Positions 1 to 64,000 of a DNA stretch of 64,000 bases are shown piece by piece. Source of the stretch: Lysobacter sp. S4-A87 (lineage in GTDB: Bacteria; Pseudomonadota; Gammaproteobacteria; Xanthomonadales; Xanthomonadaceae); contig NZ_CP093341.1 in assembly GCF_022637455.1 (NCBI RefSeq), positions 434,001 through 498,000 on the forward strand, written 5' to 3'. The first letter of the stretch is position 1; the number at the start of each line of letters is the position of its first letter. The position numbers were made by a program, and so were the translations under genes. The notes beneath the pieces were generated by a model. That model was given only the letters and a program-made list of their open reading frames with translations, was not told the origin of the DNA and ran no database searches.

Positions 1-201
1 CAGCGCGGCGAGGTCGCGGATCGGGTGGCCGCGGCCGGTCAAGCGGTGCAAACGCGAGAGCCGCTCGATCATCTCCGGGTCGTAAAGGCGCCGGCCCTGG
101 GCATCCCGGACGGGGTGGATCGCGCCATGCCGACGTTCCCACGCGCGCAGGGTCTCGGTGCTGAGTCCGGCGAGTTCGGCGGCGGCCTTGATGGGGTACA
201 T
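1..201 (-). CDS. MerR-family transcriptional regulator, N-terminal part (cut by window edge)
   Basis: Reading leftward from an ATG at 199-201, the first 67 codons begin MYPIKAAAELAGLSTETLRA and continue with WERRHG and RRLYDPEMIERL. This is the MerR winged-helix DNA-binding domain: the helix-turn-helix, the W-ERR wing and the arginine/tyrosine wing motif. The C-terminal effector domain lies outside the window, so the signal sensed cannot be read. The gene diverges from the fasciclin gene, and the space between them carries four TGTACA hexamers. That resembles the tandem nTnTACAn sites known for the B12-photoreceptor branch (CarH/LitR) of the MerR family. Membership in that branch is inference; the MerR domain itself is clear. 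Confidence 0.85.
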   Translation of the reverse strand, partial: MYPIKAAAELAGLSTETLRAWERRHGAIHPVRDAQGRRLYDPEMIERLSRLHRLTGRGHPIRDLAAL

Positions 202-256
202 GGGACGAAATGTACATGGCGAAATGTACATGCTCTGTACATGGCTAGCTTGTACA
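195..256. promoter_or_regulatory. Cluster of TGTACA hexamers (probable MerR operator)
   Basis: TGTACA occurs at 211-216, 225-230, 236-241 and 251-256, with a fifth partial copy (GGTACA) at 195-200 overlapping the MerR start codon. Starts are 14, 11 and 15 bp apart. The cluster fills the gap between the divergent MerR and fasciclin genes, so it could control both. CarH/LitR-type MerR proteins are known to bind repeated TNTACA-type sequences; that this MerR protein binds here is inferred from position and motif. Confidence 0.7.
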
Positions 257-319
257 GGTGTCTAACAGCACGGGGGTGAGACTCCGCCTCGTGCCACCCC
301 TTCCTTCTGGAGAACCGCC

Positions 320-868
320 ATGTCCATCCGCCCCCTGCCGAACCGCCTGCGCGTCCTTGCCGTCGCCCTGGTCCTGGCCGTTTCGACGCCGGCCGCCTTC
401 GCGGCGCCCGCCGGTGGCAACGGTGCCGCCAAGAGCAGCGCTCCGGCGCAGTCACGCGCCGACATCGTCGACACCGCCGTCGGCGCCGGACAATTCAAGA
501 CCCTCGCTGCCGCGCTCCAGGCGGCCGGCCTGGTCGACACGCTCAAGGGCGCCGGCCCATTCACCGTGTTCGCGCCGACCGATGCCGCCTTCGCCGCGCT
601 GCCGAAAGGCACCGTCGAGAGCCTGCTGAAGCCGGAAAACCACGACAAGCTGGTCGCAATCCTCACCTACCACGTCGTGCCGGGCCGCGTGACCGCGAGC
701 CAGGTGGCGGGGATGGATGCCGCCACCACGGTGCAGGGCGGCGAGCTCGCGATCCGCGCGTCCGGCGGCGCAGTGACCGTCAACGGAGCCCGCGTACTCA
801 GTGCCGACGTGGCCGCGAGCAATGGCGTGATCCACGTCATCGACAAGGTGCTCATTCCGCAGGGCTGA
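320..868 (+). CDS. Exported fasciclin (FAS1) domain protein
   Basis: The 182-residue product starts with a Sec signal peptide (basic start, hydrophobic residues about 11-22, Ala-rich cleavage region near residue 28). One FAS1 domain follows, about residues 48-180. Family hallmarks are [15 protein letters not shown] (81-95, the H1 region) and ILTYHVVPG (114-122, the YH motif). Bacterial single-FAS1 proteins are small secreted or envelope adhesin-like proteins of poorly known function. A GGAG-type ribosome site precedes the ATG. The gene is next to the MerR operator cluster and upstream of a DUF378 gene, with which it may be co-transcribed (32-bp gap). Fasciclin genes near LitR/CarH-type regulators would fit light or oxidative-stress control, but this is not shown here. 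Confidence 0.9.
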
Positions 869-900
869 TTGCCCAACCCGAACACACGGAGAGATGAACA

Positions 901-1122
901 ATGAAAGGTTTGAATCTCGTGACGCTGGTATTGCTGATCGTCGGTGGTTTGAACTGGGGGTTGGTTGGCGCATTCCAGTTCGATCTCGTCGCCGCGTTGT
1001 TCGGTGGTCAGGACGCGATGCTCGCACGCGTGGTGTACGTCCTGGTCGGCCTGTCGGCGATGTGGCAGGTCGTCGCGTTGACGCGGCCCGCGTCGCACGC
1101 GACCGCAGTACGTAGCCCGTAG
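901..1122 (+). CDS. DUF378 family small membrane protein
   Basis: The 73-residue protein opens MKGLNLVTLVLLIVGGLNWG and has two predicted transmembrane helices (about 5-25 and 38-58). The GGLNWGLVGAF stretch is the signature of DUF378 (YuzA-like) proteins. No biochemical role is established for the family. A purine-rich site (GGAGAG) lies just before the start. It follows the fasciclin gene at short distance on the same strand and may share its promoter and the upstream TGTACA cluster. Confidence 0.85.
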   Translation: MKGLNLVTLVLLIVGGLNWGLVGAFQFDLVAALFGGQDAMLARVVYVLVGLSAMWQVVALTRPASHATAVRSP

Positions 1123-2195
1123 CATGCCTGCAGGTTCCGTTGGCGCCGGACGCAATGCGGCCGGCGTTGACGTTCTTCCTTCCGGTGCCGGCTGGCAGGC
1201 TGCAGTGCTCGGCTCCGGTCGCCGCGCTAGCGCTAGCGCTACGCGCTTGGGTTCAACGACCACGCAGCGGCAATCGAGCTACGACTGGGTGAGGCATTCG
1301 CCGGTCGAGTCACCGAAGCTGTCCGCGACCGGAACGGTACGAAGGTTGAAGAGCGGACCGGATTTTTTGCGGGGCAATACCCAGCTTGCGCGTTGATGAA
1401 GCAAGAAGGGCTGAGCGCCGTGGAGGGCTGCGGTCCGGCCGTTGAGCGGACCGAACATTGCAGTGGCGACCTTTTGGCGACATTTGCATTGCTAGTTCCG
1501 TGCTGCTTCATCAAGTGAACACAGCCAGCTCCTGGAGGTAGCGCGATATGGACAGGTACGTGAGACGCCACCTCGCGAAGACGATCAACGCGATTGTCCG
1601 GTTCCTCAACGGCGTTCTCGCAAAAAGCGCATAAATTCAGTGCTTTAGTGGGGCCGGGACACGGTATTGCGACGGAAATTGTCGACACAATCACGTATCC
1701 AACTCTGCGCATACGAGAGGCCCGCCGGTGCGGCGACTGACCAGGCCTTTAGCCGGATCCCGAAAGCGGTCACTGGGACAGGGCCAAGGCGCCGGGCGCT
1801 GCGAACGTCCGCTTTCGATACCGAATAGCGGTCCTCCACGCGCTGGTCAGCATCTCGCGAAGCTCGGATTACCTGGGCGGAATCCGTAGCTTCCTAGGGG
1901 CGCTAATTGTTGCTAGGTCGCCGACGCCGCCTTCGCCCGGACTGCTCACGGAGCGGGAACGACATGACCTGCGGTGGATCAGCCTTGGCTCCAGCAAAAC
2001 GTTCTATCGGCATGTTTGTCGGCAAATTCAACAACTTGCATTCGGCTTTTGGCGGGCGGCAATCGAAGATTGCACGTTTCGACCGGTATCAAAGGCCAAG
2101 CCGAAGGTTTTGGACACGAACTTGGGCCACATATATATTTAGGCTCACTTCGCGAGTCTCAGCCCGCCTGCGCAGCAGGCCACCGTGGGGCGGAC
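1123..2195. other. Long non-coding stretch before the first STAND regulator
   Basis: No open frame here looks like a known protein. The stretch holds three tandem GCGCTA units at 1224-1241, an 11-bp inverted repeat pair at 1393-1403 and 1504-1514, and an AT-rich patch (CATATATATTTAGG, about 2130-2144) some 50-60 bp upstream of the regulator start that could be a -10 region. The rest shows nothing recognisable and may be decayed coding DNA. Confidence 0.5.
1393..1514. repeat. Element bounded by 11-bp inverted repeats
   Basis: TTGATGAAGCA (1393-1403) is matched exactly in inverted orientation by TGCTTCATCAA (1504-1514). The interior includes a second small palindrome built on GGTCCG and CGGACC near 1433-1454. 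The size (122 bp) and terminal inversions fit a miniature inverted-repeat element or an IS remnant. No target duplication could be seen and no second copy exists in the window, so this is weak. Confidence 0.35.
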
Positions 2196-5039
2196 ATGAA
2201 CGAAGTCTTCCGGTTCGGAACTTTCAAGCTAACCCCGGCCACCCGCACGTTGCGCAAGGACGGCAGCGATGTGGCCTTGGGAAGTCGCGCCTTCGACATT
2301 CTGGTGGCTCTGGTCGATGGGGAGGGGAAGGTGCTGACGCGGCGGGAGTTGATGGCCTGTGCGTGGTCGGGCCTCGTGGTTGAGGAATCCAATGTCCGCG
2401 TGCAGATTGCACATCTTCGCAAGGCACTAGGGTGCGGACAGGGTGGGGCTCGCTTTATCGCCAGTGTCGCGGGCCGGGGCTACTGCTTCGTCGCCGAAGT
2501 GGGGCGCGAGCAGGAAGCTCAATCTCCGCGGTTGAATGTCCCCGCAGTTCCGCGTGCAACTCGTGGTCCGGGCGAATCCCCATCGCTCGCCAATGCTCCC
2601 GTTGCACAGGATCGTGTTATCGGCCGCGAGGAGAGCGTCGCCGAGTTGGCGTCCCAATTGCTGCAACGGCGTCTGGTGACCGTCGTTGGGGCCGCGGGAA
2701 TGGGAAAGACCACGGTGGCAGTGCTGGCTGCGCGCTCGCTCGATCACTTCGGTGATGCAATTCACTTCGTTGACCTGAGCATCATCACGCGTGATGACCA
2801 AGTGATCGAAGCCCTGTCGTCAGATGCTGCCTATCGGCCCTCCGGAACCGTGAGCGTGCCGGGGCTGGCGGAGTTCCTGGACACGCGCCCGACGCTGGTG
2901 GTGTTGGACAACTGCGAACACGTGATCGGTGGCGTCGCATCGCTAAGCAGGCAGTTGCTTGACCGGACGCATCAGTTATCGATCCTGTGCACGAGTCGGG
3001 AGGCAGTGCGCCTGTCAGACGAACACGTTTACCTTCTGCGCCCCCTCGCGTCGCCACCCAACACCGGTAGACTCAAAGCCGAACGTGCGAAGGCGTGGTC
3101 CGCGATGCAGCTGTTCGTCGAGCGCGCCGAGGAAGGGGGGGCACATGGCGTCCTCAGCGACGAGAGCGCGTCGATGATCGCAGCGATCTGTCGAAGGCTG
3201 GGCGGAAATCCTCTGGCGATCGAACTTGTATCCAGCCGAGTTGGCACGTATGGCGTCCAGGGAGTTTCCGAACTACTTTCCAGCCAGTCGGCGCTTCACT
3301 GGCAGGGACGACGCGACGCGTCTCCGCGGCATCAGACCGTCGAAGCCCTTCTCGATTGGACCTACGACCTTCTCCCTCCTCGCAACCGGCTGGCGCTGGG
3401 TCGGCTTTCGGTGTTCTCCGGCGCCTTTCCACTCGAGTCGGCAATCAACGTCATCAGCGACGAACGGCTCGACGCAGTCCAAGCGGCGGCCGCCATCGCG
3501 GACCTTGCGGACAAGTCGCTGGTGAACGTACGGTCCAGGGGAGGTCAAACACGGCTGAGACTACTCGAAACCACGCGCACGTACGCCGCAGAAAAACTAG
3601 CGAACGAAAACGATCGCGAAGGTCTCATGCAACGACATGCGTTGCATTACACCGAGTATCTGCGTGGCTGCCAGGCCGCGCTCGATCTCAATCCTGGTGC
3701 CACGCCCGAGTTGCGTGAAGACGAACTGGGCAATGTGCGCGCTGCATTGGACTGGTGCTTCTCGACCACACACGATGTCGGGCTTGGCGTGGAACTGAGC
3801 GCACTGGCCGTGCCGTCGCTCCTGCAGTACCGTTCGTTCGACGAATGCGCTCGCTGCTGCAGGCGGGCGCTGGATCACATGCCGGCGCATCTGCAAGCCA
3901 CGGCAATCGAACTGGTCCTGTTGGAAGCCCTCTCGATCGCCTACACCGCATTGGGGTTGTACGGTGAGGATATGGTGTCGGCACTCCAAACCGGTCTGAT
4001 CATCAGCCGAGCGCAGGGCGACCACCGGGCCACGTTTCATCTGACCGCCGGCTTGCATCACGCGATGCTGGGCACAGGTCGATTTCCGGAATCGATGCGC
4101 GTCGCCGAGGAGTACGCGGCAATTGCAAGGAGCGCGGGGTGCGCCTCGGAAACGGTCATCGCACGCTGGATGATCGGCACCTCGCATCATTACATGGGGT
4201 CGCATGCAGATGCGGACGAAGAGTTCGCGATCGCGCGAAGGAAGCTGGCGCAGGCTGTTTTCCGGAAACCTCAGTACTTTGACAGCAAGGCGATGCTCAA
4301 TGCCAACCTTGGCGCGGCGCGCACGAAGCTGGCGCTCGGCCTTCCCAGGCAGGCCCTGCAGCTGTGCATCAAGGCAATCGATGATGCGCGCAGTTCTCCC
4401 GATTCACTGTTTCCCTGCGTGACGCTCTTCTTCCCGATATTCCTCTTGAACGATCTCGATCAAACGGCCGAGTCCCTGCTCCAGGATTTGCAGGACGTGC
4501 CTGCGGAGTATCGCGTAGGCTTTCGGGTTTCCAACATCGAGATGCTGAAGGGCCTGCTGCTGCGCCACCGGAAGTTGTTCGCCGAGGCGGAAGCGCAGTT
4601 GCGGCAATGCCTGCCCGGGGTTCGCATTCCTCCCGCGCGATTCCTCGGTTTGCAGGCAATGTCGGAGATTCTGTGCGTGAACGGAAAGGCGGAGGAAGCG
4701 TTCACGTTCATCGAAGAAGCCATCGCGTTGTCCGACAGCAGTGGTGGCTTCTTCAGCCGGCCGGATCTGCTGCGCACCAAGGGCGAAGCCATGATGGCGC
4801 TGCCGCAGTTCAGCCCGTCGCAAGTGCACGACTTCCTGGCAGAAGCACTGCATGAGGCCCGTCGGGCGGATGCGCTGGGCTGGGAGATCGGGATCGCATT
4901 GGCACTCGCCCGCCTGAAGATTGCGCAAGGCCGACCGCGGGAGGCAAAGACGATACTGCAGGAGGTCTATTCGCGTTTCACAGAAGGGCACGAAACGCGC
5001 CTGCTGAAGGAAGCCGCAACGTTGTTGGCCGTCCTTTGA
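2196..5039 (+). CDS. Winged-helix / STAND-ATPase transcriptional regulator (paralog 1)
   Basis: The 947-residue protein has an OmpR-type winged helix (about 1-100, ending in VAGRGYCFV), then an AP/NB-ARC-like STAND ATPase with Walker A GAAGMGKTT (165-173), Walker B LVVLDNCEH (234-242), the CTSRE sensor-like motif and GGNPLAIEL. About 500 residues of TPR-like helices follow. This is the AfsR/MalT-like plan: ligand sensing by the helical repeats, nucleotide switching by the ATPase, DNA binding by the winged helix. The frame stays open upstream to 1974, but homology to the second copy begins at the ATG at 2196, so that start is used. It ends 3 bp from the convergent hydrolase gene. A close paralog lies at 7314-10154. 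Confidence 0.85.
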   Translation: MNEVFRFGTFKLTPATRTLRKDGSDVALGSRAFDILVALVDGEGKVLTRRELMACAWSGLVVEESNVRVQIAHLRKALGCGQGGARFIASVAGRGYCFVAEVGREQEAQSPRLNVPAVPRATRGPGESPSLANAPVAQDRVIGREESVAELASQLLQRRLVTVVGAAGMGKTTVAVLAARSLDHFGDAIHFVDLSIITRDDQVIEALSSDAAYRPSGTVSVPGLAEFLDTRPTLVVLDNCEHVIGGVASLSRQLLDRTHQLSILCTSREAVRLSDEHVYLLRPLASPPNTGRLKAERAKAWSAMQLFVERAEEGGAHGVLSDESASMIAAICRRLGGNPLAIELVSSRVGTYGVQGVSELLSSQSALHWQGRRDASPRHQTVEALLDWTYDLLPPRNRLALGRLSVFSGAFPLESAINVISDERLDAVQAAAAIADLADKSLVNVRSRGGQTRLRLLETTRTYAAEKLANENDREGLMQRHALHYTEYLRGCQAALDLNPGATPELREDELGNVRAALDWCFSTTHDVGLGVELSALAVPSLLQYRSFDECARCCRRALDHMPAHLQATAIELVLLEALSIAYTALGLYGEDMVSALQTGLIISRAQGDHRATFHLTAGLHHAMLGTGRFPESMRVAEEYAAIARSAGCASETVIARWMIGTSHHYMGSHADADEEFAIARRKLAQAVFRKPQYFDSKAMLNANLGAARTKLALGLPRQALQLCIKAIDDARSSPDSLFPCVTLFFPIFLLNDLDQTAESLLQDLQDVPAEYRVGFRVSNIEMLKGLLLRHRKLFAEAEAQLRQCLPGVRIPPARFLGLQAMSEILCVNGKAEEAFTFIEEAIALSDSSGGFFSRPDLLRTKGEAMMALPQFSPSQVHDFLAEALHEARRADALGWEIGIALALARLKIAQGRPREAKTILQEVYSRFTEGHETRLLKEAATLLAVL

Positions 5040-5042
5040 AGT

Positions 5043-5918
5043 TCACCCGCGAGAACGCGTACCGAATGTTTCTCGTATTCGCTCCATGATGTGTGGCGCA
5101 TGCGTTTCCAGCGCGAAATGCCCGGTATCCAGAAGCTCCACGCGCGCGTCTGGATTGTCGCGCAGGAACGCATCCGCACCAGGAGGGCGGAAGAACGGAT
5201 CATGTTCGCCCCAGATGACCAGTGTCGGCACACGATGCTCCCGGAAGAACGCCTGGAATCGTGGATAGAGCGTCAGGTTGGTCCGGTAGTCGTAGAACAG
5301 GTCCAGTTGGATCTCATCGTTTCCCGGCCGCTGCAGGAGCATGTGGTCCAGTTGCCAGGTCTCCGGTGCGAGGAGGGTGGGGTCGGCAACGCCGTGTTCG
5401 TATTGCCAGCGCGTCCCCTCCAGGGTGAGGATGCCCCGCAAGGCATTGCGATTCTCCGGCGTAGGATGTTCCCAGTACTGACGCGTGGGTCCAAAGGCGT
5501 CTCCCAGCCCTTCGAGGTATGCATTTCCATTCTGGCTGATGATGCCCGCCACGCGCTCGGGCAGTTGCAGCGCCAGACGCAAGCCTGCCGGCGCGCCGTA
5601 GTCGAAGACGTAGAGAATGTAGCGGTCCATGTCCAGTGCCTCGACAAGGGCTTGCAGCGAGTTGCCCAATGCGTCAAAGGTATAGACGTAGGCGCGCTCG
5701 TCCGGAATCTGCGTGAAACCGAATCCAGGTAGGTCCGGTGCGATGACGTGGAACTCGTCGGCAAGTTCCGTCAGCAGGCGCCGGTACATGTGGGAACTGG
5801 TCGGGAAGCCGTGGATGAGCAGGAGGGTAGGCGAGGCGGAATCGCCCGATTCGCGATAGAAGAACTCCACGCCATCCGCGCGAACGGTGCGATGGTGGAC
5901 CGGGAAATGAGCGGACAT
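5043..5918 (-). CDS. Alpha/beta hydrolase (epoxide hydrolase / haloalkane dehalogenase-like)
   Basis: The 291-residue protein shows the Asp-nucleophile hydrolase pattern: oxyanion motif HGFPTSS (36-42), nucleophile elbow FDYGAP (D about 106), acid region WGEHDPF and histidine in DTGHFALE near the C-terminus. Members hydrolyse C-O or C-halogen bonds; the substrate cannot be read. The ATG at 5916-5918 was chosen because an AGGAG-type site precedes it directly. The Old Yellow Enzyme gene ends 10 bp upstream, so the two form an operon. A related hydrolase sits at 37125-38066, sharing the D-Y-G-x-P elbow and the QN-NAY-EGLG stretch. Confidence 0.85.
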   Translation of the reverse strand: MSAHFPVHHRTVRADGVEFFYRESGDSASPTLLLIHGFPTSSHMYRRLLTELADEFHVIAPDLPGFGFTQIPDERAYVYTFDALGNSLQALVEALDMDRYILYVFDYGAPAGLRLALQLPERVAGIISQNGNAYLEGLGDAFGPTRQYWEHPTPENRNALRGILTLEGTRWQYEHGVADPTLLAPETWQLDHMLLQRPGNDEIQLDLFYDYRTNLTLYPRFQAFFREHRVPTLVIWGEHDPFFRPPGADAFLRDNPDARVELLDTGHFALETHAPHIMERIRETFGTRSRG

Positions 5919-5928
5919 GTAGGTCTCC

Positions 5929-6993
5929 TCACACGTGCTGGTATTGGACGGGTGTTTCCACGCTGGCATGCAGCAGCCGCGCCGCGTTCCATGGCCATCG
6001 TGGTGACTGCAGGATCGTCCGGGTCAGTGCCACGGCATCGACATGCCCGTTGGCGACGACGGCATCGACGCGCGCATAGTTCGGATCGAGACTGGTGACG
6101 ATCACCGGAACCGTCACGACACGCTTCACGGCGCGCACCACGACCATCTCCTTTCGCATCGCCGGAGGGGATTCGGGTTGCAGTCCGCCTGCGGTGACGT
6201 GGAACGCATTGCAGCCGCGACTTTGCAGTTGAGCGGCGAAGGTCGCTGCCTGTTCGATGCCCCAGCCGCTCCCCGCACCATCGAAGGCCGGCAGCCGGAC
6301 CGTCACCGGGTAGTGCGAGGGCACTGCGTCGCGAACCGTGTCGAACACCTCCAGGGGGAAACGCATCCGATTCTGCAAGGAACCGCCATAGGAATCGCCC
6401 CGCTGGTTCGATCTTGGTGACAGGAACTGATGCAGCAGGAACCCCTCTGCGGAATGGATCTGGATCGAATCCACGCCCGCCTGCGTGGCACGCACCGCCG
6501 CGTTTGCGAAGGCCTCTCGGATCTGCCGCAGGTCGGTGCGATCGAGTGCTCGCGGCGCGCCATTGCCGGAGAGATAGGGCAGGGACGAGGGGGCCTGTCG
6601 CTGCCATCCACGACCGCTTCCGCCGTCAATGGGCATGCCCCCGTTCCATGGCGCTTCCACCGATCCACGCCGACCCGCATGGCTGAGTTCGATTGCGATG
6701 GGCACATCGGACCAGCGCCGAATGCTTTCAATCGTCAGGCTCATTGCCGATGCTGTTTCCTCATTCCACAGCCCCACATCTCCTGGGCTGATGCGGCCTT
6801 CCGACAGCACCGCAGTCACTTCGATGAAGAGCAGCCCGGCACCGGACAGTGCCAGGTGCCCCAGATGGATCAGGTGCCAGTCGGTCATGCAACCGTTGTC
6901 CGCGGAGTACTGGCACATGGGGCCGATGACCAGGCGATTCAGAAGGACCAGAGTTCCAACACGCAACGGTTCGAACAGATGGGAGCAGGGCAC
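5929..6993 (-). CDS. NADH:flavin oxidoreductase (Old Yellow Enzyme, YqjM-like)
   Basis: The 354-residue FMN-dependent TIM-barrel ene-reductase shows LFEPLRVGTLVLLNRLVIGP at the start, PMCQYSADNGCMTDWHLIHL (the YqjM-class Cys and FMN region), IELSHAGRRGS, IQIHSAEGFLLHQFLSP and a C-terminal phosphate-binding region. Such enzymes reduce activated C=C bonds of electrophiles using NAD(P)H. Translation starts at GTG 6991-6993, which has a clear AAGGAG site before it. It is first in an operon with the alpha/beta hydrolase, and the operon is transcribed away from the second STAND regulator, whose start lies 320 bp off. Confidence 0.92.
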   Translation of the reverse strand: MPCSHLFEPLRVGTLVLLNRLVIGPMCQYSADNGCMTDWHLIHLGHLALSGAGLLFIEVTAVLSEGRISPGDVGLWNEETASAMSLTIESIRRWSDVPIAIELSHAGRRGSVEAPWNGGMPIDGGSGRGWQRQAPSSLPYLSGNGAPRALDRTDLRQIREAFANAAVRATQAGVDSIQIHSAEGFLLHQFLSPRSNQRGDSYGGSLQNRMRFPLEVFDTVRDAVPSHYPVTVRLPAFDGAGSGWGIEQAATFAAQLQSRGCNAFHVTAGGLQPESPPAMRKEMVVVRAVKRVVTVPVIVTSLDPNYARVDAVVANGHVDAVALTRTILQSPRWPWNAARLLHASVETPVQYQHV

Positions 6994-7313
6994 GGTAGGG
7001 TCTCCTTCTCACCGTGTGACAACCCATGGCGGCATCGTGGTGCGTTGCCAATGCGCGCCCCGATCCGACGGGATGCCTGGCCCGGCGAGCCGGGACCAGG
7101 CGCTCCTGCCAGGCTAGTCTGGTCGGGCGATCACCGGTCGGGAAATTAAAGATCGTCAAAGTCGGTGAATCGGCGGTGCGCGAGGGCCCAGAGCGCGCTT
7201 CAATGGCGGCCAGGGCCCGTACTCCCGTGATCTCATCGCATCCTGATATCCGGCCCGGCATCTGCATGAGCCCGCTCGACGCCCGGCGAGCGCGCGGGCA
7301 AAGGGAGCACTCA
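6994..7313. other. Divergent intergenic region between OYE operon and second STAND regulator
   Basis: About 320 bp separates the GTG of the Old Yellow Enzyme gene from the ATG of the second winged-helix regulator. It must hold both divergent promoters. The regulator frame stays open through much of it, but nothing there resembles a domain and the paralog has no such extension. No clear operator repeat could be identified by eye. Confidence 0.5.
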
Positions 7314-10154
7314 ATGAGCGACGCATTCCTGTTCGGTCCCTTCTACCTCGACCCCGGTACGCGCACGCTGACGGAGGCTGGTGGCCCGATCTCCTTGGGG
7401 AGCCGCGCCTTCGACATCCTTCTGGCGCTGGTGGAAGCCTCAGGGGATGTGGTGACCCGCAAACAGTTGATGGCGATCGCCTGGCCTGGGCGGATCGTGG
7501 AGGAATCCAACATCCGCGTGCAGGTGGCCCATCTTCGAAAAGCGCTGGGGTGCGGCCAGAACGGAGCGCGCTACATCGCGAGCGTAGCTGGTCGCGGGTA
7601 CTGTTTCGTCGGCGAGGTTGGGCGCCATGCCGCGCGCGACGCGGTGCCAGCGCTTGAACCGCAGACGCCACAGGTAAGCGCGTTAGCCGCCCGTAAGGCA
7701 TTGCCTCACGTGCCAGCGCCGCTGCAGCGTGCGATCGGTCGCGAGGAGAGCACGGCCGAGCTGGCGACACTGGTCTCGCAGCATCGGCTCGTCAGCGTCG
7801 TCGGCCCCGGTGGCAGCGGCAAGACGACACTGGCCATACTGGCCGCCCATGCGCTCGACTTGTTCGGAGATGCGATCTTCTTCGTCGACCTGAGCATGGC
7901 CGATGGCGACGAACGCGTGCTGGAGGAGATCGCATCCGCCGTCGCATTCAGGCCATCCGGCAGCGTGACCGTGGCAGGCCTTGCCGAGTTTCTGCGCGGA
8001 CGCACGGCGCTGCTCCTGCTGGACAACTGCGAGCACGTCATCGCCGGTGTGGCCGCGCTGTGCACGCAGGTCATCGTGCAGGCTCCGGCCATTTCGATCA
8101 TGTGCACGAGCCGCGAGGCGATCCGCGTCGCCGGCGAGCACGTATATCTTCTTCGTCCCCTGGCTTCGCCCCCTCACACCGGCCAGCTCACCGCGAGGCA
8201 GTCTGCGGTCTGGCCCGCCGTGCAGCTTTTCGTGGAGCGCGCAACGGAAGGTGGGGCGGTCGATGTCCTGGGCGACCGAAGTGCGGCAACCATCGCCGCG
8301 ATCTGCCGCCGCCTGGACGGCAATCCGTTTGCGATCGAACTGGTGGCCAGTCGCGTCGGGACCTACGGCGTGCAGGGGGTGTCGCAGTCGCTGGCGAGCC
8401 AGGCGGCGCTGCGCTGGCCAGGGCGCCGAGATGCCTTGCCTCGCCACCAGACCGTCGAAGCCATGCTCGATTGGACTTACCAGCTGCTGCCTCCGCGTGC
8501 TCGCCTGGCGCTGCACCGGCTCTCCGTGTTCTCGGGACGCTTTTCGATGGAAGCGGCCATTCAGATCGTCGGCGACGAGCGACTGGATCCTTTGCACTCC
8601 GGCGCCGCGATTGCGGACCTTGTGGACAGGTCGCTGGTATCGGCGCGAGTCAAGTCCGGACGGACGCACCTGCGTCTTCTCGACACGACTCGGAGCTACG
8701 CCGCCGTGAAATTGGCTGCGGAGCCTGATCGGGACGACGTCGCGCGCCGGCACGCCATCTACTACATGAGTGAGCTTCGCCGTCGTGGTACTGCTTTCGG
8801 CTCGCATCCGGGTGAGAGTCCGCGCGACAATGAGGATGAACTGAGTAACGCCCGCATCGCCATTGACTGGTGTTTCGGTAGGACGGGCGATGCAAGTATC
8901 GCGGTGGAGATGAGCGCTCTCGCCGCGCCCGTGTTGCTGCAGTGTCGACTTCTCAATGAATGCGAACGCTGCTGCGTGCGTGCGCTCGACCGGCTTCCGG
9001 CAGCACTTCGATCGGGTCACGCCGAGCTGGTGCTCCTTGAAGCGCTGGCGGTCACGCATGGGCTGATGGCCCGGTTCGGAGACGACGTGGACGTCGTCCT
9101 GCAACGTGCCCTGGATCTCAGCCCGGTACTCGGAGAGCACCGCGTCACGATGCACTTGTGGGCCGCGCGATACGTGAACTTGCTGGGGCTGGCTCGCTTC
9201 AGCGAATCGCTACGTCTCGCCGAGCAGTACGCACAGTTGGCCGAGATCGAAGGCAGTGCGACCGATGTCATAGTTGCTGGATGGATGGTCGGCACGTCTC
9301 ACCACTTGCTAGGTTCGCACCTGTCGGCGGAGCAGTCGTTCAACGCCAGCCGCAGTTTGCAGTCGCAGTCCGGTGTGCGAGCACTGCAGTACTTCGAAGG
9401 CAAGGTGAAGATCATGTCGCATATCTGCATGGCGCGGACGAAGTGGATTCTGGGCCAGCCGAAGCAGGCACTGCAGCGCGCTATAGCGACCATCGACGAA
9501 GCGAGACTGCAACGAGACACTCTGTTCGGTTGTGTCCAGATGTGCCTTCCAATCTATCTCCTGAACGACATGGATGCCACGGCCGAGGCACTGATAGACG
9601 AAGTTCAGCAGGTTTCCAGCGAGTTCCGCATAGGATCGCGCCCGTACAACATCGAGATGGCAAAGGGACTGTTGTTCCAGTATCGCGGGCAACTGGTGGA
9701 TGCCGAAGTGCAGATGCGCAAGAGCCTGCCGGGACTGAGGGTCGCCTTCCTGCGCTTTGATGCACTGCAAACGACGGCCGAGGTGCTGCTGGCAAATGGG
9801 CAGGCGGAGGAGGCCCTCACCCTCATCGATGAAGCGATCCTGCTGTCGGAAGACACGGGCGCGGCCTTCAGTCTCCCGGACCTGCTCAGAACCAAGGCCG
9901 AAGTCCTCATGGCCTTGCCCGGCACCCCCCCAGAAAAGGCACCTCGCCTGTTGCGCGAAGCCATGGAGCACGCAGTCGAGCAGGGTATGCTGGGTTGGCA
10001 GGTCAAGATTGCGCTCACTATTGCCCGCCTCCAGGCCGCAAAAGGTAGAGGCGATGAGGCGCGCCGCTTGCTTCAGGACGTGTGTTCGCGCTTCACCGAA
10101 GGATTTGACACGTCGCTGCTGAGAACGGCCCTCCACGCTTCGGAAACACTGTAG
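7314..10154 (+). CDS. Winged-helix / STAND-ATPase transcriptional regulator (paralog 2)
   Basis: The 946-residue protein is collinear with the product of 2196-5039: OmpR-type winged helix (1-100), Walker A GPGGSGKTT (164-172), Walker B LLLLDNCEHV, CTSREAIR, GNPFAIEL, then TPR-like repeats to the end. The start ATG at 7314 has AAGGGAG upstream and is where homology to paralog 1 begins. Both copies keep an apparently intact P-loop, so both should bind nucleotide. The two genes flank the OYE-hydrolase operon in the same orientation, suggesting tandem duplication and a role in controlling that operon. The ligand is unknown. Confidence 0.85.
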   Translation: MSDAFLFGPFYLDPGTRTLTEAGGPISLGSRAFDILLALVEASGDVVTRKQLMAIAWPGRIVEESNIRVQVAHLRKALGCGQNGARYIASVAGRGYCFVGEVGRHAARDAVPALEPQTPQVSALAARKALPHVPAPLQRAIGREESTAELATLVSQHRLVSVVGPGGSGKTTLAILAAHALDLFGDAIFFVDLSMADGDERVLEEIASAVAFRPSGSVTVAGLAEFLRGRTALLLLDNCEHVIAGVAALCTQVIVQAPAISIMCTSREAIRVAGEHVYLLRPLASPPHTGQLTARQSAVWPAVQLFVERATEGGAVDVLGDRSAATIAAICRRLDGNPFAIELVASRVGTYGVQGVSQSLASQAALRWPGRRDALPRHQTVEAMLDWTYQLLPPRARLALHRLSVFSGRFSMEAAIQIVGDERLDPLHSGAAIADLVDRSLVSARVKSGRTHLRLLDTTRSYAAVKLAAEPDRDDVARRHAIYYMSELRRRGTAFGSHPGESPRDNEDELSNARIAIDWCFGRTGDASIAVEMSALAAPVLLQCRLLNECERCCVRALDRLPAALRSGHAELVLLEALAVTHGLMARFGDDVDVVLQRALDLSPVLGEHRVTMHLWAARYVNLLGLARFSESLRLAEQYAQLAEIEGSATDVIVAGWMVGTSHHLLGSHLSAEQSFNASRSLQSQSGVRALQYFEGKVKIMSHICMARTKWILGQPKQALQRAIATIDEARLQRDTLFGCVQMCLPIYLLNDMDATAEALIDEVQQVSSEFRIGSRPYNIEMAKGLLFQYRGQLVDAEVQMRKSLPGLRVAFLRFDALQTTAEVLLANGQAEEALTLIDEAILLSEDTGAAFSLPDLLRTKAEVLMALPGTPPEKAPRLLREAMEHAVEQGMLGWQVKIALTIARLQAAKGRGDEARRLLQDVCSRFTEGFDTSLLRTALHASETL

Positions 10155-10159
10155 GGTGG

Positions 10160-10181
10160 GCTGCCGGCGAAGACCGGCAGC
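10160..10181. terminator. Perfect 8-bp hairpin between convergent genes
   Basis: GCTGCCGG (10160-10167) and CCGGCAGC (10174-10181) form a perfect stem with a 6-base loop, 5 bp after the regulator stop and just before the convergent PfpI remnant. It lacks a T-run on the plus strand, so it may be a weak or bidirectional terminator. Confidence 0.45.
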
Positions 10182-10195
10182 GCAGCATGGCGACT

Positions 10196-10723
10196 TCAGA
10201 CGCGCTGGAGCGCCTCCACGATCGCCTTGCCGACCAACGCACCCGAAGCCGGATTCTGGCCGGTGATCAGGCGGCCATCGACCACGAGCTTCGGCTGCCA
10301 CGGCGGCGCCGACGAATGCTCGGCGCCTTCATCCCTGAGCGCGCTTTCGAGATCGAAGGGCACGTCCTTGCGGGCGTAGCCATCTTCTTCAGCGGTGGAG
10401 AAGGAGGTGAGTTTGCGGCCCCGAGCCAGTGGGGTGCCGTCCTCCAGTTCGACGCCGAGAAAGGCGCACGGCCCGTGGCATACCGCCGCGACGACCTTGC
10501 CAGCGTCCCAGGCTTGTCGCACCGCCTTCTTCACGTCAGGGTCGGTTGCGACATCGGCCATCGGTCCCAGCCCGCCAGGAAAGAAGATGGCGTCGTAGTT
10601 GAGGACATCGACGTCCTTGAGGCGCCGGCTGTGGCCGAGGCGACGATAGGCCGCGCTGCCGAGGAAGTCGGACTGGCCCTTGTCCTTTTCATCGAATCCG
10701 TCCTCGGGTGGCTTGCCGCTCAT
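10196..10723 (-). pseudogene. DJ-1/PfpI-family gene lacking its N-terminus
   Basis: From GKPPEDGFDE onward the product matches the intact DJ-1/PfpI protein at 20199-20873, including VVAAVCHGPCAFL (catalytic Cys elbow) and the C-terminal RLITGQNPASG. The first roughly 50 residues, which form the first strand and helix of the fold, are missing: homology stops right after an ATG at 10721-10723 and only about 70 bp separate this from the end of the alcohol dehydrogenase gene. The frame remains open upstream to a GTG at 10765, but that extension has no similarity. A deletion at the 5' end is the simplest explanation. It may be untranslated or give a misfolded fragment. Confidence 0.75.
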
Positions 10724-10796
10724 GTCGGTGCTCCGGAAAGGGCGGGGCGCGATGCCTCGCGCCACCTGGTTATCGCCAACTACGCCTGACTGTCGA

Positions 10797-11852
10797 TCAG
10801 AACTTCAGTACGGCGCGGCCCACCACGTCATTGACGCGGAGTCGGTCGATGTAGGTGTTGATGTCGTCGAACTCGATCGTGGTGATCGTGTGCTGGATCT
10901 TTCCACGTGCGGCCAGTGCCATCACTTCTCCAAGGTCGATATTGTTGCCCCAGAACGACCCCTGGATTGTCTGCTCGCGCGAAACTCGTGGGAACAGCGG
11001 CACATCGATCTTGTCGCCAACGAATCCGACGTCCACGTAGTGCCCGCTGATGGATAACAGGCTTAGCGCAAGCTGCACCGTCGCCGTCGCGCCGGCGCAA
11101 TCCAGTACTGCGTCCAGATCGGCCTGGCCAGTCGCCTGTTTGAGCTCCTTGCTTACGTCCGCCGCGCTCTTGTTGCCGATTGTTATGAGGTGGTCGGCGC
11201 CGTATTTCTTCGCGACGGCGAGCTTCTCCTCGTTGCGCGCGAAGGCAACCACCTGGCAGCCGTTGCCAAGCTGCTTGGCGTACTGCACCGCATACGCGCC
11301 CAGACCGCCGATGCCGAAGATTCCAAGTACCCGATCAGGTCCTAGTGCTCCGCCATCGCGCAGCTTCTTGAGCCCGCGATACGGCGTCAGGCCGGCGTCG
11401 GTGAGCGGTGCGATTTCCTCAGGCTTCATCCGCGGGTCGACCTTCACTACATAGCGTGCCGGCACCGGGACGTACTCGGCGAATCCGCCCCACAGACCGA
11501 AGCCCGGCCACCGCACGTTCGGGCAGATCTGGGTGTTTCCCTCCAGGCAATGGCGACAGACACCGTCTCCCCACCCGGGGGCGACAACAACGCTGTCACC
11601 TTCCTTGAGCCCGAGCCCTTCATTGACCTGTGAACCCATGCGGTCGATCACGCCGGCGATCTCGTGGCCGGGGATGATTGGCATCGGCAGGGTGCCGTAG
11701 TTGAGGAAGAACTTGTCGATGAGCAGGACGTCACTGCGACACATGCCGCATGCCTGAACCTTGACAAGCACCTCGTCCGGTTTGATGTCCGGGACAGGAA
11801 TGTCCTCAAGAACCAGTGGCTTGGTGTACTCATGGATGCGTGCGGCTTTCAT
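10797..11852 (-). CDS. Zinc-dependent alcohol dehydrogenase (medium-chain)
   Basis: The 351-residue MDR enzyme has a catalytic-zinc Cys in ACGMCRSD, GHEIAGV, and Rossmann GIGGLGAYAVQYAKQLG followed by a GAD-type motif. The structural-zinc loop reads GDGVCRHCLEGNTQIC: three cysteines at the expected spacing with Asp in place of the first Cys, as an acidic ligand also replaces a Cys in the Sulfolobus enzyme. It should oxidise alcohols or reduce aldehydes with NAD(P); the substrate is unknown. The start ATG at 11850-11852 follows AGGAGAACCCC. The GlcG gene lies 142 bp upstream on the same strand. Confidence 0.9.
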   Translation of the reverse strand: MKAARIHEYTKPLVLEDIPVPDIKPDEVLVKVQACGMCRSDVLLIDKFFLNYGTLPMPIIPGHEIAGVIDRMGSQVNEGLGLKEGDSVVVAPGWGDGVCRHCLEGNTQICPNVRWPGFGLWGGFAEYVPVPARYVVKVDPRMKPEEIAPLTDAGLTPYRGLKKLRDGGALGPDRVLGIFGIGGLGAYAVQYAKQLGNGCQVVAFARNEEKLAVAKKYGADHLITIGNKSAADVSKELKQATGQADLDAVLDCAGATATVQLALSLLSISGHYVDVGFVGDKIDVPLFPRVSREQTIQGSFWGNNIDLGEVMALAARGKIQHTITTIEFDDINTYIDRLRVNDVVGRAVLKF

Positions 11853-11994
11853 GGGGTTCTCCTGTGTTGTCTCGTGGTTCGCTGGGGGAGGGGTCAACCG
11901 GATGCGATGACCACCATCTTCTGATTGACAAGCTCCTTGATTCCCGACTCGGACAGCTCTCGTCCGTATCCAGAGCGAGGCCATGTGCCTCTCC

Positions 11995-12477
11995 TTATTC
12001 GATGTCCTGACGCGCGGATCCGCGCTGCGTCGCGCGCGCCAGCTCATTGCGTTGCAAGCGAAGGTTCAGCGCATCAAGCGCTGCCTGTGCTACCTCAATG
12101 TCCTGTTCGACGGAGCCCGCGCTACTGCCAACCGCTCCGACGATCTCGTCATTGACGAAGACAGGTATACCGCCGCCGAAGATGACAACCTCTCCCGCAT
12201 TGCTCTGTCCGATGCCGAACAATTCGGCACCGGGTTGGGCCAGATGGGACAGCAGTTCGGTCGTCTTGGAGAAGATGCGGGCCGTCGTGGCCTTATGGAT
12301 CGCAAGATCGATGCTGCCAATGAGGGCATCGTCCTGTCGGGTGAACGCGATCAGATGGCCGCCGGCGTCAACGACGGCGATGTTGTACGGGATACCGATT
12401 CGCGTTGCCGTCCGCTCGGCGGCGTCCAGCATGTGCTTGGCGTCATCGAGCGTCAGGGTGCGGAGGGTTCGAGGCAT
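11995..12477 (-). CDS. GlcG/HbpS-family (DUF336) protein, copy 1
   Basis: The 160-residue protein shows the GlcG/HbpS pattern: LTLDDAKHMLDAAE, VAVVDAGGHLIAFTRQDDA-type core (here IAVVDAGGHLIAF), KATTAR, the GGGIPVFV segment and VGAVGSSAGSVEQDIEVAQA. Members bind heme (HbpS) or accompany small-molecule metabolism operons such as glycolate, propanediol and alcohol dehydrogenases. No signal peptide is visible. It precedes the zinc alcohol dehydrogenase on the same strand. A second, shorter copy is at 36149-36538. Function beyond the family is unknown. Confidence 0.85.
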   Translation of the reverse strand: MPRTLRTLTLDDAKHMLDAAERTATRIGIPYNIAVVDAGGHLIAFTRQDDALIGSIDLAIHKATTARIFSKTTELLSHLAQPGAELFGIGQSNAGEVVIFGGGIPVFVNDEIVGAVGSSAGSVEQDIEVAQAALDALNLRLQRNELARATQRGSARQDIE

Positions 12478-12601
12478 GTTCGTGATCCAAAGCTGGGATT
12501 CGCGCGCCGTTCTACGGCAATCTTCGTACCATTGCTTTCATCGCCATTGCTCGTAAATCTCTGTAAAGGCAGGATGGAATGCGTGAAAACGGATGTGGCA
12601 A

Positions 12602-14431
12602 TCAGTCCTCCAAGCGTGCCGCCACTTCAGCCGCTTGGTTCAATGCCTGGCTTTCGCGCCGCGGAGGCGTCAGCGGAGCGGGGCGGGGACGTTTCGAGAA
12701 GCTCATGACAGCGCCGGTGACCCAGTCGCCGCCCGCGAGCTCATACGCGAAGCGGTCGGCATCGCGACGACGCACCTCCCTGGCGATATCCCGCGCCTGC
12801 GTCGGCGTGAGGCCAAGTTCGCGGAGCGTTAGCGTGCCAAAACGAAGCGCTGATTCAAAAGTTTCGCGCACTTGGCGGGTGATACCTTCGCCGGCAAGGT
12901 GCCAGGCGTGCTCTCGATCGTAGGCGCGCACAATCAGAGTGGCCTGGGGGAACTGAATCTTGCACAGGTCCACGATCTCGTTCGCCACTTCGCACTGGTC
13001 GACGCAGATCGCGATGATCTTCGCCTCGTCGGCGCCGGCAGCCTGTAGGACGTCAAGGCGTGTGCCGTCTCCGTAGTAGATCTTGAAGCCGAAGTCCGCC
13101 GCTGCCTGGATCATTTCGACGTCGGTGTCGATGATCGTGACATCCACGTCGCGCGCAAGCAGGGGCTGGCTGACCACCTGTCCGAAGCGGCCAAAACCGA
13201 TCATCAGTACGCTTCCGGATAGCCCCACGGCGCGATCAATGGTGGCGATCGCCTGTGCTTTGCACGCGGGTACGAACCGTCGGACCAGCAAGGTGACCAG
13301 AGGTGTCAGCGCCATCGAGAGCACCACCATGGCGGTCAGGCGTGCGTTCGCCTGTGTGCTGATGACGCCGGTGGTACTCGCCGCGGCGTACAGAACGAAT
13401 GCGAACTCGCCACCCAGGGCCATCAGCGACGCGCGGTCAATGGATTCTCCATGACCGCTGCCCGTCAGGCGGGCTACGGCATAGATGCACAGGCCCTTGG
13501 TTGCCATCAGGGCCAGAACGCCCGTCACGATGAGGCCCCAGTCGGCGCGCACAATCGACACGTCCAACGCCATGCCGACGCCGAGGAAGAACAGCCCGAG
13601 CAGGATGCCCCGGAACGGTTCGATGTCGGCTTCGAGCTGATGACGGAAGCTGGATTCGGCCAGCAGGACGCCGGCCACGAACGCCCCCATCGCCATCGAC
13701 AGACCGCCGGCCTGCATGAGAAGAGCCGCACCCAGGACGACCAGAAGCGCCCCCGCCGTAAGGACTTCACGGGCCTTGGAGCCGGCCAGTATCCGGAACA
13801 GGGGGTTCAACAACCAGCGTCCCGCAGCGATCAGGGTCAACAGTGCCAGGATTCCGATCAGCATGGACAGGCCGCGGTGCGATGTTGCCGAGGTGGCATG
13901 TGCGGGCGCCAACCACGCGACCATCGCCAGCAGTGGCACGATCATCAGGTCCTCGAGCAGAAGGATCGAAACGATGCGCTGACCGTTCGCGCGAGCCAGG
14001 TCGCCGCGCTCGGACAGCAGTTGCATCACGATCGCCGTCGAAGTCAAGACGAAGCCGAGCGCACCAATGAACGCGACCCTGAATGGCCAGCCCATCAGCA
14101 TGCCAGCCGCGGTCAGCGCGATGGCGCAGGTGATGATTTGCAAGGTTCCCAGTCCGAAGATCTGCTGTCGCAGTTCCCACAGGTGCGAGGGGCGCATTTC
14201 CAGCCCCACGACGAACAGGAACATCACGACGCCAAGCTCGGCGACGTGGAGGATTGCCTCCGGTTCGGTGAACCAACCCAGCCCGAATGGCCCTACGGCC
14301 AAACCGGCGACCAGATAGCCAAGTACCGAACCCAGGCCCAGTCGCCGGAACAGCGGGACCATGATCACCGCTGCGCCGAGCAGGGTGACCGCCTGGATCA
14401 GCTGACTGCTGCCGGACGCTTCAAGTGCCAT
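12602..14431 (-). CDS. KefC/CPA2-type cation:proton antiporter with TrkA-N domain
   Basis: About 609 residues. The N-terminal two thirds is a polytopic antiporter domain (about 12 helices; GSVLGYLVAGLAVGPFGLG, GFVLTSTAIVMQLLSERGDL, GALLVVLGAALLMQAGGLSM). It is followed by an NAD-binding TrkA-N domain beginning MIGFGRFGQVVSQPLL and including IDTDVEMIQAAADFG and YGDGTRLDVL. This is the potassium-efflux KefB/KefC architecture, gated in relatives by glutathione adducts of electrophiles. ATG 14431 is used; a GTG five codons earlier is an alternative and neither has a strong ribosome site. Part of a second copy's 3' end survives at 24365-24545. Confidence 0.9.
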   Translation of the reverse strand: MALEASGSSQLIQAVTLLGAAVIMVPLFRRLGLGSVLGYLVAGLAVGPFGLGWFTEPEAILHVAELGVVMFLFVVGLEMRPSHLWELRQQIFGLGTLQIITCAIALTAAGMLMGWPFRVAFIGALGFVLTSTAIVMQLLSERGDLARANGQRIVSILLLEDLMIVPLLAMVAWLAPAHATSATSHRGLSMLIGILALLTLIAAGRWLLNPLFRILAGSKAREVLTAGALLVVLGAALLMQAGGLSMAMGAFVAGVLLAESSFRHQLEADIEPFRGILLGLFFLGVGMALDVSIVRADWGLIVTGVLALMATKGLCIYAVARLTGSGHGESIDRASLMALGGEFAFVLYAAASTTGVISTQANARLTAMVVLSMALTPLVTLLVRRFVPACKAQAIATIDRAVGLSGSVLMIGFGRFGQVVSQPLLARDVDVTIIDTDVEMIQAAADFGFKIYYGDGTRLDVLQAAGADEAKIIAICVDQCEVANEIVDLCKIQFPQATLIVRAYDREHAWHLAGEGITRQVRETFESALRFGTLTLRELGLTPTQARDIAREVRRRDADRFAYELAGGDWVTGAVMSFSKRPRPAPLTPPRRESQALNQAAEVAARLED

Positions 14432-14494
14432 GCTCTTCACCACCACTGTGTCTGAGACGAAGCGTCCTCCGCGACAAGCTCGCCCGGGGCCAAG

Positions 14495-15661
14495 TCAGCG
14501 TCCGGGCTGTCCACGAGTTCCCGTCCAAACGCGCGCTATGAGATAGGGTGGCTGTCCCCGATCCTCCGCGCCGGTGAAGATCGGATTCCGGTGCAGCTGG
14601 TTGATCGCGACGTACAGCCAGGAGTCCTGGCCGAAGTGGGCGTTATCGGCCCACAGGAAGCGCGGATCTCGAACCAGCGCGTGCAGCTTTCCGTCCTTTG
14701 TCAGCAGGTCAATGCCGTTGTCGGGAAGGTTGGTGATGAAGTGATTGCCTTCCGCATCCGTCGCCGCGCCGTCAGAGAGAGGCTTGGCACCCACGCGCGT
14801 GATGCGGTTGCCGATCTCTGCGTCGGTTGCGCCTTCACGGAACAATCGCGCCGGCACTGAATACCAGCTGGTCCCGTTCATGGAACCGAAAAAGATCGTC
14901 TCGCCGTCGGCCGAGAGGGTGATCGGATTGACGCCCACGCGCGCAGGTCCCATGCGCCCGCCTGCGCCGGGGAAGAGCAGGGGCTTTCCTTCCACCACGA
15001 GCTCGACGTCCTCGGTCTGCAGCGAGGGATGGCCACTGAAGCGCCGGGCGGTGTCCTTGTTCGTATCGACCATGACGATTGCTGGATCGGGCCCGCAGTC
15101 GGCGACGTAGACAAAGCCGCGTTCGCCATCGACGGCGAGGTCCTGAAGGATCTGTCCGGCGGGTGCGGTGGTCTTCTTGAAGTCATGCCGAAACGCTAGT
15201 TTGCGAGAGGCAATGTCGAACGCCAGCAGTTTCGGTGGTTGTGGAGTCGGCATCCAGTTGCCGTGGTCGATCACCCACAGACGGTCGTGGCTGTCGATCA
15301 CTACACCGTGCGGCGTGTTCAGGACGTCCTTGCCAGAACCCGGCTTCGCATTCCATGCCGAGTCGGGAAACGGTGCGTAGCTGTCACGTCCGGTCACTTC
15401 GATGAGCTGCACGGGGCCGCGTCGCATGCCATGCACGCTCGCGAACATCCGGCCGTCCTTCGATACGGTGACATTGCCTGGTGTGATGTCGAGTTCAGCC
15501 ACGATCTCGACCTGTCCCACCTTCGGCTGGGACGACGCTGGAGCGACGGTGACGGGGGCGAGACCGGAGGAGGTCAGGTCGGAGGATGCCACCTCGCTCT
15601 GCCGCGAACACGCCGCGAGCAGCAGGAGTGCGGTCAAGGTCGCTGCACGGTTGCCGTTCAT
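14495..15661 (-). CDS. Lipoprotein of the major royal jelly/Yellow protein family
   Basis: The 388-residue protein begins with a lipobox-type signal (LLLLAACSRQ, Cys about 18), so it should be lipid-anchored. The body matches the MRJP/Yellow beta-propeller family: VSKDGRMFASVHGMRR, NTPHGVVIDSHDRLWVIDHG, LQDLAVDGERGFVYVADCG, ITLSADGETIFFGSMNGTS. Bacterial members are often annotated as L-dopachrome tautomerase-related; their activity is unproven. The ATG at 15659-15661 begins the signal peptide; the frame is open further but not conserved. It is the second gene of an operon, 11 bp after the betaine-type binding protein. Confidence 0.8.
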   Translation of the reverse strand: MNGNRAATLTALLLLAACSRQSEVASSDLTSSGLAPVTVAPASSQPKVGQVEIVAELDITPGNVTVSKDGRMFASVHGMRRGPVQLIEVTGRDSYAPFPDSAWNAKPGSGKDVLNTPHGVVIDSHDRLWVIDHGNWMPTPQPPKLLAFDIASRKLAFRHDFKKTTAPAGQILQDLAVDGERGFVYVADCGPDPAIVMVDTNKDTARRFSGHPSLQTEDVELVVEGKPLLFPGAGGRMGPARVGVNPITLSADGETIFFGSMNGTSWYSVPARLFREGATDAEIGNRITRVGAKPLSDGAATDAEGNHFITNLPDNGIDLLTKDGKLHALVRDPRFLWADNAHFGQDSWLYVAINQLHRNPIFTGAEDRGQPPYLIARVWTGTRGQPGR

Positions 15662-15672
15662 TGTCCGGTTCC

Positions 15673-16578
15673 TCAATCGATCGTGATCTCGGGCTCGCCG
15701 AGCCAGCGGGCGAGGCGGTGCGGATTGGCTTGGAGCCAGTCCCGGGCCGCTTCCTGGGTCGAGCGGCCATCGACGTTGACCGCCCAATCCATGAGGTTCA
15801 CGTCTTCGAGGCTGAGCTGCACGCGCGAAAGCACGTCGCGCGTTCGCGAAGGAAGCGCGTCGAAACGCGCCGACGGAGCGACCAGCGCGGCGTGGTTCGT
15901 ATGACCAAGAACGCCGAGTGGATCGCACAAAACACGCAGCGTGCCAGCGTTGTTCAGGAACTGTGGCGTCCATGTCGGGAATACGAACCAGATGCGCTGC
16001 GCGGAGAGGCGTCGGTACGTGTCCAGCCAGAGCGCGGATGATCCCGGTAGAACGCGGTAGATGTCGGCGAGTCCGTAGCGCGCGAGCACCGTTGCGGAGG
16101 CCGTCGTGATGGTCGCACCTGGCCCGATCGCCTGGATGTCGCGCGTCATCCGCGCCATGACCTGCGGCGCAGCAAGATCGCCAATCGTCGCGACGGACTC
16201 CAGCGGAACATACTCAGGCACGGCCCAGAAGAAACGCGCGCCGTCGTACAGGCGCGCCACTTCGCGTGCCTGGCGGCCGTAGCGCTCCCAGTATTCTGCA
16301 TGCCCTTCGGGCAGCCACGCAGCGACCATCAGGTCGACGGCGCCCTCCGACAGCAGGGGAAACATCGATTCGTGCGGCCCTTCACGCACCTTTACCTCGT
16401 GTCCAAGAAGTTCGAGCACGCGTCGGACTACAGCACCGACCACCGCGTAGAAGCTGAGCGATACCAACCCGAGGACGACGGTATCGCGCTCGCCGCGGGC
16501 CCTGGGGGCAGCGAGGCCCGCGACCGCGCCAGCGATCGACCCGAGGACAATTCGGCGCGAGAACGACACATGGGGCAT
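15673..16578 (-). CDS. Glycine betaine/OpuAC-type substrate-binding protein
   Basis: The 301-residue protein starts with a twin-arginine-like leader (SFSRRIVLGSIAGAVAGL), so export is likely. The mature part matches type-2 periplasmic binding proteins of the OpuAC/ProX group: LGLVSLSFYAVVGAVVRRVL, GHEVKVREGPHESMFPLL, DLMVAAWLPEGHAEYW and FVFPTWTPQFLN, with aromatic residues of the kind that cage quaternary amines. No ABC ATPase or permease gene is adjacent, so it may serve a distant transporter or act as a stand-alone binder. The ATG at 16576-16578 has an AGGAGG site. Confidence 0.8.
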   Translation of the reverse strand: MPHVSFSRRIVLGSIAGAVAGLAAPRARGERDTVVLGLVSLSFYAVVGAVVRRVLELLGHEVKVREGPHESMFPLLSEGAVDLMVAAWLPEGHAEYWERYGRQAREVARLYDGARFFWAVPEYVPLESVATIGDLAAPQVMARMTRDIQAIGPGATITTASATVLARYGLADIYRVLPGSSALWLDTYRRLSAQRIWFVFPTWTPQFLNNAGTLRVLCDPLGVLGHTNHAALVAPSARFDALPSRTRDVLSRVQLSLEDVNLMDWAVNVDGRSTQEAARDWLQANPHRLARWLGEPEITID

Positions 16579-16801
16579 GGCCAGCCTCCTGTGTTCCAAG
16601 GCTAACGACGTATCTTCCGCCGCGCGCGTTAAGCGTGGTAAGCCAGCGGTGTCCATTCGCCAACCGCGATTCACGACGATTTACTTTCCGAACCGCCGAG
16701 CCGGAGGGACACTGCAACGAAGCTCAAGCACTGGCGAACAGCGGTTCCTCCGCAGGTGCAGAACAATGAACCCCGACCACTGGCTTGAAGGAGCGTACAT
16801 C

Positions 16802-17122
16802 GTGAAATCGCGCGCGAAGATCGTGGCGGTGCTGACCGCAAAGGCCGGCAATGAACCGGCGCTGGAGGAGCTGCTGCGCGGCATGGTCGCGCCGAGCCGC
16901 GAGGAACCTGGCAACCTTCGCTGGGACATCTGGCAGGACGCCGCGCAGCCGGGCCGCTTCGTGCTGGACGAGCTGTACCGGGACGAATCCGCGGTGGCGG
17001 CGCATCGCGCTACTTCGCACTTCCAGCACTACTTGGCGGTGGTCGATACGTTGGCCGAGCGCCAGGCGCATGTCGTGCGTCCTGTCGTGGTCGCCGATCT
17101 CGTGCCCGCCACGAAGGGCTAG
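16802..17122 (+). CDS. Antibiotic biosynthesis monooxygenase (ABM) family protein, copy 1
   Basis: The 106-residue product is a single ABM ferredoxin-like domain: KIVAVLTAKAGNEPALEELL, EPGNLRWDIWQDAAQPGRFV, ELYRDESAVAAHRATSHFQHY. Such dimers include YgiN-type quinol monooxygenases and cofactor-free oxygenases. The GTG at 16802 is preferred because GAAGGAG ends 8 bp before it; an upstream ATG at 16766 would add 12 residues. It is transcribed away from the betaine-type binding protein and ends 27 bp before a VOC-family gene, suggesting a two-gene unit. A second ABM gene lies at 41869-42198. Confidence 0.8.
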   Translation: MKSRAKIVAVLTAKAGNEPALEELLRGMVAPSREEPGNLRWDIWQDAAQPGRFVLDELYRDESAVAAHRATSHFQHYLAVVDTLAERQAHVVRPVVVADLVPATKG

Positions 17123-17149
17123 TAGTTGGTCAGATCCGTGGAGCCCGCG

Positions 17150-18004
17150 ATGGAAACTATTCCCAACGATCATGGGGTCGACACCGCCAGGCGCGACCTG
17201 CTGCGTACAACAGGTACGGCTGTGCTAGCCGGACTCACGGCTGCAACGATCCCCGGTGCGCTGTCCGCAGCCCCGCGGGCTCAGGCAGCCGCCACAACGA
17301 ATGTCCCTGGTTCGCTAGGCGCGAGACTGCAGGGTGTGCAGCATTTCGGGCTCACTGTCCAGAACATGGATCGCGCGTTCGAGTTCTATACTGAGGTGCT
17401 TGGCGGTACCGTAGTCATGCGTGATGGCGACTTCCACGGAGATCGCATCCACAACACGTTGCTCACGGACGAGGACATCATCGCGCGCGAGCGTGGTGTC
17501 AACCCACGTACACGCGGGATACCGGATCTGCGCCGCGGCACCCAGCGCCTTGACGTCCGATTCGTTCAGTTCGACAACGTCGTAATCGAGCTGCTGCAGT
17601 ATCGCGACGCCGATCAGCCAATGGGACGCGGCCACAGTTTCGCCGAGCCACGCGAACAGATGAGTCCCGCATTCCCGCGATCGATGCATATCTGCTTCTA
17701 CCTGCGCGATGATGTCGACTTCAACACCTTCATTCGCGATCTGGAAACTGAATCCGCGAGGCGCGGCATGACGCAGGTCAAGGCCAATCGCGTGATTACA
17801 GTCGCCACCGAGCATGAGCGGCGCGCGGCCCCCATCGAGGCGAACTCGCACCGGATCACGCAGGGTCGGTCCGATGGATGGTCATTGATCTACTGCAAGG
17901 GACCCGAGGGCGAGCAGCTTGAGTTCGTGCAGGCGCTCGGCCCGGTGAAGCGGACCTTCCAGGAAGCGCTACAGGCACGCCAGCGACCGCTCGCCGATAG
18001 ATGA
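17150..18004 (+). CDS. Tat-exported VOC (glyoxalase/dioxygenase-fold) protein
   Basis: The 284-residue protein has a twin-arginine signal (ARRDLLRTTGTAVLAGL) ending near residue 45. Past the signal, LQGVQHFGLTVQNMDRAFEF and YTEVLGGTVVMRDG give the first beta-alpha-beta half of a vicinal oxygen chelate domain with a metal-type His; EQLEFVQALGP near the end supplies the usual terminal Glu. VOC enzymes bind a divalent metal and act as lyases, isomerases or dioxygenases. Export of a folded, metal-loaded enzyme would suit the Tat route. It follows the ABM gene. Substrate unknown. Confidence 0.8.
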   Translation: METIPNDHGVDTARRDLLRTTGTAVLAGLTAATIPGALSAAPRAQAAATTNVPGSLGARLQGVQHFGLTVQNMDRAFEFYTEVLGGTVVMRDGDFHGDRIHNTLLTDEDIIARERGVNPRTRGIPDLRRGTQRLDVRFVQFDNVVIELLQYRDADQPMGRGHSFAEPREQMSPAFPRSMHICFYLRDDVDFNTFIRDLETESARRGMTQVKANRVITVATEHERRAAPIEANSHRITQGRSDGWSLIYCKGPEGEQLEFVQALGPVKRTFQEALQARQRPLADR

Positions 18005-18016
18005 GGGCAGGGATGG

Positions 18017-18070
18017 TCAGCTCCTGAAGCCATTGCGGCGATGCGTGTTATCGCAGAACGGCTTGGTCGA
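18017..18070 (-). pseudogene. 3' remnant of a CDGSH iron-sulfur protein gene
   Basis: Read on the minus strand, 17 codons plus stop give STKPFCDNTHRRNGFRS. That is nearly identical to the last residues of the CDGSH protein encoded at 24546-26537 (KPFCDDTHRRNGFRS). Upstream of this, similarity stops abruptly, so only the tail of a former paralogous gene survives. It lies directly after the VOC gene. The rest of this gap (18071-18337) shows nothing recognisable. Confidence 0.75.
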
Positions 18071-18337
18071 CCAAGGCGGAGGTCATGATGGCGTTACCCG
18101 AAATCCCTCCGGATGAAAGTGCGGGAGTAGCTGGCGGACGCGCTGCAGAATGCGGAACAGCGGGCCGCACTCGAACGAGAGGTGAAGCTGGTCCGACCGG
18201 GGCGCGACCGAGGCGGTGGCAAGTTGAAAGGTGACTATGCGCTTCACCGAGGGTCGAGCCACGGCTCTGCTACGTGCGGTGAACCGTGTACTCACGAGAT
18301 CGTGAGCCTTCGGCCGTTGGCGCCAACCCGGCCATGA

Positions 18338-20038
18338 TCAGGGGTACTGGCCGACGGCCTCCGCTGTCTCGGTGAGGTCGTCGTGCAGGATGCGGACGAC
18401 TTCGGCGATCGCATCCGGATGGGAGTACACGTCATGCCCAGACTCGATCACCAACGTCGACGCCGCGCCGGGAATGATCGCACTGGCAAGAGGCACCACT
18501 CCGTCGCCTTCTGGCGCGCGCGACGGCAGGCGCCCCGCGATCGTGTGGTATGGGATGCCGACTACGGGCAGTAGCCCTTCGCTCGCGCGCCGCACAGGTT
18601 GCGCTGCTTGCAAGGTCGAGATGCTGGTGATTCTGCCTTGCTGGTAGCTAGAGCGAAGTTCGATCTTGACGACCTCCGGATGTTCGCGCGCGATGCGCCT
18701 GAGGGCTTGGATCTCGGGCGGAGGCTGACCCGCGAGGCCTTTCACGAGCCGGGCGTACCACCGGTCCGCCAGTGGACTGCCTCGATGGGGCGCGGCCAGA
18801 AAAATCGCGCGAGAAACGCCGGGGTAGGGTGAGAACACGAGCAGGCTCTCGGCCGCGGCGACATCGGCCACATCGGCGCGAAGTGCCTCCGGCACGACCG
18901 AGAATGCCGCCGACCACAGCGTGTCGCTGGTTTCCGCACACAGTAACCGCGACACCACGCCACCCAGGCTATGGCCGATCAGGACTGCGTCACGCCGCGC
19001 CGCATCGTCCCCGTCCGGGTCGAGGACGGCCCAAGCGGCGTCGAGGTAACCGGCAATTCGGCGACGCGTGACGAACAGCGGGTCATCGGTCGAGTAGACC
19101 ACGTACCAGATCTGGAAATGTCGGCGCAGCTCTTGGTCCCCCCAGACCGCGTTAGTCATAGCGCTCCACGTCAATGGGCTGCTGCCCAGGCCATGCACCA
19201 TGATCAGCGGACGCTTGCTTGGGTCGTAGTCTTCCATCAGGTACACCCCGGCGCGGCGCGCGACCCCGTTTCCACCCACCAGTCCGAACAATCCCATGCG
19301 CCCGATTGGGGAGGACCCCATGACATGCGCGTAGGCCGCCGACGTGTCTTCGGCCAGGGGCACTTGTATGCTGCCGATCACTTTGGGGGTTTCGTCCAAC
19401 GGGTCGGCGAAAACCAGCCGCGCGTCGGCATCGGGATCGGACTCGATCCAGACGGTGGCGGCTCGAAACACCCCAGAAAATGGCAGCAGGTTGCACAGCG
19501 GGCGGTCGCGGCAACGCGGGCTAACGACAGCCACGGGGACACCGAGTCCCGGCCGCACGAAGCGGGTTCCTCCGTATATGCGCATCGACACATCGGAGGC
19601 TCTGATGACGCGCACCGATTCGCCGAGGTACTGAGACATGCCGCGAAACTCGATCTGCACAGAGTTGCCGCGAACCCGCACCCGACCCGGGCGCCAATCG
19701 CGCCGGTCTTCCAGCGCCCCGGTCAACCAAGCATCGGTGCACGCGTTGGCCATGCTCAACGCACGTGCAGCGTTTTGGTCGGCCTGTAGTGCAGCAAACG
19801 CAACACGCGCACAGTCCAGCCACAGGGCGGACGCCTGTCGCGGCGGGGCGCGCGGCGCTCGCTGGGCACGGACGCGCGCCCGTTCTAGCTGGTCGACGCC
19901 GGTTGCGGCTGCAGGGAAGGCCCCGCCAGGTCCCGCTTCTGCACAGTTCGCAGTTGCGAGCGCGAATGCCACGATGATCGTGCACGCAACGCGCACGATC
20001 CCTTCGGCGATGACGGATCCGGGGCTGATGGGGCTCAT
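18338..20038 (-). CDS. Exported alpha/beta-hydrolase lipase-like protein
   Basis: The 566-residue protein begins with a signal-like hydrophobic segment (ACTIIVAFALATANCAEAG). The C-terminal half is a lipase-type hydrolase: oxyanion RPLIMVHGLGSSPLTW, nucleophile elbow VLIGHSLGGVVSRL (catalytic Ser), IFLAAPHRGSPLAD and a late ESGHDVYSHPDAI that can provide the His. The first 250 residues resemble no domain I recognise. Start: ATG at 20036-20038; a longer frame exists but begins in sequence without a signal. A role in lipid or ester hydrolysis at the envelope is inferred. Confidence 0.8.
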   Translation of the reverse strand: MSPISPGSVIAEGIVRVACTIIVAFALATANCAEAGPGGAFPAAATGVDQLERARVRAQRAPRAPPRQASALWLDCARVAFAALQADQNAARALSMANACTDAWLTGALEDRRDWRPGRVRVRGNSVQIEFRGMSQYLGESVRVIRASDVSMRIYGGTRFVRPGLGVPVAVVSPRCRDRPLCNLLPFSGVFRAATVWIESDPDADARLVFADPLDETPKVIGSIQVPLAEDTSAAYAHVMGSSPIGRMGLFGLVGGNGVARRAGVYLMEDYDPSKRPLIMVHGLGSSPLTWSAMTNAVWGDQELRRHFQIWYVVYSTDDPLFVTRRRIAGYLDAAWAVLDPDGDDAARRDAVLIGHSLGGVVSRLLCAETSDTLWSAAFSVVPEALRADVADVAAAESLLVFSPYPGVSRAIFLAAPHRGSPLADRWYARLVKGLAGQPPPEIQALRRIAREHPEVVKIELRSSYQQGRITSISTLQAAQPVRRASEGLLPVVGIPYHTIAGRLPSRAPEGDGVVPLASAIIPGAASTLVIESGHDVYSHPDAIAEVVRILHDDLTETAEAVGQYP

Positions 20039-20198
20039 CCAGCACCTCGGGCGGGTGGCCCAAGAGTCGCTCCGCCTTGACACCGATGCCAGTAAATCCG
20101 TATCTCAAGCGCCACTCATTGGGAGGGCATCGGAAGCTCTCGCCCCACGTGGCCACGACCAACTAGCTACCGATCGCGCATGAAGCCTGGTCGGGTGT

Positions 20199-20873
20199 TC
20201 AAGATTTGAGTAGCGCTTTGACAATTGCCTGACCGACCAAACCGCCGGAAGCAGGGTTCTGACCAGTGATTAAGCGCCCATCAACCACGAGATTGGGCTG
20301 CCAGGGTGCAACAGAGGTGTGGTTGGCTCCCTCTTGACGCAGGGCAGTCTCAAGATCAAACGGCACATCCTCTTTCGCATAGTTTTCTTCCTCAGCGGTT
20401 GAGAATGAGGTGAGATTCTTGCCCTTCACCAGCGGACTTCCGTCTTCGAGCTTGACGTCCAGAAACGCGCACGGACCGTGACAAACCGCGGCCACGATCT
20501 TTCCTGCATCCCAGGCACGCAGTACAGCCCTCTTAACGCCCGGGTCGGTGACTATGTCACCCATCGGGCCGAGACCGCCGGGAAAGAAGACTGCGTCATA
20601 GTCCAGGACATCAACTTCCGAGAACTTTCGGCTGCGTGACAGGCGCCTGTAAGCCACGCTCTTCAAGAAATCGGTTTGGGTTGAGTCGTTCTCGTCAAAG
20701 CCGTCCTCAGGCGGCTTGCCGCCTTGCAGTGAAGCAAATTCAACTGCAATTCCTGCCTTATCAAGCTCATGGAATGGATGCGCGATCTCGGGGAAGAAGA
20801 AGCCTGTCTTGCGATGCTTCGGTCCGATCACAGCCGTGTTCGTGGAAACGAACAGCACGTACTTGACGCTCAT
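20199..20873 (-). CDS. DJ-1/PfpI-family protein (type 1 glutamine amidotransferase-like)
   Basis: The intact 224-residue copy of the truncated gene at 10196-10723. It opens MSVKYVLFVSTNTAVIGPK and carries FFPGGLGPMGD (oxyanion region) and VAAVCHGPCAFLD with the nucleophilic Cys. Hsp31/YhbO-like relatives act as chaperones, deglycases or glyoxalase III; which applies is unknown. Base composition appears less GC-rich than the lipase next door. The ATG at 20871-20873 was chosen over an upstream GTG because GAGGTG sits at the right distance. A more distant third member is at 35436-36116. Confidence 0.88.
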   Translation of the reverse strand: MSVKYVLFVSTNTAVIGPKHRKTGFFFPEIAHPFHELDKAGIAVEFASLQGGKPPEDGFDENDSTQTDFLKSVAYRRLSRSRKFSEVDVLDYDAVFFPGGLGPMGDIVTDPGVKRAVLRAWDAGKIVAAVCHGPCAFLDVKLEDGSPLVKGKNLTSFSTAEEENYAKEDVPFDLETALRQEGANHTSVAPWQPNLVVDGRLITGQNPASGGLVGQAIVKALLKS

Positions 20874-21209
20874 GACCAACACCTCGATGTGGAATGACGA
20901 TTTCGAAATCAGGCTAGGAGGTGCAGTTCAGGACATCAAGTCAAACGTTGGAAAAACCAGTGAAGCCGGGCACTGCGCAGCATCACTGAACGAGCGGGGA
21001 AACACGCGCCACGTCTCAAGGTTCTGGCAACGTGGCCGTTGTCGATGCGTGCGCTCCGCTGTTGGATTCCCGCGCCGTAGGGGCAAGCAGGCGGCGTGGA
21101 TTCAAGGGCTGGCTTTGGTCCGGATAGTGGATTTGCCGACTGTCTTCCGGTGCCGGCCGGGTACGTCATCGGCGTTTCGGGAACTTTGAAGTTCGAGGCT
21201 GCCGAGTAC
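20874..21209. other. Intergenic, no feature seen
   Basis: About 335 bp between the PfpI start and the end of the aldehyde dehydrogenase gene. It must contain the PfpI promoter. No recognised protein similarity, hairpin or repeat was seen. Confidence 0.5.
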
Positions 21210-22586
21210 CTATCGATGGAACACAATCATCTTCCTAGACGTCATCTCATGCGTGGTGTACGGAACTCCACCCACGCCGTACCCCGATGCGTGCCTACCC
21301 GCGAATGGCATCCAATCTACGCGAAAGGCGGTGTGGTCATTGATCATGACCGCGCTGGCATCAAGCCGCTCGGCCGCGTCCAGCGCATGGGCGAGATTCT
21401 GGGTAAAGATGCTCGATTGAAAGGAAAATGGCAGCGAGTTCGCTTCTTCTATTGCTGCATCCAGCGTCTCAAACGGCATGACACAGGTAACGGGCCCAAA
21501 TACTTCCAAGCTGGCCACTTTTGAGGTGCGCGGGGGGTCGAGAATTATCGATGGTCTAAGCGTGGTGTTACTGACGCGGCCGCCTCCGAACTGAAGAGAG
21601 CCAGCTTTCTTAGCTTCTTCGATCCAGCTCTCAACCCGATCCACTTCTGCGGGCGCGATCAGCGGGCCTACTTCTGTTTCGGGCAGGGTCGGATCACCGA
21701 CGCGGAGGGAGGCTACCCGGCCAGTGAATCGGTCCATGAACGGGTCCAATATGTCCCTGTGCACATAGATGCGTTGCACGGACACGCAGACCTGGCCAGC
21801 ATGGTAGTAGCCTCCTTTCGCCAACGGCTCGATGATCTGATCCAGGTCGACTGACTTGTCGATAATCGCAGGCGCGACGCCACCGTGCTCCAACGCACAG
21901 CGCGTTCCAGGCGCCAACTTTGAACGCAAGTACCATCCAACCTTTCCGGAGCCAATAAAACTGAAGAACGCTACTCTGGAGTCAACGACCAACGCCTCAC
22001 CCAACGCGCGATCGTCTGTCACCAGGGTCTGAACCCATCCTTCTGGCATACCTGCTTCATGGACCATCCTGACGAGTTCCATGCAACTCATAGGGGTCCT
22101 GGTGGCTGGCTTGATAATAATGGGACAGCCGGCCGCTATTGCGGGGGCGATCTGGTGCACCGCCAAGTTGAGTGGGTGATTAAAGGCCGAAACAGCTGCC
22201 ACAACCCCTATTGGCTCGGCGATGCTCCAGGCCCGACGCCGATCGCTTGCTGAAGTTAGTCCCATTGGGATCTCGCAGCCGGCCTGGGTGCGAATCACGT
22301 CTATCGCACTGCGTACGCCGTCGACGGCGCGCTCAACCTCGACCCTGGCATCAGTGAGCGGCTTGCCGCCCTCGTGGGAGATCTGCAGCGCCAGTTTCTC
22401 CGCACTACTGCGCATCAGTTCAGACAGTGCTGACAGAATCTCCACGCGCCGATAGGGTGGGATCCACGCCTGCCGGTTCTTGAACCGCTCGCGCGCCAAA
22501 CTCAGCTTGACTTCGAGCGAATCCGCATCATCTGTTGGGACTTGGCTCAGTAGCACCCGATCGAAGGCCTGAACGACATCAATCAT
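21210..22586 (-). CDS. NAD(P)-dependent aldehyde dehydrogenase
   Basis: The 458-residue ALDH-superfamily enzyme shows PIGVVAAVSAFNHPLNLAVH, FSFIGSGKVGWYL (Rossmann glycine motif), ALEHGGVAPAII holding the general-base Glu (usual ELGG read here as EHGG), GYYHAGQVCVSVQRIYVH with the catalytic Cys, and LEVFGPVTCVMPFE. The enzyme should oxidise aldehydes to acids. The ATG at 22584-22586 has AAAGGTGA upstream. It is downstream of a same-strand EstC-like hydrolase with a 73-bp gap, so co-transcription is possible. Confidence 0.93.
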   Translation of the reverse strand: MIDVVQAFDRVLLSQVPTDDADSLEVKLSLARERFKNRQAWIPPYRRVEILSALSELMRSSAEKLALQISHEGGKPLTDARVEVERAVDGVRSAIDVIRTQAGCEIPMGLTSASDRRRAWSIAEPIGVVAAVSAFNHPLNLAVHQIAPAIAAGCPIIIKPATRTPMSCMELVRMVHEAGMPEGWVQTLVTDDRALGEALVVDSRVAFFSFIGSGKVGWYLRSKLAPGTRCALEHGGVAPAIIDKSVDLDQIIEPLAKGGYYHAGQVCVSVQRIYVHRDILDPFMDRFTGRVASLRVGDPTLPETEVGPLIAPAEVDRVESWIEEAKKAGSLQFGGGRVSNTTLRPSIILDPPRTSKVASLEVFGPVTCVMPFETLDAAIEEANSLPFSFQSSIFTQNLAHALDAAERLDASAVMINDHTAFRVDWMPFAGRHASGYGVGGVPYTTHEMTSRKMIVFHR

Positions 22587-22659
22587 CGCAATCACCTTTC
22601 GCGTGGTATGGCGCAGTGTCAAACGCAGCGCGACGCTACGGACTCAGGATGACGAAGAA

Positions 22660-23418
22660 TCAAGCCCCAGATTGGCGCGCCGCGTTCGCGATGACTTCTG
22701 CGACCTTGCCTGGCTGGGAAAGAAAGACCGCGTGGCTCGATTCAATCTCGGTCACGACACTGCCCGCACGCTCGGCCATTCGCCGCTGAAGCTCGGGATT
22801 TATCGTCCGATCCTTGGTTGTAACTATCGCCCAACTCTTTTTTGAGCGCCAAGCCGGCTTCCCTGCGGGTGCAGTGAATGCTTGCTTCGATGCAAAGACC
22901 TGCGACCTTGCCATGAATGCCGCCTCCTCTTTCGGGACATCCGCGGCGAAATCAGCTGCAAACGCGGCATGGTCGAGGTAGAGGAACTTGTCGTCTCTTG
23001 TCGCGACGATCGCGCGGCTCTCTGGCGGTGTCTCTGTGGCGAGTTTCAGCAGGCTCTCTCCCGTCTCCGGCTGAAACGCAGCAACGTACACCAGTGCCGC
23101 GACATCCGGTCGGGCTCCCGCTTCTGTGATCACCATGCCACCGTAACTGTGGGCCACCAAGACGCTTGGGCCGTCCTGCATGTCTAAAACACGCTGGGTC
23201 GCTGCTACATCGTCGGCCATGGAAGTAATGGGGATCTGAACTAGACTCACCGAGAACCCCTGGCCCTCCAGTATCTCGGCCGCCTTTCGCCAGCCCGAGC
23301 TATCGGCGAAGGCTCCATGTACGACCACAATGTTGTTGGCATGGGCGGGGGACGCATCCACGGCGACCGGGTCTAACGACGCGGACAGTAGCATTGGGAG
23401 CAGAGCTGGGGTGTGCAT
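22660..23418 (-). CDS. Exported alpha/beta hydrolase (EstC-like), copy 1
   Basis: The 252-residue protein has an N-terminal hydrophobic leader ending near residue 27. The fold follows: NIVVVHGAFADSSGWRKAAE (oxyanion loop), VLVAHSYGGMVITEAG with the catalytic Ser, and ESSHAVFLSQPGKVAE with the His. Relatives hydrolyse small esters. The start ATG has GGAGAACGGC in front. A clear paralog, sharing MHTP-, VVHGAFADSSGWR-, LDMQDGPS- and AHSYGG/GHSYGG-type segments, lies at 27749-28507. Confidence 0.85.
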   Translation of the reverse strand: MHTPALLPMLLSASLDPVAVDASPAHANNIVVVHGAFADSSGWRKAAEILEGQGFSVSLVQIPITSMADDVAATQRVLDMQDGPSVLVAHSYGGMVITEAGARPDVAALVYVAAFQPETGESLLKLATETPPESRAIVATRDDKFLYLDHAAFAADFAADVPKEEAAFMARSQVFASKQAFTAPAGKPAWRSKKSWAIVTTKDRTINPELQRRMAERAGSVVTEIESSHAVFLSQPGKVAEVIANAARQSGA

Positions 23419-23447
23419 GCCGTTCTCCGGCTGGGGCGTTCGCAGAA

Positions 23448-23891
23448 TCAGTGGGGGGTGAACTCGCGCTGACGGAAGACCTCGTCATGAACTGAGACAA
23501 CGGCCAAGGACGACTCACGTGCCAGCGCGATGCTTGCGGCAAGGATAGCGACGACGCCCAGTGAAGCCAAAGTCAATAGGACCTTGTCAAACCATTCATC
23601 TGTAAATGTTCCTATTGCTACGGCCAAACTCGTGCAGACAAAACAGGTTATCGACACATGCAGAAGTTGCCCCGTCCGCAGCATAATCATGCTGCGTTTT
23701 AGCTGGAGCTTTATGCACTGATCGAGCACTTCGGTTCGTTCTGGCGATGCCGAGACAGCCCTTTCATCGATCAGCGTTCTAGTTCTGTCCACTATTCTTG
23801 CAAGCCTCCCATTCGCAGACAAAAGTAAGGAGGCAGCTGCTGATAGAAAGAAGGCAGGTGTCAGCATCGCTGTAAGGACGTCGTAGATCAT
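23448..23891 (-). CDS. DUF2721-like membrane protein
   Basis: About 147 residues with three predicted helices: LTAMLTPAFFLSAAASLLLS, TGQLLHVSITCFVCTSLAVA and LLTLASLGVVAILAASIALA. The loop NGRLARIVDRTRTL between the first two is the DUF2721 hallmark. Function of the family is unknown. Start uncertain: the frame opens at 23942, but the ATG at 23889-23891 places the first helix at the N-terminus as in the family. It precedes the EstC-like hydrolase on the same strand. Confidence 0.6.
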   Translation of the reverse strand: MIYDVLTAMLTPAFFLSAAASLLLSANGRLARIVDRTRTLIDERAVSASPERTEVLDQCIKLQLKRSMIMLRTGQLLHVSITCFVCTSLAVAIGTFTDEWFDKVLLTLASLGVVAILAASIALARESSLAVVSVHDEVFRQREFTPH

Positions 23892-24364
23892 GGCTTTTGC
23901 CTGCTCCTGCTCCAACTCGCACACGTTGCAGAGGACCGTCAATGGCAGGACCGTAGCACCATGTGGATCGTCGTATCAGTCAATAGTCGTGAAGTGTGGT
24001 GAATATCGGATGTCGCGCCGTGATGTCGATCGGGACGAGGAGCGAATTCACATGGCGGAGGGTTGCCGCCGCGAGTCCGATTGCCCCCGCGCGTATCGGG
24101 GGGGGGGCGGCGATGGGGCCACGCGGTTTAGCAGGCCAGGGGCGTCTGCCGACAATGACGATTACGTCCATGCGCGGGGCTTGCAGGCGGGCGCTTTGAA
24201 CACTGCGGCCGCGCACCAAACGGATGATTTGCAGACCGAGCGCGGACTTGCTCCGGACGCAGGCGCGCGGAGAGTTCCGGCGCGCCCATCGCGGTCAGCT
24301 GCGCGACAAATGCGATCGTCGCGCCACTGGATGGCTCAATCAATCAGCCCTCGTGCGGGCCGGA
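23892..24364. other. Intergenic, no gene recognised
   Basis: About 470 bp between the DUF2721 gene and the antiporter remnant. Short open frames exist in several phases but none resembles a protein. A run of G residues (about 24099-24108) is present. Likely decayed DNA left by the rearrangement that created the antiporter remnant. Confidence 0.5.
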
Positions 24365-24545
24365 TCACGCCTTCGGGCGCGCTGCCTTTTTGGTCGCTTC
24401 GTTCAATGCCTGGCTTTCGCGCCGGGGCGGGGTCAGTGGCGCGGGATGCGCGTCAGGCCCAGTTCCCGAAGCGTCATCGTACCGAAGTGCAGCGCCGACT
24501 CGATGGTCTCCCGCACCTGCCGGGTCACGCCCTCGCCGGCAAGTA
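24365..24545 (-). pseudogene. 3' remnant of a second KefC-type antiporter gene
   Basis: Minus-strand translation gives LAGEGVTRQVRETIESAL then HFGTMTLRELGLT, matching residues near the end of the antiporter at 12602-14431 (LAGEGITRQVRETFESALRF and GTLTLRELGLT). After an out-of-frame deletion it resumes as PLTPPRRESQALNEA before a stop, matching that protein's extreme C-terminus (PLTPPRRESQALNQA). The 5' side stops exactly where the CDGSH gene's stop codon begins (24546), so a recombination junction joins the two. Confidence 0.8.
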
Positions 24546-26537
24546 TTAGCTGCGAAAGCCGTTACGGCGGTGCGTATCGTCGCAGAATGGTTTGTTCGAT
24601 GAGCCTCCGCAACGGCACAGCCGCGTCGATGTCACGCGATTGATGGTGCGTCCGGTGCCGCAGCAGACCTCGACGTTGCCGCTGAGGACGAGCGGGCCAT
24701 TGACCTCCGGATCGACGTTCAGCGGGCCATCGCGCATCGGCAGGGGTTTCGATTCCACGCTGGCCGGTTCACCCGTCGCCTGAAAGTGGATCTCGCTGTG
24801 GCGGCCGTCACAGAACGGCTTGTGCCTGGATGCGCCGCACCGACACAGCACTGCGCGCATGCCGATGGGTACGCCATCGAGCACGATGCGGGCGCGGACA
24901 CCCAACGGTCCGTTTTCGCGCAACTGGACGAGGTTGACCGGCGGCGGCGCTTCCTCGGCGCCACCGTCGCGGCGGCGATACGCGATCGCGCCCGACGGAC
25001 ACATATGGGCGACCGTGACTAGCGCTTCGGTGGTGGCCGCCTCCGGATGAATCCATGCGCCGGGCGTATTTGCCCTGAACACGCCCGGCAGCCCCAGCAC
25101 GCAGTGACGTGCATGGATGCAGCGCGTACCGTTGTAGACGATGTCGACGGCGGGGCCCGGTATCAGTTCCGCGCCGTTTTCGAGGCGTTCCGGCGGCGGT
25201 GCCTGGCTTGCTTCGGGCGCACGAACGCCTGACACCTCGACGTTATCGGCGTTTGCAAGCATCGACGCTTCCTCGCGCCGGCATCGTTCCGCCTGCGCGG
25301 CGAGTCGATTGGCGAGGCGCTGCGTGCCGGCCCGCGTGGCATCGAGCAAGCCGGCTTCCTGCGGATGGATATCCATCAGGCGCTCGCAGCGCTCGCCGAT
25401 CTCGCGCAAGCGCTCGACCAGGATATCGACGCTTCCAGCTTCGCCCATCAGTGCCGCCGACGGCCGAATGGTCGCGAAGCTCAAGCCGGCGGTCGCCTGC
25501 GGCATGCTCGGATTGGCGGGCAGGGTCCCCAAGCGGGTCGCAACGGGCGTGAGCAGGTGCATCATGTCGACGCCGGCCGACACGAGCGCGGCCTGCGAGT
25601 CGCGGCCAACGTCTCCATAGGCGAGTGACACACACCGCAGGCAGTGGTTGTACAGGGCATTGCCAAGATCCAGCAGCGCGGCGGCGGGTTCTTCACTGAT
25701 CCACAGCCGGCCCGCTGGCGTCGGTGGCGGTCGCATCACCGGATTGTGGGCGCTCATTCGCGCGGGGCGAAACGCTGGCCGGGCCGCCAGCAGCGCGTCG
25801 TACTCGCGACCGATGCGCAGGAAGCGCTGGTAGTGCGAGTCGCCTGTGCACGAGTCGGCGCCTTCTCCCTGGCGAACGATCGCGTCGATCGCGTCCAGTG
25901 CGGTCTTCAGGCATCGGACGGTCTTCAAACCAGGTAATCGTGCGCCGCCGGCGTCGAGCTGGCGCTCCGGATTGCCGACGAACAGGCGCCGTTCGCCCAT
26001 CGATTCGTTCAGGCGCTGCAGGCCAGCTGACACCGATCGGTACAGTTCGCCTACTGTTTCGTAGTCTGTGCAGGCCGTCATCAGCCGGTCCATGCCGAGC
26101 GCCCGCGAGTAGCGCTGGGGCGGTTCGAAGCCTTCGCCGTCGTGGATGTCGGCATCCTCGGGGCGCTCCAGGTACACGAAGTGCGCCAGCGTCTGCCGGT
26201 TGAACGGTGCGAGCTTAACCACCACGCCTGCAGGGTGATAGCCGGGCGGAATGGGGAAGTTCTGGTGGACCAGATGCGCCGGGGCGCCGAGCGCGGACAG
26301 GATATTGCAGACGATCGTCAGATGGCCCATCTCCTCAATGGAGACCGCCAGGATCTCGCGGCGCCATCGATCCACGGCCTGCAGTTCGGGCTCGGAAAGG
26401 TCTTCGTCGGTGCTTTCCTTGAGGCTGAAGGCTGCGTACAGGTAGCAGCACATCAGGTGGTGCTCGATCTCGGCCGCTTCGGCCAAGAGGGCCCACAACT
26501 GCTCGCGTGATGTCGGTACGGCGATCTGCGCTTCCAA
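24546..26537 (-). CDS. Ferritin-like / [4Fe-4S] / double CDGSH fusion protein
   Basis: The 663-residue protein combines three modules. Residues 1-about 230 are a ferritin-like domain of the VioB/iminophenyl-pyruvate dimer synthase type (AEAAEIEHHLMCCYLYAAFS, EEMGHLTIVCNIL with metal-type Glu/His). Residues about 455-545 are a divergent mono-cluster ferredoxin (NGTRCIHARHCVLGLPGVF, VAHMCPSGAI). The C-terminus has two CDGSH motifs (CRCGASRHKPFCDGRH and CRCGGSSNKPFCDDTH). Start is TTG 26537 with GAGGAGG upstream. Likely a cytosolic redox or diiron enzyme carrying its own electron-transfer centres; substrate unknown. Confidence 0.85.
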   Translation of the reverse strand: MEAQIAVPTSREQLWALLAEAAEIEHHLMCCYLYAAFSLKESTDEDLSEPELQAVDRWRREILAVSIEEMGHLTIVCNILSALGAPAHLVHQNFPIPPGYHPAGVVVKLAPFNRQTLAHFVYLERPEDADIHDGEGFEPPQRYSRALGMDRLMTACTDYETVGELYRSVSAGLQRLNESMGERRLFVGNPERQLDAGGARLPGLKTVRCLKTALDAIDAIVRQGEGADSCTGDSHYQRFLRIGREYDALLAARPAFRPARMSAHNPVMRPPPTPAGRLWISEEPAAALLDLGNALYNHCLRCVSLAYGDVGRDSQAALVSAGVDMMHLLTPVATRLGTLPANPSMPQATAGLSFATIRPSAALMGEAGSVDILVERLREIGERCERLMDIHPQEAGLLDATRAGTQRLANRLAAQAERCRREEASMLANADNVEVSGVRAPEASQAPPPERLENGAELIPGPAVDIVYNGTRCIHARHCVLGLPGVFRANTPGAWIHPEAATTEALVTVAHMCPSGAIAYRRRDGGAEEAPPPVNLVQLRENGPLGVRARIVLDGVPIGMRAVLCRCGASRHKPFCDGRHSEIHFQATGEPASVESKPLPMRDGPLNVDPEVNGPLVLSGNVEVCCGTGRTINRVTSTRLCRCGGSSNKPFCDDTHRRNGFRS

Positions 26538-26647
26538 GATTGCATCCTCCTCGCTGGCAGGTGCTGGGCTGTCGCGTTGCGGACCCCCAGGAATCCCGTG
26601 GCCGCCGTCACGAGTCTACCGCCGGCGCGGGGCAGGGGATGAATCCG

Positions 26648-27661
26648 TCAGGCGCCGAATGGCAGTGGTGCCGCGGGATCGACCAGCCGCGCCTCACGAA
26701 GCTCGCGCCAGAATGCCTTCGGTACGGATTCCGCCAATGCCGAACGATCCTCGTTCAACCGGCTGGGCTTGCTGGCTCCGGGAATCACGGCTGCCACGGC
26801 AGGGTGCGCGAGTGCGAATTGGAGTCCCGCGGCCTTCATGCTGACGCCGTTGCGGTCCGCGATCGCCTTGATGCGGGCAACGCGCTCAAGGATCTCAGGC
26901 GTAGCGGGCGAGTACTCGAAGTTGGGACCGCCGACGAGCGCGCCCGAACTGTAGGGGCCTCCCACCACGATGCCTAATCCCCGGTCCGCAACTTGTGGCA
27001 TCACGCGCTGCAATGCTCGCGAGTGGTCCAGCAGGGTGTAACGGCCCGCAAGCAGGAACCCGTCGGGTCGCGGCGCTTCCAGGTCGAGCAATAGTTCGAT
27101 CGGCTCCACACGATTGACGCCGAGACCCCAGGCCTTGATCACGCCCTCGTCCCGCAACCGGTCCAGTGCACGAAACGCGCCATGTCGCGCGCTTTCGAAG
27201 ACGCCCAGCCACTCGTCGCCGTAGAAGTCCTGCGCCACGTCGTGCACCCAGACGATATCCACATGGTCCGTGTCCAGCCGCTTCAGGCTGTCCTCGATGG
27301 ATCGCAGCGTCGCGTCTTCCGAGTAGTCGTTGACAATGCGGTTCGGGCGCCCGTACTTGAATACGTCGCCCTTCTCGCCGAGGTCGCGGGCAGTGACGTC
27401 CTCGATCTCATCGAGGATCAGGCGTCCGACCTTTGTACTGATCACGTACTCGCCACGCGGCCGTTCGTCGAGCACCTGCCCAAGACGGATTTCGGCAAGG
27501 CCCGCTCCGTAGAAAGGAGCGGTATCGAAGTAGCGGATTCCGTCCGCCCACGCGGCTTCTACGGTTGCACGCGCCTCCGCTTCCGGAATATTGCGGAACA
27601 TGTTGCCGAGCGGGGCCGTACCAAAACCCAGCTTGCCGGGAAGAATGTCCTTTAATGCCAT
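26648..27661 (-). CDS. Aldo/keto reductase
   Basis: The 337-residue TIM-barrel AKR has DGIRYFDTAPFYGAGLAEIR (catalytic Asp and Tyr), VISTKVGR (Lys) and VDIVWVHD (His), followed by IKAWGLGVNRVEPIELL. It resembles the D-threo-aldose 1-dehydrogenase/pyridoxal dehydrogenase branch, but the substrate cannot be assigned. The ATG at 27659-27661 starts the conserved domain. It lies 110 bp upstream of the ferritin-like gene and 87 bp downstream of the second EstC-like hydrolase, all on the minus strand. Confidence 0.9.
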   Translation of the reverse strand: MALKDILPGKLGFGTAPLGNMFRNIPEAEARATVEAAWADGIRYFDTAPFYGAGLAEIRLGQVLDERPRGEYVISTKVGRLILDEIEDVTARDLGEKGDVFKYGRPNRIVNDYSEDATLRSIEDSLKRLDTDHVDIVWVHDVAQDFYGDEWLGVFESARHGAFRALDRLRDEGVIKAWGLGVNRVEPIELLLDLEAPRPDGFLLAGRYTLLDHSRALQRVMPQVADRGLGIVVGGPYSSGALVGGPNFEYSPATPEILERVARIKAIADRNGVSMKAAGLQFALAHPAVAAVIPGASKPSRLNEDRSALAESVPKAFWRELREARLVDPAAPLPFGA

Positions 27662-27748
27662 GGCGCGCCCCCGAAGGGAGGGTGGTGTCGATGCAACGTG
27701 GGAGGAGGTCAAACCGCAAGCCCTTGCCTTGCGGGTTGCGCACCCATG

Positions 27749-28507
27749 CTAGCGACCAGTCTCGCGCGCGGCCGTGACGACGACCTCTGCGACCTTGGCC
27801 GGCTGCGACAGGAACACCGCGTGACTGGACGGGATCTCGACGACCTTGCTTCCCGCGCGTTTAGCCAACCGCCGTTCCAAGTCTGGACTGATCGTACGGT
27901 CGTTCGTGGCCACGATTGCCCAGCTCTTCTTGTTCCGCCAGGCGGGATCGCTTATCGGCGTGGAGAATGCCGCTTTTGAGGCCAAGACCTGCGATTTGGC
28001 CATGAAGGCCGCGTCCTCGGCGGGTACGTCGGCCGCAAAATCGGGGCCGAACGCGGCGGGATCCAGGTAGAGGAATTTGTCGTCTTTGGTCGCTCGGATT
28101 TCGCGGCTGGGACCGGGCGTCTCGGTGACAAGTGTGATGAGGCTTTCGCCCTTCGCGGGCTGATACGCCGCCACGTACACAAGCCCAGCCACATTGGGAT
28201 GGTTGCCTGCCTCGGTGATGACGACGCCGCCGTAGCTATGGCCCACCAGTATGCTGGGCCCGTCTTGCATGTCCAGGACACGATGGGTCGCGTCAACATC
28301 GTCTTGAAGGGAGGTGATGGGATTCTGAACGAGGGCAACCTTGAAGCCCTGCTTCTCAAGGATCTCTGTGACATTTCGCCAGCCAGAGCTGTCAGCGAAT
28401 GCCCCGTGAACGATCACGATGTTCTTGATGTCGGCCGCGGCCGCATCGTGCGAAACAACTGACGCCAGGGCGGCAAGCGTGAGTGAAAGGAAGGAAGGAG
28501 TGTGCAT
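27749..28507 (-). CDS. Exported alpha/beta hydrolase (EstC-like), copy 2
   Basis: The 252-residue protein begins with a Sec signal (LSLTLAALASVVSHDAAAA). It has IVIVHGAFADSSGWRNVTE, ILVGHSYGGVVITEAG (catalytic Ser) and EIPSSHAVFLSQPAKVAE (His). It has the same length as the copy at 22660-23418 and is similar along its whole length, so one arose by duplication. The ATG at 28505-28507 has GGAGAAAGCTC upstream. The intact IS30 element lies about 260 bp beyond its start and could affect its promoter region. Confidence 0.87.
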   Translation of the reverse strand: MHTPSFLSLTLAALASVVSHDAAAADIKNIVIVHGAFADSSGWRNVTEILEKQGFKVALVQNPITSLQDDVDATHRVLDMQDGPSILVGHSYGGVVITEAGNHPNVAGLVYVAAYQPAKGESLITLVTETPGPSREIRATKDDKFLYLDPAAFGPDFAADVPAEDAAFMAKSQVLASKAAFSTPISDPAWRNKKSWAIVATNDRTISPDLERRLAKRAGSKVVEIPSSHAVFLSQPAKVAEVVVTAARETGR

Positions 28508-28668
28508 GAGCTTTCTCCGAGGGTATTGATGCGATGTCACGGCACGCACGTTACTACCGCTGTGACGTGCGGACTGATCAATTCCAGTGAATTGTTGTGA
28601 ACTGCGGGCACTGGCCGGTCGGGAACGGCGGCCGCGATGCAACTTGTCGCGCCCAGGCATCGATTCGT

Positions 28669-28720
28669 GCGCCGCAGGTCAGCGGCTATGGCGATATCGC
28701 AGCCGGCCAAGGTCAGGCCG
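28669..28720 (+). repeat. 52-bp imperfect direct repeat, left copy
   Basis: Begins GCGCCGCAGGTCAGCGGCTA and ends AAGGTCAGGCCG. It matches the segment 30084-30135 at 44 of 52 positions in the same orientation. The two copies bracket the IS30 element without touching its inverted repeats. Confidence 0.7.
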
Positions 28721-28771
28721 CCCCCAGATGACGCAAGGGCGATATGCCCAACCGCCTCGACGGGTGCTAAT

Positions 28772-30026
28772 GTCCGCTTCCGACTGCGGTTTCAACCGGT
28801 CGATGCAACACACTGAAGGCTGCCTCGGCAGCAGGAGTGTTGCAGATGAAGTACCGGGCAAGGATCTGTTACACGGAAGGCCAGAAGGCCCTGATGTGGG
28901 ACCGCTGGCAACAGGGCGATTCGCTGCACCAAATCGCCCGGCTGTTTGATCGTCGCCACAGCTCGGTTCGCGGGATCCTGGCCGCGTCCGGTGGGATCCG
29001 GCCACCTCAGCGCCGCCGTTCTGAGCGGACGCTGAGCTTGGCCGAGCGGGAAGAGATTTCGCGGGGCGTGGTGAGCGGGCAATCGATCCGTTCGATCGCG
29101 GCCGCGCTGGGGCGGGCGCCGTCCACAGTGAGCCGCGAACTGCGACGCAACGAGGGTTCTGATGGCTACCGGGCGAACCGGGCCGACCAGGCCGCCTGGG
29201 ACCGGGCGCGTCGTCCAAAGACTTGTAAGCTGGCCCGGCATCGAGCCTTGGCGCGGCAGGTCGCAGCTAAGCTTCAACAGCGCTGGTCTCCGCAGCAGAT
29301 CGCCGGATGGCTCAAGCGCATCCATCCAGACGACGCGAGCGGTCAGGTGTCACACGAGACGATCTACCGCACGCTCTTCATCCAAGCCCGAGGCGCCTTA
29401 AAACAGGAGCTTCTGGGCTACCTGAGGCGCACGCGAGCAATGCGCCGCTCACGCCACCACACACAGAAGGCCGACAACCACGGCCGCATCAGCGACACCG
29501 TATCGATCCGCGAGCGCCCTGCAGCGGTCGAAGACCGGGCCGTGCCGGGCCATTGGGAGGGCGACCTGTTGTTTGGCAGCAGCAACAGTCAGATTGCCAC
29601 GCTGGTGGAGCGGCATACGCGCTACGTCATGCTGGTGAAGGTCGGCGGCAAGGACACCGAAACGGTCATCGACGCGCTGATCAACAACGCACGGCGCCTG
29701 CCGAAGGAACTGTATCGATCGTTGACCTGGGACCGCGGTAAGGAGATGGCTGATCATCGCCGATTCACCATGGCGACCGACATCCAGGTCTACTTCTGCG
29801 ATCCGCAGCATCCATGGCAGCGCGGTTCAAACGAGAACACCAACGGATTGCTTCGGCAGTACTTCCCCAAGGGTCTCGATCTGTCCACGATCACGCAGGC
29901 CAAGCTTGACGCCGTGGCCAGAGAGTTGAACGGACGGCCCCGGAAGACGCTAGGCTACGAAACACCGGCCGAACGATTTCAACAAGCTGTTGCATCGACC
30001 GGTTGAAACCGCAACCGAAAGCGGAC
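28772..30026 (+). mobile_element. Complete IS30-family insertion sequence (about 1255 bp)
   Basis: Bounded by 39-bp inverted repeats: left 28772-28810 (starts GTCCGCTTCCGACTGCGG) and right 29988-30026, agreeing at 36 of 39 positions. One transposase gene fills the interior, and its stop codon lies inside the right repeat. An obvious target duplication was not seen. The 5' end of a related element is at 42201-42446. Confidence 0.85.
28846..30006 (+). CDS. IS30-family transposase
   Basis: The 386-residue protein has N-terminal helix-turn-helix regions (DSLHQIARLFDRRHSSVRGI; LSLAEREEISRGVVSGQS and IRSIAAALGRAPSTVSRELR) and a C-terminal DDE catalytic domain: VPGHWEGDLLFG (first Asp), LTWDRGKEMADH (second Asp) and PWQRGSNENTNGLLRQYFPK (catalytic Glu region). 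The start ATG at 28846 has CAGGAG 7-12 bp upstream and matches the start of the truncated copy at 42201. No frameshift or stop is seen, so it should be functional. Confidence 0.93.
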   Translation: MKYRARICYTEGQKALMWDRWQQGDSLHQIARLFDRRHSSVRGILAASGGIRPPQRRRSERTLSLAEREEISRGVVSGQSIRSIAAALGRAPSTVSRELRRNEGSDGYRANRADQAAWDRARRPKTCKLARHRALARQVAAKLQQRWSPQQIAGWLKRIHPDDASGQVSHETIYRTLFIQARGALKQELLGYLRRTRAMRRSRHHTQKADNHGRISDTVSIRERPAAVEDRAVPGHWEGDLLFGSSNSQIATLVERHTRYVMLVKVGGKDTETVIDALINNARRLPKELYRSLTWDRGKEMADHRRFTMATDIQVYFCDPQHPWQRGSNENTNGLLRQYFPKGLDLSTITQAKLDAVARELNGRPRKTLGYETPAERFQQAVASTG

Positions 30027-30083
30027 GTTGAGTTAGTCCTTGAACATGTAGACGCCGCTCCTTCATCTGGTGCAACGATCAGC

Positions 30084-30135
30084 GCGCCGCAGATGAGCGG
30101 GTATGGCGATATCGGAGTTGGCCAACGTTAGGCCG
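30084..30135 (+). repeat. 52-bp imperfect direct repeat, right copy
   Basis: Begins GCGCCGCAGATGAGCGGGTA and ends AACGTTAGGCCG; partner of 28669-28720. It overlaps the last codons of the DUF3653 gene on the opposite strand, so the left copy may be a leftover of a similar gene end. Confidence 0.65.
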
Positions 30136-30388
30136 CGCCACGTTGACCGCTGTTGCGGTACTCGTCGAGGGTGATGACCACGACCTTGACCAGCTGGTTG
30201 CGATTCGCCGTTTTCCGGGCTTCCTCGGCCTTTCGCCGGCTGGCGTAGCCCGCGAGTCGTAGTTCCATCTTGTCGCGCCACATGAGGCCGCGCAGGCGTT
30301 CAATCGTCATGCGCTGGCCGTCGTCGGAAACAAGATGGCGCCCTCGCAGGCGCCATCCGTACCAATCACCCTCAAAATCCGCGTTCAC
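30128..30388 (-). CDS. DUF3653-like phage-associated protein
   Basis: The 86-residue protein reads DWYGWRLRGRHLVSDDGQRM, TIERLRGLMWRDKMELRLAG, then a basic helix (YASRRKAEEARKTANRNQLV) and VKVVVITLDEYRN. The W-GWR, DGQR and RLRGLMWR-M motifs match DUF3653, small proteins common in Xanthomonas/Lysobacter prophages. Their function is unknown. Translation appears to start at GTG 30388. It lies between the IS30 element and the transposition module, consistent with a prophage or plasmid fragment. Confidence 0.6.
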   Translation of the reverse strand: MNADFEGDWYGWRLRGRHLVSDDGQRMTIERLRGLMWRDKMELRLAGYASRRKAEEARKTANRNQLVKVVVITLDEYRNSGQRGAA

Positions 30389-30522
30389 TGCATAGCCCCC
30401 TGTGGCTAGTGAACTGCCTACCGTGTCGCAAAAGCGGGGCGGGCGGTCGTAGGGAAAAGCCGCGCCAGGTTGTAGGCAATGCGTTTCTCGGCCTTCACAA
30501 TAAGAGCGAACAGGGCGAAGAA

Positions 30523-30618
30523 ATGGACAAGAATCAACCGGTTACGGCTGACTCTTACCAAGAATATGACCGGAAAATGGCTAAGCAGCGTTCCGCGGTC
30601 TCGCGAACGCTGGCCGTC
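30523..30618 (+). pseudogene. 5' fragment of a small ORF interrupted by the Tni element
   Basis: From ATG 30523, preceded by AGGGCGAAGAA, 32 codons read MDKNQPVTADSYQEYDRKMA and onward, ending exactly where the TGTCG transposon-type end starts at 30619. No homology is recognised. The smooth frame up to the junction suggests a real host or phage gene was split by the insertion. Confidence 0.45.
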
Positions 30619-30721
30619 TGTCGTTTTAGTCCGCCTATTTGACGTTCCCAGGGGTCGTGTTGGCGCTATGCTTCTCGCTTCCCTGTGATTTGGCGGGTTG
30701 CCGCACATCGCAATCGAGGCT

Positions 30722-32557
30722 ATGCCTACAGTCGGACACAGCGCAGTGCTTCTCTGCGACGTGGGAACGCCGGTCGCTCACCGTGGGCGCGCTTGCAAGA
30801 TTGCTCGCATTGAGTCCTTCGATCGAGTTGTTGTCCAGGACGATGTGACCGGCGAGCAGCTGCCGGCTAACCCCCATGAACTTCGACTGCTGAATAGCGA
30901 GAGAGCTCCCGAGGTGCGGAGCGTGGGCGATAAGGAGATCAAGAGGGCAATCAGGTTGACAGCACTTCTTCTCCCCCTAGTTGACAGGCGGATAAGTGCC
31001 GAAGAGCTCTCCACACTTCAGCGAAAGACCAGGCTCGGCAAGACGCAGATCTACGAATACTTGAAAAAGCTGCGTGTCTCTCCCTGTCCAGCAGCCATAG
31101 TCCGCGCCCGGTCTGGCTTCCCGAAAGGAAGGAGCCGTCTGAGCAGTGCTGTTGAAGCAATCATTTCCCGCGAAATCCGCAAAGCCGCTCGCAAGCCAGG
31201 CGCGCGCACTATCCAATCTGTTTTCGAGGATATAGAGGCCACCTGTGTTCCGTTAGGGCTGTCTCCTCCCTCGATTCAGACGGTGCGCACTCGTATAGCT
31301 ACGCAACGACACGAGTTACTACACAGGAGGCGGCGTGGGAAGCGCCGTGCGATTGAGGAGACGAGAGCACTCCCCGGCACCATGCGAAGAGGTCTGCCGC
31401 TTGAATTAGAAGAGATAGATCACTCGCCGCTAGACATCACCTTGGTGGACTCGAAGAACCGAGTGCCCATTGGGCGGGCTCAGATGACTCTGGTCATGGA
31501 TGTCGGAGAGAGCGCCTTTATGGGATTCCATATCGGAATTGACCCCCCGTCGCTACTGTCAGTCGCACTCGCTTTCACACATGCCGTGCTACCGAAGGAG
31601 CAATGGTTAATGGAGCACGACCTCCCGGAGGACAGCTGGCCGATGTACGGCCTGCCCAAGAAGGTCCGCACGGACCGGGCTGCAGAGTTCAGGGGATTAC
31701 AGTTCAAGGGTTCGTGTAAAGCGTGGGGAATTGAGCCTCTGCTTCGTCGAAAGAAGGAAGATGGCGGCATCATCGAACGCGGCATCGGCAAAATACAGGC
31801 TCGTGCGGCGCTGGAACCCGGTGCAACCGGAAGCGATCCAAAGAAGCAGCGTGGAGAACGAGATCCTTCGGATTATGCCCAGATGTCGATCAAGGAGGCA
31901 GAACGTTGGCTTGCGCGGGAAATTACGGGGCGCTTTCACTACGAGCGCAATGACGAGCTTGGCATGTCACCAAGCCAAGCCTGGCAAGCGGCGCATTCTA
32001 CGGGAGGGGAGCTCCGTCTTCCGCCTATCGTCTCAAACCAGAAGGAATTCCTGATTTCTTTCTTGCCATGGGAGATGAGATGCGTCACACCAAAAGGGGT
32101 GCAACTGTTCAAAGAGTTCTACTATTGCAGCGAGCTAATTCCGTTCGTCGGGAACAAGATCAAGTACAAGGTGCACTATGACCCGAGGCGGCTGGGTCGC
32201 ATCTACATTGAGGCAGGGAAGGATCCTAAGGATCCTATCACCGTGCCCTATGCGGACCCGTCGAAGCCCTGCTTGCCGAAGTTCGAGGTAGATGCTCGTC
32301 GTAGGCGCCAGAAGGAGGCGTATCCCAACGAGTATGATCGAGCGCAGCGCGTGGCCCACAATACCGCGCAGGCGGCCGACCGACGAACTTCGAAAATGAA
32401 AACTCGCGAGGCGCGGCGTAAGGAACGCTTGCACCAGGCGGCAGTCCAAGCGGGAGCGGACATTCCTCGCGATCACGATCCGCCGCCGTCGCCGCCGAAG
32501 AAGGTAACGGTCGACTATAACCGCCGTCCAAAGGTGAGTGTTGGCGGTGTTGTGTGA
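30722..32557 (+). CDS. tniA: TniA/TnsB-type DDE transposase
   Basis: The 611-residue protein has N-terminal helix-turn-helix DNA-binding regions (RISAEELSTLQRKTRLGKTQ), an RNase H-like DDE core (LELEEIDHSPLDITLVD, first Asp; KVRTDRAAEFRG, second Asp; DGGIIERGIGKIQAR, Glu) and a C-terminal Mu-type beta domain and basic tail. This is the retroviral-integrase-like transposase of the Tn5053/Tn7 superfamily, which cuts and joins transposon ends. ATG 30722 with GAGG upstream is preferred over a TTG at 30698. It overlaps tniB by 4 bp. Confidence 0.88.
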   Translation: MPTVGHSAVLLCDVGTPVAHRGRACKIARIESFDRVVVQDDVTGEQLPANPHELRLLNSERAPEVRSVGDKEIKRAIRLTALLLPLVDRRISAEELSTLQRKTRLGKTQIYEYLKKLRVSPCPAAIVRARSGFPKGRSRLSSAVEAIISREIRKAARKPGARTIQSVFEDIEATCVPLGLSPPSIQTVRTRIATQRHELLHRRRRGKRRAIEETRALPGTMRRGLPLELEEIDHSPLDITLVDSKNRVPIGRAQMTLVMDVGESAFMGFHIGIDPPSLLSVALAFTHAVLPKEQWLMEHDLPEDSWPMYGLPKKVRTDRAAEFRGLQFKGSCKAWGIEPLLRRKKEDGGIIERGIGKIQARAALEPGATGSDPKKQRGERDPSDYAQMSIKEAERWLAREITGRFHYERNDELGMSPSQAWQAAHSTGGELRLPPIVSNQKEFLISFLPWEMRCVTPKGVQLFKEFYYCSELIPFVGNKIKYKVHYDPRRLGRIYIEAGKDPKDPITVPYADPSKPCLPKFEVDARRRRQKEAYPNEYDRAQRVAHNTAQAADRRTSKMKTREARRKERLHQAAVQAGADIPRDHDPPPSPPKKVTVDYNRRPKVSVGGVV

Positions 32558-33438
32558 GTAGCTATCAGCACATTGACTCTCGCTTGTGGCCGCTTATGGA
32601 AGGGTCGAACGAACAGCGAATTGACTATGTATTGTTCCCGCGATTCATTCCCTATCCAAGGGCTGAGTATCTGTTGGGGGAGATAGGCGACCTTCGCCGA
32701 ATGGACGTCAGCCCCCGACCAAAATGCATACTCGTGTCCGGTGCTCCTGGCTTTGGCAAGAGCATGATCCTCAAGGAAGCGCTGAGGCTGTATGGAGCTG
32801 AAATAAGCGAAGCCAGTGAAGTCGGGAGGAAACGGTGGCCGTTCTTTGGCATTGAGCTTCCGCCGATGAGCGACATTCGACCGCTGTATGGCAGGGTGCT
32901 CACCAAACTAGGAATTCCGCACTCGTTGGAGGACAAGCCGTCGTTGCTGCACGAGCAAACGTGCACCGCTCTAGACGGCGCGTACACGGTGCTGCTCGGA
33001 CTGGATGAGATCCATAATCTCCTCGCGACAAAAAAGACCGAAGAGTGCATGACAGCGCTTCGTGATATCACCAATCATGGTGTCGCGTTGCTTTGCGCGG
33101 GCGTAGAATCTGCTAGAAATGTGATCAGTGCCGATGCACAGATGGCGGATCGTTTCCGGTGCCATCGTCTACAGCCGTGGATATGCAATGACGACACGCG
33201 CGACTTCCTTGCCACGCTCGAGACACGTCTACCATTGCGCGATCCTTCCGGATTGGACCGTCAGGAAATGCTCGAGGCTATCGTGCTCCTGTCGCATGGG
33301 AGCCTGGGCAAGATGGTGACCGGTGTACGCGAAGCGGCCCGGGACGTGATACGAGACGGCCGTGAGTGCATAGGTCTTGACGATACTAAGCTTGCAATGT
33401 GTCGGCAGATTGCAGAGGGCTACGACGTGTTTGCGTGA
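32554..33438 (+). CDS. tniB: TniB/TnsC-type AAA ATPase
   Basis: The 294-residue ATPase has Walker A ILVSGAPGFGKSMILKE, Walker B VLLGLDEIHNLL and a sensor region in NHGVALLCAGVESARNV. TniB/TnsC proteins form ATP-dependent assemblies on target DNA and bridge TniQ to the transposase, also giving target immunity. Start is GTG at 32554 overlapping the tniA stop (GTGA), so translation is coupled. Length matches the TniB class rather than the longer TnsC of Tn7. Confidence 0.88.
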   Translation: MSSYQHIDSRLWPLMEGSNEQRIDYVLFPRFIPYPRAEYLLGEIGDLRRMDVSPRPKCILVSGAPGFGKSMILKEALRLYGAEISEASEVGRKRWPFFGIELPPMSDIRPLYGRVLTKLGIPHSLEDKPSLLHEQTCTALDGAYTVLLGLDEIHNLLATKKTEECMTALRDITNHGVALLCAGVESARNVISADAQMADRFRCHRLQPWICNDDTRDFLATLETRLPLRDPSGLDRQEMLEAIVLLSHGSLGKMVTGVREAARDVIRDGRECIGLDDTKLAMCRQIAEGYDVFA

Positions 33439-34517
33439 GACTTAGTATGGACTTTCGATCGCCTCATTTCGGAGAGACCTTGTCGTCATACCTCGCGGCG
33501 TGGCGCGGCCACTTCTCGGTGAAGCGCGACGTAATGATGGCGCGAATTCAGCGGGCTAATCCGAGTGCGTCTGTCGCTCTCGCGGTTGACCCAGACCTAC
33601 CATCGATGCCGGGTTGGTCGGCGGCTGTCGCTAGCGTCACTCAGCTTTCGCAGGAGGTTATCGACACCGTTGCCAATCCGTGTGGCTTTTGGTATCTGGC
33701 GCCTCCAGTGCGAACGAATGCCTGCCTTGCTTGCCTCGCTGAAGCGGAGAGCACTGCATCTCAATGGCGGGACCACATGTGGGCACATTCGACAGTAACG
33801 ACCTGCTGGCTGCATGACATGCCACTGATCGAGGTCCCCGCCGTTGGTTGGGAGTGGGCGGAACTACCGGGCATTCAGCGGCGAAATCGACGGCGGCTAA
33901 TGCTGCGACCCGAGATTGGCGCGGACGCGGTGATGAGTGCCTGGAAACGCGTGCCCGAACAGTACCGACGTGCGATCTTCGTTGCTGAAGCGAGCGTGTG
34001 GGCGTTGGGAATCGGCAACGCGCGCATGCTTGAGGCGCTGCGATACATGGACGACGACTCCGAGGGCGTATGGCGTGACCTCCTGACTCTGCTGTGTGTT
34101 TCGTGGCAGAACGTCAGCGCACCGAGCCTGGCACTTCTCGGCGTGCCGCTAACTCTTTATGGTGAACATGGCGTTCAGCGTTTCGGGGGTCGCAACCGAC
34201 CAGTGCTGTTGGAGGACCCGAGATTCAGCTCTTTCTGCGCACTTGGTGAGCCATCAGAGCGGCGCGCATGCATGCTGATGGCGATGGACGCGATCAGGCA
34301 TGAGTACTTGGTCGAGCTACTGCCCCTCTTTGGTACGGAAAAGTTCGGCTGGAAGAAAATAGTGAAGGGGATGCCGGCGGAGGCCTGGGCGTGGCTGGAG
34401 TCGCGAGCGGAGTCGTGGCCGCCCCGCTGGAGATATCGCTTCGGCGATTGGCGCGAACTGCGCGAGTCGAGGCCACGTTCGATAGCGGACGCGAGACGTC
34501 TTCGTGGTCTATTGTAG
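33435..34517 (+). CDS. tniQ: TniQ-family target-selection protein
   Basis: The 360-residue protein matches TniQ: HFGETLSSYLAAW near the start, then the zinc-finger pattern ACLACLAEAESTASQWRDH with TTCWLHDMPLIEV. TniQ proteins direct the TniB filament to target sites, and TnsD and the Cascade-associated TniQ are relatives. GTG 33435 again overlaps the preceding stop by 4 bp; ATG 33447 is an alternative. The C-terminal half is not similar to any DNA-binding domain I recognise. The target site type cannot be inferred. Confidence 0.85.
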   Translation: MRLSMDFRSPHFGETLSSYLAAWRGHFSVKRDVMMARIQRANPSASVALAVDPDLPSMPGWSAAVASVTQLSQEVIDTVANPCGFWYLAPPVRTNACLACLAEAESTASQWRDHMWAHSTVTTCWLHDMPLIEVPAVGWEWAELPGIQRRNRRRLMLRPEIGADAVMSAWKRVPEQYRRAIFVAEASVWALGIGNARMLEALRYMDDDSEGVWRDLLTLLCVSWQNVSAPSLALLGVPLTLYGEHGVQRFGGRNRPVLLEDPRFSSFCALGEPSERRACMLMAMDAIRHEYLVELLPLFGTEKFGWKKIVKGMPAEAWAWLESRAESWPPRWRYRFGDWRELRESRPRSIADARRLRGLL

Positions 34518-34652
34518 TTGGTTGCGGAGGAGGGAATCGGCGGTGAGGATGCGTTGCATGGCATGGGGGAGCGACCGGAGATACCGCAAATCCGAACGAT
34601 CCCCGTAGCACCGATAAACCTCGCTTATCGGCAGTAGGCGCGCGAGCGCCCC

Positions 34653-35225
34653 TCAACGCGGCGCCAGCACCGCCAACGCAATCTCGCGAAATGCTTCCCG
34701 AACGGCCGCAGGATCCTCGATCCATGGGAAGTGTCCCGCGCCAGGGATCTCGCGCACCATGACGTTGGGCCAGTTGAAGCCCGCGGCGCTCCAGGCTCGC
34801 TGGCTGACGATGCGGTCGTTGGCGCCCCAAAGGCGCAGCACCGGGATGCCGGTGGGCCACCAGAGTGCCTCGTATGTTTGGTCGAAGTGCGCATCCGACC
34901 ACTCGACCGCCGCGCTGTTGTACGGCATGCGCGAGAGCAGTGCGCGCCCGGCAATCAGGCCCGCGAGAGTGAAGTTCCATTGCGCTAACGCAATGACCAG
35001 CTTCGTCAGTCGATCGATCTGTTTCGCTCGTACTCTTCGAGGGAAGCGTCGAATCCTGGCAGCGGACGGTTGCGGGTCATCTCGACGTACTCGGCATGCC
35101 AGCCACTGTCCGGGGCGGTGTCCACCAGTGCCAGGCCGCGAATGCGGCCCTTCACGCCGGGCGTCGCGAGGAGGTGCATACCGCCCGTTGAGTGCCCCAC
35201 GAAGACGGCGTCCGGAACGGAAATA
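34653..35225 (-). pseudogene. Broken alpha/beta hydrolase gene
   Basis: The minus strand encodes, in one frame, VFVGHSTGGMHLLATPGVKG and RIRGLALVDTAPDSGWHAEY (about 35222-35010), the nucleophile elbow half of a hydrolase. In a second frame it encodes the lid and C-terminus (LALVIAL-type region, IPVLRLWGANDRIVSQRAW, IPGAGHFPWIEDP with the catalytic His). A frameshift near 35005-35015 separates them, and the N-terminal third upstream of about 35225 is missing. The gene is inactive unless rescued by frameshifting. Confidence 0.75.
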
Positions 35226-35435
35226 CCTGTGGTTCCTCAAACCGATACCAAAGCTGGATAGACACGGCTCGATCGATGGATGCACTCTCACAACCATCGA
35301 GGCATGGCAGAACGAAGCGTCGGATTCGAAAGACTTGCGCAGTGCCGCGTATCCAAACATTGATTGAGAAATCCGCTGGTGAGCAGGGGCGGTATGCAAG
35401 TACCCAACCACGACGCCAAACCGATGGAGAAGAAC

Positions 35436-36116
35436 ATGCGCATTCTTATGGTTCTGACATCGCACGACACCCTCGGAGACACTGGGCGGAAGACCGGATT
35501 CTGGCTGGAGGAGTTTGCTTCCCCCTATTACGTCTTTACCGACGCGGGAGCGTCTGTGACGGTGGTGTCACCGAAGGGGGGGCAACCACCGATCGACCCC
35601 AAGAGTGACGATCCCGACAACCAGACCGAGGCGCAAACGCGCTTCAAGGCTGACAGGGATGCAATTGCTGTCCTCGCCAACACCCTTCGTTTGGATTCCA
35701 TCTCGCCGGCCGATTTCGACACCGTCTTCTATCCGGGAGGTCACGGGCCCATGTGGGATCTCGCGGAGGATCCCGTTTCGATCAAGTTGATAGAAGCGTT
35801 CTACGACAGCGGTAAACCCGTGGCTGCGGTATGTCATGCGCCCGGAGTGTTGCGTCACGTAACACACGATGGAGAGCCCATCGTCAAGGGAAAGCGCGTC
35901 GCGGGATTCACCAACACGGAAGAGGAAGAAGTGCAGCTCACCAAGGTCGTACCCTTCCTTGTTGAGGATGAACTGAAGCGTCAAGGCGGGCTGTATCAGA
36001 AGACCGATAACTGGTTTCCATTCGCCGTCGTGGATGGTCTCCTGATCACGGGTCAGAATCCTGCATCCTCCACGATTACCGCTCAGACGCTGCTTAGCAT
36101 CATGAACAGGCGGTAG
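35436..36116 (+). CDS. DJ-1/PfpI-family (Hsp31-like) protein
   Basis: The 226-residue protein opens MRILMVLTSHDTLGDTGRKT and has FYPGGHGPMWDLAEDP and VAAVCHAPGVLRHV, with the nucleophilic Cys in the class 1 amidotransferase elbow. Its VDGLLITGQNPASS end is shared with the PfpI genes at 20199 and 10196, but the lineage is more Hsp31/YhbO-like. Likely a stress-related deglycase, glyoxalase or chaperone. ATG 35436 has GGAGAAGAAC in front; an in-frame ATG at 35424 would add four residues. It heads a run of plus-strand genes to 38066. Confidence 0.88.
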   Translation: MRILMVLTSHDTLGDTGRKTGFWLEEFASPYYVFTDAGASVTVVSPKGGQPPIDPKSDDPDNQTEAQTRFKADRDAIAVLANTLRLDSISPADFDTVFYPGGHGPMWDLAEDPVSIKLIEAFYDSGKPVAAVCHAPGVLRHVTHDGEPIVKGKRVAGFTNTEEEEVQLTKVVPFLVEDELKRQGGLYQKTDNWFPFAVVDGLLITGQNPASSTITAQTLLSIMNRR

Positions 36117-36148
36117 GTCTCGATTGCAACTTTGGAAGAGGGCGAACC

Positions 36149-36538
36149 ATGGATATTCTCACGACAGCAAAGTTATTGGCCGAGCGCGTGGAAGCCGAGG
36201 CGGCAAAGGTCAGGATTCCAGTGTCGGTTTGCGTCGTGGACATTCATGGAAACCTTGTGCTCCAACATCGAATGAATGACGCTCCGGCGTTTTCGATGGA
36301 GATCTCGGAGCGAAAGGCCTATACCTCGGCGCTCGTTGGGGTGCGCACAGCTGATCTTCTACCGCTCGTGCAGCCAGGTCAGTCTCTCTTCGCGCTTCTA
36401 ACAATGGCTGGTGGGCGTTACACCGCGATGGGCGGAGGCGCGCCCCTCAAGCATGAAGGCAGGTTGTTCGCCGGGGTAGGTGTAAGTGGCGGCACCGTCG
36501 AACAGGACATAGCGATCGTCGATGCAGCGCTTTCATAG
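36149..36538 (+). CDS. GlcG/HbpS-family (DUF336) protein, copy 2
   Basis: The 129-residue protein reads VSVCVVDIHGNLVLQHRMND, AYTSALVGVRTADLLPLVQP, GGAPLKHEGRLFAGVGVSGG and TVEQDIAIVDAAL, the GlcG/HbpS fold. No signal peptide is seen. It is shorter than the copy at 11995-12477 and diverged from it. It starts 32 bp after the PfpI-like gene and probably shares its transcript. Possibly a heme or small-molecule binder; role unknown. Confidence 0.82.
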   Translation: MDILTTAKLLAERVEAEAAKVRIPVSVCVVDIHGNLVLQHRMNDAPAFSMEISERKAYTSALVGVRTADLLPLVQPGQSLFALLTMAGGRYTAMGGGAPLKHEGRLFAGVGVSGGTVEQDIAIVDAALS

Positions 36539-36636
36539 GCAATCAACCGGGTCGGCATGCACCGAGCTGCAATGAACCCGGCGCGATGCATGACCGGATT
36601 GAATGATCTTCGAACCTGCATTCGGGAGTCGACCGG

Positions 36637-37128
36637 ATGGATCACAATATGATCATCTTGCACGCAGCCGTTGGCCTTATGGCATGCACGGGGACATGCT
36701 CCGCACAGGGCGCTGGACTGCCCTCCAACGCCTTCGGTTCTGTATTGCAGGAAGGTATCCAATGGGCGCCATTCGCTGCATTTCCCGCGCAGGCTCGTCT
36801 GGCGGTGCTGGTCGGCGACCCGAAGAGTCCCGGGCCTTACGTGGTGCGGGTGAAGGTCCCCGCTGACCTGAGGCTGATGCCACATACTCACCCCGAGGAC
36901 CGGGTCTATACGGTCATCTCCGGTGTCTTTTACATAGGGCTCGGACCGAAGTTCGAAGAATCAAAACTGATCGCCTACGCCCCTGGGAGCGTTGTGGTGC
37001 TGCCCGCTCACACTCCTCACTTTCACCGAGCGAAGTCAGGCGAGTACGTTACCCAGGTTACGGGCTATGGTCCGCTTGGCATTGAATACGTCGAGGCCAC
37101 GGACGATCCACGCAAGCACGCGCCATGA
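36637..37128 (+). CDS. Exported cupin-domain protein
   Basis: The 163-residue protein has a hydrophobic leader (MIILHAAVGLMACTGTCSAQ) and one cupin_2 barrel. The metal motif 1 is MPHTHPEDRVYTVISGVFYI and motif 2 is LPAHTPHFHRA, giving three His and a Glu/Asp. Small exported cupins act as metal-dependent oxygenases or isomerases, or just bind ligands; activity is unknown. The gene overlaps the following hydrolase by the ATGA motif at 37125-37128, a tight operon. Confidence 0.8.
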   Translation: MDHNMIILHAAVGLMACTGTCSAQGAGLPSNAFGSVLQEGIQWAPFAAFPAQARLAVLVGDPKSPGPYVVRVKVPADLRLMPHTHPEDRVYTVISGVFYIGLGPKFEESKLIAYAPGSVVVLPAHTPHFHRAKSGEYVTQVTGYGPLGIEYVEATDDPRKHAP

Positions 37129-38066
37129 GCCTTAGGGGTCTGCTCAGCACGGTCGGCGGTCACCCCGCATGGCGCCGGTCGTGCGGTGTCCTTCCAGTGT
37201 CCTGTTCGGAAACCACCAGCTATCAGACCATGATGGTCGATGGAGTCCGCATCTTCTATCGCGAGGCCGGGCAGGCGAATCCATCGACGATTGTGCTCTT
37301 GCACGGGTTTCCTTCTTCTTCCCGTCAGTTCGACGTCCTTATCCCGCTATTGGCGCCCTACTATCATGTGGTAGCGCCGGACTATCCTGGCTTCGGCCAT
37401 AGTGATTCGCCGCCTCCCTCTTCGTACGAGTACACGTTTGACCATCTCTCGGAGTCGGTCGATCGTTTTCTCGAGATGAAAGGAATCGATCGGTGCACCT
37501 TTTATCTGCACGACTATGGCGGCCCGGTCGGGTTCCGCGTGATCCTGGCGCGACCGCAACGGGTGCAGGCGATTGTTGTCCAGAATGCCAACGCCTACGA
37601 AGAGGGTCTTGGAGCGAAATGGGCGGCCATCCGCGAGTACTGGAGAGACCCTGAGAGCCATCCCGAAGTGGTTGACGCGTTCCTTTCGCGGGAGAGCACA
37701 GAGCAGCGTCACACGCTCGGCACCTCTTACCGGGAGCGGTACAACCCGGATGCATGGACCGACGAGTCCGCGCACCTGTCGAAGCCGGGCCAACGGGAGA
37801 TCCAAGGCCTTCTTCTCTACGACTACCGTACGAACGTTGCGTCCTACCCCGTCTGGCAGGCATGGCTGCGCAAGCAGCAGCCAAGTGCCTTGGTGATATG
37901 GGGAAAGAATGATCCATCGTTCATCGCAGCGGGTGCGGACGCATACAAACGGGACCTGCCGGGGGGAGAGTTTCACCTGTTGGACGCAGGACACTTCGCG
38001 CTCGATGAGAAGGTCGACGAGGTCTCCTTGCTTATGCTGTCCTTCCTGGATAGGCACGTGAAGTAG
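37125..38066 (+). CDS. Alpha/beta hydrolase (epoxide hydrolase / dehalogenase-like), copy 2
   Basis: The 313-residue protein has LLHGFPSSSRQFDVLIP, FYLHDYGGPVGFRV (Asp nucleophile), VIWGKNDPSFI (acid) and LLDAGHFALDEK (His). It is homologous to the hydrolase at 5043-5918. Relative to that copy it has about 33 extra N-terminal residues that may include a cleavable or anchoring segment (CGVLPVSCSETTSY). Translation is coupled to the cupin gene by a 4-bp overlap, so both probably act in one pathway. Substrate unknown. Confidence 0.86.
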   Translation: MSLRGLLSTVGGHPAWRRSCGVLPVSCSETTSYQTMMVDGVRIFYREAGQANPSTIVLLHGFPSSSRQFDVLIPLLAPYYHVVAPDYPGFGHSDSPPPSSYEYTFDHLSESVDRFLEMKGIDRCTFYLHDYGGPVGFRVILARPQRVQAIVVQNANAYEEGLGAKWAAIREYWRDPESHPEVVDAFLSRESTEQRHTLGTSYRERYNPDAWTDESAHLSKPGQREIQGLLLYDYRTNVASYPVWQAWLRKQQPSALVIWGKNDPSFIAAGADAYKRDLPGGEFHLLDAGHFALDEKVDEVSLLMLSFLDRHVK

Positions 38067-38424
38067 CTGGCCCGTAGCGCCGATATGGAAGCCACTAGAA
38101 ACGGCCGAGCGGTGGCACGCCGCACTCGGCGGGCATCCCCCTTCGACGCGATGACGCGAACTGCCAGCTCGATGTTCTCGTAGCTTCGGCCTCGCCAATC
38201 GGAACCTGACGGCCGGCACTTCGGGCCCCGCCGATAGCGAGCCAATACTCGTCAAGGGTGAATCGAACATGCATGACGGAGGTCCGTGCACAGCCGGAGC
38301 GGGGCAGGCGCGTCAGGTGGCGTTACACCCCACATAAGCGATCGACCGTCCGTTGACCTGAGTGGCGTGATCGGAATCTCGGCAGGAATCGACACCTTCG
38401 TCCAAGAGGCGCGAGAGGCCGATC
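38067..38424. other. Intergenic region before the histidine kinase
   Basis: About 360 bp without a recognisable gene. CGACACCTTCGT at 38390-38401 matches exactly the core of the shared motif seen upstream of the HlyD and SRPBCC genes (58266-58291, 56063-56086), but here it is only 24 bp before the kinase start. Nothing else was identified. Confidence 0.4.
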
Positions 38425-39216
38425 GTGCTCCAATTGGCAGAAATCGGTCACTGTATTCAACAGGGGAAGCGAATGCTCGTTTCAAGCGAATCACGCGAGA
38501 TAATTGAGATGAGACAACTCGCCATCGTGGCCCATGAGTTGCGCAATCCACTTTCCGCGGCGTGGTGCGCCGTTCGCATGCTAGGGCGTGCCAGTCATGG
38601 CGTGGCCGAGATTGACCACGCCTTGCCGCTGATCGATCAGCAGCTCGGATACATCGCGCGAATCGTTGACGATCTGGTGGATGTCGCGAGCGTAACGTCT
38701 GGAAAGTTCACGCTGCAAAAGAAGAATGTGGATCTTTCTGATTTGCTGCGTGGGGCCGTCAACGCGTGCTGCCAGCGAGTTGATATTGGAGGACGGGAGT
38801 TCAATTTGCAGGTGGCGAAAAGCCCTATCCAGGTGAATGCAGATCCGTTGCGACTGATGCAGGTATTCGCTAATTTGCTTGACAACGCCGTCAAATACTG
38901 CAGCCCCTGTGGTCGGATCGGCGTCACGATAGAGCGAAATCGCGACGAAGCTGTCGTCACTGTCGAGGATGATGGCGTCGGCATCAGCGTTGACGTGCTG
39001 CCCCGCATATTCGATATGTTCATGCAAGGCGATACGCCCACGATCACCAGTTCGCGAGGGCTTGGCGTGGGACTGGCGGTTGCGAAACAAGTCATCGAGG
39101 GTCATGGCGGGCACATCGAGGCACGCAGTGCTGGCGTCGGAGCTGGAAGTCGCTTCATCGTGCGACTTCCGCTGGAGAGCATGATGCGCGCGCTCATAGA
39201 CGAACTAAAGGATTGA
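38425..39216 (+). CDS. Short soluble sensor histidine kinase
   Basis: The 263-residue protein holds only the transmitter: HisKA with IVAHELRNPLSAA (phospho-His, about residue 38) and HATPase with NLLDNAVKYC (N box), EDDGVGIS (G1), FDMFMQGD (F box) and GLGVGLAVAKQVIEGHGG (G2). No membrane segment or input domain is visible, so the sensory part is missing or supplied by a partner. The GTG at 38425 has GAGAGG upstream; an ATG at 38473 is possible. No response regulator gene is adjacent. A tautomerase gene follows at once. Confidence 0.85.
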   Translation: MLQLAEIGHCIQQGKRMLVSSESREIIEMRQLAIVAHELRNPLSAAWCAVRMLGRASHGVAEIDHALPLIDQQLGYIARIVDDLVDVASVTSGKFTLQKKNVDLSDLLRGAVNACCQRVDIGGREFNLQVAKSPIQVNADPLRLMQVFANLLDNAVKYCSPCGRIGVTIERNRDEAVVTVEDDGVGISVDVLPRIFDMFMQGDTPTITSSRGLGVGLAVAKQVIEGHGGHIEARSAGVGAGSRFIVRLPLESMMRALIDELKD

Positions 39217-39220
39217 ACCA

Positions 39221-39517
39221 ATGGCCATCCTCACAATCGACCTGCGCACCGGGCGGACGGACGAACAGAAGCGGGCATTCGCGGCGGCGCTGCTCGACGT
39301 GGTGAGCGAAGCCACGGGCGAGCCGCGCGAGAACATCCACCTGATCCTGCATGAGAACCCCGGCATCAACTTCGTCGAGAACGCGAAGCACCTCCCGGAG
39401 TTCGGCAGTGCGTCCACGAAACCCTCAGGAGGCACTGAACATGCCGCTGATCCAGTGCCATCTATCGAAGAAGTTATCGCCCGAACGGAAACAGCGCCTG
39501 ATGGCGGGCCTTGTTGA
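39221..39517 (+). CDS. Tautomerase-family protein lacking Pro1, with extended tail
   Basis: The first 65 residues (AILTIDLRTGRTDEQKRAFA, ENIHLILHENPGINFVENAK) match the 4-oxalocrotonate tautomerase family. The residue after Met is Ala instead of the catalytic Pro1. Beyond residue 68 the reading frame runs on for about 30 residues over the start of the next tautomerase gene, with no similarity, so the natural stop may have been lost. Activity is doubtful without Pro1. It lies 4 bp after the kinase stop. Confidence 0.65.
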   Translation: MAILTIDLRTGRTDEQKRAFAAALLDVVSEATGEPRENIHLILHENPGINFVENAKHLPEFGSASTKPSGGTEHAADPVPSIEEVIARTETAPDGGPC

Positions 39518-39641
39518 TGCGACGATTCGCGCGCTCGGGGCCGATCCGAGCACGATAACCATAGTCCTGAACGAGCACGACGCCGCGAACGTGCGCGAGC
39601 TCGCGTTCGTACCCGCGGGCAATAGCAGTCCAGGCAGCTAA
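39441..39641 (+). CDS. 4-oxalocrotonate tautomerase-like protein
   Basis: The 66-residue protein begins MPLIQCHLSKKLSPERKQRL, with Pro directly after Met as the catalytic base, and continues with DPSTITIVLNEHD. Family members are hexamers of about 60-75 residues that interconvert enol and keto acids. AGGAGG lies just before the ATG. It overlaps the tail of the preceding tautomerase frame by 77 bp, and the LysR gene follows 4 bp later. Confidence 0.8.
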   Translation: MPLIQCHLSKKLSPERKQRLMAGLVDATIRALGADPSTITIVLNEHDAANVRELAFVPAGNSSPGS

Positions 39642-39645
39642 CCCG

Positions 39646-40560
39646 ATGGACCGCTTCGAGGCCATGAAGACCTTCATTGCTGCGATCGACGAGGGCAGTC
39701 TCGCCGGCGCGAGCCGCAAGACCGGGCGCTCCGCGGCGGCGGTGAGCCGCGCCGTCGCGTTCCTGGAGGGGCGTGTCGGCGTCCCGCTGCTGCACCGCTC
39801 CACGCGCTCGATCAAGTTGAGCGAGGCGGGTGAGCGCTACGCCACCGCGGCACGCCGTGTTCTGGCCGAACTCGAAGAGGCCGAACGCCAGGCCGCGGGC
39901 GAACGGTCCGTGCCGCGCGGCACGCTGACGATAACTTCGACCGTGTACGCGGGCGTGGAGGTGTTGCGTCCCATCGTCGATGCCTTCATGGACGAGCATC
40001 CGACCGTGCAGGTACGGATGCAGCTGGTCGAGCGCGCGGTCAACCTGATAGACGAAGGCATGGATCTCGCGCTGCGCATCACGCATCTGGCCGATTCCAG
40101 CCTGGTTGCGCATGCCGTTGGAGATGTACGCCGCGTAGTCGTCGCCGCCCCGCGCTATCTGGCCATGCACCCGCGCATCGACGAAATCGCAGACTTGACC
40201 AAACACGACATCATCACCACGGCGCACATGGGCATGGAGTCATGGAGCTTCACGCCCGCCGATGACGGCTCGCAGATCCCGCGCACGTTGTCGTTCACGC
40301 CGCGTCTGGTGGTGAACAACGTTCACGCCGCGATCGCTTCCGTGGTCGAAGGCCATGGCATCGCGCGCGTACTGTCGTACCACGTCGCGCCGCAACTCGA
40401 ACAGGACGCGTTGCGCATCATCCTCGCGCATGCCGAGCCCAAGCCCATCCCGGTTCACCTGGTCTCGCCGCAGGGACGGCTCGCCGTGCCGAAGGTGCGG
40501 GCATTCGTCGATTTCGCCCTGCCGAGGCTACGGGCCGCCTTCGGGCGCCTGCGCCCGTAG
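39646..40560 (+). CDS. LysR-family transcriptional regulator
   Basis: The 304-residue protein has an N-terminal winged HTH (MDRFEAMKTFIAAIDEGSLA, SAAAVSRAVAFLEGRVGVPL, LHRSTRSIKLSEAGERY) and a periplasmic-binding-like effector domain (GTLTITSTVYAGVEVLRPIV, DLALRITHL). It belongs to the CrgA/AaeR-like LysR group common in proteobacteria. It is transcribed together with the tautomerases, so it may not be the usual divergent regulator. Inducer unknown. Confidence 0.93.
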   Translation: MDRFEAMKTFIAAIDEGSLAGASRKTGRSAAAVSRAVAFLEGRVGVPLLHRSTRSIKLSEAGERYATAARRVLAELEEAERQAAGERSVPRGTLTITSTVYAGVEVLRPIVDAFMDEHPTVQVRMQLVERAVNLIDEGMDLALRITHLADSSLVAHAVGDVRRVVVAAPRYLAMHPRIDEIADLTKHDIITTAHMGMESWSFTPADDGSQIPRTLSFTPRLVVNNVHAAIASVVEGHGIARVLSYHVAPQLEQDALRIILAHAEPKPIPVHLVSPQGRLAVPKVRAFVDFALPRLRAAFGRLRP

Positions 40561-40688
40561 GCGGGCGATCACACCGTTTCGCGCAACAATGTCTGCCTGA
40601 CGACGTGGATTCGCAAGCCGTCGCCCGGCACCTAGATTGGGCTCCGTCGGAATTACCCGACGCTCCTCCGCAATCTTGGAACCTACCC

Positions 40689-40742
40689 ATGAACAATTTC
40701 AGCAAAGTCACCGTTGTCACCGGCGCTTCCCAGGGCGTCGGC
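40689..40742 (+). pseudogene. 5' remnant of a short-chain dehydrogenase gene
   Basis: From the ATG at 40689 the codons read MNNFSKVTVVTGASQGVG, the classical SDR start with the TGxxxGxG cofactor motif. After about 18 codons the similarity ends and, in the same frame, the sequence runs into the ribosome site and start of the DsbA-family gene at 40764. A deletion removed the rest of the SDR gene. The surviving upstream region may serve as promoter for the next gene. Confidence 0.75.
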
Positions 40743-40763
40743 GGACCCCGCGGAGGCGAAGTG

Positions 40764-41417
40764 ATGCGTCGCAAGCTGCATTTGCAGGTCGTGATCGACT
40801 TGATCTGCCCCTGGTGCTTCATCGGGAAGCGCAGCCTCGACCAGGCGCTGGTGCGTCTGGCCGCGCAGGGCGTGGACATCGAAATTGATTGGCTGCCGTA
40901 CCTGCTCAATCCGGATCTGCCCGACGATGGCATGGATCGGAAGCAGTTCCGATCCAAACGCTTCGGCTGGGAAACCGCGCTCGCGATGGACGCGCGCGCA
41001 GTCGAAGCCGGCAAGCGCGTGGGTGCGAATTTCGACTACGGGAGGCAGACCCGCACGTCCAACACCGTTACCGCCCATGCGCTGGTGCGCCTTGCGAGCG
41101 AGGAGGGCGGGGCTGGGCAGCAGGAGCGTCTCGTCGATGCGCTCTTTGTCGCTTACTTCGAGCAGGGCCAGGACATCGGCGATCACGCAGTGCTCGCACG
41201 CATCGCGCATGCGGTTGGCCTGCGCGAGGGAGCGGTGCAACGTGCAATCTCGGGCCTTGACACGGTGCGCGGACTCGCGGCGGACGTACTTGAGACCGGG
41301 TTGACCGGCGTACCCAGCTACCTCGTCGGCGGGAATCTGCTTTGGAGCGGCTCGCAGGACGTGGAGGGCTACGTGCAGCGCCTGCTTCGCGCCGCGGACG
41401 TGCTGGCGGGTTCTTAA
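40764..41417 (+). CDS. DsbA-family (FrnE-like) oxidoreductase
   Basis: The 217-residue thioredoxin-fold protein has LQVVIDLICPWCFIGKRSLD with the CPWC active site near residue 18, the helical insertion, and TGLTGVPSYLVGG (cis-Pro loop). It has no signal peptide, as in cytosolic FrnE/2-hydroxychromene isomerase-like relatives. Start: ATG 40764, with CGGAGGCGA upstream. The frame is open further upstream into an SDR fragment (40689), so a fused translation product is possible but not expected. Confidence 0.88.
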   Translation: MRRKLHLQVVIDLICPWCFIGKRSLDQALVRLAAQGVDIEIDWLPYLLNPDLPDDGMDRKQFRSKRFGWETALAMDARAVEAGKRVGANFDYGRQTRTSNTVTAHALVRLASEEGGAGQQERLVDALFVAYFEQGQDIGDHAVLARIAHAVGLREGAVQRAISGLDTVRGLAADVLETGLTGVPSYLVGGNLLWSGSQDVEGYVQRLLRAADVLAGS

Positions 41418-41868
41418 CGAACTGTATTCGCGGGGCGCGCCACCTGGCCGATTCCTCGCAAGCGCGAAATGGCGCCATCGAAATGACCGGGGGCTCCGGC
41501 CTCCGGCAGACCAAGCTGGACCGTAACACCCTGACCACCGGGCTTCGCCTCGCCTTCCTCGTACACGTGGATGGCATCGGTGCTGTACTCGCCCCGCTGG
41601 TTCTGACTGCATTGCTCGCCTACGGATACTTCGATCCTGATTGCAGGGTGGGGCACATCCCTGGCCGCCAGGACAGCACCAGGCCGATCAAACAACGACA
41701 GGGGCCGGACGCTATGCGTCTCGCCGGAAAGCTGAGGCCGATTCGAAGAGAAATCGGTTGGTCAAAGTCGCGATCATTCCGCTTTCGCCGTATCTCGACG
41801 GCTAAAAAAAGCTAGAGCCGCTGAAATCTCGTATGATCAATTCGCTTTTCGCCCCAGGTTGAAACGCC
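41418..41868. other. Intergenic, no gene recognised
   Basis: About 450 bp. A 93-codon minus-strand frame exists (41414-41695) but shows no family similarity or ribosome site. A run of seven A residues lies at about 41805-41811. Probably degenerate DNA plus the promoter of the ABM gene. Confidence 0.45.
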
Positions 41869-42198
41869 GTGATTGTCTTCATCAATGTCTTCCAAGTCGA
41901 TCCGCCCAATCAACAGCGATTGGTCGATATATTGACCAAGGTCACCGGCGAGATCGTCAGCAAAGCGCCTGGGTTCGTTTCGTCGACCCTTCATCGCAGC
42001 ACAGACGGCAGCAAGGTCACCATGTACGCTAAATGGGCCAGCCTCGCTGACTATGAGGCCATGCGCCAAGACCCAGCCCCACGCCCATTTCTCGAGGAAG
42101 CCCTGTCATTCGCTACATTTGCTCCCGGCATGTATGAGGTTGTTGGCGAGTTCCGTTCGAAAACGACGGATGGAAAATCCAGGTCCCCTCCGCTTTGA
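41869..42198 (+). CDS. Antibiotic biosynthesis monooxygenase (ABM) family protein, copy 2
   Basis: The 109-residue ABM-domain protein reads IVFINVFQVDPPNQQRLVDI, SKAPGFVSSTLHRSTDGSKV, YAKWASLADYEAMRQDP and YEVVGEF. It begins with GTG 41869. The last dozen residues (after GEF) go beyond the usual domain, and the stop lies only 2 bp before the left inverted repeat of the IS30 fragment, so the IS may have altered the original 3' end. Not closely similar to the ABM gene at 16802-17122. Confidence 0.75.
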   Translation: MIVFINVFQVDPPNQQRLVDILTKVTGEIVSKAPGFVSSTLHRSTDGSKVTMYAKWASLADYEAMRQDPAPRPFLEEALSFATFAPGMYEVVGEFRSKTTDGKSRSPPL

Positions 42199-42200
42199 AG

Positions 42201-42446
42201 GTCCGCTAAGGGTTGCGGGCTCAACCGGTCGATGCAACACACTGATGACTGCCTCAGCAGCAGGAGTGTTGCAGATGAAGTACCGGGCAAGGATCTGTTA
42301 CACGGAAAGCCAGAGGGCCCAGATGTGGGACCGATGGCAGCAGGGCGAGTCGCTGCATCAGATCGCACGGCTGTTTGATCGGCGCCACAGCTCGGTTCGT
42401 GAGATCCTGGCCGAGTCCGGTGGGAACCGACCACCTCCTCGCCGTT
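42201..42446 (+). mobile_element. 5' fragment of an IS30-family element
   Basis: The segment starts with the left inverted repeat (GTCCGCTAAGGGTTGCGGGC, diverged from the intact copy at 28772). It then encodes the first 55 or so residues of the same transposase from ATG 42275 (MKYRARICYTESQRAQMWDR) before breaking off where the IS110-family element begins. No 3' part is found on the other side of the IS110 element, so the rest has been deleted. Confidence 0.85.
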
Positions 42447-43600
42447 AGCAATGGGATGGACTCCTCCTCACCTTGGCACCTGATGGGTGCCAGACTGAAT
42501 TTCCGAAGACAGTCGCGGCGAGAAGGAGCCCACCATCAACGAGCTTATGCGCATTGGGGTCGACTTGGCCAAGAACGTGTTCCAGGTGCACGGCGTGGAT
42601 CGCCAGGAACGACCAGCATGGTGCAGGCGGCTGTCTCGAGACCGCTGGCTGCAGGCGGTGAAAGAGGCGGCGCCGGCCGGATGCGAAATCGGAATGGAGA
42701 GCTGCGGCGGCGCCCATCACTGGGCTCGGCAACTGCAGGCCCGCGGATTCCGCGTGAAGCTGATCGCTCCGCAGTTCGTGAAGCCTTATGTGAAGAGCAA
42801 CAAGAACGACGCCAACGACGCGGAAGCGATATGCGAGGCAATGAGCCGACCCAGCATGCGCTTCGTGTCGGTGAAGTCGGTGGAGCAACAGGATATTCAG
42901 GCCGCTCACCGCATTCGTGCAGGCTTGGTGGAGCAGCGCACGGCCAAGGCCAACCAGATCCGCGGGTTGGTAGCGGAGTACGGACTGGGCGCTCCCAAGG
43001 AACTGTTGTCCCTGCGTCGCGCGATTCCCTGCTGGCTGGAAGATGCTGATAACGGCCTTAGCGATCGTTTCCGTCATCTGCTCGATGGGCTGTGGCACGA
43101 CGTACGCGCTTTGGATGACCGCGTCGCCGAACTCGACGCAGACATCGGCGCCATTGCCAAAAGCGATCCGGATGCTGTGCGGCTCCAACAACTTCGTGGC
43201 GTCGGGCCGATGATCGCCACGGCATTGGTGGCCGCAGTGGGTGACGCCAAGCAGTTTGCCAATGGCCGCCAGCTGTCGGCGTCGTTGGGCCTGACGCCCC
43301 GTCAGCATAGTTCGGGTGGAAAAGAGCGCCTTCTTGGCATCAGCAAACGCGGCGATGCCTATCTACGGTCCTTGTTGGTGCATGGTGCGCGGGCGATGCT
43401 GCGAACGGCTAAGGGCAAAGAGGACCGACTTAGTAGATGGGTCTGCCGACTGGCAGAACGGTCACATCCCAACGTGGCCTGCGTGGCCTTGGCCAACAAG
43501 ACCGCGCGCATGGCCTGGGCCATGCTGCGCCACGGCACCAACTATCAACCGGACCTTGCTGCCGCCTGACAACTAGGAAATCCCCCTGCGAACAACCTGC
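42447..43600 (+). mobile_element. IS110-family element (ends approximate)
   Basis: The IS30 fragment breaks off at about 42446. From there a roughly 100-bp leader, one IS110-type transposase gene and a short tail follow. Ends cannot be fixed because IS110-family elements usually lack terminal inverted repeats. The left non-coding stretch (42447-42546) is where these elements may carry the recently described bridge-type RNA, but none was identified structurally. Confidence 0.6.
42547..43569 (+). CDS. IS110/IS1111-family transposase
   Basis: The 340-residue protein has the DEDD catalytic N-domain (MRIGVDLAKNVFQVHGVD; IGMESCGGAHHWARQL; KSNKNDANDAEAICEA), a coiled linker and the C-terminal transposase_20 domain with LRGVGPMIATALVAAVGD and LGLTPRQHSSGGKERLLGI, containing the serine region. 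It appears full length and intact. It is inserted in the IS30 fragment. Confidence 0.92.
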   Translation: MRIGVDLAKNVFQVHGVDRQERPAWCRRLSRDRWLQAVKEAAPAGCEIGMESCGGAHHWARQLQARGFRVKLIAPQFVKPYVKSNKNDANDAEAICEAMSRPSMRFVSVKSVEQQDIQAAHRIRAGLVEQRTAKANQIRGLVAEYGLGAPKELLSLRRAIPCWLEDADNGLSDRFRHLLDGLWHDVRALDDRVAELDADIGAIAKSDPDAVRLQQLRGVGPMIATALVAAVGDAKQFANGRQLSASLGLTPRQHSSGGKERLLGISKRGDAYLRSLLVHGARAMLRTAKGKEDRLSRWVCRLAERSHPNVACVALANKTARMAWAMLRHGTNYQPDLAAA

Positions 43601-43989
43601 AGATGGCAAACCGGTCGGACCGGCGTCGGCAAACCCCTAAATGTCCTGGTGCGTAAGCACGTGATAGCGATTGGGAGCCGGCACGCGAATAGCCCATCAA
43701 GGCCCAGCATCGCTAAGCGATTCAATCAGTCCGAGGCCGGATATACGTGCGCAGTCGACTAGGGCGCCGGATGCAGGATGCTTGCAGCCAGAGGAGGAGT
43801 CCATATACGGACGTCGGGGTAAGGCGAAACTGTGCTCTTACGGCGCCTGAGGAGGGCGGTGATAAGCAGGTCTTGCCCCTTCCGGACCGTCGCCCTGTGA
43901 TCGCAAAATTGCCTCGGCTGTCCACGGCCGACATTGTCTTCCGATCTATGCTGGAGTGCCGCTTGTGGACGCTTCGGGCATAGGAGCGT
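43570..43989. other. Intergenic between IS110 transposase and crotonase gene
   Basis: About 420 bp with the IS110 right flank at its left side and the crotonase stop at its right. No recognisable gene, hairpin or repeat was seen. Confidence 0.45.
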
Positions 43990-44820
43990 CTAACGCTTCG
44001 GGGCTTCAGCCGCGACGTTGCGCCCGAGCTCCAACTCCATTTCGGAACGCGTCTGGAGTCCCGACTCGAGCAGTCGCGTCACGCGAGTCATGGTGCCGGG
44101 CCTCGCGATCGAGCGATAGAACTGTTCCAGCGCCGGCGGAAATAGCGAGTCGTCGGGCAGCGAGACTTCGTCGACGAAGCGCTTCGCCTCGACCAGCGAT
44201 TGCCTGTCGAAGCTCGCGATGCGGCGGGCGAATGCATCCACGAACGTATCTAACTCGGCGTCGGGTACCGCGCGATTGACGTAGCCGTATCGTTCGGCGA
44301 GGTCACCGGGGAAATCGTCCGCACCGAGCACGACTTCCAGGGCGCGCCCGCGGCCCATTAGACCCGCCAGGCGGGCCATCGGATTACCTCCGGGCACGGC
44401 ACCGACGCCCACCTCGAACTGCCCCAGCACCGCCTTCTCGCGACTGGCGAAGCGCATGTCGCACGCGAGGGCGAATTCGCTCCCTGCGCCGCGCGCGCGC
44501 CCCCGTATGGCCGCGATCGACACCACTGGTGCCCGGCTAATGCGTGCCAGCACGTCGAGCCAGGGTCGCATGCCTGTCGGGCCGTCGGGCATCGATGCTG
44601 AACGCTCGCGATCGCTCAATACGTCGTAATGGGCGAGGAAGAAATCCGGATCGAGGCTGTGGAACACAATCACCTTCACGTCGACGTCCTGCTCCAAGGT
44701 GGCGACCAGGCGCGAAAGCTCGTCGATGGTGTCCAGGTCGATCAGGTTGATCGGCGGATTATGGAACGTCGCGTGCCAGTAGCCCGTGGCGGGCTGCGTG
44801 ATCTCGATCTGCTTGTGCAC
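43990..44820 (-). CDS. Enoyl-CoA hydratase/isomerase (crotonase) family protein
   Basis: The 276-residue crotonase-fold protein has NPPINLIDLDTIDELSRLVA, PVVSIAAIRGRARGAGSEFA (oxyanion-hole region), LACDMRFASREKAVLGQFEV and ERYGYVNRAVPDAELD. No signal peptide is present, unlike its paralog at 62358-63305. Members hydrate, isomerise or hydrolyse acyl-CoA thioesters; the reaction here is not determined. GTG 44820 with GAGGTAATG upstream is the likely start. Two minus-strand copies of the shared regulatory motif lie about 80 and 130 bp upstream. Confidence 0.88.
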   Translation of the reverse strand: MHKQIEITQPATGYWHATFHNPPINLIDLDTIDELSRLVATLEQDVDVKVIVFHSLDPDFFLAHYDVLSDRERSASMPDGPTGMRPWLDVLARISRAPVVSIAAIRGRARGAGSEFALACDMRFASREKAVLGQFEVGVGAVPGGNPMARLAGLMGRGRALEVVLGADDFPGDLAERYGYVNRAVPDAELDTFVDAFARRIASFDRQSLVEAKRFVDEVSLPDDSLFPPALEQFYRSIARPGTMTRVTRLLESGLQTRSEMELELGRNVAAEAPKR

Positions 44821-44910
44821 GGCGCATTACCTCTTCGGACATGGTGGACAGTGACGGCCGATGGCCAGTCGCTGACCCGAGGATAGATAGCTGCGTCTGG
44901 AAAGGAAGCA

Positions 44911-45002
44911 GACAAAGGTGTTGGTACCTCCGTCGATTCCCGAGGGAGCGGCGGCGCATTGCACCAAGGTATCGATCAACACCTTTGTGCAATTCCCGTG
45001 CG
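44911..45002. promoter_or_regulatory. Shared motif sites: 30-bp palindrome plus a single copy
   Basis: 44961-44990 is an imperfect palindrome: the left arm GCACCAAGGTATCGA and the right arm read in reverse (GCACAAAGGTGTTGA) agree at 12 of 15 positions. On the plus strand it reads CAACACCTTTGTGCAATTCC, ending 56 bp before the DUF6130 start. On the minus strand it reads CGATACCTTGGTGCAATGCG toward the crotonase. Another minus-strand copy (CAACACCTTTGTC) is at 44911-44923. The same sequence recurs at 48531-48613, 56063-56086, 58266-58291 and 60755-60824. Confidence 0.65.
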
Positions 45003-45058
45003 ACCGTCGCGCTGGTCAGATGGCGTCCATCTTCCAGGCAGATCGCAGGAACCGGGAC

Positions 45059-45484
45059 ATGAACAGGTACGCCAGAATGCTCGCCGCATCTGCCATTGCC
45101 ACGATGATTGCGCCCGACGCATTTTCGCAAACGGCTCGGTCGCTAGTCGTTCCTTATGAGAACGAGCCTCCACCGAAGCTGACCATCGAACCGCCCCTGC
45201 CCGGGCCGCTCGCCAAAGGCGTTGCGTTCATCCCGTACCGCGTCGAGAACCTGCGCATCCTTCCGGTCGGCGGAGCGTCGGCGCGTCAACTGTCGCCACG
45301 CGTTGGGCACATCCACGTAACCGTCGACGACCTGCCTTGGCAATGGGCGGATTACGGTCAGAGCGACACCATCATCCTGGTCAATCTGCCTCGCGGGGAG
45401 CACAAGGTCCTGATCGAGGCGGTAGATCCGGAAGGGGGCCTGCTCACCTCGCAGAGCATCAAATTCACAGCACCCGGCAAGTGA
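45059..45484 (+). CDS. DUF6130-like exported protein
   Basis: The 141-residue protein starts with a Sec signal (MLAASAIATMIAPDAFSQ). The mature part contains PRVGHIHVTVDDLPWQWADY and IILVNLPRGEHKVLIEAVDP, a beta-sandwich-like pattern matching small exported DUF6130 proteins. Role unknown. ATG 45059 has AGGAACCGGGAC in front. It lies 22 bp before the cytochrome P460 gene and 56 bp after a copy of the shared regulatory motif, so it probably opens an operon reaching the MBL gene. Confidence 0.7.
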   Translation: MNRYARMLAASAIATMIAPDAFSQTARSLVVPYENEPPPKLTIEPPLPGPLAKGVAFIPYRVENLRILPVGGASARQLSPRVGHIHVTVDDLPWQWADYGQSDTIILVNLPRGEHKVLIEAVDPEGGLLTSQSIKFTAPGK

Positions 45485-45506
45485 CCAATCGTTCGGAGGA
45501 CACCCC

Positions 45507-46037
45507 ATGAAGCGCACGAGCAAGGCATTGATCGCGGGCGCCACCGCGCTGATCGTTGTAGTCGGAACCGCATTCTCCGCGCAGGACAAATACACGCTGA
45601 AATCCGCGGGTGGCATCGCCTTCGCTGATTTTCGCGGCTACGAAGACTGGGCGGTCGTGTCGTCGGCCCGGACCGACGAGGTGCTCAAAGTGATCGTCGC
45701 CAACCCGGCCATGATCAAGGCCTACAAGGCGGGCGTGCCGAAGAACGGCCAGTCATTCCCGGAAGGTTCGAAGATCGTGAAACTGCAGTGGAAGCCGAAG
45801 AAGAGCAGCGAGGCGCCATTCGCCGTGGACGTGCCCGATGTGTTCACGCAGGCGTTTGTGATGGAGAAGGACAGCAAGCGGTTCCCGAAGACCGGCGGAT
45901 GGGGTTATGCGCTCTTCAACTACGACGCGCCATCCGACAAGTTTGTGGTCGATCCGAGTCCCGTCGACTGCGGGCAAGCGTGCCACGTGAAAGTGAAAAC
46001 CAAGGACTACATCTTCCACCCCTACCAGAAACGTTGA
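45507..46037 (+). CDS. Cytochrome P460-family protein
   Basis: The 176-residue exported protein has signal ALIAGATALIVVVGTAFSA. The P460-like barrel is marked by FADFRGYEDWAVVSSARTDE, FPEGSKIVKLQWKPKKS, GGWGYALFNYD and the C-terminal heme-binding segment CGQACHVKVKTKDYIFHPY. The heme motif has three residues between cysteines (CxxxCH), a spacing that occurs in part of this family, and not the usual CxxCH. P460 proteins oxidise hydroxylamine or detoxify NO-type species; the activity here is open. Good ribosome site (GGAGG) before ATG 45507. Confidence 0.83.
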   Translation: MKRTSKALIAGATALIVVVGTAFSAQDKYTLKSAGGIAFADFRGYEDWAVVSSARTDEVLKVIVANPAMIKAYKAGVPKNGQSFPEGSKIVKLQWKPKKSSEAPFAVDVPDVFTQAFVMEKDSKRFPKTGGWGYALFNYDAPSDKFVVDPSPVDCGQACHVKVKTKDYIFHPYQKR

Positions 46038-46110
46038 AGCGCGCGGCCCGGCCGCACGCACTTCGACGTCCATCGAATTGCACCATAGACCCCACCAGGA
46101 GTCCGTCGCC

Positions 46111-47235
46111 ATGCCCAGCATCCGTTCCACTCGAGTCGTTTCTCTGATCGCCGTTGCCGCTCTGGCGGCCTGCACACGCCAGGAGCCCGCGCCGCTGACG
46201 GCCGAGGCCGCCACACCTGCGCAGGGCGCCACTACGTCCACGTCCACGTCCGCCTCCGCCTCCGATTCGGCACCGGGCACGCCCGCTCGGGTTCCGTACG
46301 CAGAGATGCCGCAACTCGCCCCCATTGGCGTTCGGATCGACAAGCACCTGGACGTGCCCGAGTCCGCCCGGGGGCCCGCCATCGATCCGGCCAAGGGATA
46401 TCGCTTGCAGGACCTCGGCGACGGCCTGTACATGGTCACCGACAACGCATACCAGTCGATGTTCCTGGTCTACGACAAAGGGGTGGTGGTCATCGATACT
46501 CCGCCCACGTTCTCGTCGCATATTCCCGCCGCCATCGCGGAGGTGACGAAGAATCCCGTCACGCACGTCGTCTACAGCCACTCCCACAAGGATCACATCG
46601 GCGGCACGCGGGCGCTGGGCGGCAAGCCGGTCATCATTGCGCAGGAAGAAACCCTGCGGCTGCTCAAACGCGACAACGACCCCGACCGCCCGCTGCCTAC
46701 GGTAACGTTCAAGGATGCCTACACGCTGGAAGTAGGCGGGAAGAAGCTGGACCTGTCTTACCATGGCAACGGCCACGAGCCGGGCAACATCTTCATCAGC
46801 GCACCGAAGCAGAAGGTACTGATGGTCGTGGACGTGGTGTTCCCGGGCTGGATGCCGTGGCGTCGTTTTGCCGTTGCCCAGGACGTCTTCGGCTCCATCG
46901 CTCAGGTCGACAAGATCAACTCGATGGAATGGGACACCCTCGTCGGCGGTCACGTCGCGCGAACCGGCACCCATGCCGATGTGCAACAGCAGGCCGAGTT
47001 CTACAAGGATCTGCGTGACGCGGCGGGCAAGGCGTTGTCGACGACCAAGCCGGGCGAGGGTGTCAACCCCAAGGACATGGACAACCCGTGGGCGATTTTC
47101 GACGACTACATCGATCGCGTCGTCATCCAGTGCGTCAACTCTGTCACGCCGAAGTGGCAGCCGCGGCTGGCTGGCTACGACGTCTACATCTGGGACCAGT
47201 GCTATGCGATGGAGCAGGCACTGCGCATCGACTAG
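46111..47235 (+). CDS. Metallo-beta-lactamase-fold lipoprotein
   Basis: The 374-residue protein has a lipobox (SLIAVAALAACTRQ, Cys about 19) and an Ala/Thr/Ser-rich linker of about 40 residues. The MBL-fold domain shows VYSHSHKDHIGG (HxHxDH), a later GNGHEPGNIFI and GGHVARTGTHAD, giving the dinuclear zinc ligands. Members hydrolyse lactams, lactones or thioesters such as quorum signals. It starts with a strong CAGGAG site and closes the DUF6130-P460-MBL operon, followed by a T-run hairpin. Confidence 0.87.
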   Translation: MPSIRSTRVVSLIAVAALAACTRQEPAPLTAEAATPAQGATTSTSTSASASDSAPGTPARVPYAEMPQLAPIGVRIDKHLDVPESARGPAIDPAKGYRLQDLGDGLYMVTDNAYQSMFLVYDKGVVVIDTPPTFSSHIPAAIAEVTKNPVTHVVYSHSHKDHIGGTRALGGKPVIIAQEETLRLLKRDNDPDRPLPTVTFKDAYTLEVGGKKLDLSYHGNGHEPGNIFISAPKQKVLMVVDVVFPGWMPWRRFAVAQDVFGSIAQVDKINSMEWDTLVGGHVARTGTHADVQQQAEFYKDLRDAAGKALSTTKPGEGVNPKDMDNPWAIFDDYIDRVVIQCVNSVTPKWQPRLAGYDVYIWDQCYAMEQALRID

Positions 47236-47284
47236 GTTGCGCCGTCGCTGCACTGGCCATTCAGTTCACGCCCCGCGTGGCGCT

Positions 47285-47331
47285 GCCGGCGCCCCCCCTG
47301 CTCGCCGGCGACTGCCCCGTGGGGCGTTTTT
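47285..47331 (+). terminator. Rho-independent-type terminator after the MBL gene
   Basis: Tandem GC-rich inverted repeats (GCCGGC at 47285-47290 with GCCGGC at 47304-47309; then TGCCCCGTGGGGCG, 47313-47326) are followed by TTTTT (47327-47331). It lies about 80 bp after the MBL stop and before the convergent response-regulator gene. Confidence 0.65.
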
Positions 47332-47351
47332 GACCACAGCGGGTGGCTGGA

Positions 47352-47972
47352 TCAGCGCGTGCTCGATTCCAGCGCCGCAGCCATCTTCACAAGGTCGGGC
47401 ACCGATCTGGCCCGCATCTTCTGCATGACCCGGCCGCGATGTGCCTTGACAGTGATCTCGCTGATGCCAAGGTTTCCCCCGATCTGCTTGTTGAGCAGGC
47501 CCGATACCACCAGCGCCATGACCTCGCGCTCGCGGCGTGTCAGCGAGGCATGGGCCTCTCGCAAGGATCGCACTCGCGTCGCATCATCCAGCGCGGCGTC
47601 GCTGCGTGCGATCGCTCCGCGAATGCTCTCCAGCAGGAGCTCATCGTCGACTGGTTTTGTGAGAAACTCGATCGCGCCCGCGCGCATCGCGCGCACTGTC
47701 ATCGGGATGTCGCCGTAGCCGGACATGAAGATGATCGGCATGTCGGCGCGGTCTGTCGCGATCAGTGCCTGCAGGTCGAGTCCGTTGATGTCGGGTAGCG
47801 TCACATCAAGGACCAAACAGGTCGGGCCTGCTTCCCGCGGATGCGCAAGGAACTCTCCAGCGCTGGCGAAGGTCCTGGTGGTCCAGCCGGCGAACCGCAC
47901 CAGCGATTCCAACGACTCCCTGACCGATATGTCGTCGTCCACGATGAAAACGATGGGCGCGGCGTGGTTCAC
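47352..47972 (-). CDS. FixJ-type response regulator (REC + LuxR HTH)
   Basis: About 206 residues. The receiver domain has VFIVDDDISVRESLESLV (acidic pocket), CLVLDVTLPDINGLDLQ (phospho-acceptor Asp near 55) and FLTKPVDDELLL (Lys). The output is a LuxR/GerE HTH: LTRREREVMALVVSGLLNKQ and IGGNLGISEITVKAHRGRVM. GTG 47972 is preferred since GAGG precedes it; GTG 47981 is also possible. It lies downstream of the receiver-only gene on the same strand, opposite the giant sensor kinase. It is the best local candidate to bind the shared motif in this island. Confidence 0.92.
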   Translation of the reverse strand: MNHAAPIVFIVDDDISVRESLESLVRFAGWTTRTFASAGEFLAHPREAGPTCLVLDVTLPDINGLDLQALIATDRADMPIIFMSGYGDIPMTVRAMRAGAIEFLTKPVDDELLLESIRGAIARSDAALDDATRVRSLREAHASLTRREREVMALVVSGLLNKQIGGNLGISEITVKAHRGRVMQKMRARSVPDLVKMAAALESSTR

Positions 47973-48051
47973 GGATGCCACCTCGTCGGAAGTAGGTCAT
48001 GCAAAGGGTGAATAATCCTTTCGGAGCGGCGATGCAAGCGTTTTGCGGCAT

Positions 48052-48423
48052 TCAGCTTTTGGCGATGGCCGAGGCGATCGCGTCCAGCAGCGTTTCGCTC
48101 TCGAATGGCTTGAACAGGAAGTCTTCGGCTCCCCGCGCGATCAGGTCACGGCGAACCTCGGCGTCCACGTGGGCGCTCATGAAGATCAGCGGAAGCGTAT
48201 TCCGCCGGCGCGACAGCTCCTCCTGCAGCGCCGGCCCGGACATAATGGGCATGTAGACATCCACGACCAGGCAGGCCGCGAGGTCGGCCGCGCCGGAGGC
48301 GAGGAAATCGATCGCGGACGCGAAAACCTGGGCGTCGTAGCCGCCTGTCTTCAGCAGGTCCGGGAGCGATTCACGTACCGACTCGTCGTCGTCCACGATC
48401 GCCACCAGTCGGCGCGACCTCAC
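48052..48423 (-). CDS. Receiver-only response regulator
   Basis: The 123-residue single REC domain has LVAIVDDDESVRESLPDLL, CLVVDVYMPIMSGPALQ (phospho-Asp near 57), LPLIFMSAH and FLFKPFESETLL. There is no output domain, so it may act as a phosphate sink or relay between the giant kinase and the FixJ-type protein. GTG 48423 begins the frame; its ribosome site is weak. A minus-strand copy of the shared motif (CGACACCTAAGTATCATG) lies about 110 bp upstream, suggesting control by the same system. Confidence 0.9.
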   Translation of the reverse strand: MRSRRLVAIVDDDESVRESLPDLLKTGGYDAQVFASAIDFLASGAADLAACLVVDVYMPIMSGPALQEELSRRRNTLPLIFMSAHVDAEVRRDLIARGAEDFLFKPFESETLLDAIASAIAKS

Positions 48424-48530
48424 GGTAAGCCATCCATGCTAAGCGAACGGGTGACGCCGCTCGGACTGTTGGTCATGTCGGATCCTCCGAGATGAGCTCC
48501 TGGCCCTAGGATGCACCCGCGACCGAGCGG

Positions 48531-48613
48531 TTTACATGATACTTAGGTGTCGATTGGCCCGGCTCCGCAGGGGGGGGCGTCCGGGACCGATACCTTGGTG
48601 CAATCGCCTGCAC
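48531..48613. promoter_or_regulatory. Divergent copies of the shared motif
   Basis: The plus-strand copy at 48588-48613 reads CGATACCTTGGTGCAATCGC and then CTGCAC, ending 48 bp before the OsmC start; it matches the site at 60771-60796 at 23 of 26 positions. The minus-strand copy, about 48534-48551, reads CGACACCTAAGTATCATG toward the response-regulator gene and resembles the HlyD site (CGACACCTTCGTATCATG). Confidence 0.65.
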
Positions 48614-48661
48614 CCCCGGCCTGTAGTTTCATCGGACTTCCCTCGCGGGCCGGAGAGTGAC

Positions 48662-49084
48662 ATGAACGACACCGAGCGCAAGCTCCTCTACACGGGCAAG
48701 ACCCACACCGTCGGCGGCCGTGACGGCGGCAAGGCGAAGAGCACCGATGGCGCGCTCGAAGTCGGGTTTTCGACGCCGGGAACGCACGGCACCGGTACCA
48801 ACCCCGAGCAACTGCTGGCCGCCGGCTGGTCGGCCTGCTTCATCGGCGCGATGGGCATCGCCGCGCGTCGGATGCGCGTGACGCTCCCGCCTGACACTGC
48901 TATCGACGCCGAAGTGGACCTGCGGCAGGGCAGCGAGGGCTACTCGCTGGCTGCCCGCCTCAATATCTCGTTGCCCGGAGTCGACCGGGAAACCGCGCAG
49001 GCGCTGGTCGACGCCGGTCACGACACGTGCCCGTATTCGAAGGCGCTCAAGACCAGCATCGAGGTAGCCATCAACCTAGTCTGA
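48662..49084 (+). CDS. OsmC/Ohr-family peroxiredoxin
   Basis: The 140-residue protein has GTGTNPEQLLAAGWSACFIG with the peroxidatic Cys near 60 and DAGHDTCPYSKALKTSIEVA with the resolving Cys near 125. The start LLYTGKTHTVGGRDGGKAKS is typical of the Ohr group. Such proteins reduce organic hydroperoxides. ATG 48662 follows GAGAGTGAC. It is downstream of a copy of the shared motif and upstream of the giant kinase (156-bp gap), and could reach it by read-through. Confidence 0.92.
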   Translation: MNDTERKLLYTGKTHTVGGRDGGKAKSTDGALEVGFSTPGTHGTGTNPEQLLAAGWSACFIGAMGIAARRMRVTLPPDTAIDAEVDLRQGSEGYSLAARLNISLPGVDRETAQALVDAGHDTCPYSKALKTSIEVAINLV

Positions 49085-49240
49085 CCCTGGCCCGCGGGCT
49101 GAATGCGCTGTCCATGGCTGGACATTGCCTTGGCGGGGCGGCGAGAACCACGCGATTGCCGCATCCGGAATCACCGGAGTATCGTCGAGCATCCGACACG
49201 CACTTGCGTGATCCCTCGCAGTTTCTGGCCGGAGGCCTCG

Positions 49241-52200
49241 ATGGTGGAGACGTCCGCGCTGGAGACGGAGGGTGGCCTGGCCTGCCACGAGTTGCTCTGG
49301 GACGACGGCGAGCGCGGTTTCTGCCGCGTCCTTCACGCGCACGGCGATGGCACTACGCGGGAGTACATCGCAGTGGTGCCCCTGGCGGATCGGCCACATC
49401 CGTCCGTGGAGCTGGGTCTCCGGCGCGAGTATGCCCTCAGGGACCATCTCGACAGCGAGTGGGCGCTGCGGCCCAGCGTACTGGTGCGCAATCGGGGGCA
49501 CACGGCGCTGCTCCTGGATTATCAGCCGGTGGAGCCGATTGAACACCTCCTCACCGGGCAACCGATGCAGCCGCGGCAGCTCCTCACACTTGCGATATCG
49601 GTGACCAAGGCCCTGGCACACCTGCACGAACGCGGTGTCGTGCATCGTGACATCAAGCCTGCCAACGTCATGGTGGCCCGGAACGGGGAGCACGTGTTCC
49701 TGTCCGGTTTCGGTATCGCTTCGCGCCTGCCACGGGAGCGACAGACTCCCGATCCGCCCGAACTGATCGCCGGCACGCTGGCGTACATGGCGCCGGAGCA
49801 GACCGGACGCATGAACCGTTCGGTGGACTCTCGCAGCGATCTGTACGCGCTGGGTGTTCTTCTCTATCGAATGGCGACCGGCGTCTTGCCTTTCACTGCT
49901 TCGGACCCGATGGAGTGGGTGCATAGCCACATCGCGCGAACTCCGATTCCTCCGGTGCAGCGGGTTCCAGAGCTTCCGCCGCCGGTGTCCGACATCATCG
50001 TGCGCCTGCTCGCGAAGACGCCGGAGGAGCGCTACCAGACGGCGGCGGGCGTCACCCACGACCTGCAGCGCTGCCTCGCGGCGCACGACGCCGGCGCCGC
50101 TGCCGCAACCTTCGCCTTGGGCCAGCAGGATCATCCCGATCGCCTGGCGATCCCCGAGAAGCTGTACGGCCGCGAAGCGGAGACCAACGCACTGATCGCC
50201 GCGTTCAACGACGTCGTGGAAACGGGTGTGCCGACGCTGGTGCTGGTCGCCGGCTACTCGGGCATCGGAAAATCGTCAGTGGTGCACGAACTGCACAAGG
50301 TGCTCGTTCCCCCGCGCGGCCTGTTCGCCTCCGGCAAATTCGACCAGTACAAGGCCGACATCCCCTACGCCACGTTTGCGCAGGCCTTCCAGCAACTGGT
50401 CAGACCACTGCTGGGCAAGCCCGAGGACGAACTAGCGCGGTGGCGGAACGCATTCGCGCAAGCGCTGGGACCCAATGGCGTCCTGTTGCTGAACCTGGTG
50501 CCGGAACTTCGGCTGATCATCGGCGATCAGCCTCCGGTGGCGGAGCTTCCCGCACAGGAAGGGCAGCGTCGCTTCCAGGTTACCGTTCGCCGCTTCATTT
50601 CCGTCTTCGCGCGGCCGGAGCATCCACTCGCGCTGTTCCTGGATGACCTGCAATGGCTCGACTCGGCCACGCTGGACCTGCTCGGCGACCTCCTCACCGC
50701 GAGTGACGTCCGCCATGTGTTGCTGATCGGCGCGTACCGCGATAATGAGGTGACCGCGCTGCATCCGCTCGTCCGCAAGCTGGAGGAGCTCGGCCAGGCT
50801 GGCGCGAACCTGCGAACGCTGAAGCTGCCGCCGTTGAAGGCTGACGACCTGAAACAGCTGGTCGCCGAATCGCTGCACGAGGAGCCTGCGAGCGTCATGC
50901 CGCTCGCCGAACTCATCCATGGCAAGACGGGTGGCAATCCCTTCTTCGCGATCCAATTCCTGCAGGCGCTGGCGGAGGAGGGGATGCTCGCCTTCGACCG
51001 CGCAGCGGGGCAATGGTCGTGGGATCGCCAACGCACGCTCGCCAAAGGCTATAGCGACAACATCGTCGATCTGATGGTCCGCAAGCTCTCGCGGCTTGAG
51101 CCGCGAACACTTGCCGCGCTGCAGACCTTCGCCTGCCTGGGCAACGCCAGTGACGCGCGCACATTGAGCGTGGTGTGCGAAACCTCGCCGGAACGGCTCG
51201 ACGCCGACCTGTGGGAAGCGCTCAGCCAGGAACTGGTCCTCAAGCACGATGACATCTATCGCTTCGCGCACGACCGCGTGCAGGAAGCCGCGTACTCACA
51301 GGTCCCGCTGGACTCGCGCGCGGCCGCACATCTGCGCATAGCCCGGCTGCTTTCCGCGCACACGGCACTGCAGGGGCAGGACGAAGCGATCTTCGACATC
51401 GTGAACCAGTTCAATCGCGCCGGCGATCTCCTCGAATCGGCGGAAGAGTGCCGTCATGTCGCCGGACTCAACCTAAAGGCAGCGCGGCGCGCTCGCGCTT
51501 CATCTGCCTATGCATCGGCACTGAGCTACCTGCGCGCCGGTCGATTGCTCGTGGAGGACGAGGGATGGGCGGGCCACTACGAGTTGGTCTTCGCGCTCGA
51601 GTCGCTCATGGCCGAATGCGAACTGATGACCGCCGAACTGGACGCGGCGGAGAACCGACTGGCCAGTCTGGCCGATCAGGCGCGTACCCGCCATGAGTTC
51701 GCGGGGGTAACGCGCCTTCGGCTGACGCTCTATACCGCGCGTTCGCGCGGCGATCGCTGCGTGGAGGTCTTCCTGGATTACCTGCGCCGAAACGGCACCG
51801 ATTGGCCGTCGCGACCCACCCGCGAACAGGTCATGCAGGAGTACGACCTTATCTGGACGCAGCTGGCTCAACGCCAGATCGAGGACCTGATCGACCTGCC
51901 GCTCGCCAGCGACCCGGACGTTCTGGACATGTTGGACGTGTTCACTGAGATCGTGACACCGGCGTTCTTCTTCGACGAGAACCTGTCCTCACTCGTCCTG
52001 TGCCGAATGGTCAATCTGAGTCTCGAATATGGGCACTGCGACGGGTCTTGCTTCGGCTATGTTTTCTTCGCCACGTTTGCCGGACCGCGTTTTGGCAACT
52101 ACCGGGACGGTTACCGTTTCGGGCGGCTCGGTTACGACCTCGTGGAGAAGCGGGGGCTGACGCGCTATCAGGCGCGCACGTACATCGTCTTCGGCAACAT

Positions 52201-54781
52201 GGTGATGCCCTGGTTCGAACCCTTTGCCAGCGGGCGCGAGCTGATCCGGCGCGCATTCGATACGGCTTTCGGCATGGGCGACCTGACCTTCGCCGCTTAC
52301 AGTTGGGATGCGCTGATCACCAACTGCCTTGCAGCCGGCGACGAACTGGCCGGAATACAGGCCGATGCCGAGAACGGGTTGGCGTTCGCGCGCGACGCCG
52401 GTTTCGGCATGGTCGTGGATCTGTGCGCCGCTCAGGTGGGGTTGATCCGCACCTTGCGCGGACTGACGCCGACGTTCGGCTCTTTCGATGACGCCGATTA
52501 CAACGAAGCCGAAGCCGAGGCGCACCTCACGGGTAGCCCGGTTCTGGCGCTGGCGACATTCTTCTACTGGACCCGCAAGTTGCAGGGACGCTATTTCAGT
52601 GGCGACATGGACGAAGCGGTGCGCGCCTCAGACAACGCCGAGCAACTGCTTTGGACCTCGCCATCGCAGTTGGAAACGGCTGATTTCTTCTTCTATGGCG
52701 CGCTGGCGCACACCTCGAGATGGCATGCCGCGTCCGACGACCAGCGTCGGGTGCACCTCGAAACCGCATGGCGCTACCAGCAGCAGCTGGACGTCTGGAC
52801 AACATGCTCGGCCGGCAACTTCGAGAATCGTGCCGCGCTGGTCGCCGCCGAGATCGCACGTATCGAAGGGCGCATGCTCGAAGCCGAGCACTTGTACGAG
52901 ACGGCGATACGTTCTGCGCGCGATAGCGGGTATGTGCACAACGAGGCCGTCGCCAATGAGTGTGCCGGCCGCTTCTTCCTGGCGCGCGGAATGGACAGGG
53001 CGGCGCGGGCCTACTTCGGCGAGGCGCGTGACAGGTATCGACGTTGGGGGGCGGACGGCAAGGTGCGTCAGCTTTCTGTGCAGCACCCTCATCTGGAACA
53101 TTCCCTGGTCCAGAACGATGCCAACCGAACCCTGCTGGCTTCGGTAGAGCACCTTGAGCTGGCGACGGTGATTCGCGTCTCGCAGGCGATTTCATCCGAA
53201 GTCGAGATCGACCGGTTGATCGACACCATCATGCACCTGGCGATCGAACACGCAGGCGCCGATCGCGGCGTGCTGGTACTTCCGCACGGGCAGGACTACC
53301 ACATCGAAGCGGAAGCGACCACGGGCGACCACATACTGGACGTCACGCTGGCATCCGCAGCGGTCACGGCCGACAGGCTGCCGTTGTCGGTGTTTCAGCT
53401 CGTCGTCCGCACGCAGGAGACATTGCTTCTCGATGATGCCTCGCGAGATGCTTCGTTCTCCTCCGACCCCTACCTGGCTGGGCACGCCGCGCGATCGATG
53501 CTTTGCCTGCCGCTGCTGAAGCAGGCGCGCCTGATCGGTGTGCTGTACCTCGAGAACAGCCTCGCCGGCAACGTCTTCACGCCCGCTCGGCTGGCGGTGC
53601 TGAAGCTGCTGGCCTCCGAAGCGGCGATCTCGCTGGAGAACACTCGGCTGTACAGCGAGTTGCAAATGCGCGAGGCGAGGGTGCGGCGGCTGTTCAACGC
53701 CAACATCATCGGCATCTTCACATGGCACCTGGACGGCCGGATCCTGGACGGCAACGATGCCTTCCTCAAGATCGTCGGCTACGACAGCCATGAACTGGCG
53801 GCCGGCCGCATGCAGTGGAAGGCGCTGCTGCCACCAGAATGGAGCGCGGACGACGACAGCATCATGAAGGCGATGCTGGAAAGCGGCGTGGCGCCACCGT
53901 TCGAGGGCGCGTACATGCGTAAGGACGGTAGTCGCGTGCCGGTACTGATCGGCGCAGCGCTTTTCGAAGGCACGCCATCGGAAGGAGTGTCATTCGTTCT
54001 CGACTTGTCAGACCGCGTCGCCGCGGAGGCCGCTGCCAGCGACAGTCTGCGTCGCTATCACGACGTGCAGCTGCGTCTGGCGGACGCCAACCGGGTGGCG
54101 AGCATCGGCCAGTTGTCGGCGTCGATCGCGCACGAGCTCAACCAGCCCCTGGCCGGAATCATGACCAATGCCTCAACCTGCCTGCGCATGCTGGCGGCAG
54201 ATCCTCCTGCCGTGGACGGTGCAATCGACACGGCGCGACGCACGATCCGCGATGCCAACAGGGCGTCGGAAGTCATCATGCGATTGCGATCGCTGTTCGC
54301 GCGAAAGGAGACCACCGTCGAACAAGTCGATCTCAACGAAGCGGCGGAGGAGGTGGTGGCGCTCGCCTCCAACGCGCTCGTGCGCAGCCGGGTCAGCCTG
54401 CGAACCGAATTTGACAAGCATCTGCCGCAGGTAACTGGCGATCGCGTGCAACTCCAGCAGGTGGTCCTCAATCTGCTGATCAACGCCTCCGACGCGATGC
54501 GAACGCTGGAGCCGGGGCGCCCAAGGCAACTGGTGATCCGAACCCAAAGCGACGTCGGGGACGGCGTGCGCCTAAGCGTGTGGGACTCTGGCCCGGGCCT
54601 GGATCCGCAGAAGCTGGAGAAGTACTTCGACGCGTTCTTCACCACCAAGGATGACGGCATGGGGGTGGGACTTTCGGTCAGCCGGAGCATCATCGAAAGT
54701 CACCACGGTCGTCTGTGGGCGGAGCCGAACGAGTCCGGCGGCGCCACGTTCTCATTCGCCATCCCATGCGTACCGGAGTGA
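49241..54781 (+). CDS. Giant Ser/Thr-kinase-like / STAND / GAF / PAS / histidine kinase
   Basis: The 1846-residue protein has five modules. A protein-kinase-like domain (about 15-285) has HRDIKPANV (134-142) but LSGFGIAS where DFG is expected and no clear VAIK lysine, so it looks like a pseudokinase. A STAND/AAA_16 ATPase has GYSGIGKSS (about 337) and LFLDDLQWLD (about 465). Helical repeats follow, then GAF (about 1305-1470) and PAS (about 1480-1590). The histidine kinase has ASIAHELNQPLAG (His about 1630), NLLINASDAM and GMGVGLSVSRSI. Such proteins are predicted cytosolic multi-input sensors. ATG 49241 with CCGGAGG is the start. Likely partners are the two regulators at 47352 and 48052. Confidence 0.9.
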   Translation: MVETSALETEGGLACHELLWDDGERGFCRVLHAHGDGTTREYIAVVPLADRPHPSVELGLRREYALRDHLDSEWALRPSVLVRNRGHTALLLDYQPVEPIEHLLTGQPMQPRQLLTLAISVTKALAHLHERGVVHRDIKPANVMVARNGEHVFLSGFGIASRLPRERQTPDPPELIAGTLAYMAPEQTGRMNRSVDSRSDLYALGVLLYRMATGVLPFTASDPMEWVHSHIARTPIPPVQRVPELPPPVSDIIVRLLAKTPEERYQTAAGVTHDLQRCLAAHDAGAAAATFALGQQDHPDRLAIPEKLYGREAETNALIAAFNDVVETGVPTLVLVAGYSGIGKSSVVHELHKVLVPPRGLFASGKFDQYKADIPYATFAQAFQQLVRPLLGKPEDELARWRNAFAQALGPNGVLLLNLVPELRLIIGDQPPVAELPAQEGQRRFQVTVRRFISVFARPEHPLALFLDDLQWLDSATLDLLGDLLTASDVRHVLLIGAYRDNEVTALHPLVRKLEELGQAGANLRTLKLPPLKADDLKQLVAESLHEEPASVMPLAELIHGKTGGNPFFAIQFLQALAEEGMLAFDRAAGQWSWDRQRTLAKGYSDNIVDLMVRKLSRLEPRTLAALQTFACLGNASDARTLSVVCETSPERLDADLWEALSQELVLKHDDIYRFAHDRVQEAAYSQVPLDSRAAAHLRIARLLSAHTALQGQDEAIFDIVNQFNRAGDLLESAEECRHVAGLNLKAARRARASSAYASALSYLRAGRLLVEDEGWAGHYELVFALESLMAECELMTAELDAAENRLASLADQARTRHEFAGVTRLRLTLYTARSRGDRCVEVFLDYLRRNGTDWPSRPTREQVMQEYDLIWTQLAQRQIEDLIDLPLASDPDVLDMLDVFTEIVTPAFFFDENLSSLVLCRMVNLSLEYGHCDGSCFGYVFFATFAGPRFGNYRDGYRFGRLGYDLVEKRGLTRYQARTYIVFGNMVMPWFEPFASGRELIRRAFDTAFGMGDLTFAAYSWDALITNCLAAGDELAGIQADAENGLAFARDAGFGMVVDLCAAQVGLIRTLRGLTPTFGSFDDADYNEAEAEAHLTGSPVLALATFFYWTRKLQGRYFSGDMDEAVRASDNAEQLLWTSPSQLETADFFFYGALAHTSRWHAASDDQRRVHLETAWRYQQQLDVWTTCSAGNFENRAALVAAEIARIEGRMLEAEHLYETAIRSARDSGYVHNEAVANECAGRFFLARGMDRAARAYFGEARDRYRRWGADGKVRQLSVQHPHLEHSLVQNDANRTLLASVEHLELATVIRVSQAISSEVEIDRLIDTIMHLAIEHAGADRGVLVLPHGQDYHIEAEATTGDHILDVTLASAAVTADRLPLSVFQLVVRTQETLLLDDASRDASFSSDPYLAGHAARSMLCLPLLKQARLIGVLYLENSLAGNVFTPARLAVLKLLASEAAISLENTRLYSELQMREARVRRLFNANIIGIFTWHLDGRILDGNDAFLKIVGYDSHELAAGRMQWKALLPPEWSADDDSIMKAMLESGVAPPFEGAYMRKDGSRVPVLIGAALFEGTPSEGVSFVLDLSDRVAAEAAASDSLRRYHDVQLRLADANRVASIGQLSASIAHELNQPLAGIMTNASTCLRMLAADPPAVDGAIDTARRTIRDANRASEVIMRLRSLFARKETTVEQVDLNEAAEEVVALASNALVRSRVSLRTEFDKHLPQVTGDRVQLQQVVLNLLINASDAMRTLEPGRPRQLVIRTQSDVGDGVRLSVWDSGPGLDPQKLEKYFDAFFTTKDDGMGVGLSVSRSIIESHHGRLWAEPNESGGATFSFAIPCVPE

Positions 54782-54810
54782 TCCGATGACCGCGGCTATC
54801 GATTAGCCCT

Positions 54811-55434
54811 TCAGTCGGGTAGCGCGCCCAGCAGCTCGGCGGTGCTGACGATCGCATGGGCATAGGTGGGACCGTTGAGTTCGTGCGCGGCATGCATCAG
54901 CTCTTGCGAGTAGGCGGCTGTGGCGTCGCGAACCAGCGTTACGTGGTAGCCCAGCTCCATGGCGAAGCGCCCGGTCGACTCGATGCACGAATTGGCAAGC
55001 AGCCCGACGATTACAACATGGCTGATGCCATGCTGCTTCAGTCGCATGTCGAGATCGGTGTTGGCAAAGCCGCTTTGGCCCCAATGCTGTTGGACGACCA
55101 CGTCGCCGTCCTTCGGCACGAAGTCAGGATGGAACTCGCCACCCCAGGTACCCTTCGCAAAGCTATGCCGCTTCATGATTGCTTGCTGGGTCGGGTTGAT
55201 ATGCTTCCATCCTTCGTAGTCGCCAGCCTCCCACTGATGGTGCGGGACGATAAAGATACGGATGGCGGCAGCGCGGGCTGCGGCGTGGATTGAACGGAGA
55301 TTGTCCAACAGGCCGACTGCCTCGGCCACGTCCTTGAGGCGTGGCCAGGCGATACCACCGTCGGACAGGAAATCGTTGTAGGGATCCACGAGCAGCAGCG
55401 CCGTCGTGTCGCTTTGATAGTGACCTTCGGACAT
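54811..55434 (-). CDS. Isochorismatase-family cysteine hydrolase
   Basis: The 207-residue protein has TALLLVDPYNDFLSDGG (catalytic Asp), HWGQSGFANTDLDMRLKQHG (usual Lys region) and VIVGLLANSCIESTGRFAME with the nucleophilic Cys, then LGYHVTLVRDATAAYSQE. Family members hydrolyse amides or vinyl ethers such as nicotinamide, carbamoyl sarcosine and isochorismate; the substrate is unknown. It lies 35 bp downstream of the SRPBCC coding region on the same strand and probably shares its promoter with the shared motif at 56063. Confidence 0.9.
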   Translation of the reverse strand: MSEGHYQSDTTALLLVDPYNDFLSDGGIAWPRLKDVAEAVGLLDNLRSIHAAARAAAIRIFIVPHHQWEAGDYEGWKHINPTQQAIMKRHSFAKGTWGGEFHPDFVPKDGDVVVQQHWGQSGFANTDLDMRLKQHGISHVVIVGLLANSCIESTGRFAMELGYHVTLVRDATAAYSQELMHAAHELNGPTYAHAIVSTAELLGALPD

Positions 55435-55469
55435 GATTCACTCCACGGTCGAAGAGGGCGTCGCGGCGA

Positions 55470-56006
55470 TCAGCCCTGGCGAGCTGCACGCAACGCGTAG
55501 CGCTCGATGCTGGCGGCGAAGAACGGCGTTTCCTGTTTGTTGTGCGCGGTACTGATGGGCTTTCTCTGGTCCCGGAACAACTCGAACGGAATACCCTGGC
55601 GCGCGAGGTAATCCAGGAATCCTTCTGTCGCCCGGCTGCGCACGTGGTTGGTGAACGTGCAGCGCCCCGCATCGAGCGGCTCCACGCTAAGTTCCCACAT
55701 CACCAGGATGGTTGTCCGGCCCGACGGCGTGAAGAGGTCCGACACCGAGTCGAGCACCAGGCGGTGCGGCTCGGCAATCTGCTCTACGTAGTGCTGCACC
55801 ATCGGGACGCCGCCGAGCACCTCGACGTTGATCGACATCCGGCGTCCATCCTCGGACGTCGTCGCGCCGGCGGCAAAATGCGCTGGCGAGCAGCCCTGGT
55901 ATTCCTTGTCGGGGAGACTGAAGCACCAGGAGGGGATGTCGATCTTCTCGATGGGTGCGTTGATGATAGCTGTGAAGCTCGAGTCCACGATGACATGCTC
56001 TTCCAT
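55470..56006 (-). CDS. SRPBCC-like protein (separate start inside the read-through frame)
   Basis: Beginning at ATG 56004-56006, preceded by AAGGTGATCCAG, 178 residues read MEEHVIVDSSFTAIINAPIE, then CFSLPDKEYQGCSPAHFAAG, VEVLGGVPMVQHYVEQIAEP and CTFTNHVRSRATEGFLDYLA. The pattern suggests an SRPBCC/START-like ligand-binding or polyketide-cyclase-like fold; recognition is moderate. The shared regulatory motif ends 56 bp upstream of this ATG, the same spacing as at the DUF6130 gene, so this start is probably used. Confidence 0.6.
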   Translation of the reverse strand: MEEHVIVDSSFTAIINAPIEKIDIPSWCFSLPDKEYQGCSPAHFAAGATTSEDGRRMSINVEVLGGVPMVQHYVEQIAEPHRLVLDSVSDLFTPSGRTTILVMWELSVEPLDAGRCTFTNHVRSRATEGFLDYLARQGIPFELFRDQRKPISTAHNKQETPFFAASIERYALRAARQG

Positions 56007-57155
56007 CTGGATCACCTTGCGGGGAAGTTGGGGGCAACTCGACGCTACGCCCGCGCCCTGATCTTGCAAATCGTACGAAGGTGTCGATTGCGGCCCATTT
56101 GCTACAAATTCCTTGGCCTTATCGAGACGCGTCGCCGCGAACGAGTTCAGGGCGGCCTGTGTGAGATAGATGCATAGCAGCATCGTGGTCACCGCGATCG
56201 CAACCGAGACGAAACGGTAGAGCGAGATGCCGTAAAGGTCGGCACTGGGAACCAGTTGCCCGATGAGCACCGCGACAGCCGTGGCAGCGCTAAGTCCAAC
56301 CGCAGGCCCTGCATCCTCGCGGACGTGCCACGTTGCGAACCACGTGACCCCGGCTGCGTACAGTGTGAGCAGGAGCGGTACGTGTGAGGCATGGGTGTAC
56401 AGCACGACCTGCAGCGTCAGTGCGTACAGTGATCCAAGCAGCGTCCCAATCACCCGCGTGCACGCGGCCCAGCGTCCGCCCGATAGCGTCATGGGGAACA
56501 ACACCAGCACACTCGCCGCCTGCGCCGACAGTGAATCCCGCAGGTCCAGCAACTGGAAGGCCACGTAGGACACGGTGGCGCAGATCGCACCGAGCAGCAT
56601 CTGGTGGTGGACGATGGCGGGGGGCTTCGCCCGGGGCTCAGGCGTTGACGAACGCCTCTCAGGCAACACGGCATGGGTGAAACCGGAGACCACGACAGCC
56701 AACACGGTTGCAATGAACTGCGCGGTGTAGAGGTCGTCCGGTGCGACCTGCGGATAGCTCGCCAAGTGCGCAAGCACCGAGGTGGACAGTATCGCCAATG
56801 CGTGGAACAGGACCCACCGTTCTAGAGCCATCATGCGGAAGCAGTGCGCTGCGAAGGCAAAGAACGCAAGAACGGCCAGCAATGGGGCGACGTCCGACAG
56901 GATGATCAGCACTTGTGCGACGAGGATGCTAACCGCGCTGCTGCCGACGAACTGCAGCACGACCCCAAGATTAAGCGGTCGCACCAAACCGACCAGGACG
57001 ATCGGATAGAAGGCGAAGAAGGCGCCGTACGGCCATCCCATCAGTTTTGCCGTCGCCAGACCCAACACGCTGGCGATTGCGATGCGCCGCGCGTGACGCC
57101 AGCTGTCCTCGGTGAGCGCCGTGCGTGAGGGTAGGTGGGCTGCGTCAATAGACAT
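55470..57155 (-). CDS. DUF2955/FUSC-type exporter reading through into an SRPBCC-like domain
   Basis: One frame of 561 residues. Residues 1-about 350 are a DUF2955/aromatic-acid-exporter-like membrane protein (two helix bundles: ASVLGLATAKLMGWPYGAFF, LLAVLAFFAFAAHCFRMMAL, ATVSYVAFQLLDLRDSLSAQ, LLLTLYAAGVTWFATWHV). Residues 384-561 are a soluble SRPBCC-like domain. The join (about 352-383) reads like translated intergenic DNA and contains a copy of the shared promoter motif and a ribosome site. So the exporter's own stop was probably lost, or a natural fusion exists. ATG 57155 overlaps the HlyD stop by 11 bp; HlyD-DUF2955 pairs form efflux systems. Confidence 0.75.
   Translation of the reverse strand: MSIDAAHLPSRTALTEDSWRHARRIAIASVLGLATAKLMGWPYGAFFAFYPIVLVGLVRPLNLGVVLQFVGSSAVSILVAQVLIILSDVAPLLAVLAFFAFAAHCFRMMALERWVLFHALAILSTSVLAHLASYPQVAPDDLYTAQFIATVLAVVVSGFTHAVLPERRSSTPEPRAKPPAIVHHQMLLGAICATVSYVAFQLLDLRDSLSAQAASVLVLFPMTLSGGRWAACTRVIGTLLGSLYALTLQVVLYTHASHVPLLLTLYAAGVTWFATWHVREDAGPAVGLSAATAVAVLIGQLVPSADLYGISLYRFVSVAIAVTTMLLCIYLTQAALNSFAATRLDKAKEFVANGPQSTPSYDLQDQGAGVASSCPQLPRKVIQMEEHVIVDSSFTAIINAPIEKIDIPSWCFSLPDKEYQGCSPAHFAAGATTSEDGRRMSINVEVLGGVPMVQHYVEQIAEPHRLVLDSVSDLFTPSGRTTILVMWELSVEPLDAGRCTFTNHVRSRATEGFLDYLARQGIPFELFRDQRKPISTAHNKQETPFFAASIERYALRAARQG
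56063..56086 (-). promoter_or_regulatory. Shared motif before the SRPBCC start
   Basis: On the minus strand CGACACCTTCGTACGATTTG begins at 56086 and ends 56 bp before the ATG at 56006. Its first 14 bases are identical to the site in front of HlyD (CGACACCTTCGTAT) except the last. Its presence inside a nominally coding stretch argues that this stretch is, or was, intergenic. Confidence 0.6.
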
Positions 57156-58206
57156 AGTGGAGCAGGCTGATCACGCGGATCTGCAAGTGGCCGAACCAGC
57201 CCGACACGCCATGCTCGCGTGGATGCAACTGCACGGTCGCACGCGCTCCGGTCATGAGTGGCCTCGGCGGTGCTTCGAGCAGGCGTAGATTGACGCGCAC
57301 GCGCTCGGCGTCGCGGACCCAACGATCGCTCTGCTCCGGTGCCGCGAGCCTGCCGTCGGGGTCGATCTGACCGTTGGCAACGCCCGCGTCCAGAGAGGCA
57401 ACTTCCGCCTGGAAGAGGCGGCCGGGCAGGGCGTCGAAGGCGACCTCCGCGCGCGTCCCCCGCTCGACGTGGAGCAACGCCTTCTCGCGGAAGTCGGCAA
57501 ACAGACTGGGGGCCGTGCTGACCAGGGCCAGCTTTGGCTCCCCTGCCTGTGCGTAGGCACCGGCCTCCAGACGCAGATTGCTGACGATGCCCGCCTCCAG
57601 GGCGGTCACCTGCGAGCGATCCAGGTCGAGGCGGGCGCGGTCGAGTGCGTTACGTGCGCGCCGCAACCGCAGGCTGTGATCTCCCGGTTCGCCACGTTGC
57701 ACCCGCGCCGCGGCGAGGCTTGCGAGCGATGCATGCACTTGCGCAGCGGCGACGTCGCGCCGCGCGCGTGCAGCGTCCAGGGCGGCGTGTGAAACATACT
57801 GCTGACGTTCCAGTTCATCGAAGCGACGCAGATCGCGGTCAGCGTCCTGCAGTTGCGTTTCCGCCCGTGCCAGTTCCGCTATCGCGGCGGCGATGACGGC
57901 ATCGAACTGGGCGTTGTCCTGGGTTGCCTGTTCAACTTCGAGCTGGGCCTGTTCGACCAGCACGAGGTAGTGGTCCGGATCGACGCGGAACAACAGGTCG
58001 CCCCGTTGCACGCGCTGGTTGTTGACGACGCATACGTCGATGACGCGGCCACTGACCTCCGGAGCAACGCGGGTTACCCGATAGGTCAGCCGCGCGTCCG
58101 GCGACACCGGCATGTGGGTGTCCGCCGCCACGTAGTAGGCAAAGAATGCCGCCGACAGTGCCAGCGAGGTCAACATCCACGCACGGAAGCGGGCATCGGG
58201 ACTCAT
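57145..58206 (-). CDS. HlyD/EmrA-type membrane fusion protein
   Basis: The 353-residue protein has one N-terminal transmembrane segment (AWMLTSLALSAAFFAYYVAA), a biotinyl-lipoyl-like half (VTRVAPEVSGRVIDVCVVNN and VQRGDLLFRVDPDHYLVLVE), a coiled-coil hairpin (about 80-190) and the returning barrel (VTALEAGIVSNLRLEAGAYA). It couples inner-membrane exporters to the outer membrane. It overlaps the DUF2955 gene, so both form an efflux unit. The shared motif lies 59 bp upstream of ATG 58206. Confidence 0.9.
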   Translation of the reverse strand: MSPDARFRAWMLTSLALSAAFFAYYVAADTHMPVSPDARLTYRVTRVAPEVSGRVIDVCVVNNQRVQRGDLLFRVDPDHYLVLVEQAQLEVEQATQDNAQFDAVIAAAIAELARAETQLQDADRDLRRFDELERQQYVSHAALDAARARRDVAAAQVHASLASLAAARVQRGEPGDHSLRLRRARNALDRARLDLDRSQVTALEAGIVSNLRLEAGAYAQAGEPKLALVSTAPSLFADFREKALLHVERGTRAEVAFDALPGRLFQAEVASLDAGVANGQIDPDGRLAAPEQSDRWVRDAERVRVNLRLLEAPPRPLMTGARATVQLHPREHGVSGWFGHLQIRVISLLHYVY

Positions 58207-58265
58207 GAGGACGGTCTACTGGCGCCGGGCTTCGGGAGCAACGACAACGCTACCCGCATCCATTG

Positions 58266-58291
58266 GCCACAACCATGATACGAAGGTGTCG
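58266..58291 (-). promoter_or_regulatory. Shared motif before HlyD
   Basis: The minus strand reads CGACACCTTCGTATCATGG from 58291, ending 59 bp before the HlyD start. A weaker plus-strand look-alike (CGACACCGCACGTACAG, 58333-58349) lies 45 bp before the YdeP-type gene. Confidence 0.6.
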
Positions 58292-58394
58292 GCGCGTCCG
58301 GCCCATCGCGGGAGTACCATCGTCGTGCCGCTCGACACCGCACGTACAGGGCTGGTGCGCAGTGCTCCACCATCGTGCAGACACGAGGTGCGCC

Positions 58395-60668
58395 ATGGCC
58401 GAGAACGACCCCTCCGGAATCCGTCGCTACCGCAATCCCGCCGGTGGCTGGGGCGCGTTGCGGGCCACCGCACGGGCGATCGGGGAGCAAATGGAGGCCG
58501 GCGATGCAACGGCCGCGTTGTTGCGCACCAACCAGCCCGACGGATTCGATTGCCCCGGATGTGCGTGGCCCGACAAACATCACCGCTCGACGTTCCAGTT
58601 CTGCGAGAACGGCGCCAAGGCGGTGACCTGGGAGGCGACCAAGAAACGGGTGACGGCGGCGTTCTTCGCGCAGCACACCGTCGAGTCGCTGCTTCAATGG
58701 AGTGACCACGCGCTGGAGGACGAGGGACGTCTTACCGAACCGATGGTCTATAACGCTGAGCGGGACCAGTACGAGCCCATAGACTGGCAGCAGGCTTTCG
58801 CCCGTATTGGCGAGCTCCTGCGCGAGCTGGATCCGCAAGCCGTCGAGTTCTACACATCCGGCCGGACCTCAAATGAGGCCGCGTTCCTGTACCAGATATT
58901 CGCGCGCGAGTACGGCAGCAACAACTTCCCCGACTGCTCGAACATGTGCCATGAGGCAACCAGCGTTGGCTTGCCGATGTCCATCGGCATCGGCAAGGGC
59001 ACGGTGTCACTGGATGACTTCGACCACTGCCAGCTGATCATTGCGATGGGCCACAACCCCGGTACCAACCACCCGAGGATGATGGGAACGCTGCACGAGG
59101 TCGCTCGCCGGGGCGTACCGATCATCGTCATCAATCCGCTGCGCGAGCGAGCGCTTGAACGCTTCGCCGATCCGCAGGACCCGCTGGAAATGGCGACGCT
59201 GGGCGCCACTGCCATCGCATCGAGTTACCTGCAGCCCAGAGTGGGCGGCGATGCTGCCGTGCTCAAGGGAATCATGAAGGCGCTGCTGGAAATGGACGCA
59301 ACGGACGACGTGCTTGATCGCGCGTTCATCGCGGCGCACACCAATGGCTTCGAGGCGTTGGCGACCGGACTTCGTGCAACGCGCTGGCCAGACATCGAGA
59401 CGGAGTCGGGGCTGTCCGAGCCGCAGATGCGCCGCGTCGCGCAAGCCTACGCGGCGTCAGACGCGACCATCGTCACTTACGGCATGGGCCTGACGCAGCA
59501 TCGCACCGGGACGCAGAACGTGCAGCAGGTCGCCAACCTCTTGCTCCTGCGTGGCAATTTTGGCAAGCCCGGTGCCGGGATCTGCCCGTTGCGCGGCCAC
59601 TCCAACGTGCAGGGCGACCGCACCGTTGGCATCACCGAGAAGCCATCGGCGGCAATGCTCAAGCGCATCGAGGCGCGATTCGGTTTCCGCCCTCCGGCCG
59701 AACATGGGCACGACGCGGTTTCGGCGATGCGGGCCATCGTCGACGGCCGCTCGAAAGCCCTGATCTGCATGGGCGGCAATCTTGCAGTGGCTCTGCCGGA
59801 TCCAGAGGCGTGTCTACCGGCGATGCGCCGGCTGCCGCTGGCGGTGCACGTGGCGACCAAGCTCAACCGCACCCATCTGCTGGTGGGACGTCATGCCTTC
59901 CTGCTCCCGTGCCTGGGCCGCACCGAGCGCGATGACCAGGCCGCCGGACCGCAGGCGGTGACGGTGGAAGATTCGATGTCGATGGTGCATGCCTCGCGCG
60001 GACGGCTATCGCCGGCGTCCGCCGCACTGCGTTCTGAGCCTGCCATCGTCGCCGGCATCGCCGCGGCGACTTTGCCCGCAAGCGCGGTACCTTGGAGCGA
60101 CCTGGTCGCCGACTACGATCGCATTCGCGAGGCCATCGAGGCGGTGATCCCGGGTTTCGACGATTACAACCAGCGTATTCGCAAACCCGGTGGCTTCCGC
60201 ATGCCGCTACCGCCTACACAGCGCGTATGGAATACGCCGTCCGGTAAGGCTGAGTTCCTGCCGTTCGCCGGCCTGCGCGAGGACTTGCCTGGCCGCGATG
60301 CCTCCGTGCTGACGCTGACGACGGTTCGCAGCCACGATCAATACAACACGACGATCTACGGTCTGGACGACCGCTACCGGGGCGTGTTCGGCCGCCGCGA
60401 CGTCGTGTTCATGAACGAGGACGACATGGCCTCGCGCGGCATCTCGCACGGTGACCCCATAGTCATTGAGACGGTGCTCGGGGTAAGGCGCGAGCGGACA
60501 ATGCGCGATGTGATTGCGGTGGCTTATGGCATTGCACCGGGTTCGGTCGCCACGTACTACCCCGAAGGCAACTGCCTGGTACCGCTTGACCACGTCGACC
60601 CGGAAAGCGGCACGCCAAGCTACAAGTCGATCCCTGTCCGGATCTGGCGCGAGCCGAAAGCGGACTGA
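58395..60668 (+). CDS. FdhF/YdeP-family molybdopterin oxidoreductase
   Basis: The 757-residue protein of the bis-MGD oxidoreductase superfamily has DGFDCPGCAWPDK (Cys pair about 52-55, YdeP-type and not a full 4Fe-4S set), FYTSGRTSNEAAFLYQIFAR, NNFPDCSNMCHEATSVGL, NPGTNHPRMMGTLHEVARRG, GKPGAGICPLRGHSNVQGDR and a C-terminal MGD-binding barrel (LTTVRSHDQYNTTIYGLDDR). No signal peptide, so it is cytoplasmic. E. coli YdeP is linked to acid resistance; the substrate is unknown. ATG 58395 starts the conserved part. It diverges from the HlyD exporter operon. Confidence 0.92.
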   Translation: MAENDPSGIRRYRNPAGGWGALRATARAIGEQMEAGDATAALLRTNQPDGFDCPGCAWPDKHHRSTFQFCENGAKAVTWEATKKRVTAAFFAQHTVESLLQWSDHALEDEGRLTEPMVYNAERDQYEPIDWQQAFARIGELLRELDPQAVEFYTSGRTSNEAAFLYQIFAREYGSNNFPDCSNMCHEATSVGLPMSIGIGKGTVSLDDFDHCQLIIAMGHNPGTNHPRMMGTLHEVARRGVPIIVINPLRERALERFADPQDPLEMATLGATAIASSYLQPRVGGDAAVLKGIMKALLEMDATDDVLDRAFIAAHTNGFEALATGLRATRWPDIETESGLSEPQMRRVAQAYAASDATIVTYGMGLTQHRTGTQNVQQVANLLLLRGNFGKPGAGICPLRGHSNVQGDRTVGITEKPSAAMLKRIEARFGFRPPAEHGHDAVSAMRAIVDGRSKALICMGGNLAVALPDPEACLPAMRRLPLAVHVATKLNRTHLLVGRHAFLLPCLGRTERDDQAAGPQAVTVEDSMSMVHASRGRLSPASAALRSEPAIVAGIAAATLPASAVPWSDLVADYDRIREAIEAVIPGFDDYNQRIRKPGGFRMPLPPTQRVWNTPSGKAEFLPFAGLREDLPGRDASVLTLTTVRSHDQYNTTIYGLDDRYRGVFGRRDVVFMNEDDMASRGISHGDPIVIETVLGVRRERTMRDVIAVAYGIAPGSVATYYPEGNCLVPLDHVDPESGTPSYKSIPVRIWREPKAD

Positions 60669-60754
60669 TCCGCCAGTCTTCTCCCGATTGATCCGTGCGA
60701 ACCGAAACGGCCCGAGCCGAGGTTCCGTGCGCACGACTGCGCGGCTCCTGGTGC

Positions 60755-60824
60755 ATACAAAGGTATCGAACGACACCTTGGTGTAATCGACTGCACACGC
60801 GTGCCTTGGTGTGATGGCCCACGC
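60755..60824 (+). promoter_or_regulatory. Shared motif: palindrome plus a second degenerate copy
   Basis: 60755-60784 is a palindrome whose core is AAGGTATCGAACGACACCTT. The plus-strand copy (60771-60796) reads CGACACCTTGGTGTAATCGA then CTGCAC, nearly identical to 48588-48613. A degenerate repeat (GTGCCTTGGTGTGATGGCCC, 60801-60820) ends about 72 bp before the epoxide hydrolase start. Confidence 0.65.
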
Positions 60825-60895
60825 GCATTGTGCATGGACGACGACCCGCGCCGGCCTCGGCCGGCGCACCGTTCCCCCCGAACCAAGGAATCGAC

Positions 60896-62302
60896 ATGAT
60901 CGCCTGGTGCTCCACGCATGCCTCGCGCCGCGGCGCGATGTCAGTCCCGCGGTACTGCTCTTCGCTGACGACCGTGCGCGCTTCGTTGATCCGGCTTTGT
61001 GCGCTCGCCATTCCGCTGGCCGGGCTGCTCGCATCGCAGGTCGTGTCCGCCACTCCACACCGAGAGTCCGCCATGAACGTCTCCAGTGTCGCCTCCACCA
61101 CCTCCGCCAATGCAACGGTGGACCAGGATACTTCGATACGCCCGTTCAAGTACCAGGCCACGCAGGCAGAACTGGACGACCTGCGCCGTCGCGTCGAAGC
61201 GACGAAATGGCCCGAGAAGGAAACGGTCGACGACCAGTCGCAGGGCGTGCAGCTGGCTACCCTCAAGCAACTCGCCGGGTACTGGGCGAAGGACTACGAC
61301 TGGCGCCGGTTCGAAGCCAAGCTCAATGCGACGCCACAGTTCGTGACCACCATCGACGGTGTCGACATCCATTTCATCCACGTTCGTTCCAAACACGCCA
61401 ACGCGTTGCCGCTGATCGTCACGCACGGTTGGCCCGGATCGATCGTGGAGCAGATGAAGATCATCGGCCCGCTCACCGATCCAACCGCGCATGGCGGCAC
61501 GGCCGCAGATGCGTTCGATGTCGTCATTCCGTCGCTGCCAGGCTATGGATTCTCAGGAAAGCCCACGCAAACCGGCTGGGACCCGATACGCATCGCACGT
61601 GCCTGGGTCGTGTTGATGAAGCGACTGGGCTACAACCGGTTCGTCGCGCAGGGGGGTGACTGGGGCAACGCCGTTACCGAGCAGATGGCGCTGCTGAAAG
61701 CACCGGAACTGGTCGGGATCCACACCAATATGCCGGCCACGGTGCCGGCCGACATCGATGTCGCGCTGCAGGCTCGACAGCCTGCACCCGCGAATCTCTC
61801 GGTCGACGAGAAGCGCGCCTACGACCAGCTCGACTTCTTCTACCGCCACGGCTTGGGCTACGCGCAGGAAATGGCGGGACGCCCGCAGACGCTGTACGCC
61901 ATCGCCGACTCACCTGTGGGGCTTGCGGCGTGGATGCTCGACCACGACGCGCTCAGCTATGCGCTGATCGCGCGCGTCTTCGATGGCCAGCGCGAGGGGC
62001 TGTCGCGCGATGACGTCCTCGACAACATCACGCTGTACTGGCTCACCAACACCGCGGTGTCGTCCGCGCGGCTGTACTGGGAAAGCAAGCTCGCGTTCTT
62101 CGCCCCCAAGGGCATCGACATCCCGGTCGGCGTGAGCGCGTTCCCGGACGAGCTCTATCAAGCGCCCAAGAGCTGGGCCGAGCGCGCGTACCCGAAGCTC
62201 ATCCACTACAACCGGCTCGACAAGGGCGGCCACTTCGCCGCGTGGGAGCAACCAGACGTGTTCGTGGACGAGCTGCGCGCGACGTTCAAACCTCTGCGTT
62301 GA
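60896..62302 (+). CDS. Exported epoxide hydrolase (EHN-type)
   Basis: The 468-residue protein has a signal-like segment (about 31-52, LCALAIPLAGLLASQVVSA) followed by a Ser/Thr-rich stretch. An epoxide-hydrolase N-terminal domain starts near 78 (IRPFKYQATQAELDDLRRRV). The alpha/beta core follows: VTHGWPGSIVEQMKII, FVAQGGDWGNAVTEQM (Asp nucleophile about 252), HYNRLDKGGHFAAWEQP (His about 444). EHN enzymes open epoxides to diols. Export is unusual for them. ATG 60896 has AAGGAATCGAC in front; ATG 60938 is an alternative. It is followed by the exported crotonase and porin. Confidence 0.88.
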   Translation: MIAWCSTHASRRGAMSVPRYCSSLTTVRASLIRLCALAIPLAGLLASQVVSATPHRESAMNVSSVASTTSANATVDQDTSIRPFKYQATQAELDDLRRRVEATKWPEKETVDDQSQGVQLATLKQLAGYWAKDYDWRRFEAKLNATPQFVTTIDGVDIHFIHVRSKHANALPLIVTHGWPGSIVEQMKIIGPLTDPTAHGGTAADAFDVVIPSLPGYGFSGKPTQTGWDPIRIARAWVVLMKRLGYNRFVAQGGDWGNAVTEQMALLKAPELVGIHTNMPATVPADIDVALQARQPAPANLSVDEKRAYDQLDFFYRHGLGYAQEMAGRPQTLYAIADSPVGLAAWMLDHDALSYALIARVFDGQREGLSRDDVLDNITLYWLTNTAVSSARLYWESKLAFFAPKGIDIPVGVSAFPDELYQAPKSWAERAYPKLIHYNRLDKGGHFAAWEQPDVFVDELRATFKPLR

Positions 62303-62357
62303 GCCTTTCAACGCTCCATCTCGAAATCCCGTCCCAGCACCGCATCGGAGCCAAGTC

Positions 62358-63305
62358 ATGAAACTGCATTCATTCGCTACGGCGATTCTCGCTGCCAGTA
62401 TGGCCTTGGCCATGCCCGCATGGGCACAGAAGGCACCAGCCAGCGGCGGCGCCCCGCACTCGGCCACCGACGCCGACGACCAGGTCCGCCTCACACGGGT
62501 GACCCCGGAATACTGGCGCGTCACGTTCCACAACCCGCCGTACAACATCTACGGCCCGAAGACGATGCCGCAGTTGAACAAGGTGGTCACCGCGTTGGAG
62601 AGCGACCCGCGTGTGCGCGTGGTCGTGTTCGACAGCGACGTGCCCGACTTCTTCCTGACGCACTACGACTTCGTGCCGCCTCTGACCGACACCACCGGTT
62701 TGCCCAATGGCGCCACCGGCCTGCCCCCCCTCCCGGACATGCTGGTGCGCATCAGCAAGGCGCCGGTGGTGTCGATCGCCTCGATCCGCGGCCGCGCAAC
62801 CGGTGTGGGCAGCGAGCTGTCGCTGGCGAGCGACATGCGCTTCGCCAGCCGCGAGAAGGCCGTGCTCTCGCAATGGGAGGTTGGTGCGGGACTGGTTCCC
62901 GGCGGTGGTCCCATGTCGCGCTTGCCGCGCCTGATCGGACGTGGACGCGCCCTTGAAGTGCTGCTCACCGGCAACGACATCGATGGGCCGACCGCCGAGC
63001 GCTACGGCTACGTCAACCGAGCCTTGCCCGATGCCGAGCTCGATGCCTTCGTCGATACCATGGCGCGGCGCATCGCGCGATTCGACAAGCAGGCCATTGC
63101 CGACATCAAGCGCATCGTCGACGACAGCAGCTTGCCGTCGAACGAACAGCTCGGCGCGGAGTGGGCCGGCTTCATTGGATCGGTGCAGCGCGCCGCGGCG
63201 CAGCAGCGAATCAAGCAGTTGATGGATCTGGGCCTGCAGGTCAATCCCGACGTCGAGAAGCGCCTGCCCGTGTACACGGGCAAGCTCGGCGGAACCGCGG
63301 ATTGA
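62358..63305 (+). CDS. Crotonase-fold protein with Sec signal peptide
   Basis: The 315-residue protein starts with a textbook signal peptide (FATAILAASMALAMPAWAQ, cleavage near 24). A crotonase domain follows, close to the cytosolic copy at 43990-44820: VTFHNPPYNIYGPKTMPQLN, PVVSIASIRGRATGVGSELS, LASDMRFASREKAVLSQWEV, ERYGYVNRALPDAELD. Crotonases normally act on CoA thioesters in the cytosol, so a periplasmic member implies a non-CoA substrate or new role. It lies 55 bp after the epoxide hydrolase and 21 bp before the porin gene, in one operon. Confidence 0.88.
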   Translation: MKLHSFATAILAASMALAMPAWAQKAPASGGAPHSATDADDQVRLTRVTPEYWRVTFHNPPYNIYGPKTMPQLNKVVTALESDPRVRVVVFDSDVPDFFLTHYDFVPPLTDTTGLPNGATGLPPLPDMLVRISKAPVVSIASIRGRATGVGSELSLASDMRFASREKAVLSQWEVGAGLVPGGGPMSRLPRLIGRGRALEVLLTGNDIDGPTAERYGYVNRALPDAELDAFVDTMARRIARFDKQAIADIKRIVDDSSLPSNEQLGAEWAGFIGSVQRAAAQQRIKQLMDLGLQVNPDVEKRLPVYTGKLGGTAD

Positions 63306-63326
63306 TGCGGCGGGGCAGGGGCAGAC

Positions 63327-64000
63327 ATGGCCGTTTCGGCGCCCGCGATCGCGATTCTTCCGCTGCTGTTGGCGGTGGCCTTGCCGGCCGTGGCAAAGGC
63401 CGAGGCGTCCGGTGATCCGGACGCGCTCAACGCCTACGCAGACCGTATCAGTGGTGACTGGGGCGGGGCGCGAACGGCTCTTTCCCGGAGAGGAATCGAC
63501 ATGTCGCTCTCGTACATCAACGAGTGGCTGCACAACAGCACCGGCGGGGAACGCGACGCAAGCGCCTATGCCGACCAGTTCGCGGTGGGCCTGGATGCAA
63601 ACCTCGAGGCACTGGTGGGCTGGCCCGGAGCCTCCTTCCATGTCCTGGTCACCAATCGTAACGGGCCGCAGCTCGACGCGAAGGCGGGTCTGGGCACGCT
63701 GCTGGAAACCCATGAGATCTACGGTCGTGGCCATTACACGCGCCTGACGCGCTTCTACTTACAACAATCGCTGTTCGACCAGCGCGTGACGCTGAATCTG
63801 GGTCGCAGCGATGTCGACTTCTTTCCGCTGTCATGCGACTTCATCAACATAAGCTTCTGCGGCCCGCTGCCGGGGTATCACAGCAACGGCTGGTACACGT
63901 GGCCCATCGGCCAGTACTTTGCGAACGTCACGTTCCGGCCGACACGCACGTCGTACCTCAAGCTGGGTGCCAGCGACGTCAACCCGCGCAACCTCGACGG
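63327..64000 (+). CDS. OprB-family carbohydrate-type porin (N-terminal part, cut by window edge)
   Basis: From ATG 63327, 224 codons are open to the window edge. A signal peptide (AIAILPLLLAVALPAVAKAE) precedes DRISGDWGGARTALSRRGID, the OprB entry motif. Alternating beta-strand sequence follows (GVDANLE-type, RFYLQQSLFDQRVTLNLGRS, DVDFFPLSCDFIN). OprB porins are outer-membrane channels for small, often carbohydrate, solutes. The gene is the third of the exported epoxide hydrolase-crotonase-porin unit and may admit their substrate. Confidence 0.87.
   Translation, partial: MAVSAPAIAILPLLLAVALPAVAKAEASGDPDALNAYADRISGDWGGARTALSRRGIDMSLSYINEWLHNSTGGERDASAYADQFAVGLDANLEALVGWPGASFHVLVTNRNGPQLDAKAGLGTLLETHEIYGRGHYTRLTRFYLQQSLFDQRVTLNLGRSDVDFFPLSCDFINISFCGPLPGYHSNGWYTWPIGQYFANVTFRPTRTSYLKLGASDVNPRNLD

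Follow-up and report, generated by a model that had tools for sequence, protein, structure and literature searches.

A repeated upstream dyad as the probable operator of a StyR/FixJ-type response regulator in a Lysobacter gene island

Introduction

What reads the motif that recurs upstream of genes on both strands of a 64,000-nt stretch (the window) of the Lysobacter sp. S4-A87 genome? The initial annotation had proposed that its copies define a regulon, recognised by a FixJ-type response regulator encoded among them (Table 1) and fed by a giant kinase. Our analysis, which is computational throughout, makes it very likely that a regulon is controlled via the shared motif, and strongly supports the FixJ-type protein as its reader. 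With considerable confidence, we propose that the motif is the operator of this StyR/FixJ-type regulator, whose activated dimer would occupy the dyad and activate the island promoters in a class-II-like manner.

Results

Enrichment and clustering of the motif

All six copies named in the initial annotation are present in the window at the coordinates given there, and those of the OsmC and epoxide-hydrolase genes are indeed identical at 23 of 26 positions. With at most one mismatch, AYACCTTNGTNNNAT has 11 matches in the window, where 0.47 are expected (two of these matches, at 5669 and 36744, lie outside the proposed regulon), and three in the 19.9-kb locus L016, with an expectation of 0.09. 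Exact copies of CGAYACCTTNGT start in the window at 38390+, 44963-, 48588+, 56075-, 58280-, 60757- and 60771+, and the copy at 44977 differs from it by one mismatch. Much of the signal at up to two mismatches (58 matches in the window) is background, as shuffled sequences reach a mean of 21.9 and a maximum of 35. Genome-wide, the copies are clustered rather than randomly placed: all seven 17-mer matches (at most one mismatch) in the 3.89-Mb genome are confined to 28 kb, and a further scan counted for clustering gave three one-mismatch matches outside the island.

A matrix was then built from the window and 42 near loci with related FixJ-type genes, with a site threshold of at least 14 bits. 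It found 177 sites in 818 kb against 4 in reversed sequence, the training sites having been collected with a widened version of the initial motif in the same loci that were counted. In 300 kb of held-out loci, omitting L148 (a repeat of L082), there were 52 sites against 1. The held-out loci without a KAHR recognition helix gave 5 sites against 0, all five from loci with a KIHRG helix; L161 was placed in this group although its helix is KAHRA (0 sites), and L160 in neither. The 38 more distant loci gave 14 sites against 3, suggesting that related paralogs read similar boxes. All 80 loci (42 near and 38 far) were selected via FixJ, and L209-L214, selected by motif matches, were excluded from the enrichment counts. 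Together, the shuffles and the reversed-sequence and held-out controls rule out a chance motif. Conservation upstream of orthologs was visible as footprints in the same-genus genome G181, where the equivalent of the crotonase-upstream copy is weaker (L145:16978-, 13.6 bits).

Table 1. Genes and candidate operator copies in the window (positions in nt; pos0, reference position of a copy)
Feature	Position (strand)	pos0	Remarks
Candidate operator before second histidine-kinase gene	38390..38409 (+)	38392	-10-like TCCAAT 38429-38434
HisKA-HATPase kinase	38473..39216 (+)		No recognised sensor domain; ORF open from 38425, ATG 38473 assumed; alternative donor
Crotonase-family protein	43990..44820 (-)
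Candidate operator, crotonase upstream	44904..44923 (-)	44921
Candidate operator	44955..44974 (-)	44972	Inverted partner of DUF6130 site; crotonase upstream
Candidate operator, DUF6130-P460 promoter	44977..44996 (+)	44979	-10-like TCAGAT 45016-45021
DUF6130 protein	45059..45484 (+)		Pfam
Cytochrome P460-family protein	45507..46037 (+)		Pfam
Metallo-beta-lactamase-fold hydrolase	46111..47235 (+)		Pfam
FixJ/StyR-type response regulator	47352..47981 (-)		REC + LuxR-type HTH; helix TVKAHRG; proposed reader of motif
Receiver-only response regulator	48052..48423 (-)		Pfam; upstream neighbour of FixJ gene
Candidate operator before receiver-only/FixJ gene pair	48533..48552 (-)	48550	Weak -10
Candidate operator, OsmC promoter	48588..48607 (+)	48590	-10-like TTTCAT 48627-48632; giant kinase gene next, same strand
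OsmC-like protein	48662..49084 (+)		Pfam
Giant kinase	49241..54781 (+)		Pkinase, AAA_16, GAF, PAS, HisKA, HATPase; ORF open from 49103, start of initial annotation kept; proposed phosphodonor
Isochorismatase-family hydrolase	54811..55434 (-)		Pfam
SRPBCC-type protein	55470..56006 (-)		Name from initial annotation; no such Pfam match when scanned as end of P0001
Candidate operator, SRPBCC promoter	56067..56086 (-)	56084	-10-like TAGCGT 56042-56047
HlyD-type membrane-fusion protein	57145..58206 (-)
Candidate operator, HlyD promoter	58272..58291 (-)	58289	-10-like TAGCGT 58247-58252
Molybdopterin oxidoreductase	58395..60668 (+)
Inverted upstream partner of epoxide-hydrolase site	60749..60768 (-)	60766	Centres 18 bp apart; partner score 7.3
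Candidate operator, epoxide-hydrolase promoter	60771..60790 (+)	60773	-10-like TGTGAT 60810-60815
Epoxide hydrolase	60896..62302 (+)		EHN domain
Crotonase-family protein	62358..63305 (+)		N-terminal signal-like stretch (by eye)

Dyad structure and promoter grammar

Every single copy is an imperfect dyad, AYAC-N4-GTNY, and the core is fully palindromic in L101 and L108. The palindromes of about 30 bp that had been described at 44961-44990 and 60755-60784 each turned out to be two complete back-to-back sites; the 30-bp palindrome was rejected as the basic unit, since lone copies are already dyads. Across the loci, 29 inverted dyad pairs are spaced at 17-18 bp (28 once a record present twice, L082 = L148, is removed); no other spacing has more than 3. 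Same-strand partners at 17 bp scoring at least 4, found in 11 of 59 promoters with a good -10, are ascribed to the near-palindromic core.

The constant spacing claimed earlier holds for five genes, with distances from pos0 to the start codon of 72 (OsmC), 80 (DUF6130), 78 (SRPBCC), 83 (HlyD) and 81 (the histidine kinase with ATG 38473, absent from the original list). It does not extend to the receiver (127), the crotonase (101 and 152) or the epoxide hydrolase (123, to the chosen start). A -10-like hexamer (at least 4 of 6 matches to TATAAT) lies at offset 37 in 52 of 163 sites, no other offset between 18 and 46 having more than 9, and in 8 of the 52 held-out sites, no other offset between 28 and 49 having more than 2. 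This fixed offset places the dyad near -43. The crotonase and receiver sites in the window have poor -10 matches.

The 37-base offset and the conservation of T-N-G-A at -35 would also fit an alternative sigma-factor promoter element (an ECF-like -35 with its own -10) in place of an operator. We give this reading very little credence, because the -10 element is TATAAT-like and preceded by TGG, the inverted partners 17-18 bp upstream often have no -10-like hexamer, the core is a dyad, and the presence of the motif tracks the FixJ recognition helix (see below).

A regulator that represses, or that does both according to site position, is unlikely too. PMC2442086 describes StyR as acting both ways, activating from a site near -40 and repressing from other sites; the dyad near -43, however, matches the activating position and lies upstream of the -10, not over it. 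A further upstream dyad accompanies 35 of the 59 promoters with a good -10, which may reflect cooperative activation.

The FixJ-type protein as probable reader of the motif

The 47352 protein has the domains of the NarL/FixJ class in order, Response_reg (2.5e-24) followed by GerE (4.1e-21; Pfam). Sites co-segregate with its recognition helix: at least one was found in 37 of 38 KAHR loci versus 11 of 42 non-KAHR loci, and at least two in 34 of 38 versus 5 of 42, relatedness being ignored in these counts. Overall identity does not account for the pattern, as the L101 regulator (47% identical, KAHRG) has 4 sites, whereas those of L086 and L087 (51-52% identical, KFHRG) have none. Two KAHR loci depart from it: L161 (G021; 47% identity) has no site of at least 12 bits, and L083, a 4-kb contig with KAHRG, has no site. 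In 28 of the 42 near loci, versus 6 of the 38 far ones, a site precedes a gene whose best match in the window is the receiver, the FixJ-type protein or the HK part of a kinase. Other site-led genes encode epoxide hydrolases, crotonases, SDRs, OsmC and P460 (downstream ORFs, assigned by a simple rule based on start codons, include spurious ones).

Could another DNA-binding protein of the island read the motif, with the FixJ gene a passenger? LysR-type genes are present in the region, including the gene at window position 39646, which we take to be LysR-type. This possibility is nevertheless highly improbable: a homolog of the LysR protein of L016 was found in only 1 of 42 near loci, and among loci whose regulators are about equally identical overall, the presence of the motif changes with the residues of the FixJ helix.

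The FixJ-type protein was further backed as reader by a draw of 398 genomes across the phylum (helices read for L180-L208). Five genomes, our own included, have an ortholog of at least 62% identity, all with KAHR. Four of these five contain the exact 19-mer, versus 6 of the other 393, and in the three that are not our own a site lies 3-7 kb from the regulator gene. In the six 19-mer genomes without ortholog, no FixJ match was found within about 20 kb around the 19-mer; G404, G452 and G626, with the exact 19-mer, carry only 45-50% paralogs, located elsewhere.

Within the family, GAYACCTTNGTGCAAT (at most one mismatch) matched in 45 of 297 genomes, mostly once. Exact matches occur in our own genome (G000), G181, G146 and also G267, which has two; G267 gave no regulator at E <= 1e-50, and no island-protein homolog in 10.6 kb around one of its matches. 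The KAHR genomes G256, G074 and G021 have no GAYACCTTNGTGCAAT match at this stringency, and G256 and G074 do carry matrix sites. By record titles, several of them of metagenome-assembled genomes, the regulator clade occurs in Proteobacteria, Acidobacteria, Verrucomicrobia and Gemmatimonadetes. Similar regulators, sites and detoxification-type genes recur together in distantly related bacteria; this recurrence, the genomic clustering and the conservation in G181 all back the regulon.

The phosphate donor and the island genes

The proposal that the giant kinase feeds the FixJ-type regulator is plausible. Its HK part is closer to the kinases of near loci (median identity 59%, 33 loci) than to those in loci of more distant FixJ paralogs (45%, 35 loci), but counterparts of its Ser/Thr-kinase and AAA parts turned up in only 7 of the 42 near loci, a set that includes short contigs, and there are two other kinase genes in the vicinity. 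On balance we lean towards the giant kinase as the main phosphate donor. There is an appreciable, lesser chance that the cognate kinase is instead a PAS kinase (507-511 kb of G000) or the short kinase at 38473. A PAS kinase adjoins receiver and FixJ genes in the three annotated plasmid loci examined (S. fredii, R. leguminosarum and Caballeronia), and the 38473 gene has its own site and -10-like element; against them, near-locus kinases show a median identity of only 49% to the HK part of the PAS kinase, and the giant kinase gene comes after the site-led OsmC gene.

Among the scanned island proteins (hydrolases, redox and repair enzymes), no aromatic-catabolism operon or ring-cleavage enzyme was recognised. 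Tentatively, the regulon may detoxify reactive or oxidised organic compounds. Between 30 and 64 kb of the window, GC content was 0.58-0.61 in the segment of 30-40 kb and 0.63-0.65 in that beginning at 44 kb; we draw no inference on transfer from this.

Discussion

In the mechanism that we propose, the activated regulator dimer would bind AYAC-N4-GTNY near -43, beside the -35 region, and bring RNA polymerase to a -10 element placed at constant distance, with a second inverted dimer site 17-18 bp upstream at many promoters. Its targets would be the regulator operon itself, giving positive feedback, and an island of about 35 kb that encodes hydrolases, enzymes of redox reactions and repair, and an adaptor for efflux. 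Here we infer phosphorylation-dependent binding, activation instead of repression, and the transcription starts.

The initial annotation knew of no described regulator with such a site. We found no exact match either, and literature searches returned nothing on this regulon and no paper on DUF6130; the StyR/TodT boxes are, however, a described relative. The 47352 protein shares the REC-HTH organization of StyR, TodT, TmoT and TutB, and StyR (1yio) is its best solved-structure match (E 4e-53, identity 0.44 over the window protein). FixJ (5xso, E 2.5e-35) has the identical domain order but lower identity (0.33) and a different helix, TIEVYRA. The StyR/TodT box given in PMC5874301, ATAAAC-N4-GTTTAT, has the same AC-N4-GT core as the window dyad and differs in the outer letters, which here are CGAYAC/GTNYAAT; no copy of that consensus with up to two mismatches occurs in the window or L016. 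Of the StyR contact residues K175, V176 and H179 listed there, which align with K, A and G of K-A-H-R-G, only the lysine is kept. The palindrome GGTGTTCGCACC, proposed upstream of the -35 for the StyR-related anaerobic toluene regulator TdiR (PMC5874301), is unlike the window motif. The target genes also appear to differ from those of StyR/TodT.

In the sensor kinases StyS and TodS, receiver and PAS domains accompany two kinase modules, whereas the giant kinase, the presumed partner here, is laid out as Pkinase-AAA-GAF-PAS-HisKA-HATPase.

More speculatively, a stereotyped promoter cassette could, together with a kinase, a receiver and a StyR-like regulator, form an autoregulated portable unit that moves between phyla and plasmids and captures electrophile- or oxidant-detoxifying genes by cassette placement. 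The cassette envisaged is a 36-bp inverted double operator with a -10 at a fixed distance.

These results offer a precise operator and promoter grammar for one response-regulator clade, by which candidate targets can be listed in other genomes, and natural variation connects its recognition-helix residues with operator letters. One circuit would tie the poorly understood DUF6130, cytochrome P460 and EHN epoxide hydrolases to a Ser/Thr-kinase/AAA/histidine-kinase fusion of unusual architecture.

A motif clustered in one genomic island

The initial annotation had described a motif repeated upstream of genes on both strands, an observation well supported by enrichment, genomic clustering and conservation. 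Enrichment of CGAYACCTTNGT and of a longer form was seen in the window and in L016, the adjoining 19.9-kb stretch of the genome. Across the whole genome the 17-mer CGAYACCTTNGTGCAAT gave 15 matches with up to two mismatches, against one in a reversed control; ten of the 15 lie within 470,744-506,468, and all seven with at most one mismatch within 478,958-506,468. For a broader pattern, all four exact matches and nine of 12 with up to one mismatch fell at 472-507 kb; its two-mismatch class (18 matches, two of them there) was background-like (total control 19). Since matches cluster at about 470-507 kb, the recognisable sites form a single island, with few at most outside.

The check for conservation upstream of orthologs was borne out in G181, a genome of the same genus that retains the cluster (regulator identity 85%) and has sites ahead of seven genes: DUF6130, crotonase, receiver, OsmC, SRPBCC, HlyD and epoxide hydrolase. 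Five upstream alignments were 59-70% identical overall; by eye, blocks of near-identity stood out at the dyads and, for some promoters, at the -10 too. In the window the FUSC/DUF2955 membrane protein gene continues in frame, stop-free, into the SRPBCC gene (a 561-aa ORF), with the SRPBCC promoter site inside this run; in G181 these are two separate genes. An ORF for a putative IS110-type transposase borders the main cluster on its left side.

Anatomy of the site

The alignment covered 163 distinct sites, collected from the window, L016 and 42 loci surrounding genes for related FixJ-type proteins, in all 818 kb. The consensus is CG-AYAC-CWTN-GTNY-AAT-N-G, in which the core AYAC-N4-GTNY forms a dyad. 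None of positions 18 to 34 exceeded 0.19 bits; beyond these, positions 35-36 (GG) and the hexamer that follows, 37-42 (last base 0.51 bits), were conspicuous. At offset 37, 52 of the 163 sites matched TATAAT in at least four of six positions, in contrast to nine or fewer at every other offset between 18 and 46; the same test on held-out loci gave 8/52 versus at most two at other offsets. T-N-G-A at positions 14-17 may act as a -35-like element, and the stretch of 17 bases from position 20 to 36 would fit a normal -35/-10 spacer. The frequency of G at position 16 was 0.97 with a good -10 and 0.75 with a poor one. A transcription start about seven bases past the hexamer would place the dyad centre near -43; PMC2442086 gives an activating StyR site near -40.

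Neighbouring divergent sites had centres 17 or 18 bp apart in 29 pairs (28 when one record present twice is discounted), as against three pairs or fewer at each other spacing; only one convergent pair occurred within 130 bp. Where the -10 was good (59 distinct sites), 35 sites were accompanied by a partner of this kind at 4 bits or more. The two palindromes of 30 bp reported initially do exist as elements, each being one such divergent pair of sites. Fully palindromic boxes (AGACC..GGTCT and ATAC-N4-GTAT) were observed in L101 (Planctomycetaceae) and L108 (Solibacter).

Coordinates of features in the window and compared loci
Feature	Location	Strand
ORF adjoining left end of cluster	window 42547-43569	+
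FixJ-type regulator, receiver + LuxR-type HTH	window 47352-47981	
Giant kinase	window 49241-54781	+
FUSC/DUF2955-SRPBCC in-frame run	window 55470-57155	-
Large multi-PAS/GAF histidine kinase	G000:C1 507393-511034 (L016:10393-14034)	-
Fully palindromic boxes	L101:7906, 9430, 12009	
Fully palindromic boxes	L108:6272, 6920	
Isolated matrix match	L219, near 10015	

The predicted regulator

That the FixJ-type protein recognises the motif, as initially proposed, is a well-supported prediction from the co-occurrence of sites with the recognition-helix residues KAHR. Among the best 80 loci of the matches listed in a homology search with this protein, a site of at least 14 bits was present in 37 of 38 KAHR loci versus 11 of 42 others. 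Loci L088 (51% identity) and L101 (47%), both KAHRG, have three and four sites; L086 and L087 (51-52%, KFHRG) have none. Counter-examples are L083, a 4-kb contig with KAHRG and no site, and L161 (KAHRA, 47%), with no site of 12 bits or more.

By sequence the regulator is assigned to the NarL/FixJ class, with StyR-like operator geometry, and StyR is its closest solved structure. One box, ATAAAC-N4-GTTTAT, is common to StyR, TodT, TutB and TmoT, as are the contact residues K175, V176 and H179, according to PMC5874301. Of these features, the window protein retains the lysine, whereas A and G replace V176 and H179, and its box retains AC-N4-GT but differs outside; the partly kept contacts would be in line with this partly kept box. 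The protein thus departs from the StyR subgroup in contact residues and box, and the subgroup's partner-kinase layout is not matched by the giant kinase, itself a putative partner.

The suggestion that this kinase (Pkinase-AAA-GAF-PAS-HisKA-HATPase) feeds the regulator is plausible: its HK part is nearer to kinases of loci around closer relatives of the regulator (the 42 near loci; median 59% over 33 of them) than to those around more distant ones (the 38 far loci; 45% over 35 of them), although its N-terminal parts recur in only 7/42 near loci. In 18/42 near loci an HK homolog precedes the FixJ gene by no more than 1.5 kb on the same strand, and the local partner in three annotated plasmid loci is a PAS kinase. 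Just past the last sites found lies a large multi-PAS/GAF histidine kinase, whose HK part resembles, by eye, that of the giant kinase.

Distribution

Regulator homologs (E <= 1e-50) occurred in 16 of 297 family genomes, with KAHR in six (G000, the window's own, G181, G256, G074, G146 and G021) and KIHRG in ten; the system is therefore patchy in the family. Up to one mismatch, GAYACCTTNGTGCAAT matched 45 of the 297, mostly once each, so lone near-matches carry little meaning. Exact matches occurred in G000, G181, G146 and G267. The last has no regulator at E <= 1e-50, and island-protein homologs are absent from 10.6 kb around one of its two matches; this exception is probably chance. Locus L219 of G267 contains an isolated strong matrix match (27.4 bits), with neither the regulator nor island proteins nearby. 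The KIHRG paralog loci L150, L151, L153, L154 and L156-L159 have a box CCACACC-WTSG-TATGA (at least 12 bits), usually some 1.1 kb away from the FixJ-like gene's start, which suggests a second helix-operator pair.

Among 398 genomes drawn across the phylum, five (own included) encode a regulator ortholog at 62% or more, all KAHR. The exact 19-mer was found in four of these versus 6 of 393 others. In the three non-own genomes with both, 3-7 kb separate the site from the regulator gene; in the fifth (L215), two near-matches adjoin it. In the six other 19-mer genomes no FixJ homolog was found in the roughly 20 kb surrounding the match, and three have 45-50% FixJ paralogs elsewhere.

Target genes

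Site-led ORFs from all sources numbered 198, named by best match among window and L016 proteins. Among the clusters were receiver or FixJ genes (43; 23/42 near loci, 6/38 far loci and the window), epoxide hydrolases (16; the window and 13 near but no far loci), kinases (11, nine near), crotonases (seven, five near) and others (SDR, 5; alpha/beta-hydrolase, 5; OsmC, 3; P460, 3). A site-led regulatory gene (receiver, FixJ or kinase) was present in 28/42 near versus 6/38 far loci. Homologs of the window epoxide hydrolase occurred in 15/42 near and 0/38 far loci, and those of the L016 alpha/beta-hydrolase in 13/42 and 0/38.

Plasmid-borne systems with sites were seen in L162 (S. meliloti pSymA), L163 (Sinorhizobium fredii pSF45436e) and L164 (Rhizobium leguminosarum pR132502). 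In the annotated copies L163 and L164, seven genes have a site 75-87 bases ahead: three for epoxide hydrolases, two for PAS kinases, and one each for a VOC protein and a nitronate monooxygenase. Five more have one 143-314 bases ahead. The rhizobia with these plasmid copies are genetically tractable. Because of the target enzyme families, the substrates may be reactive or oxidised organic molecules.
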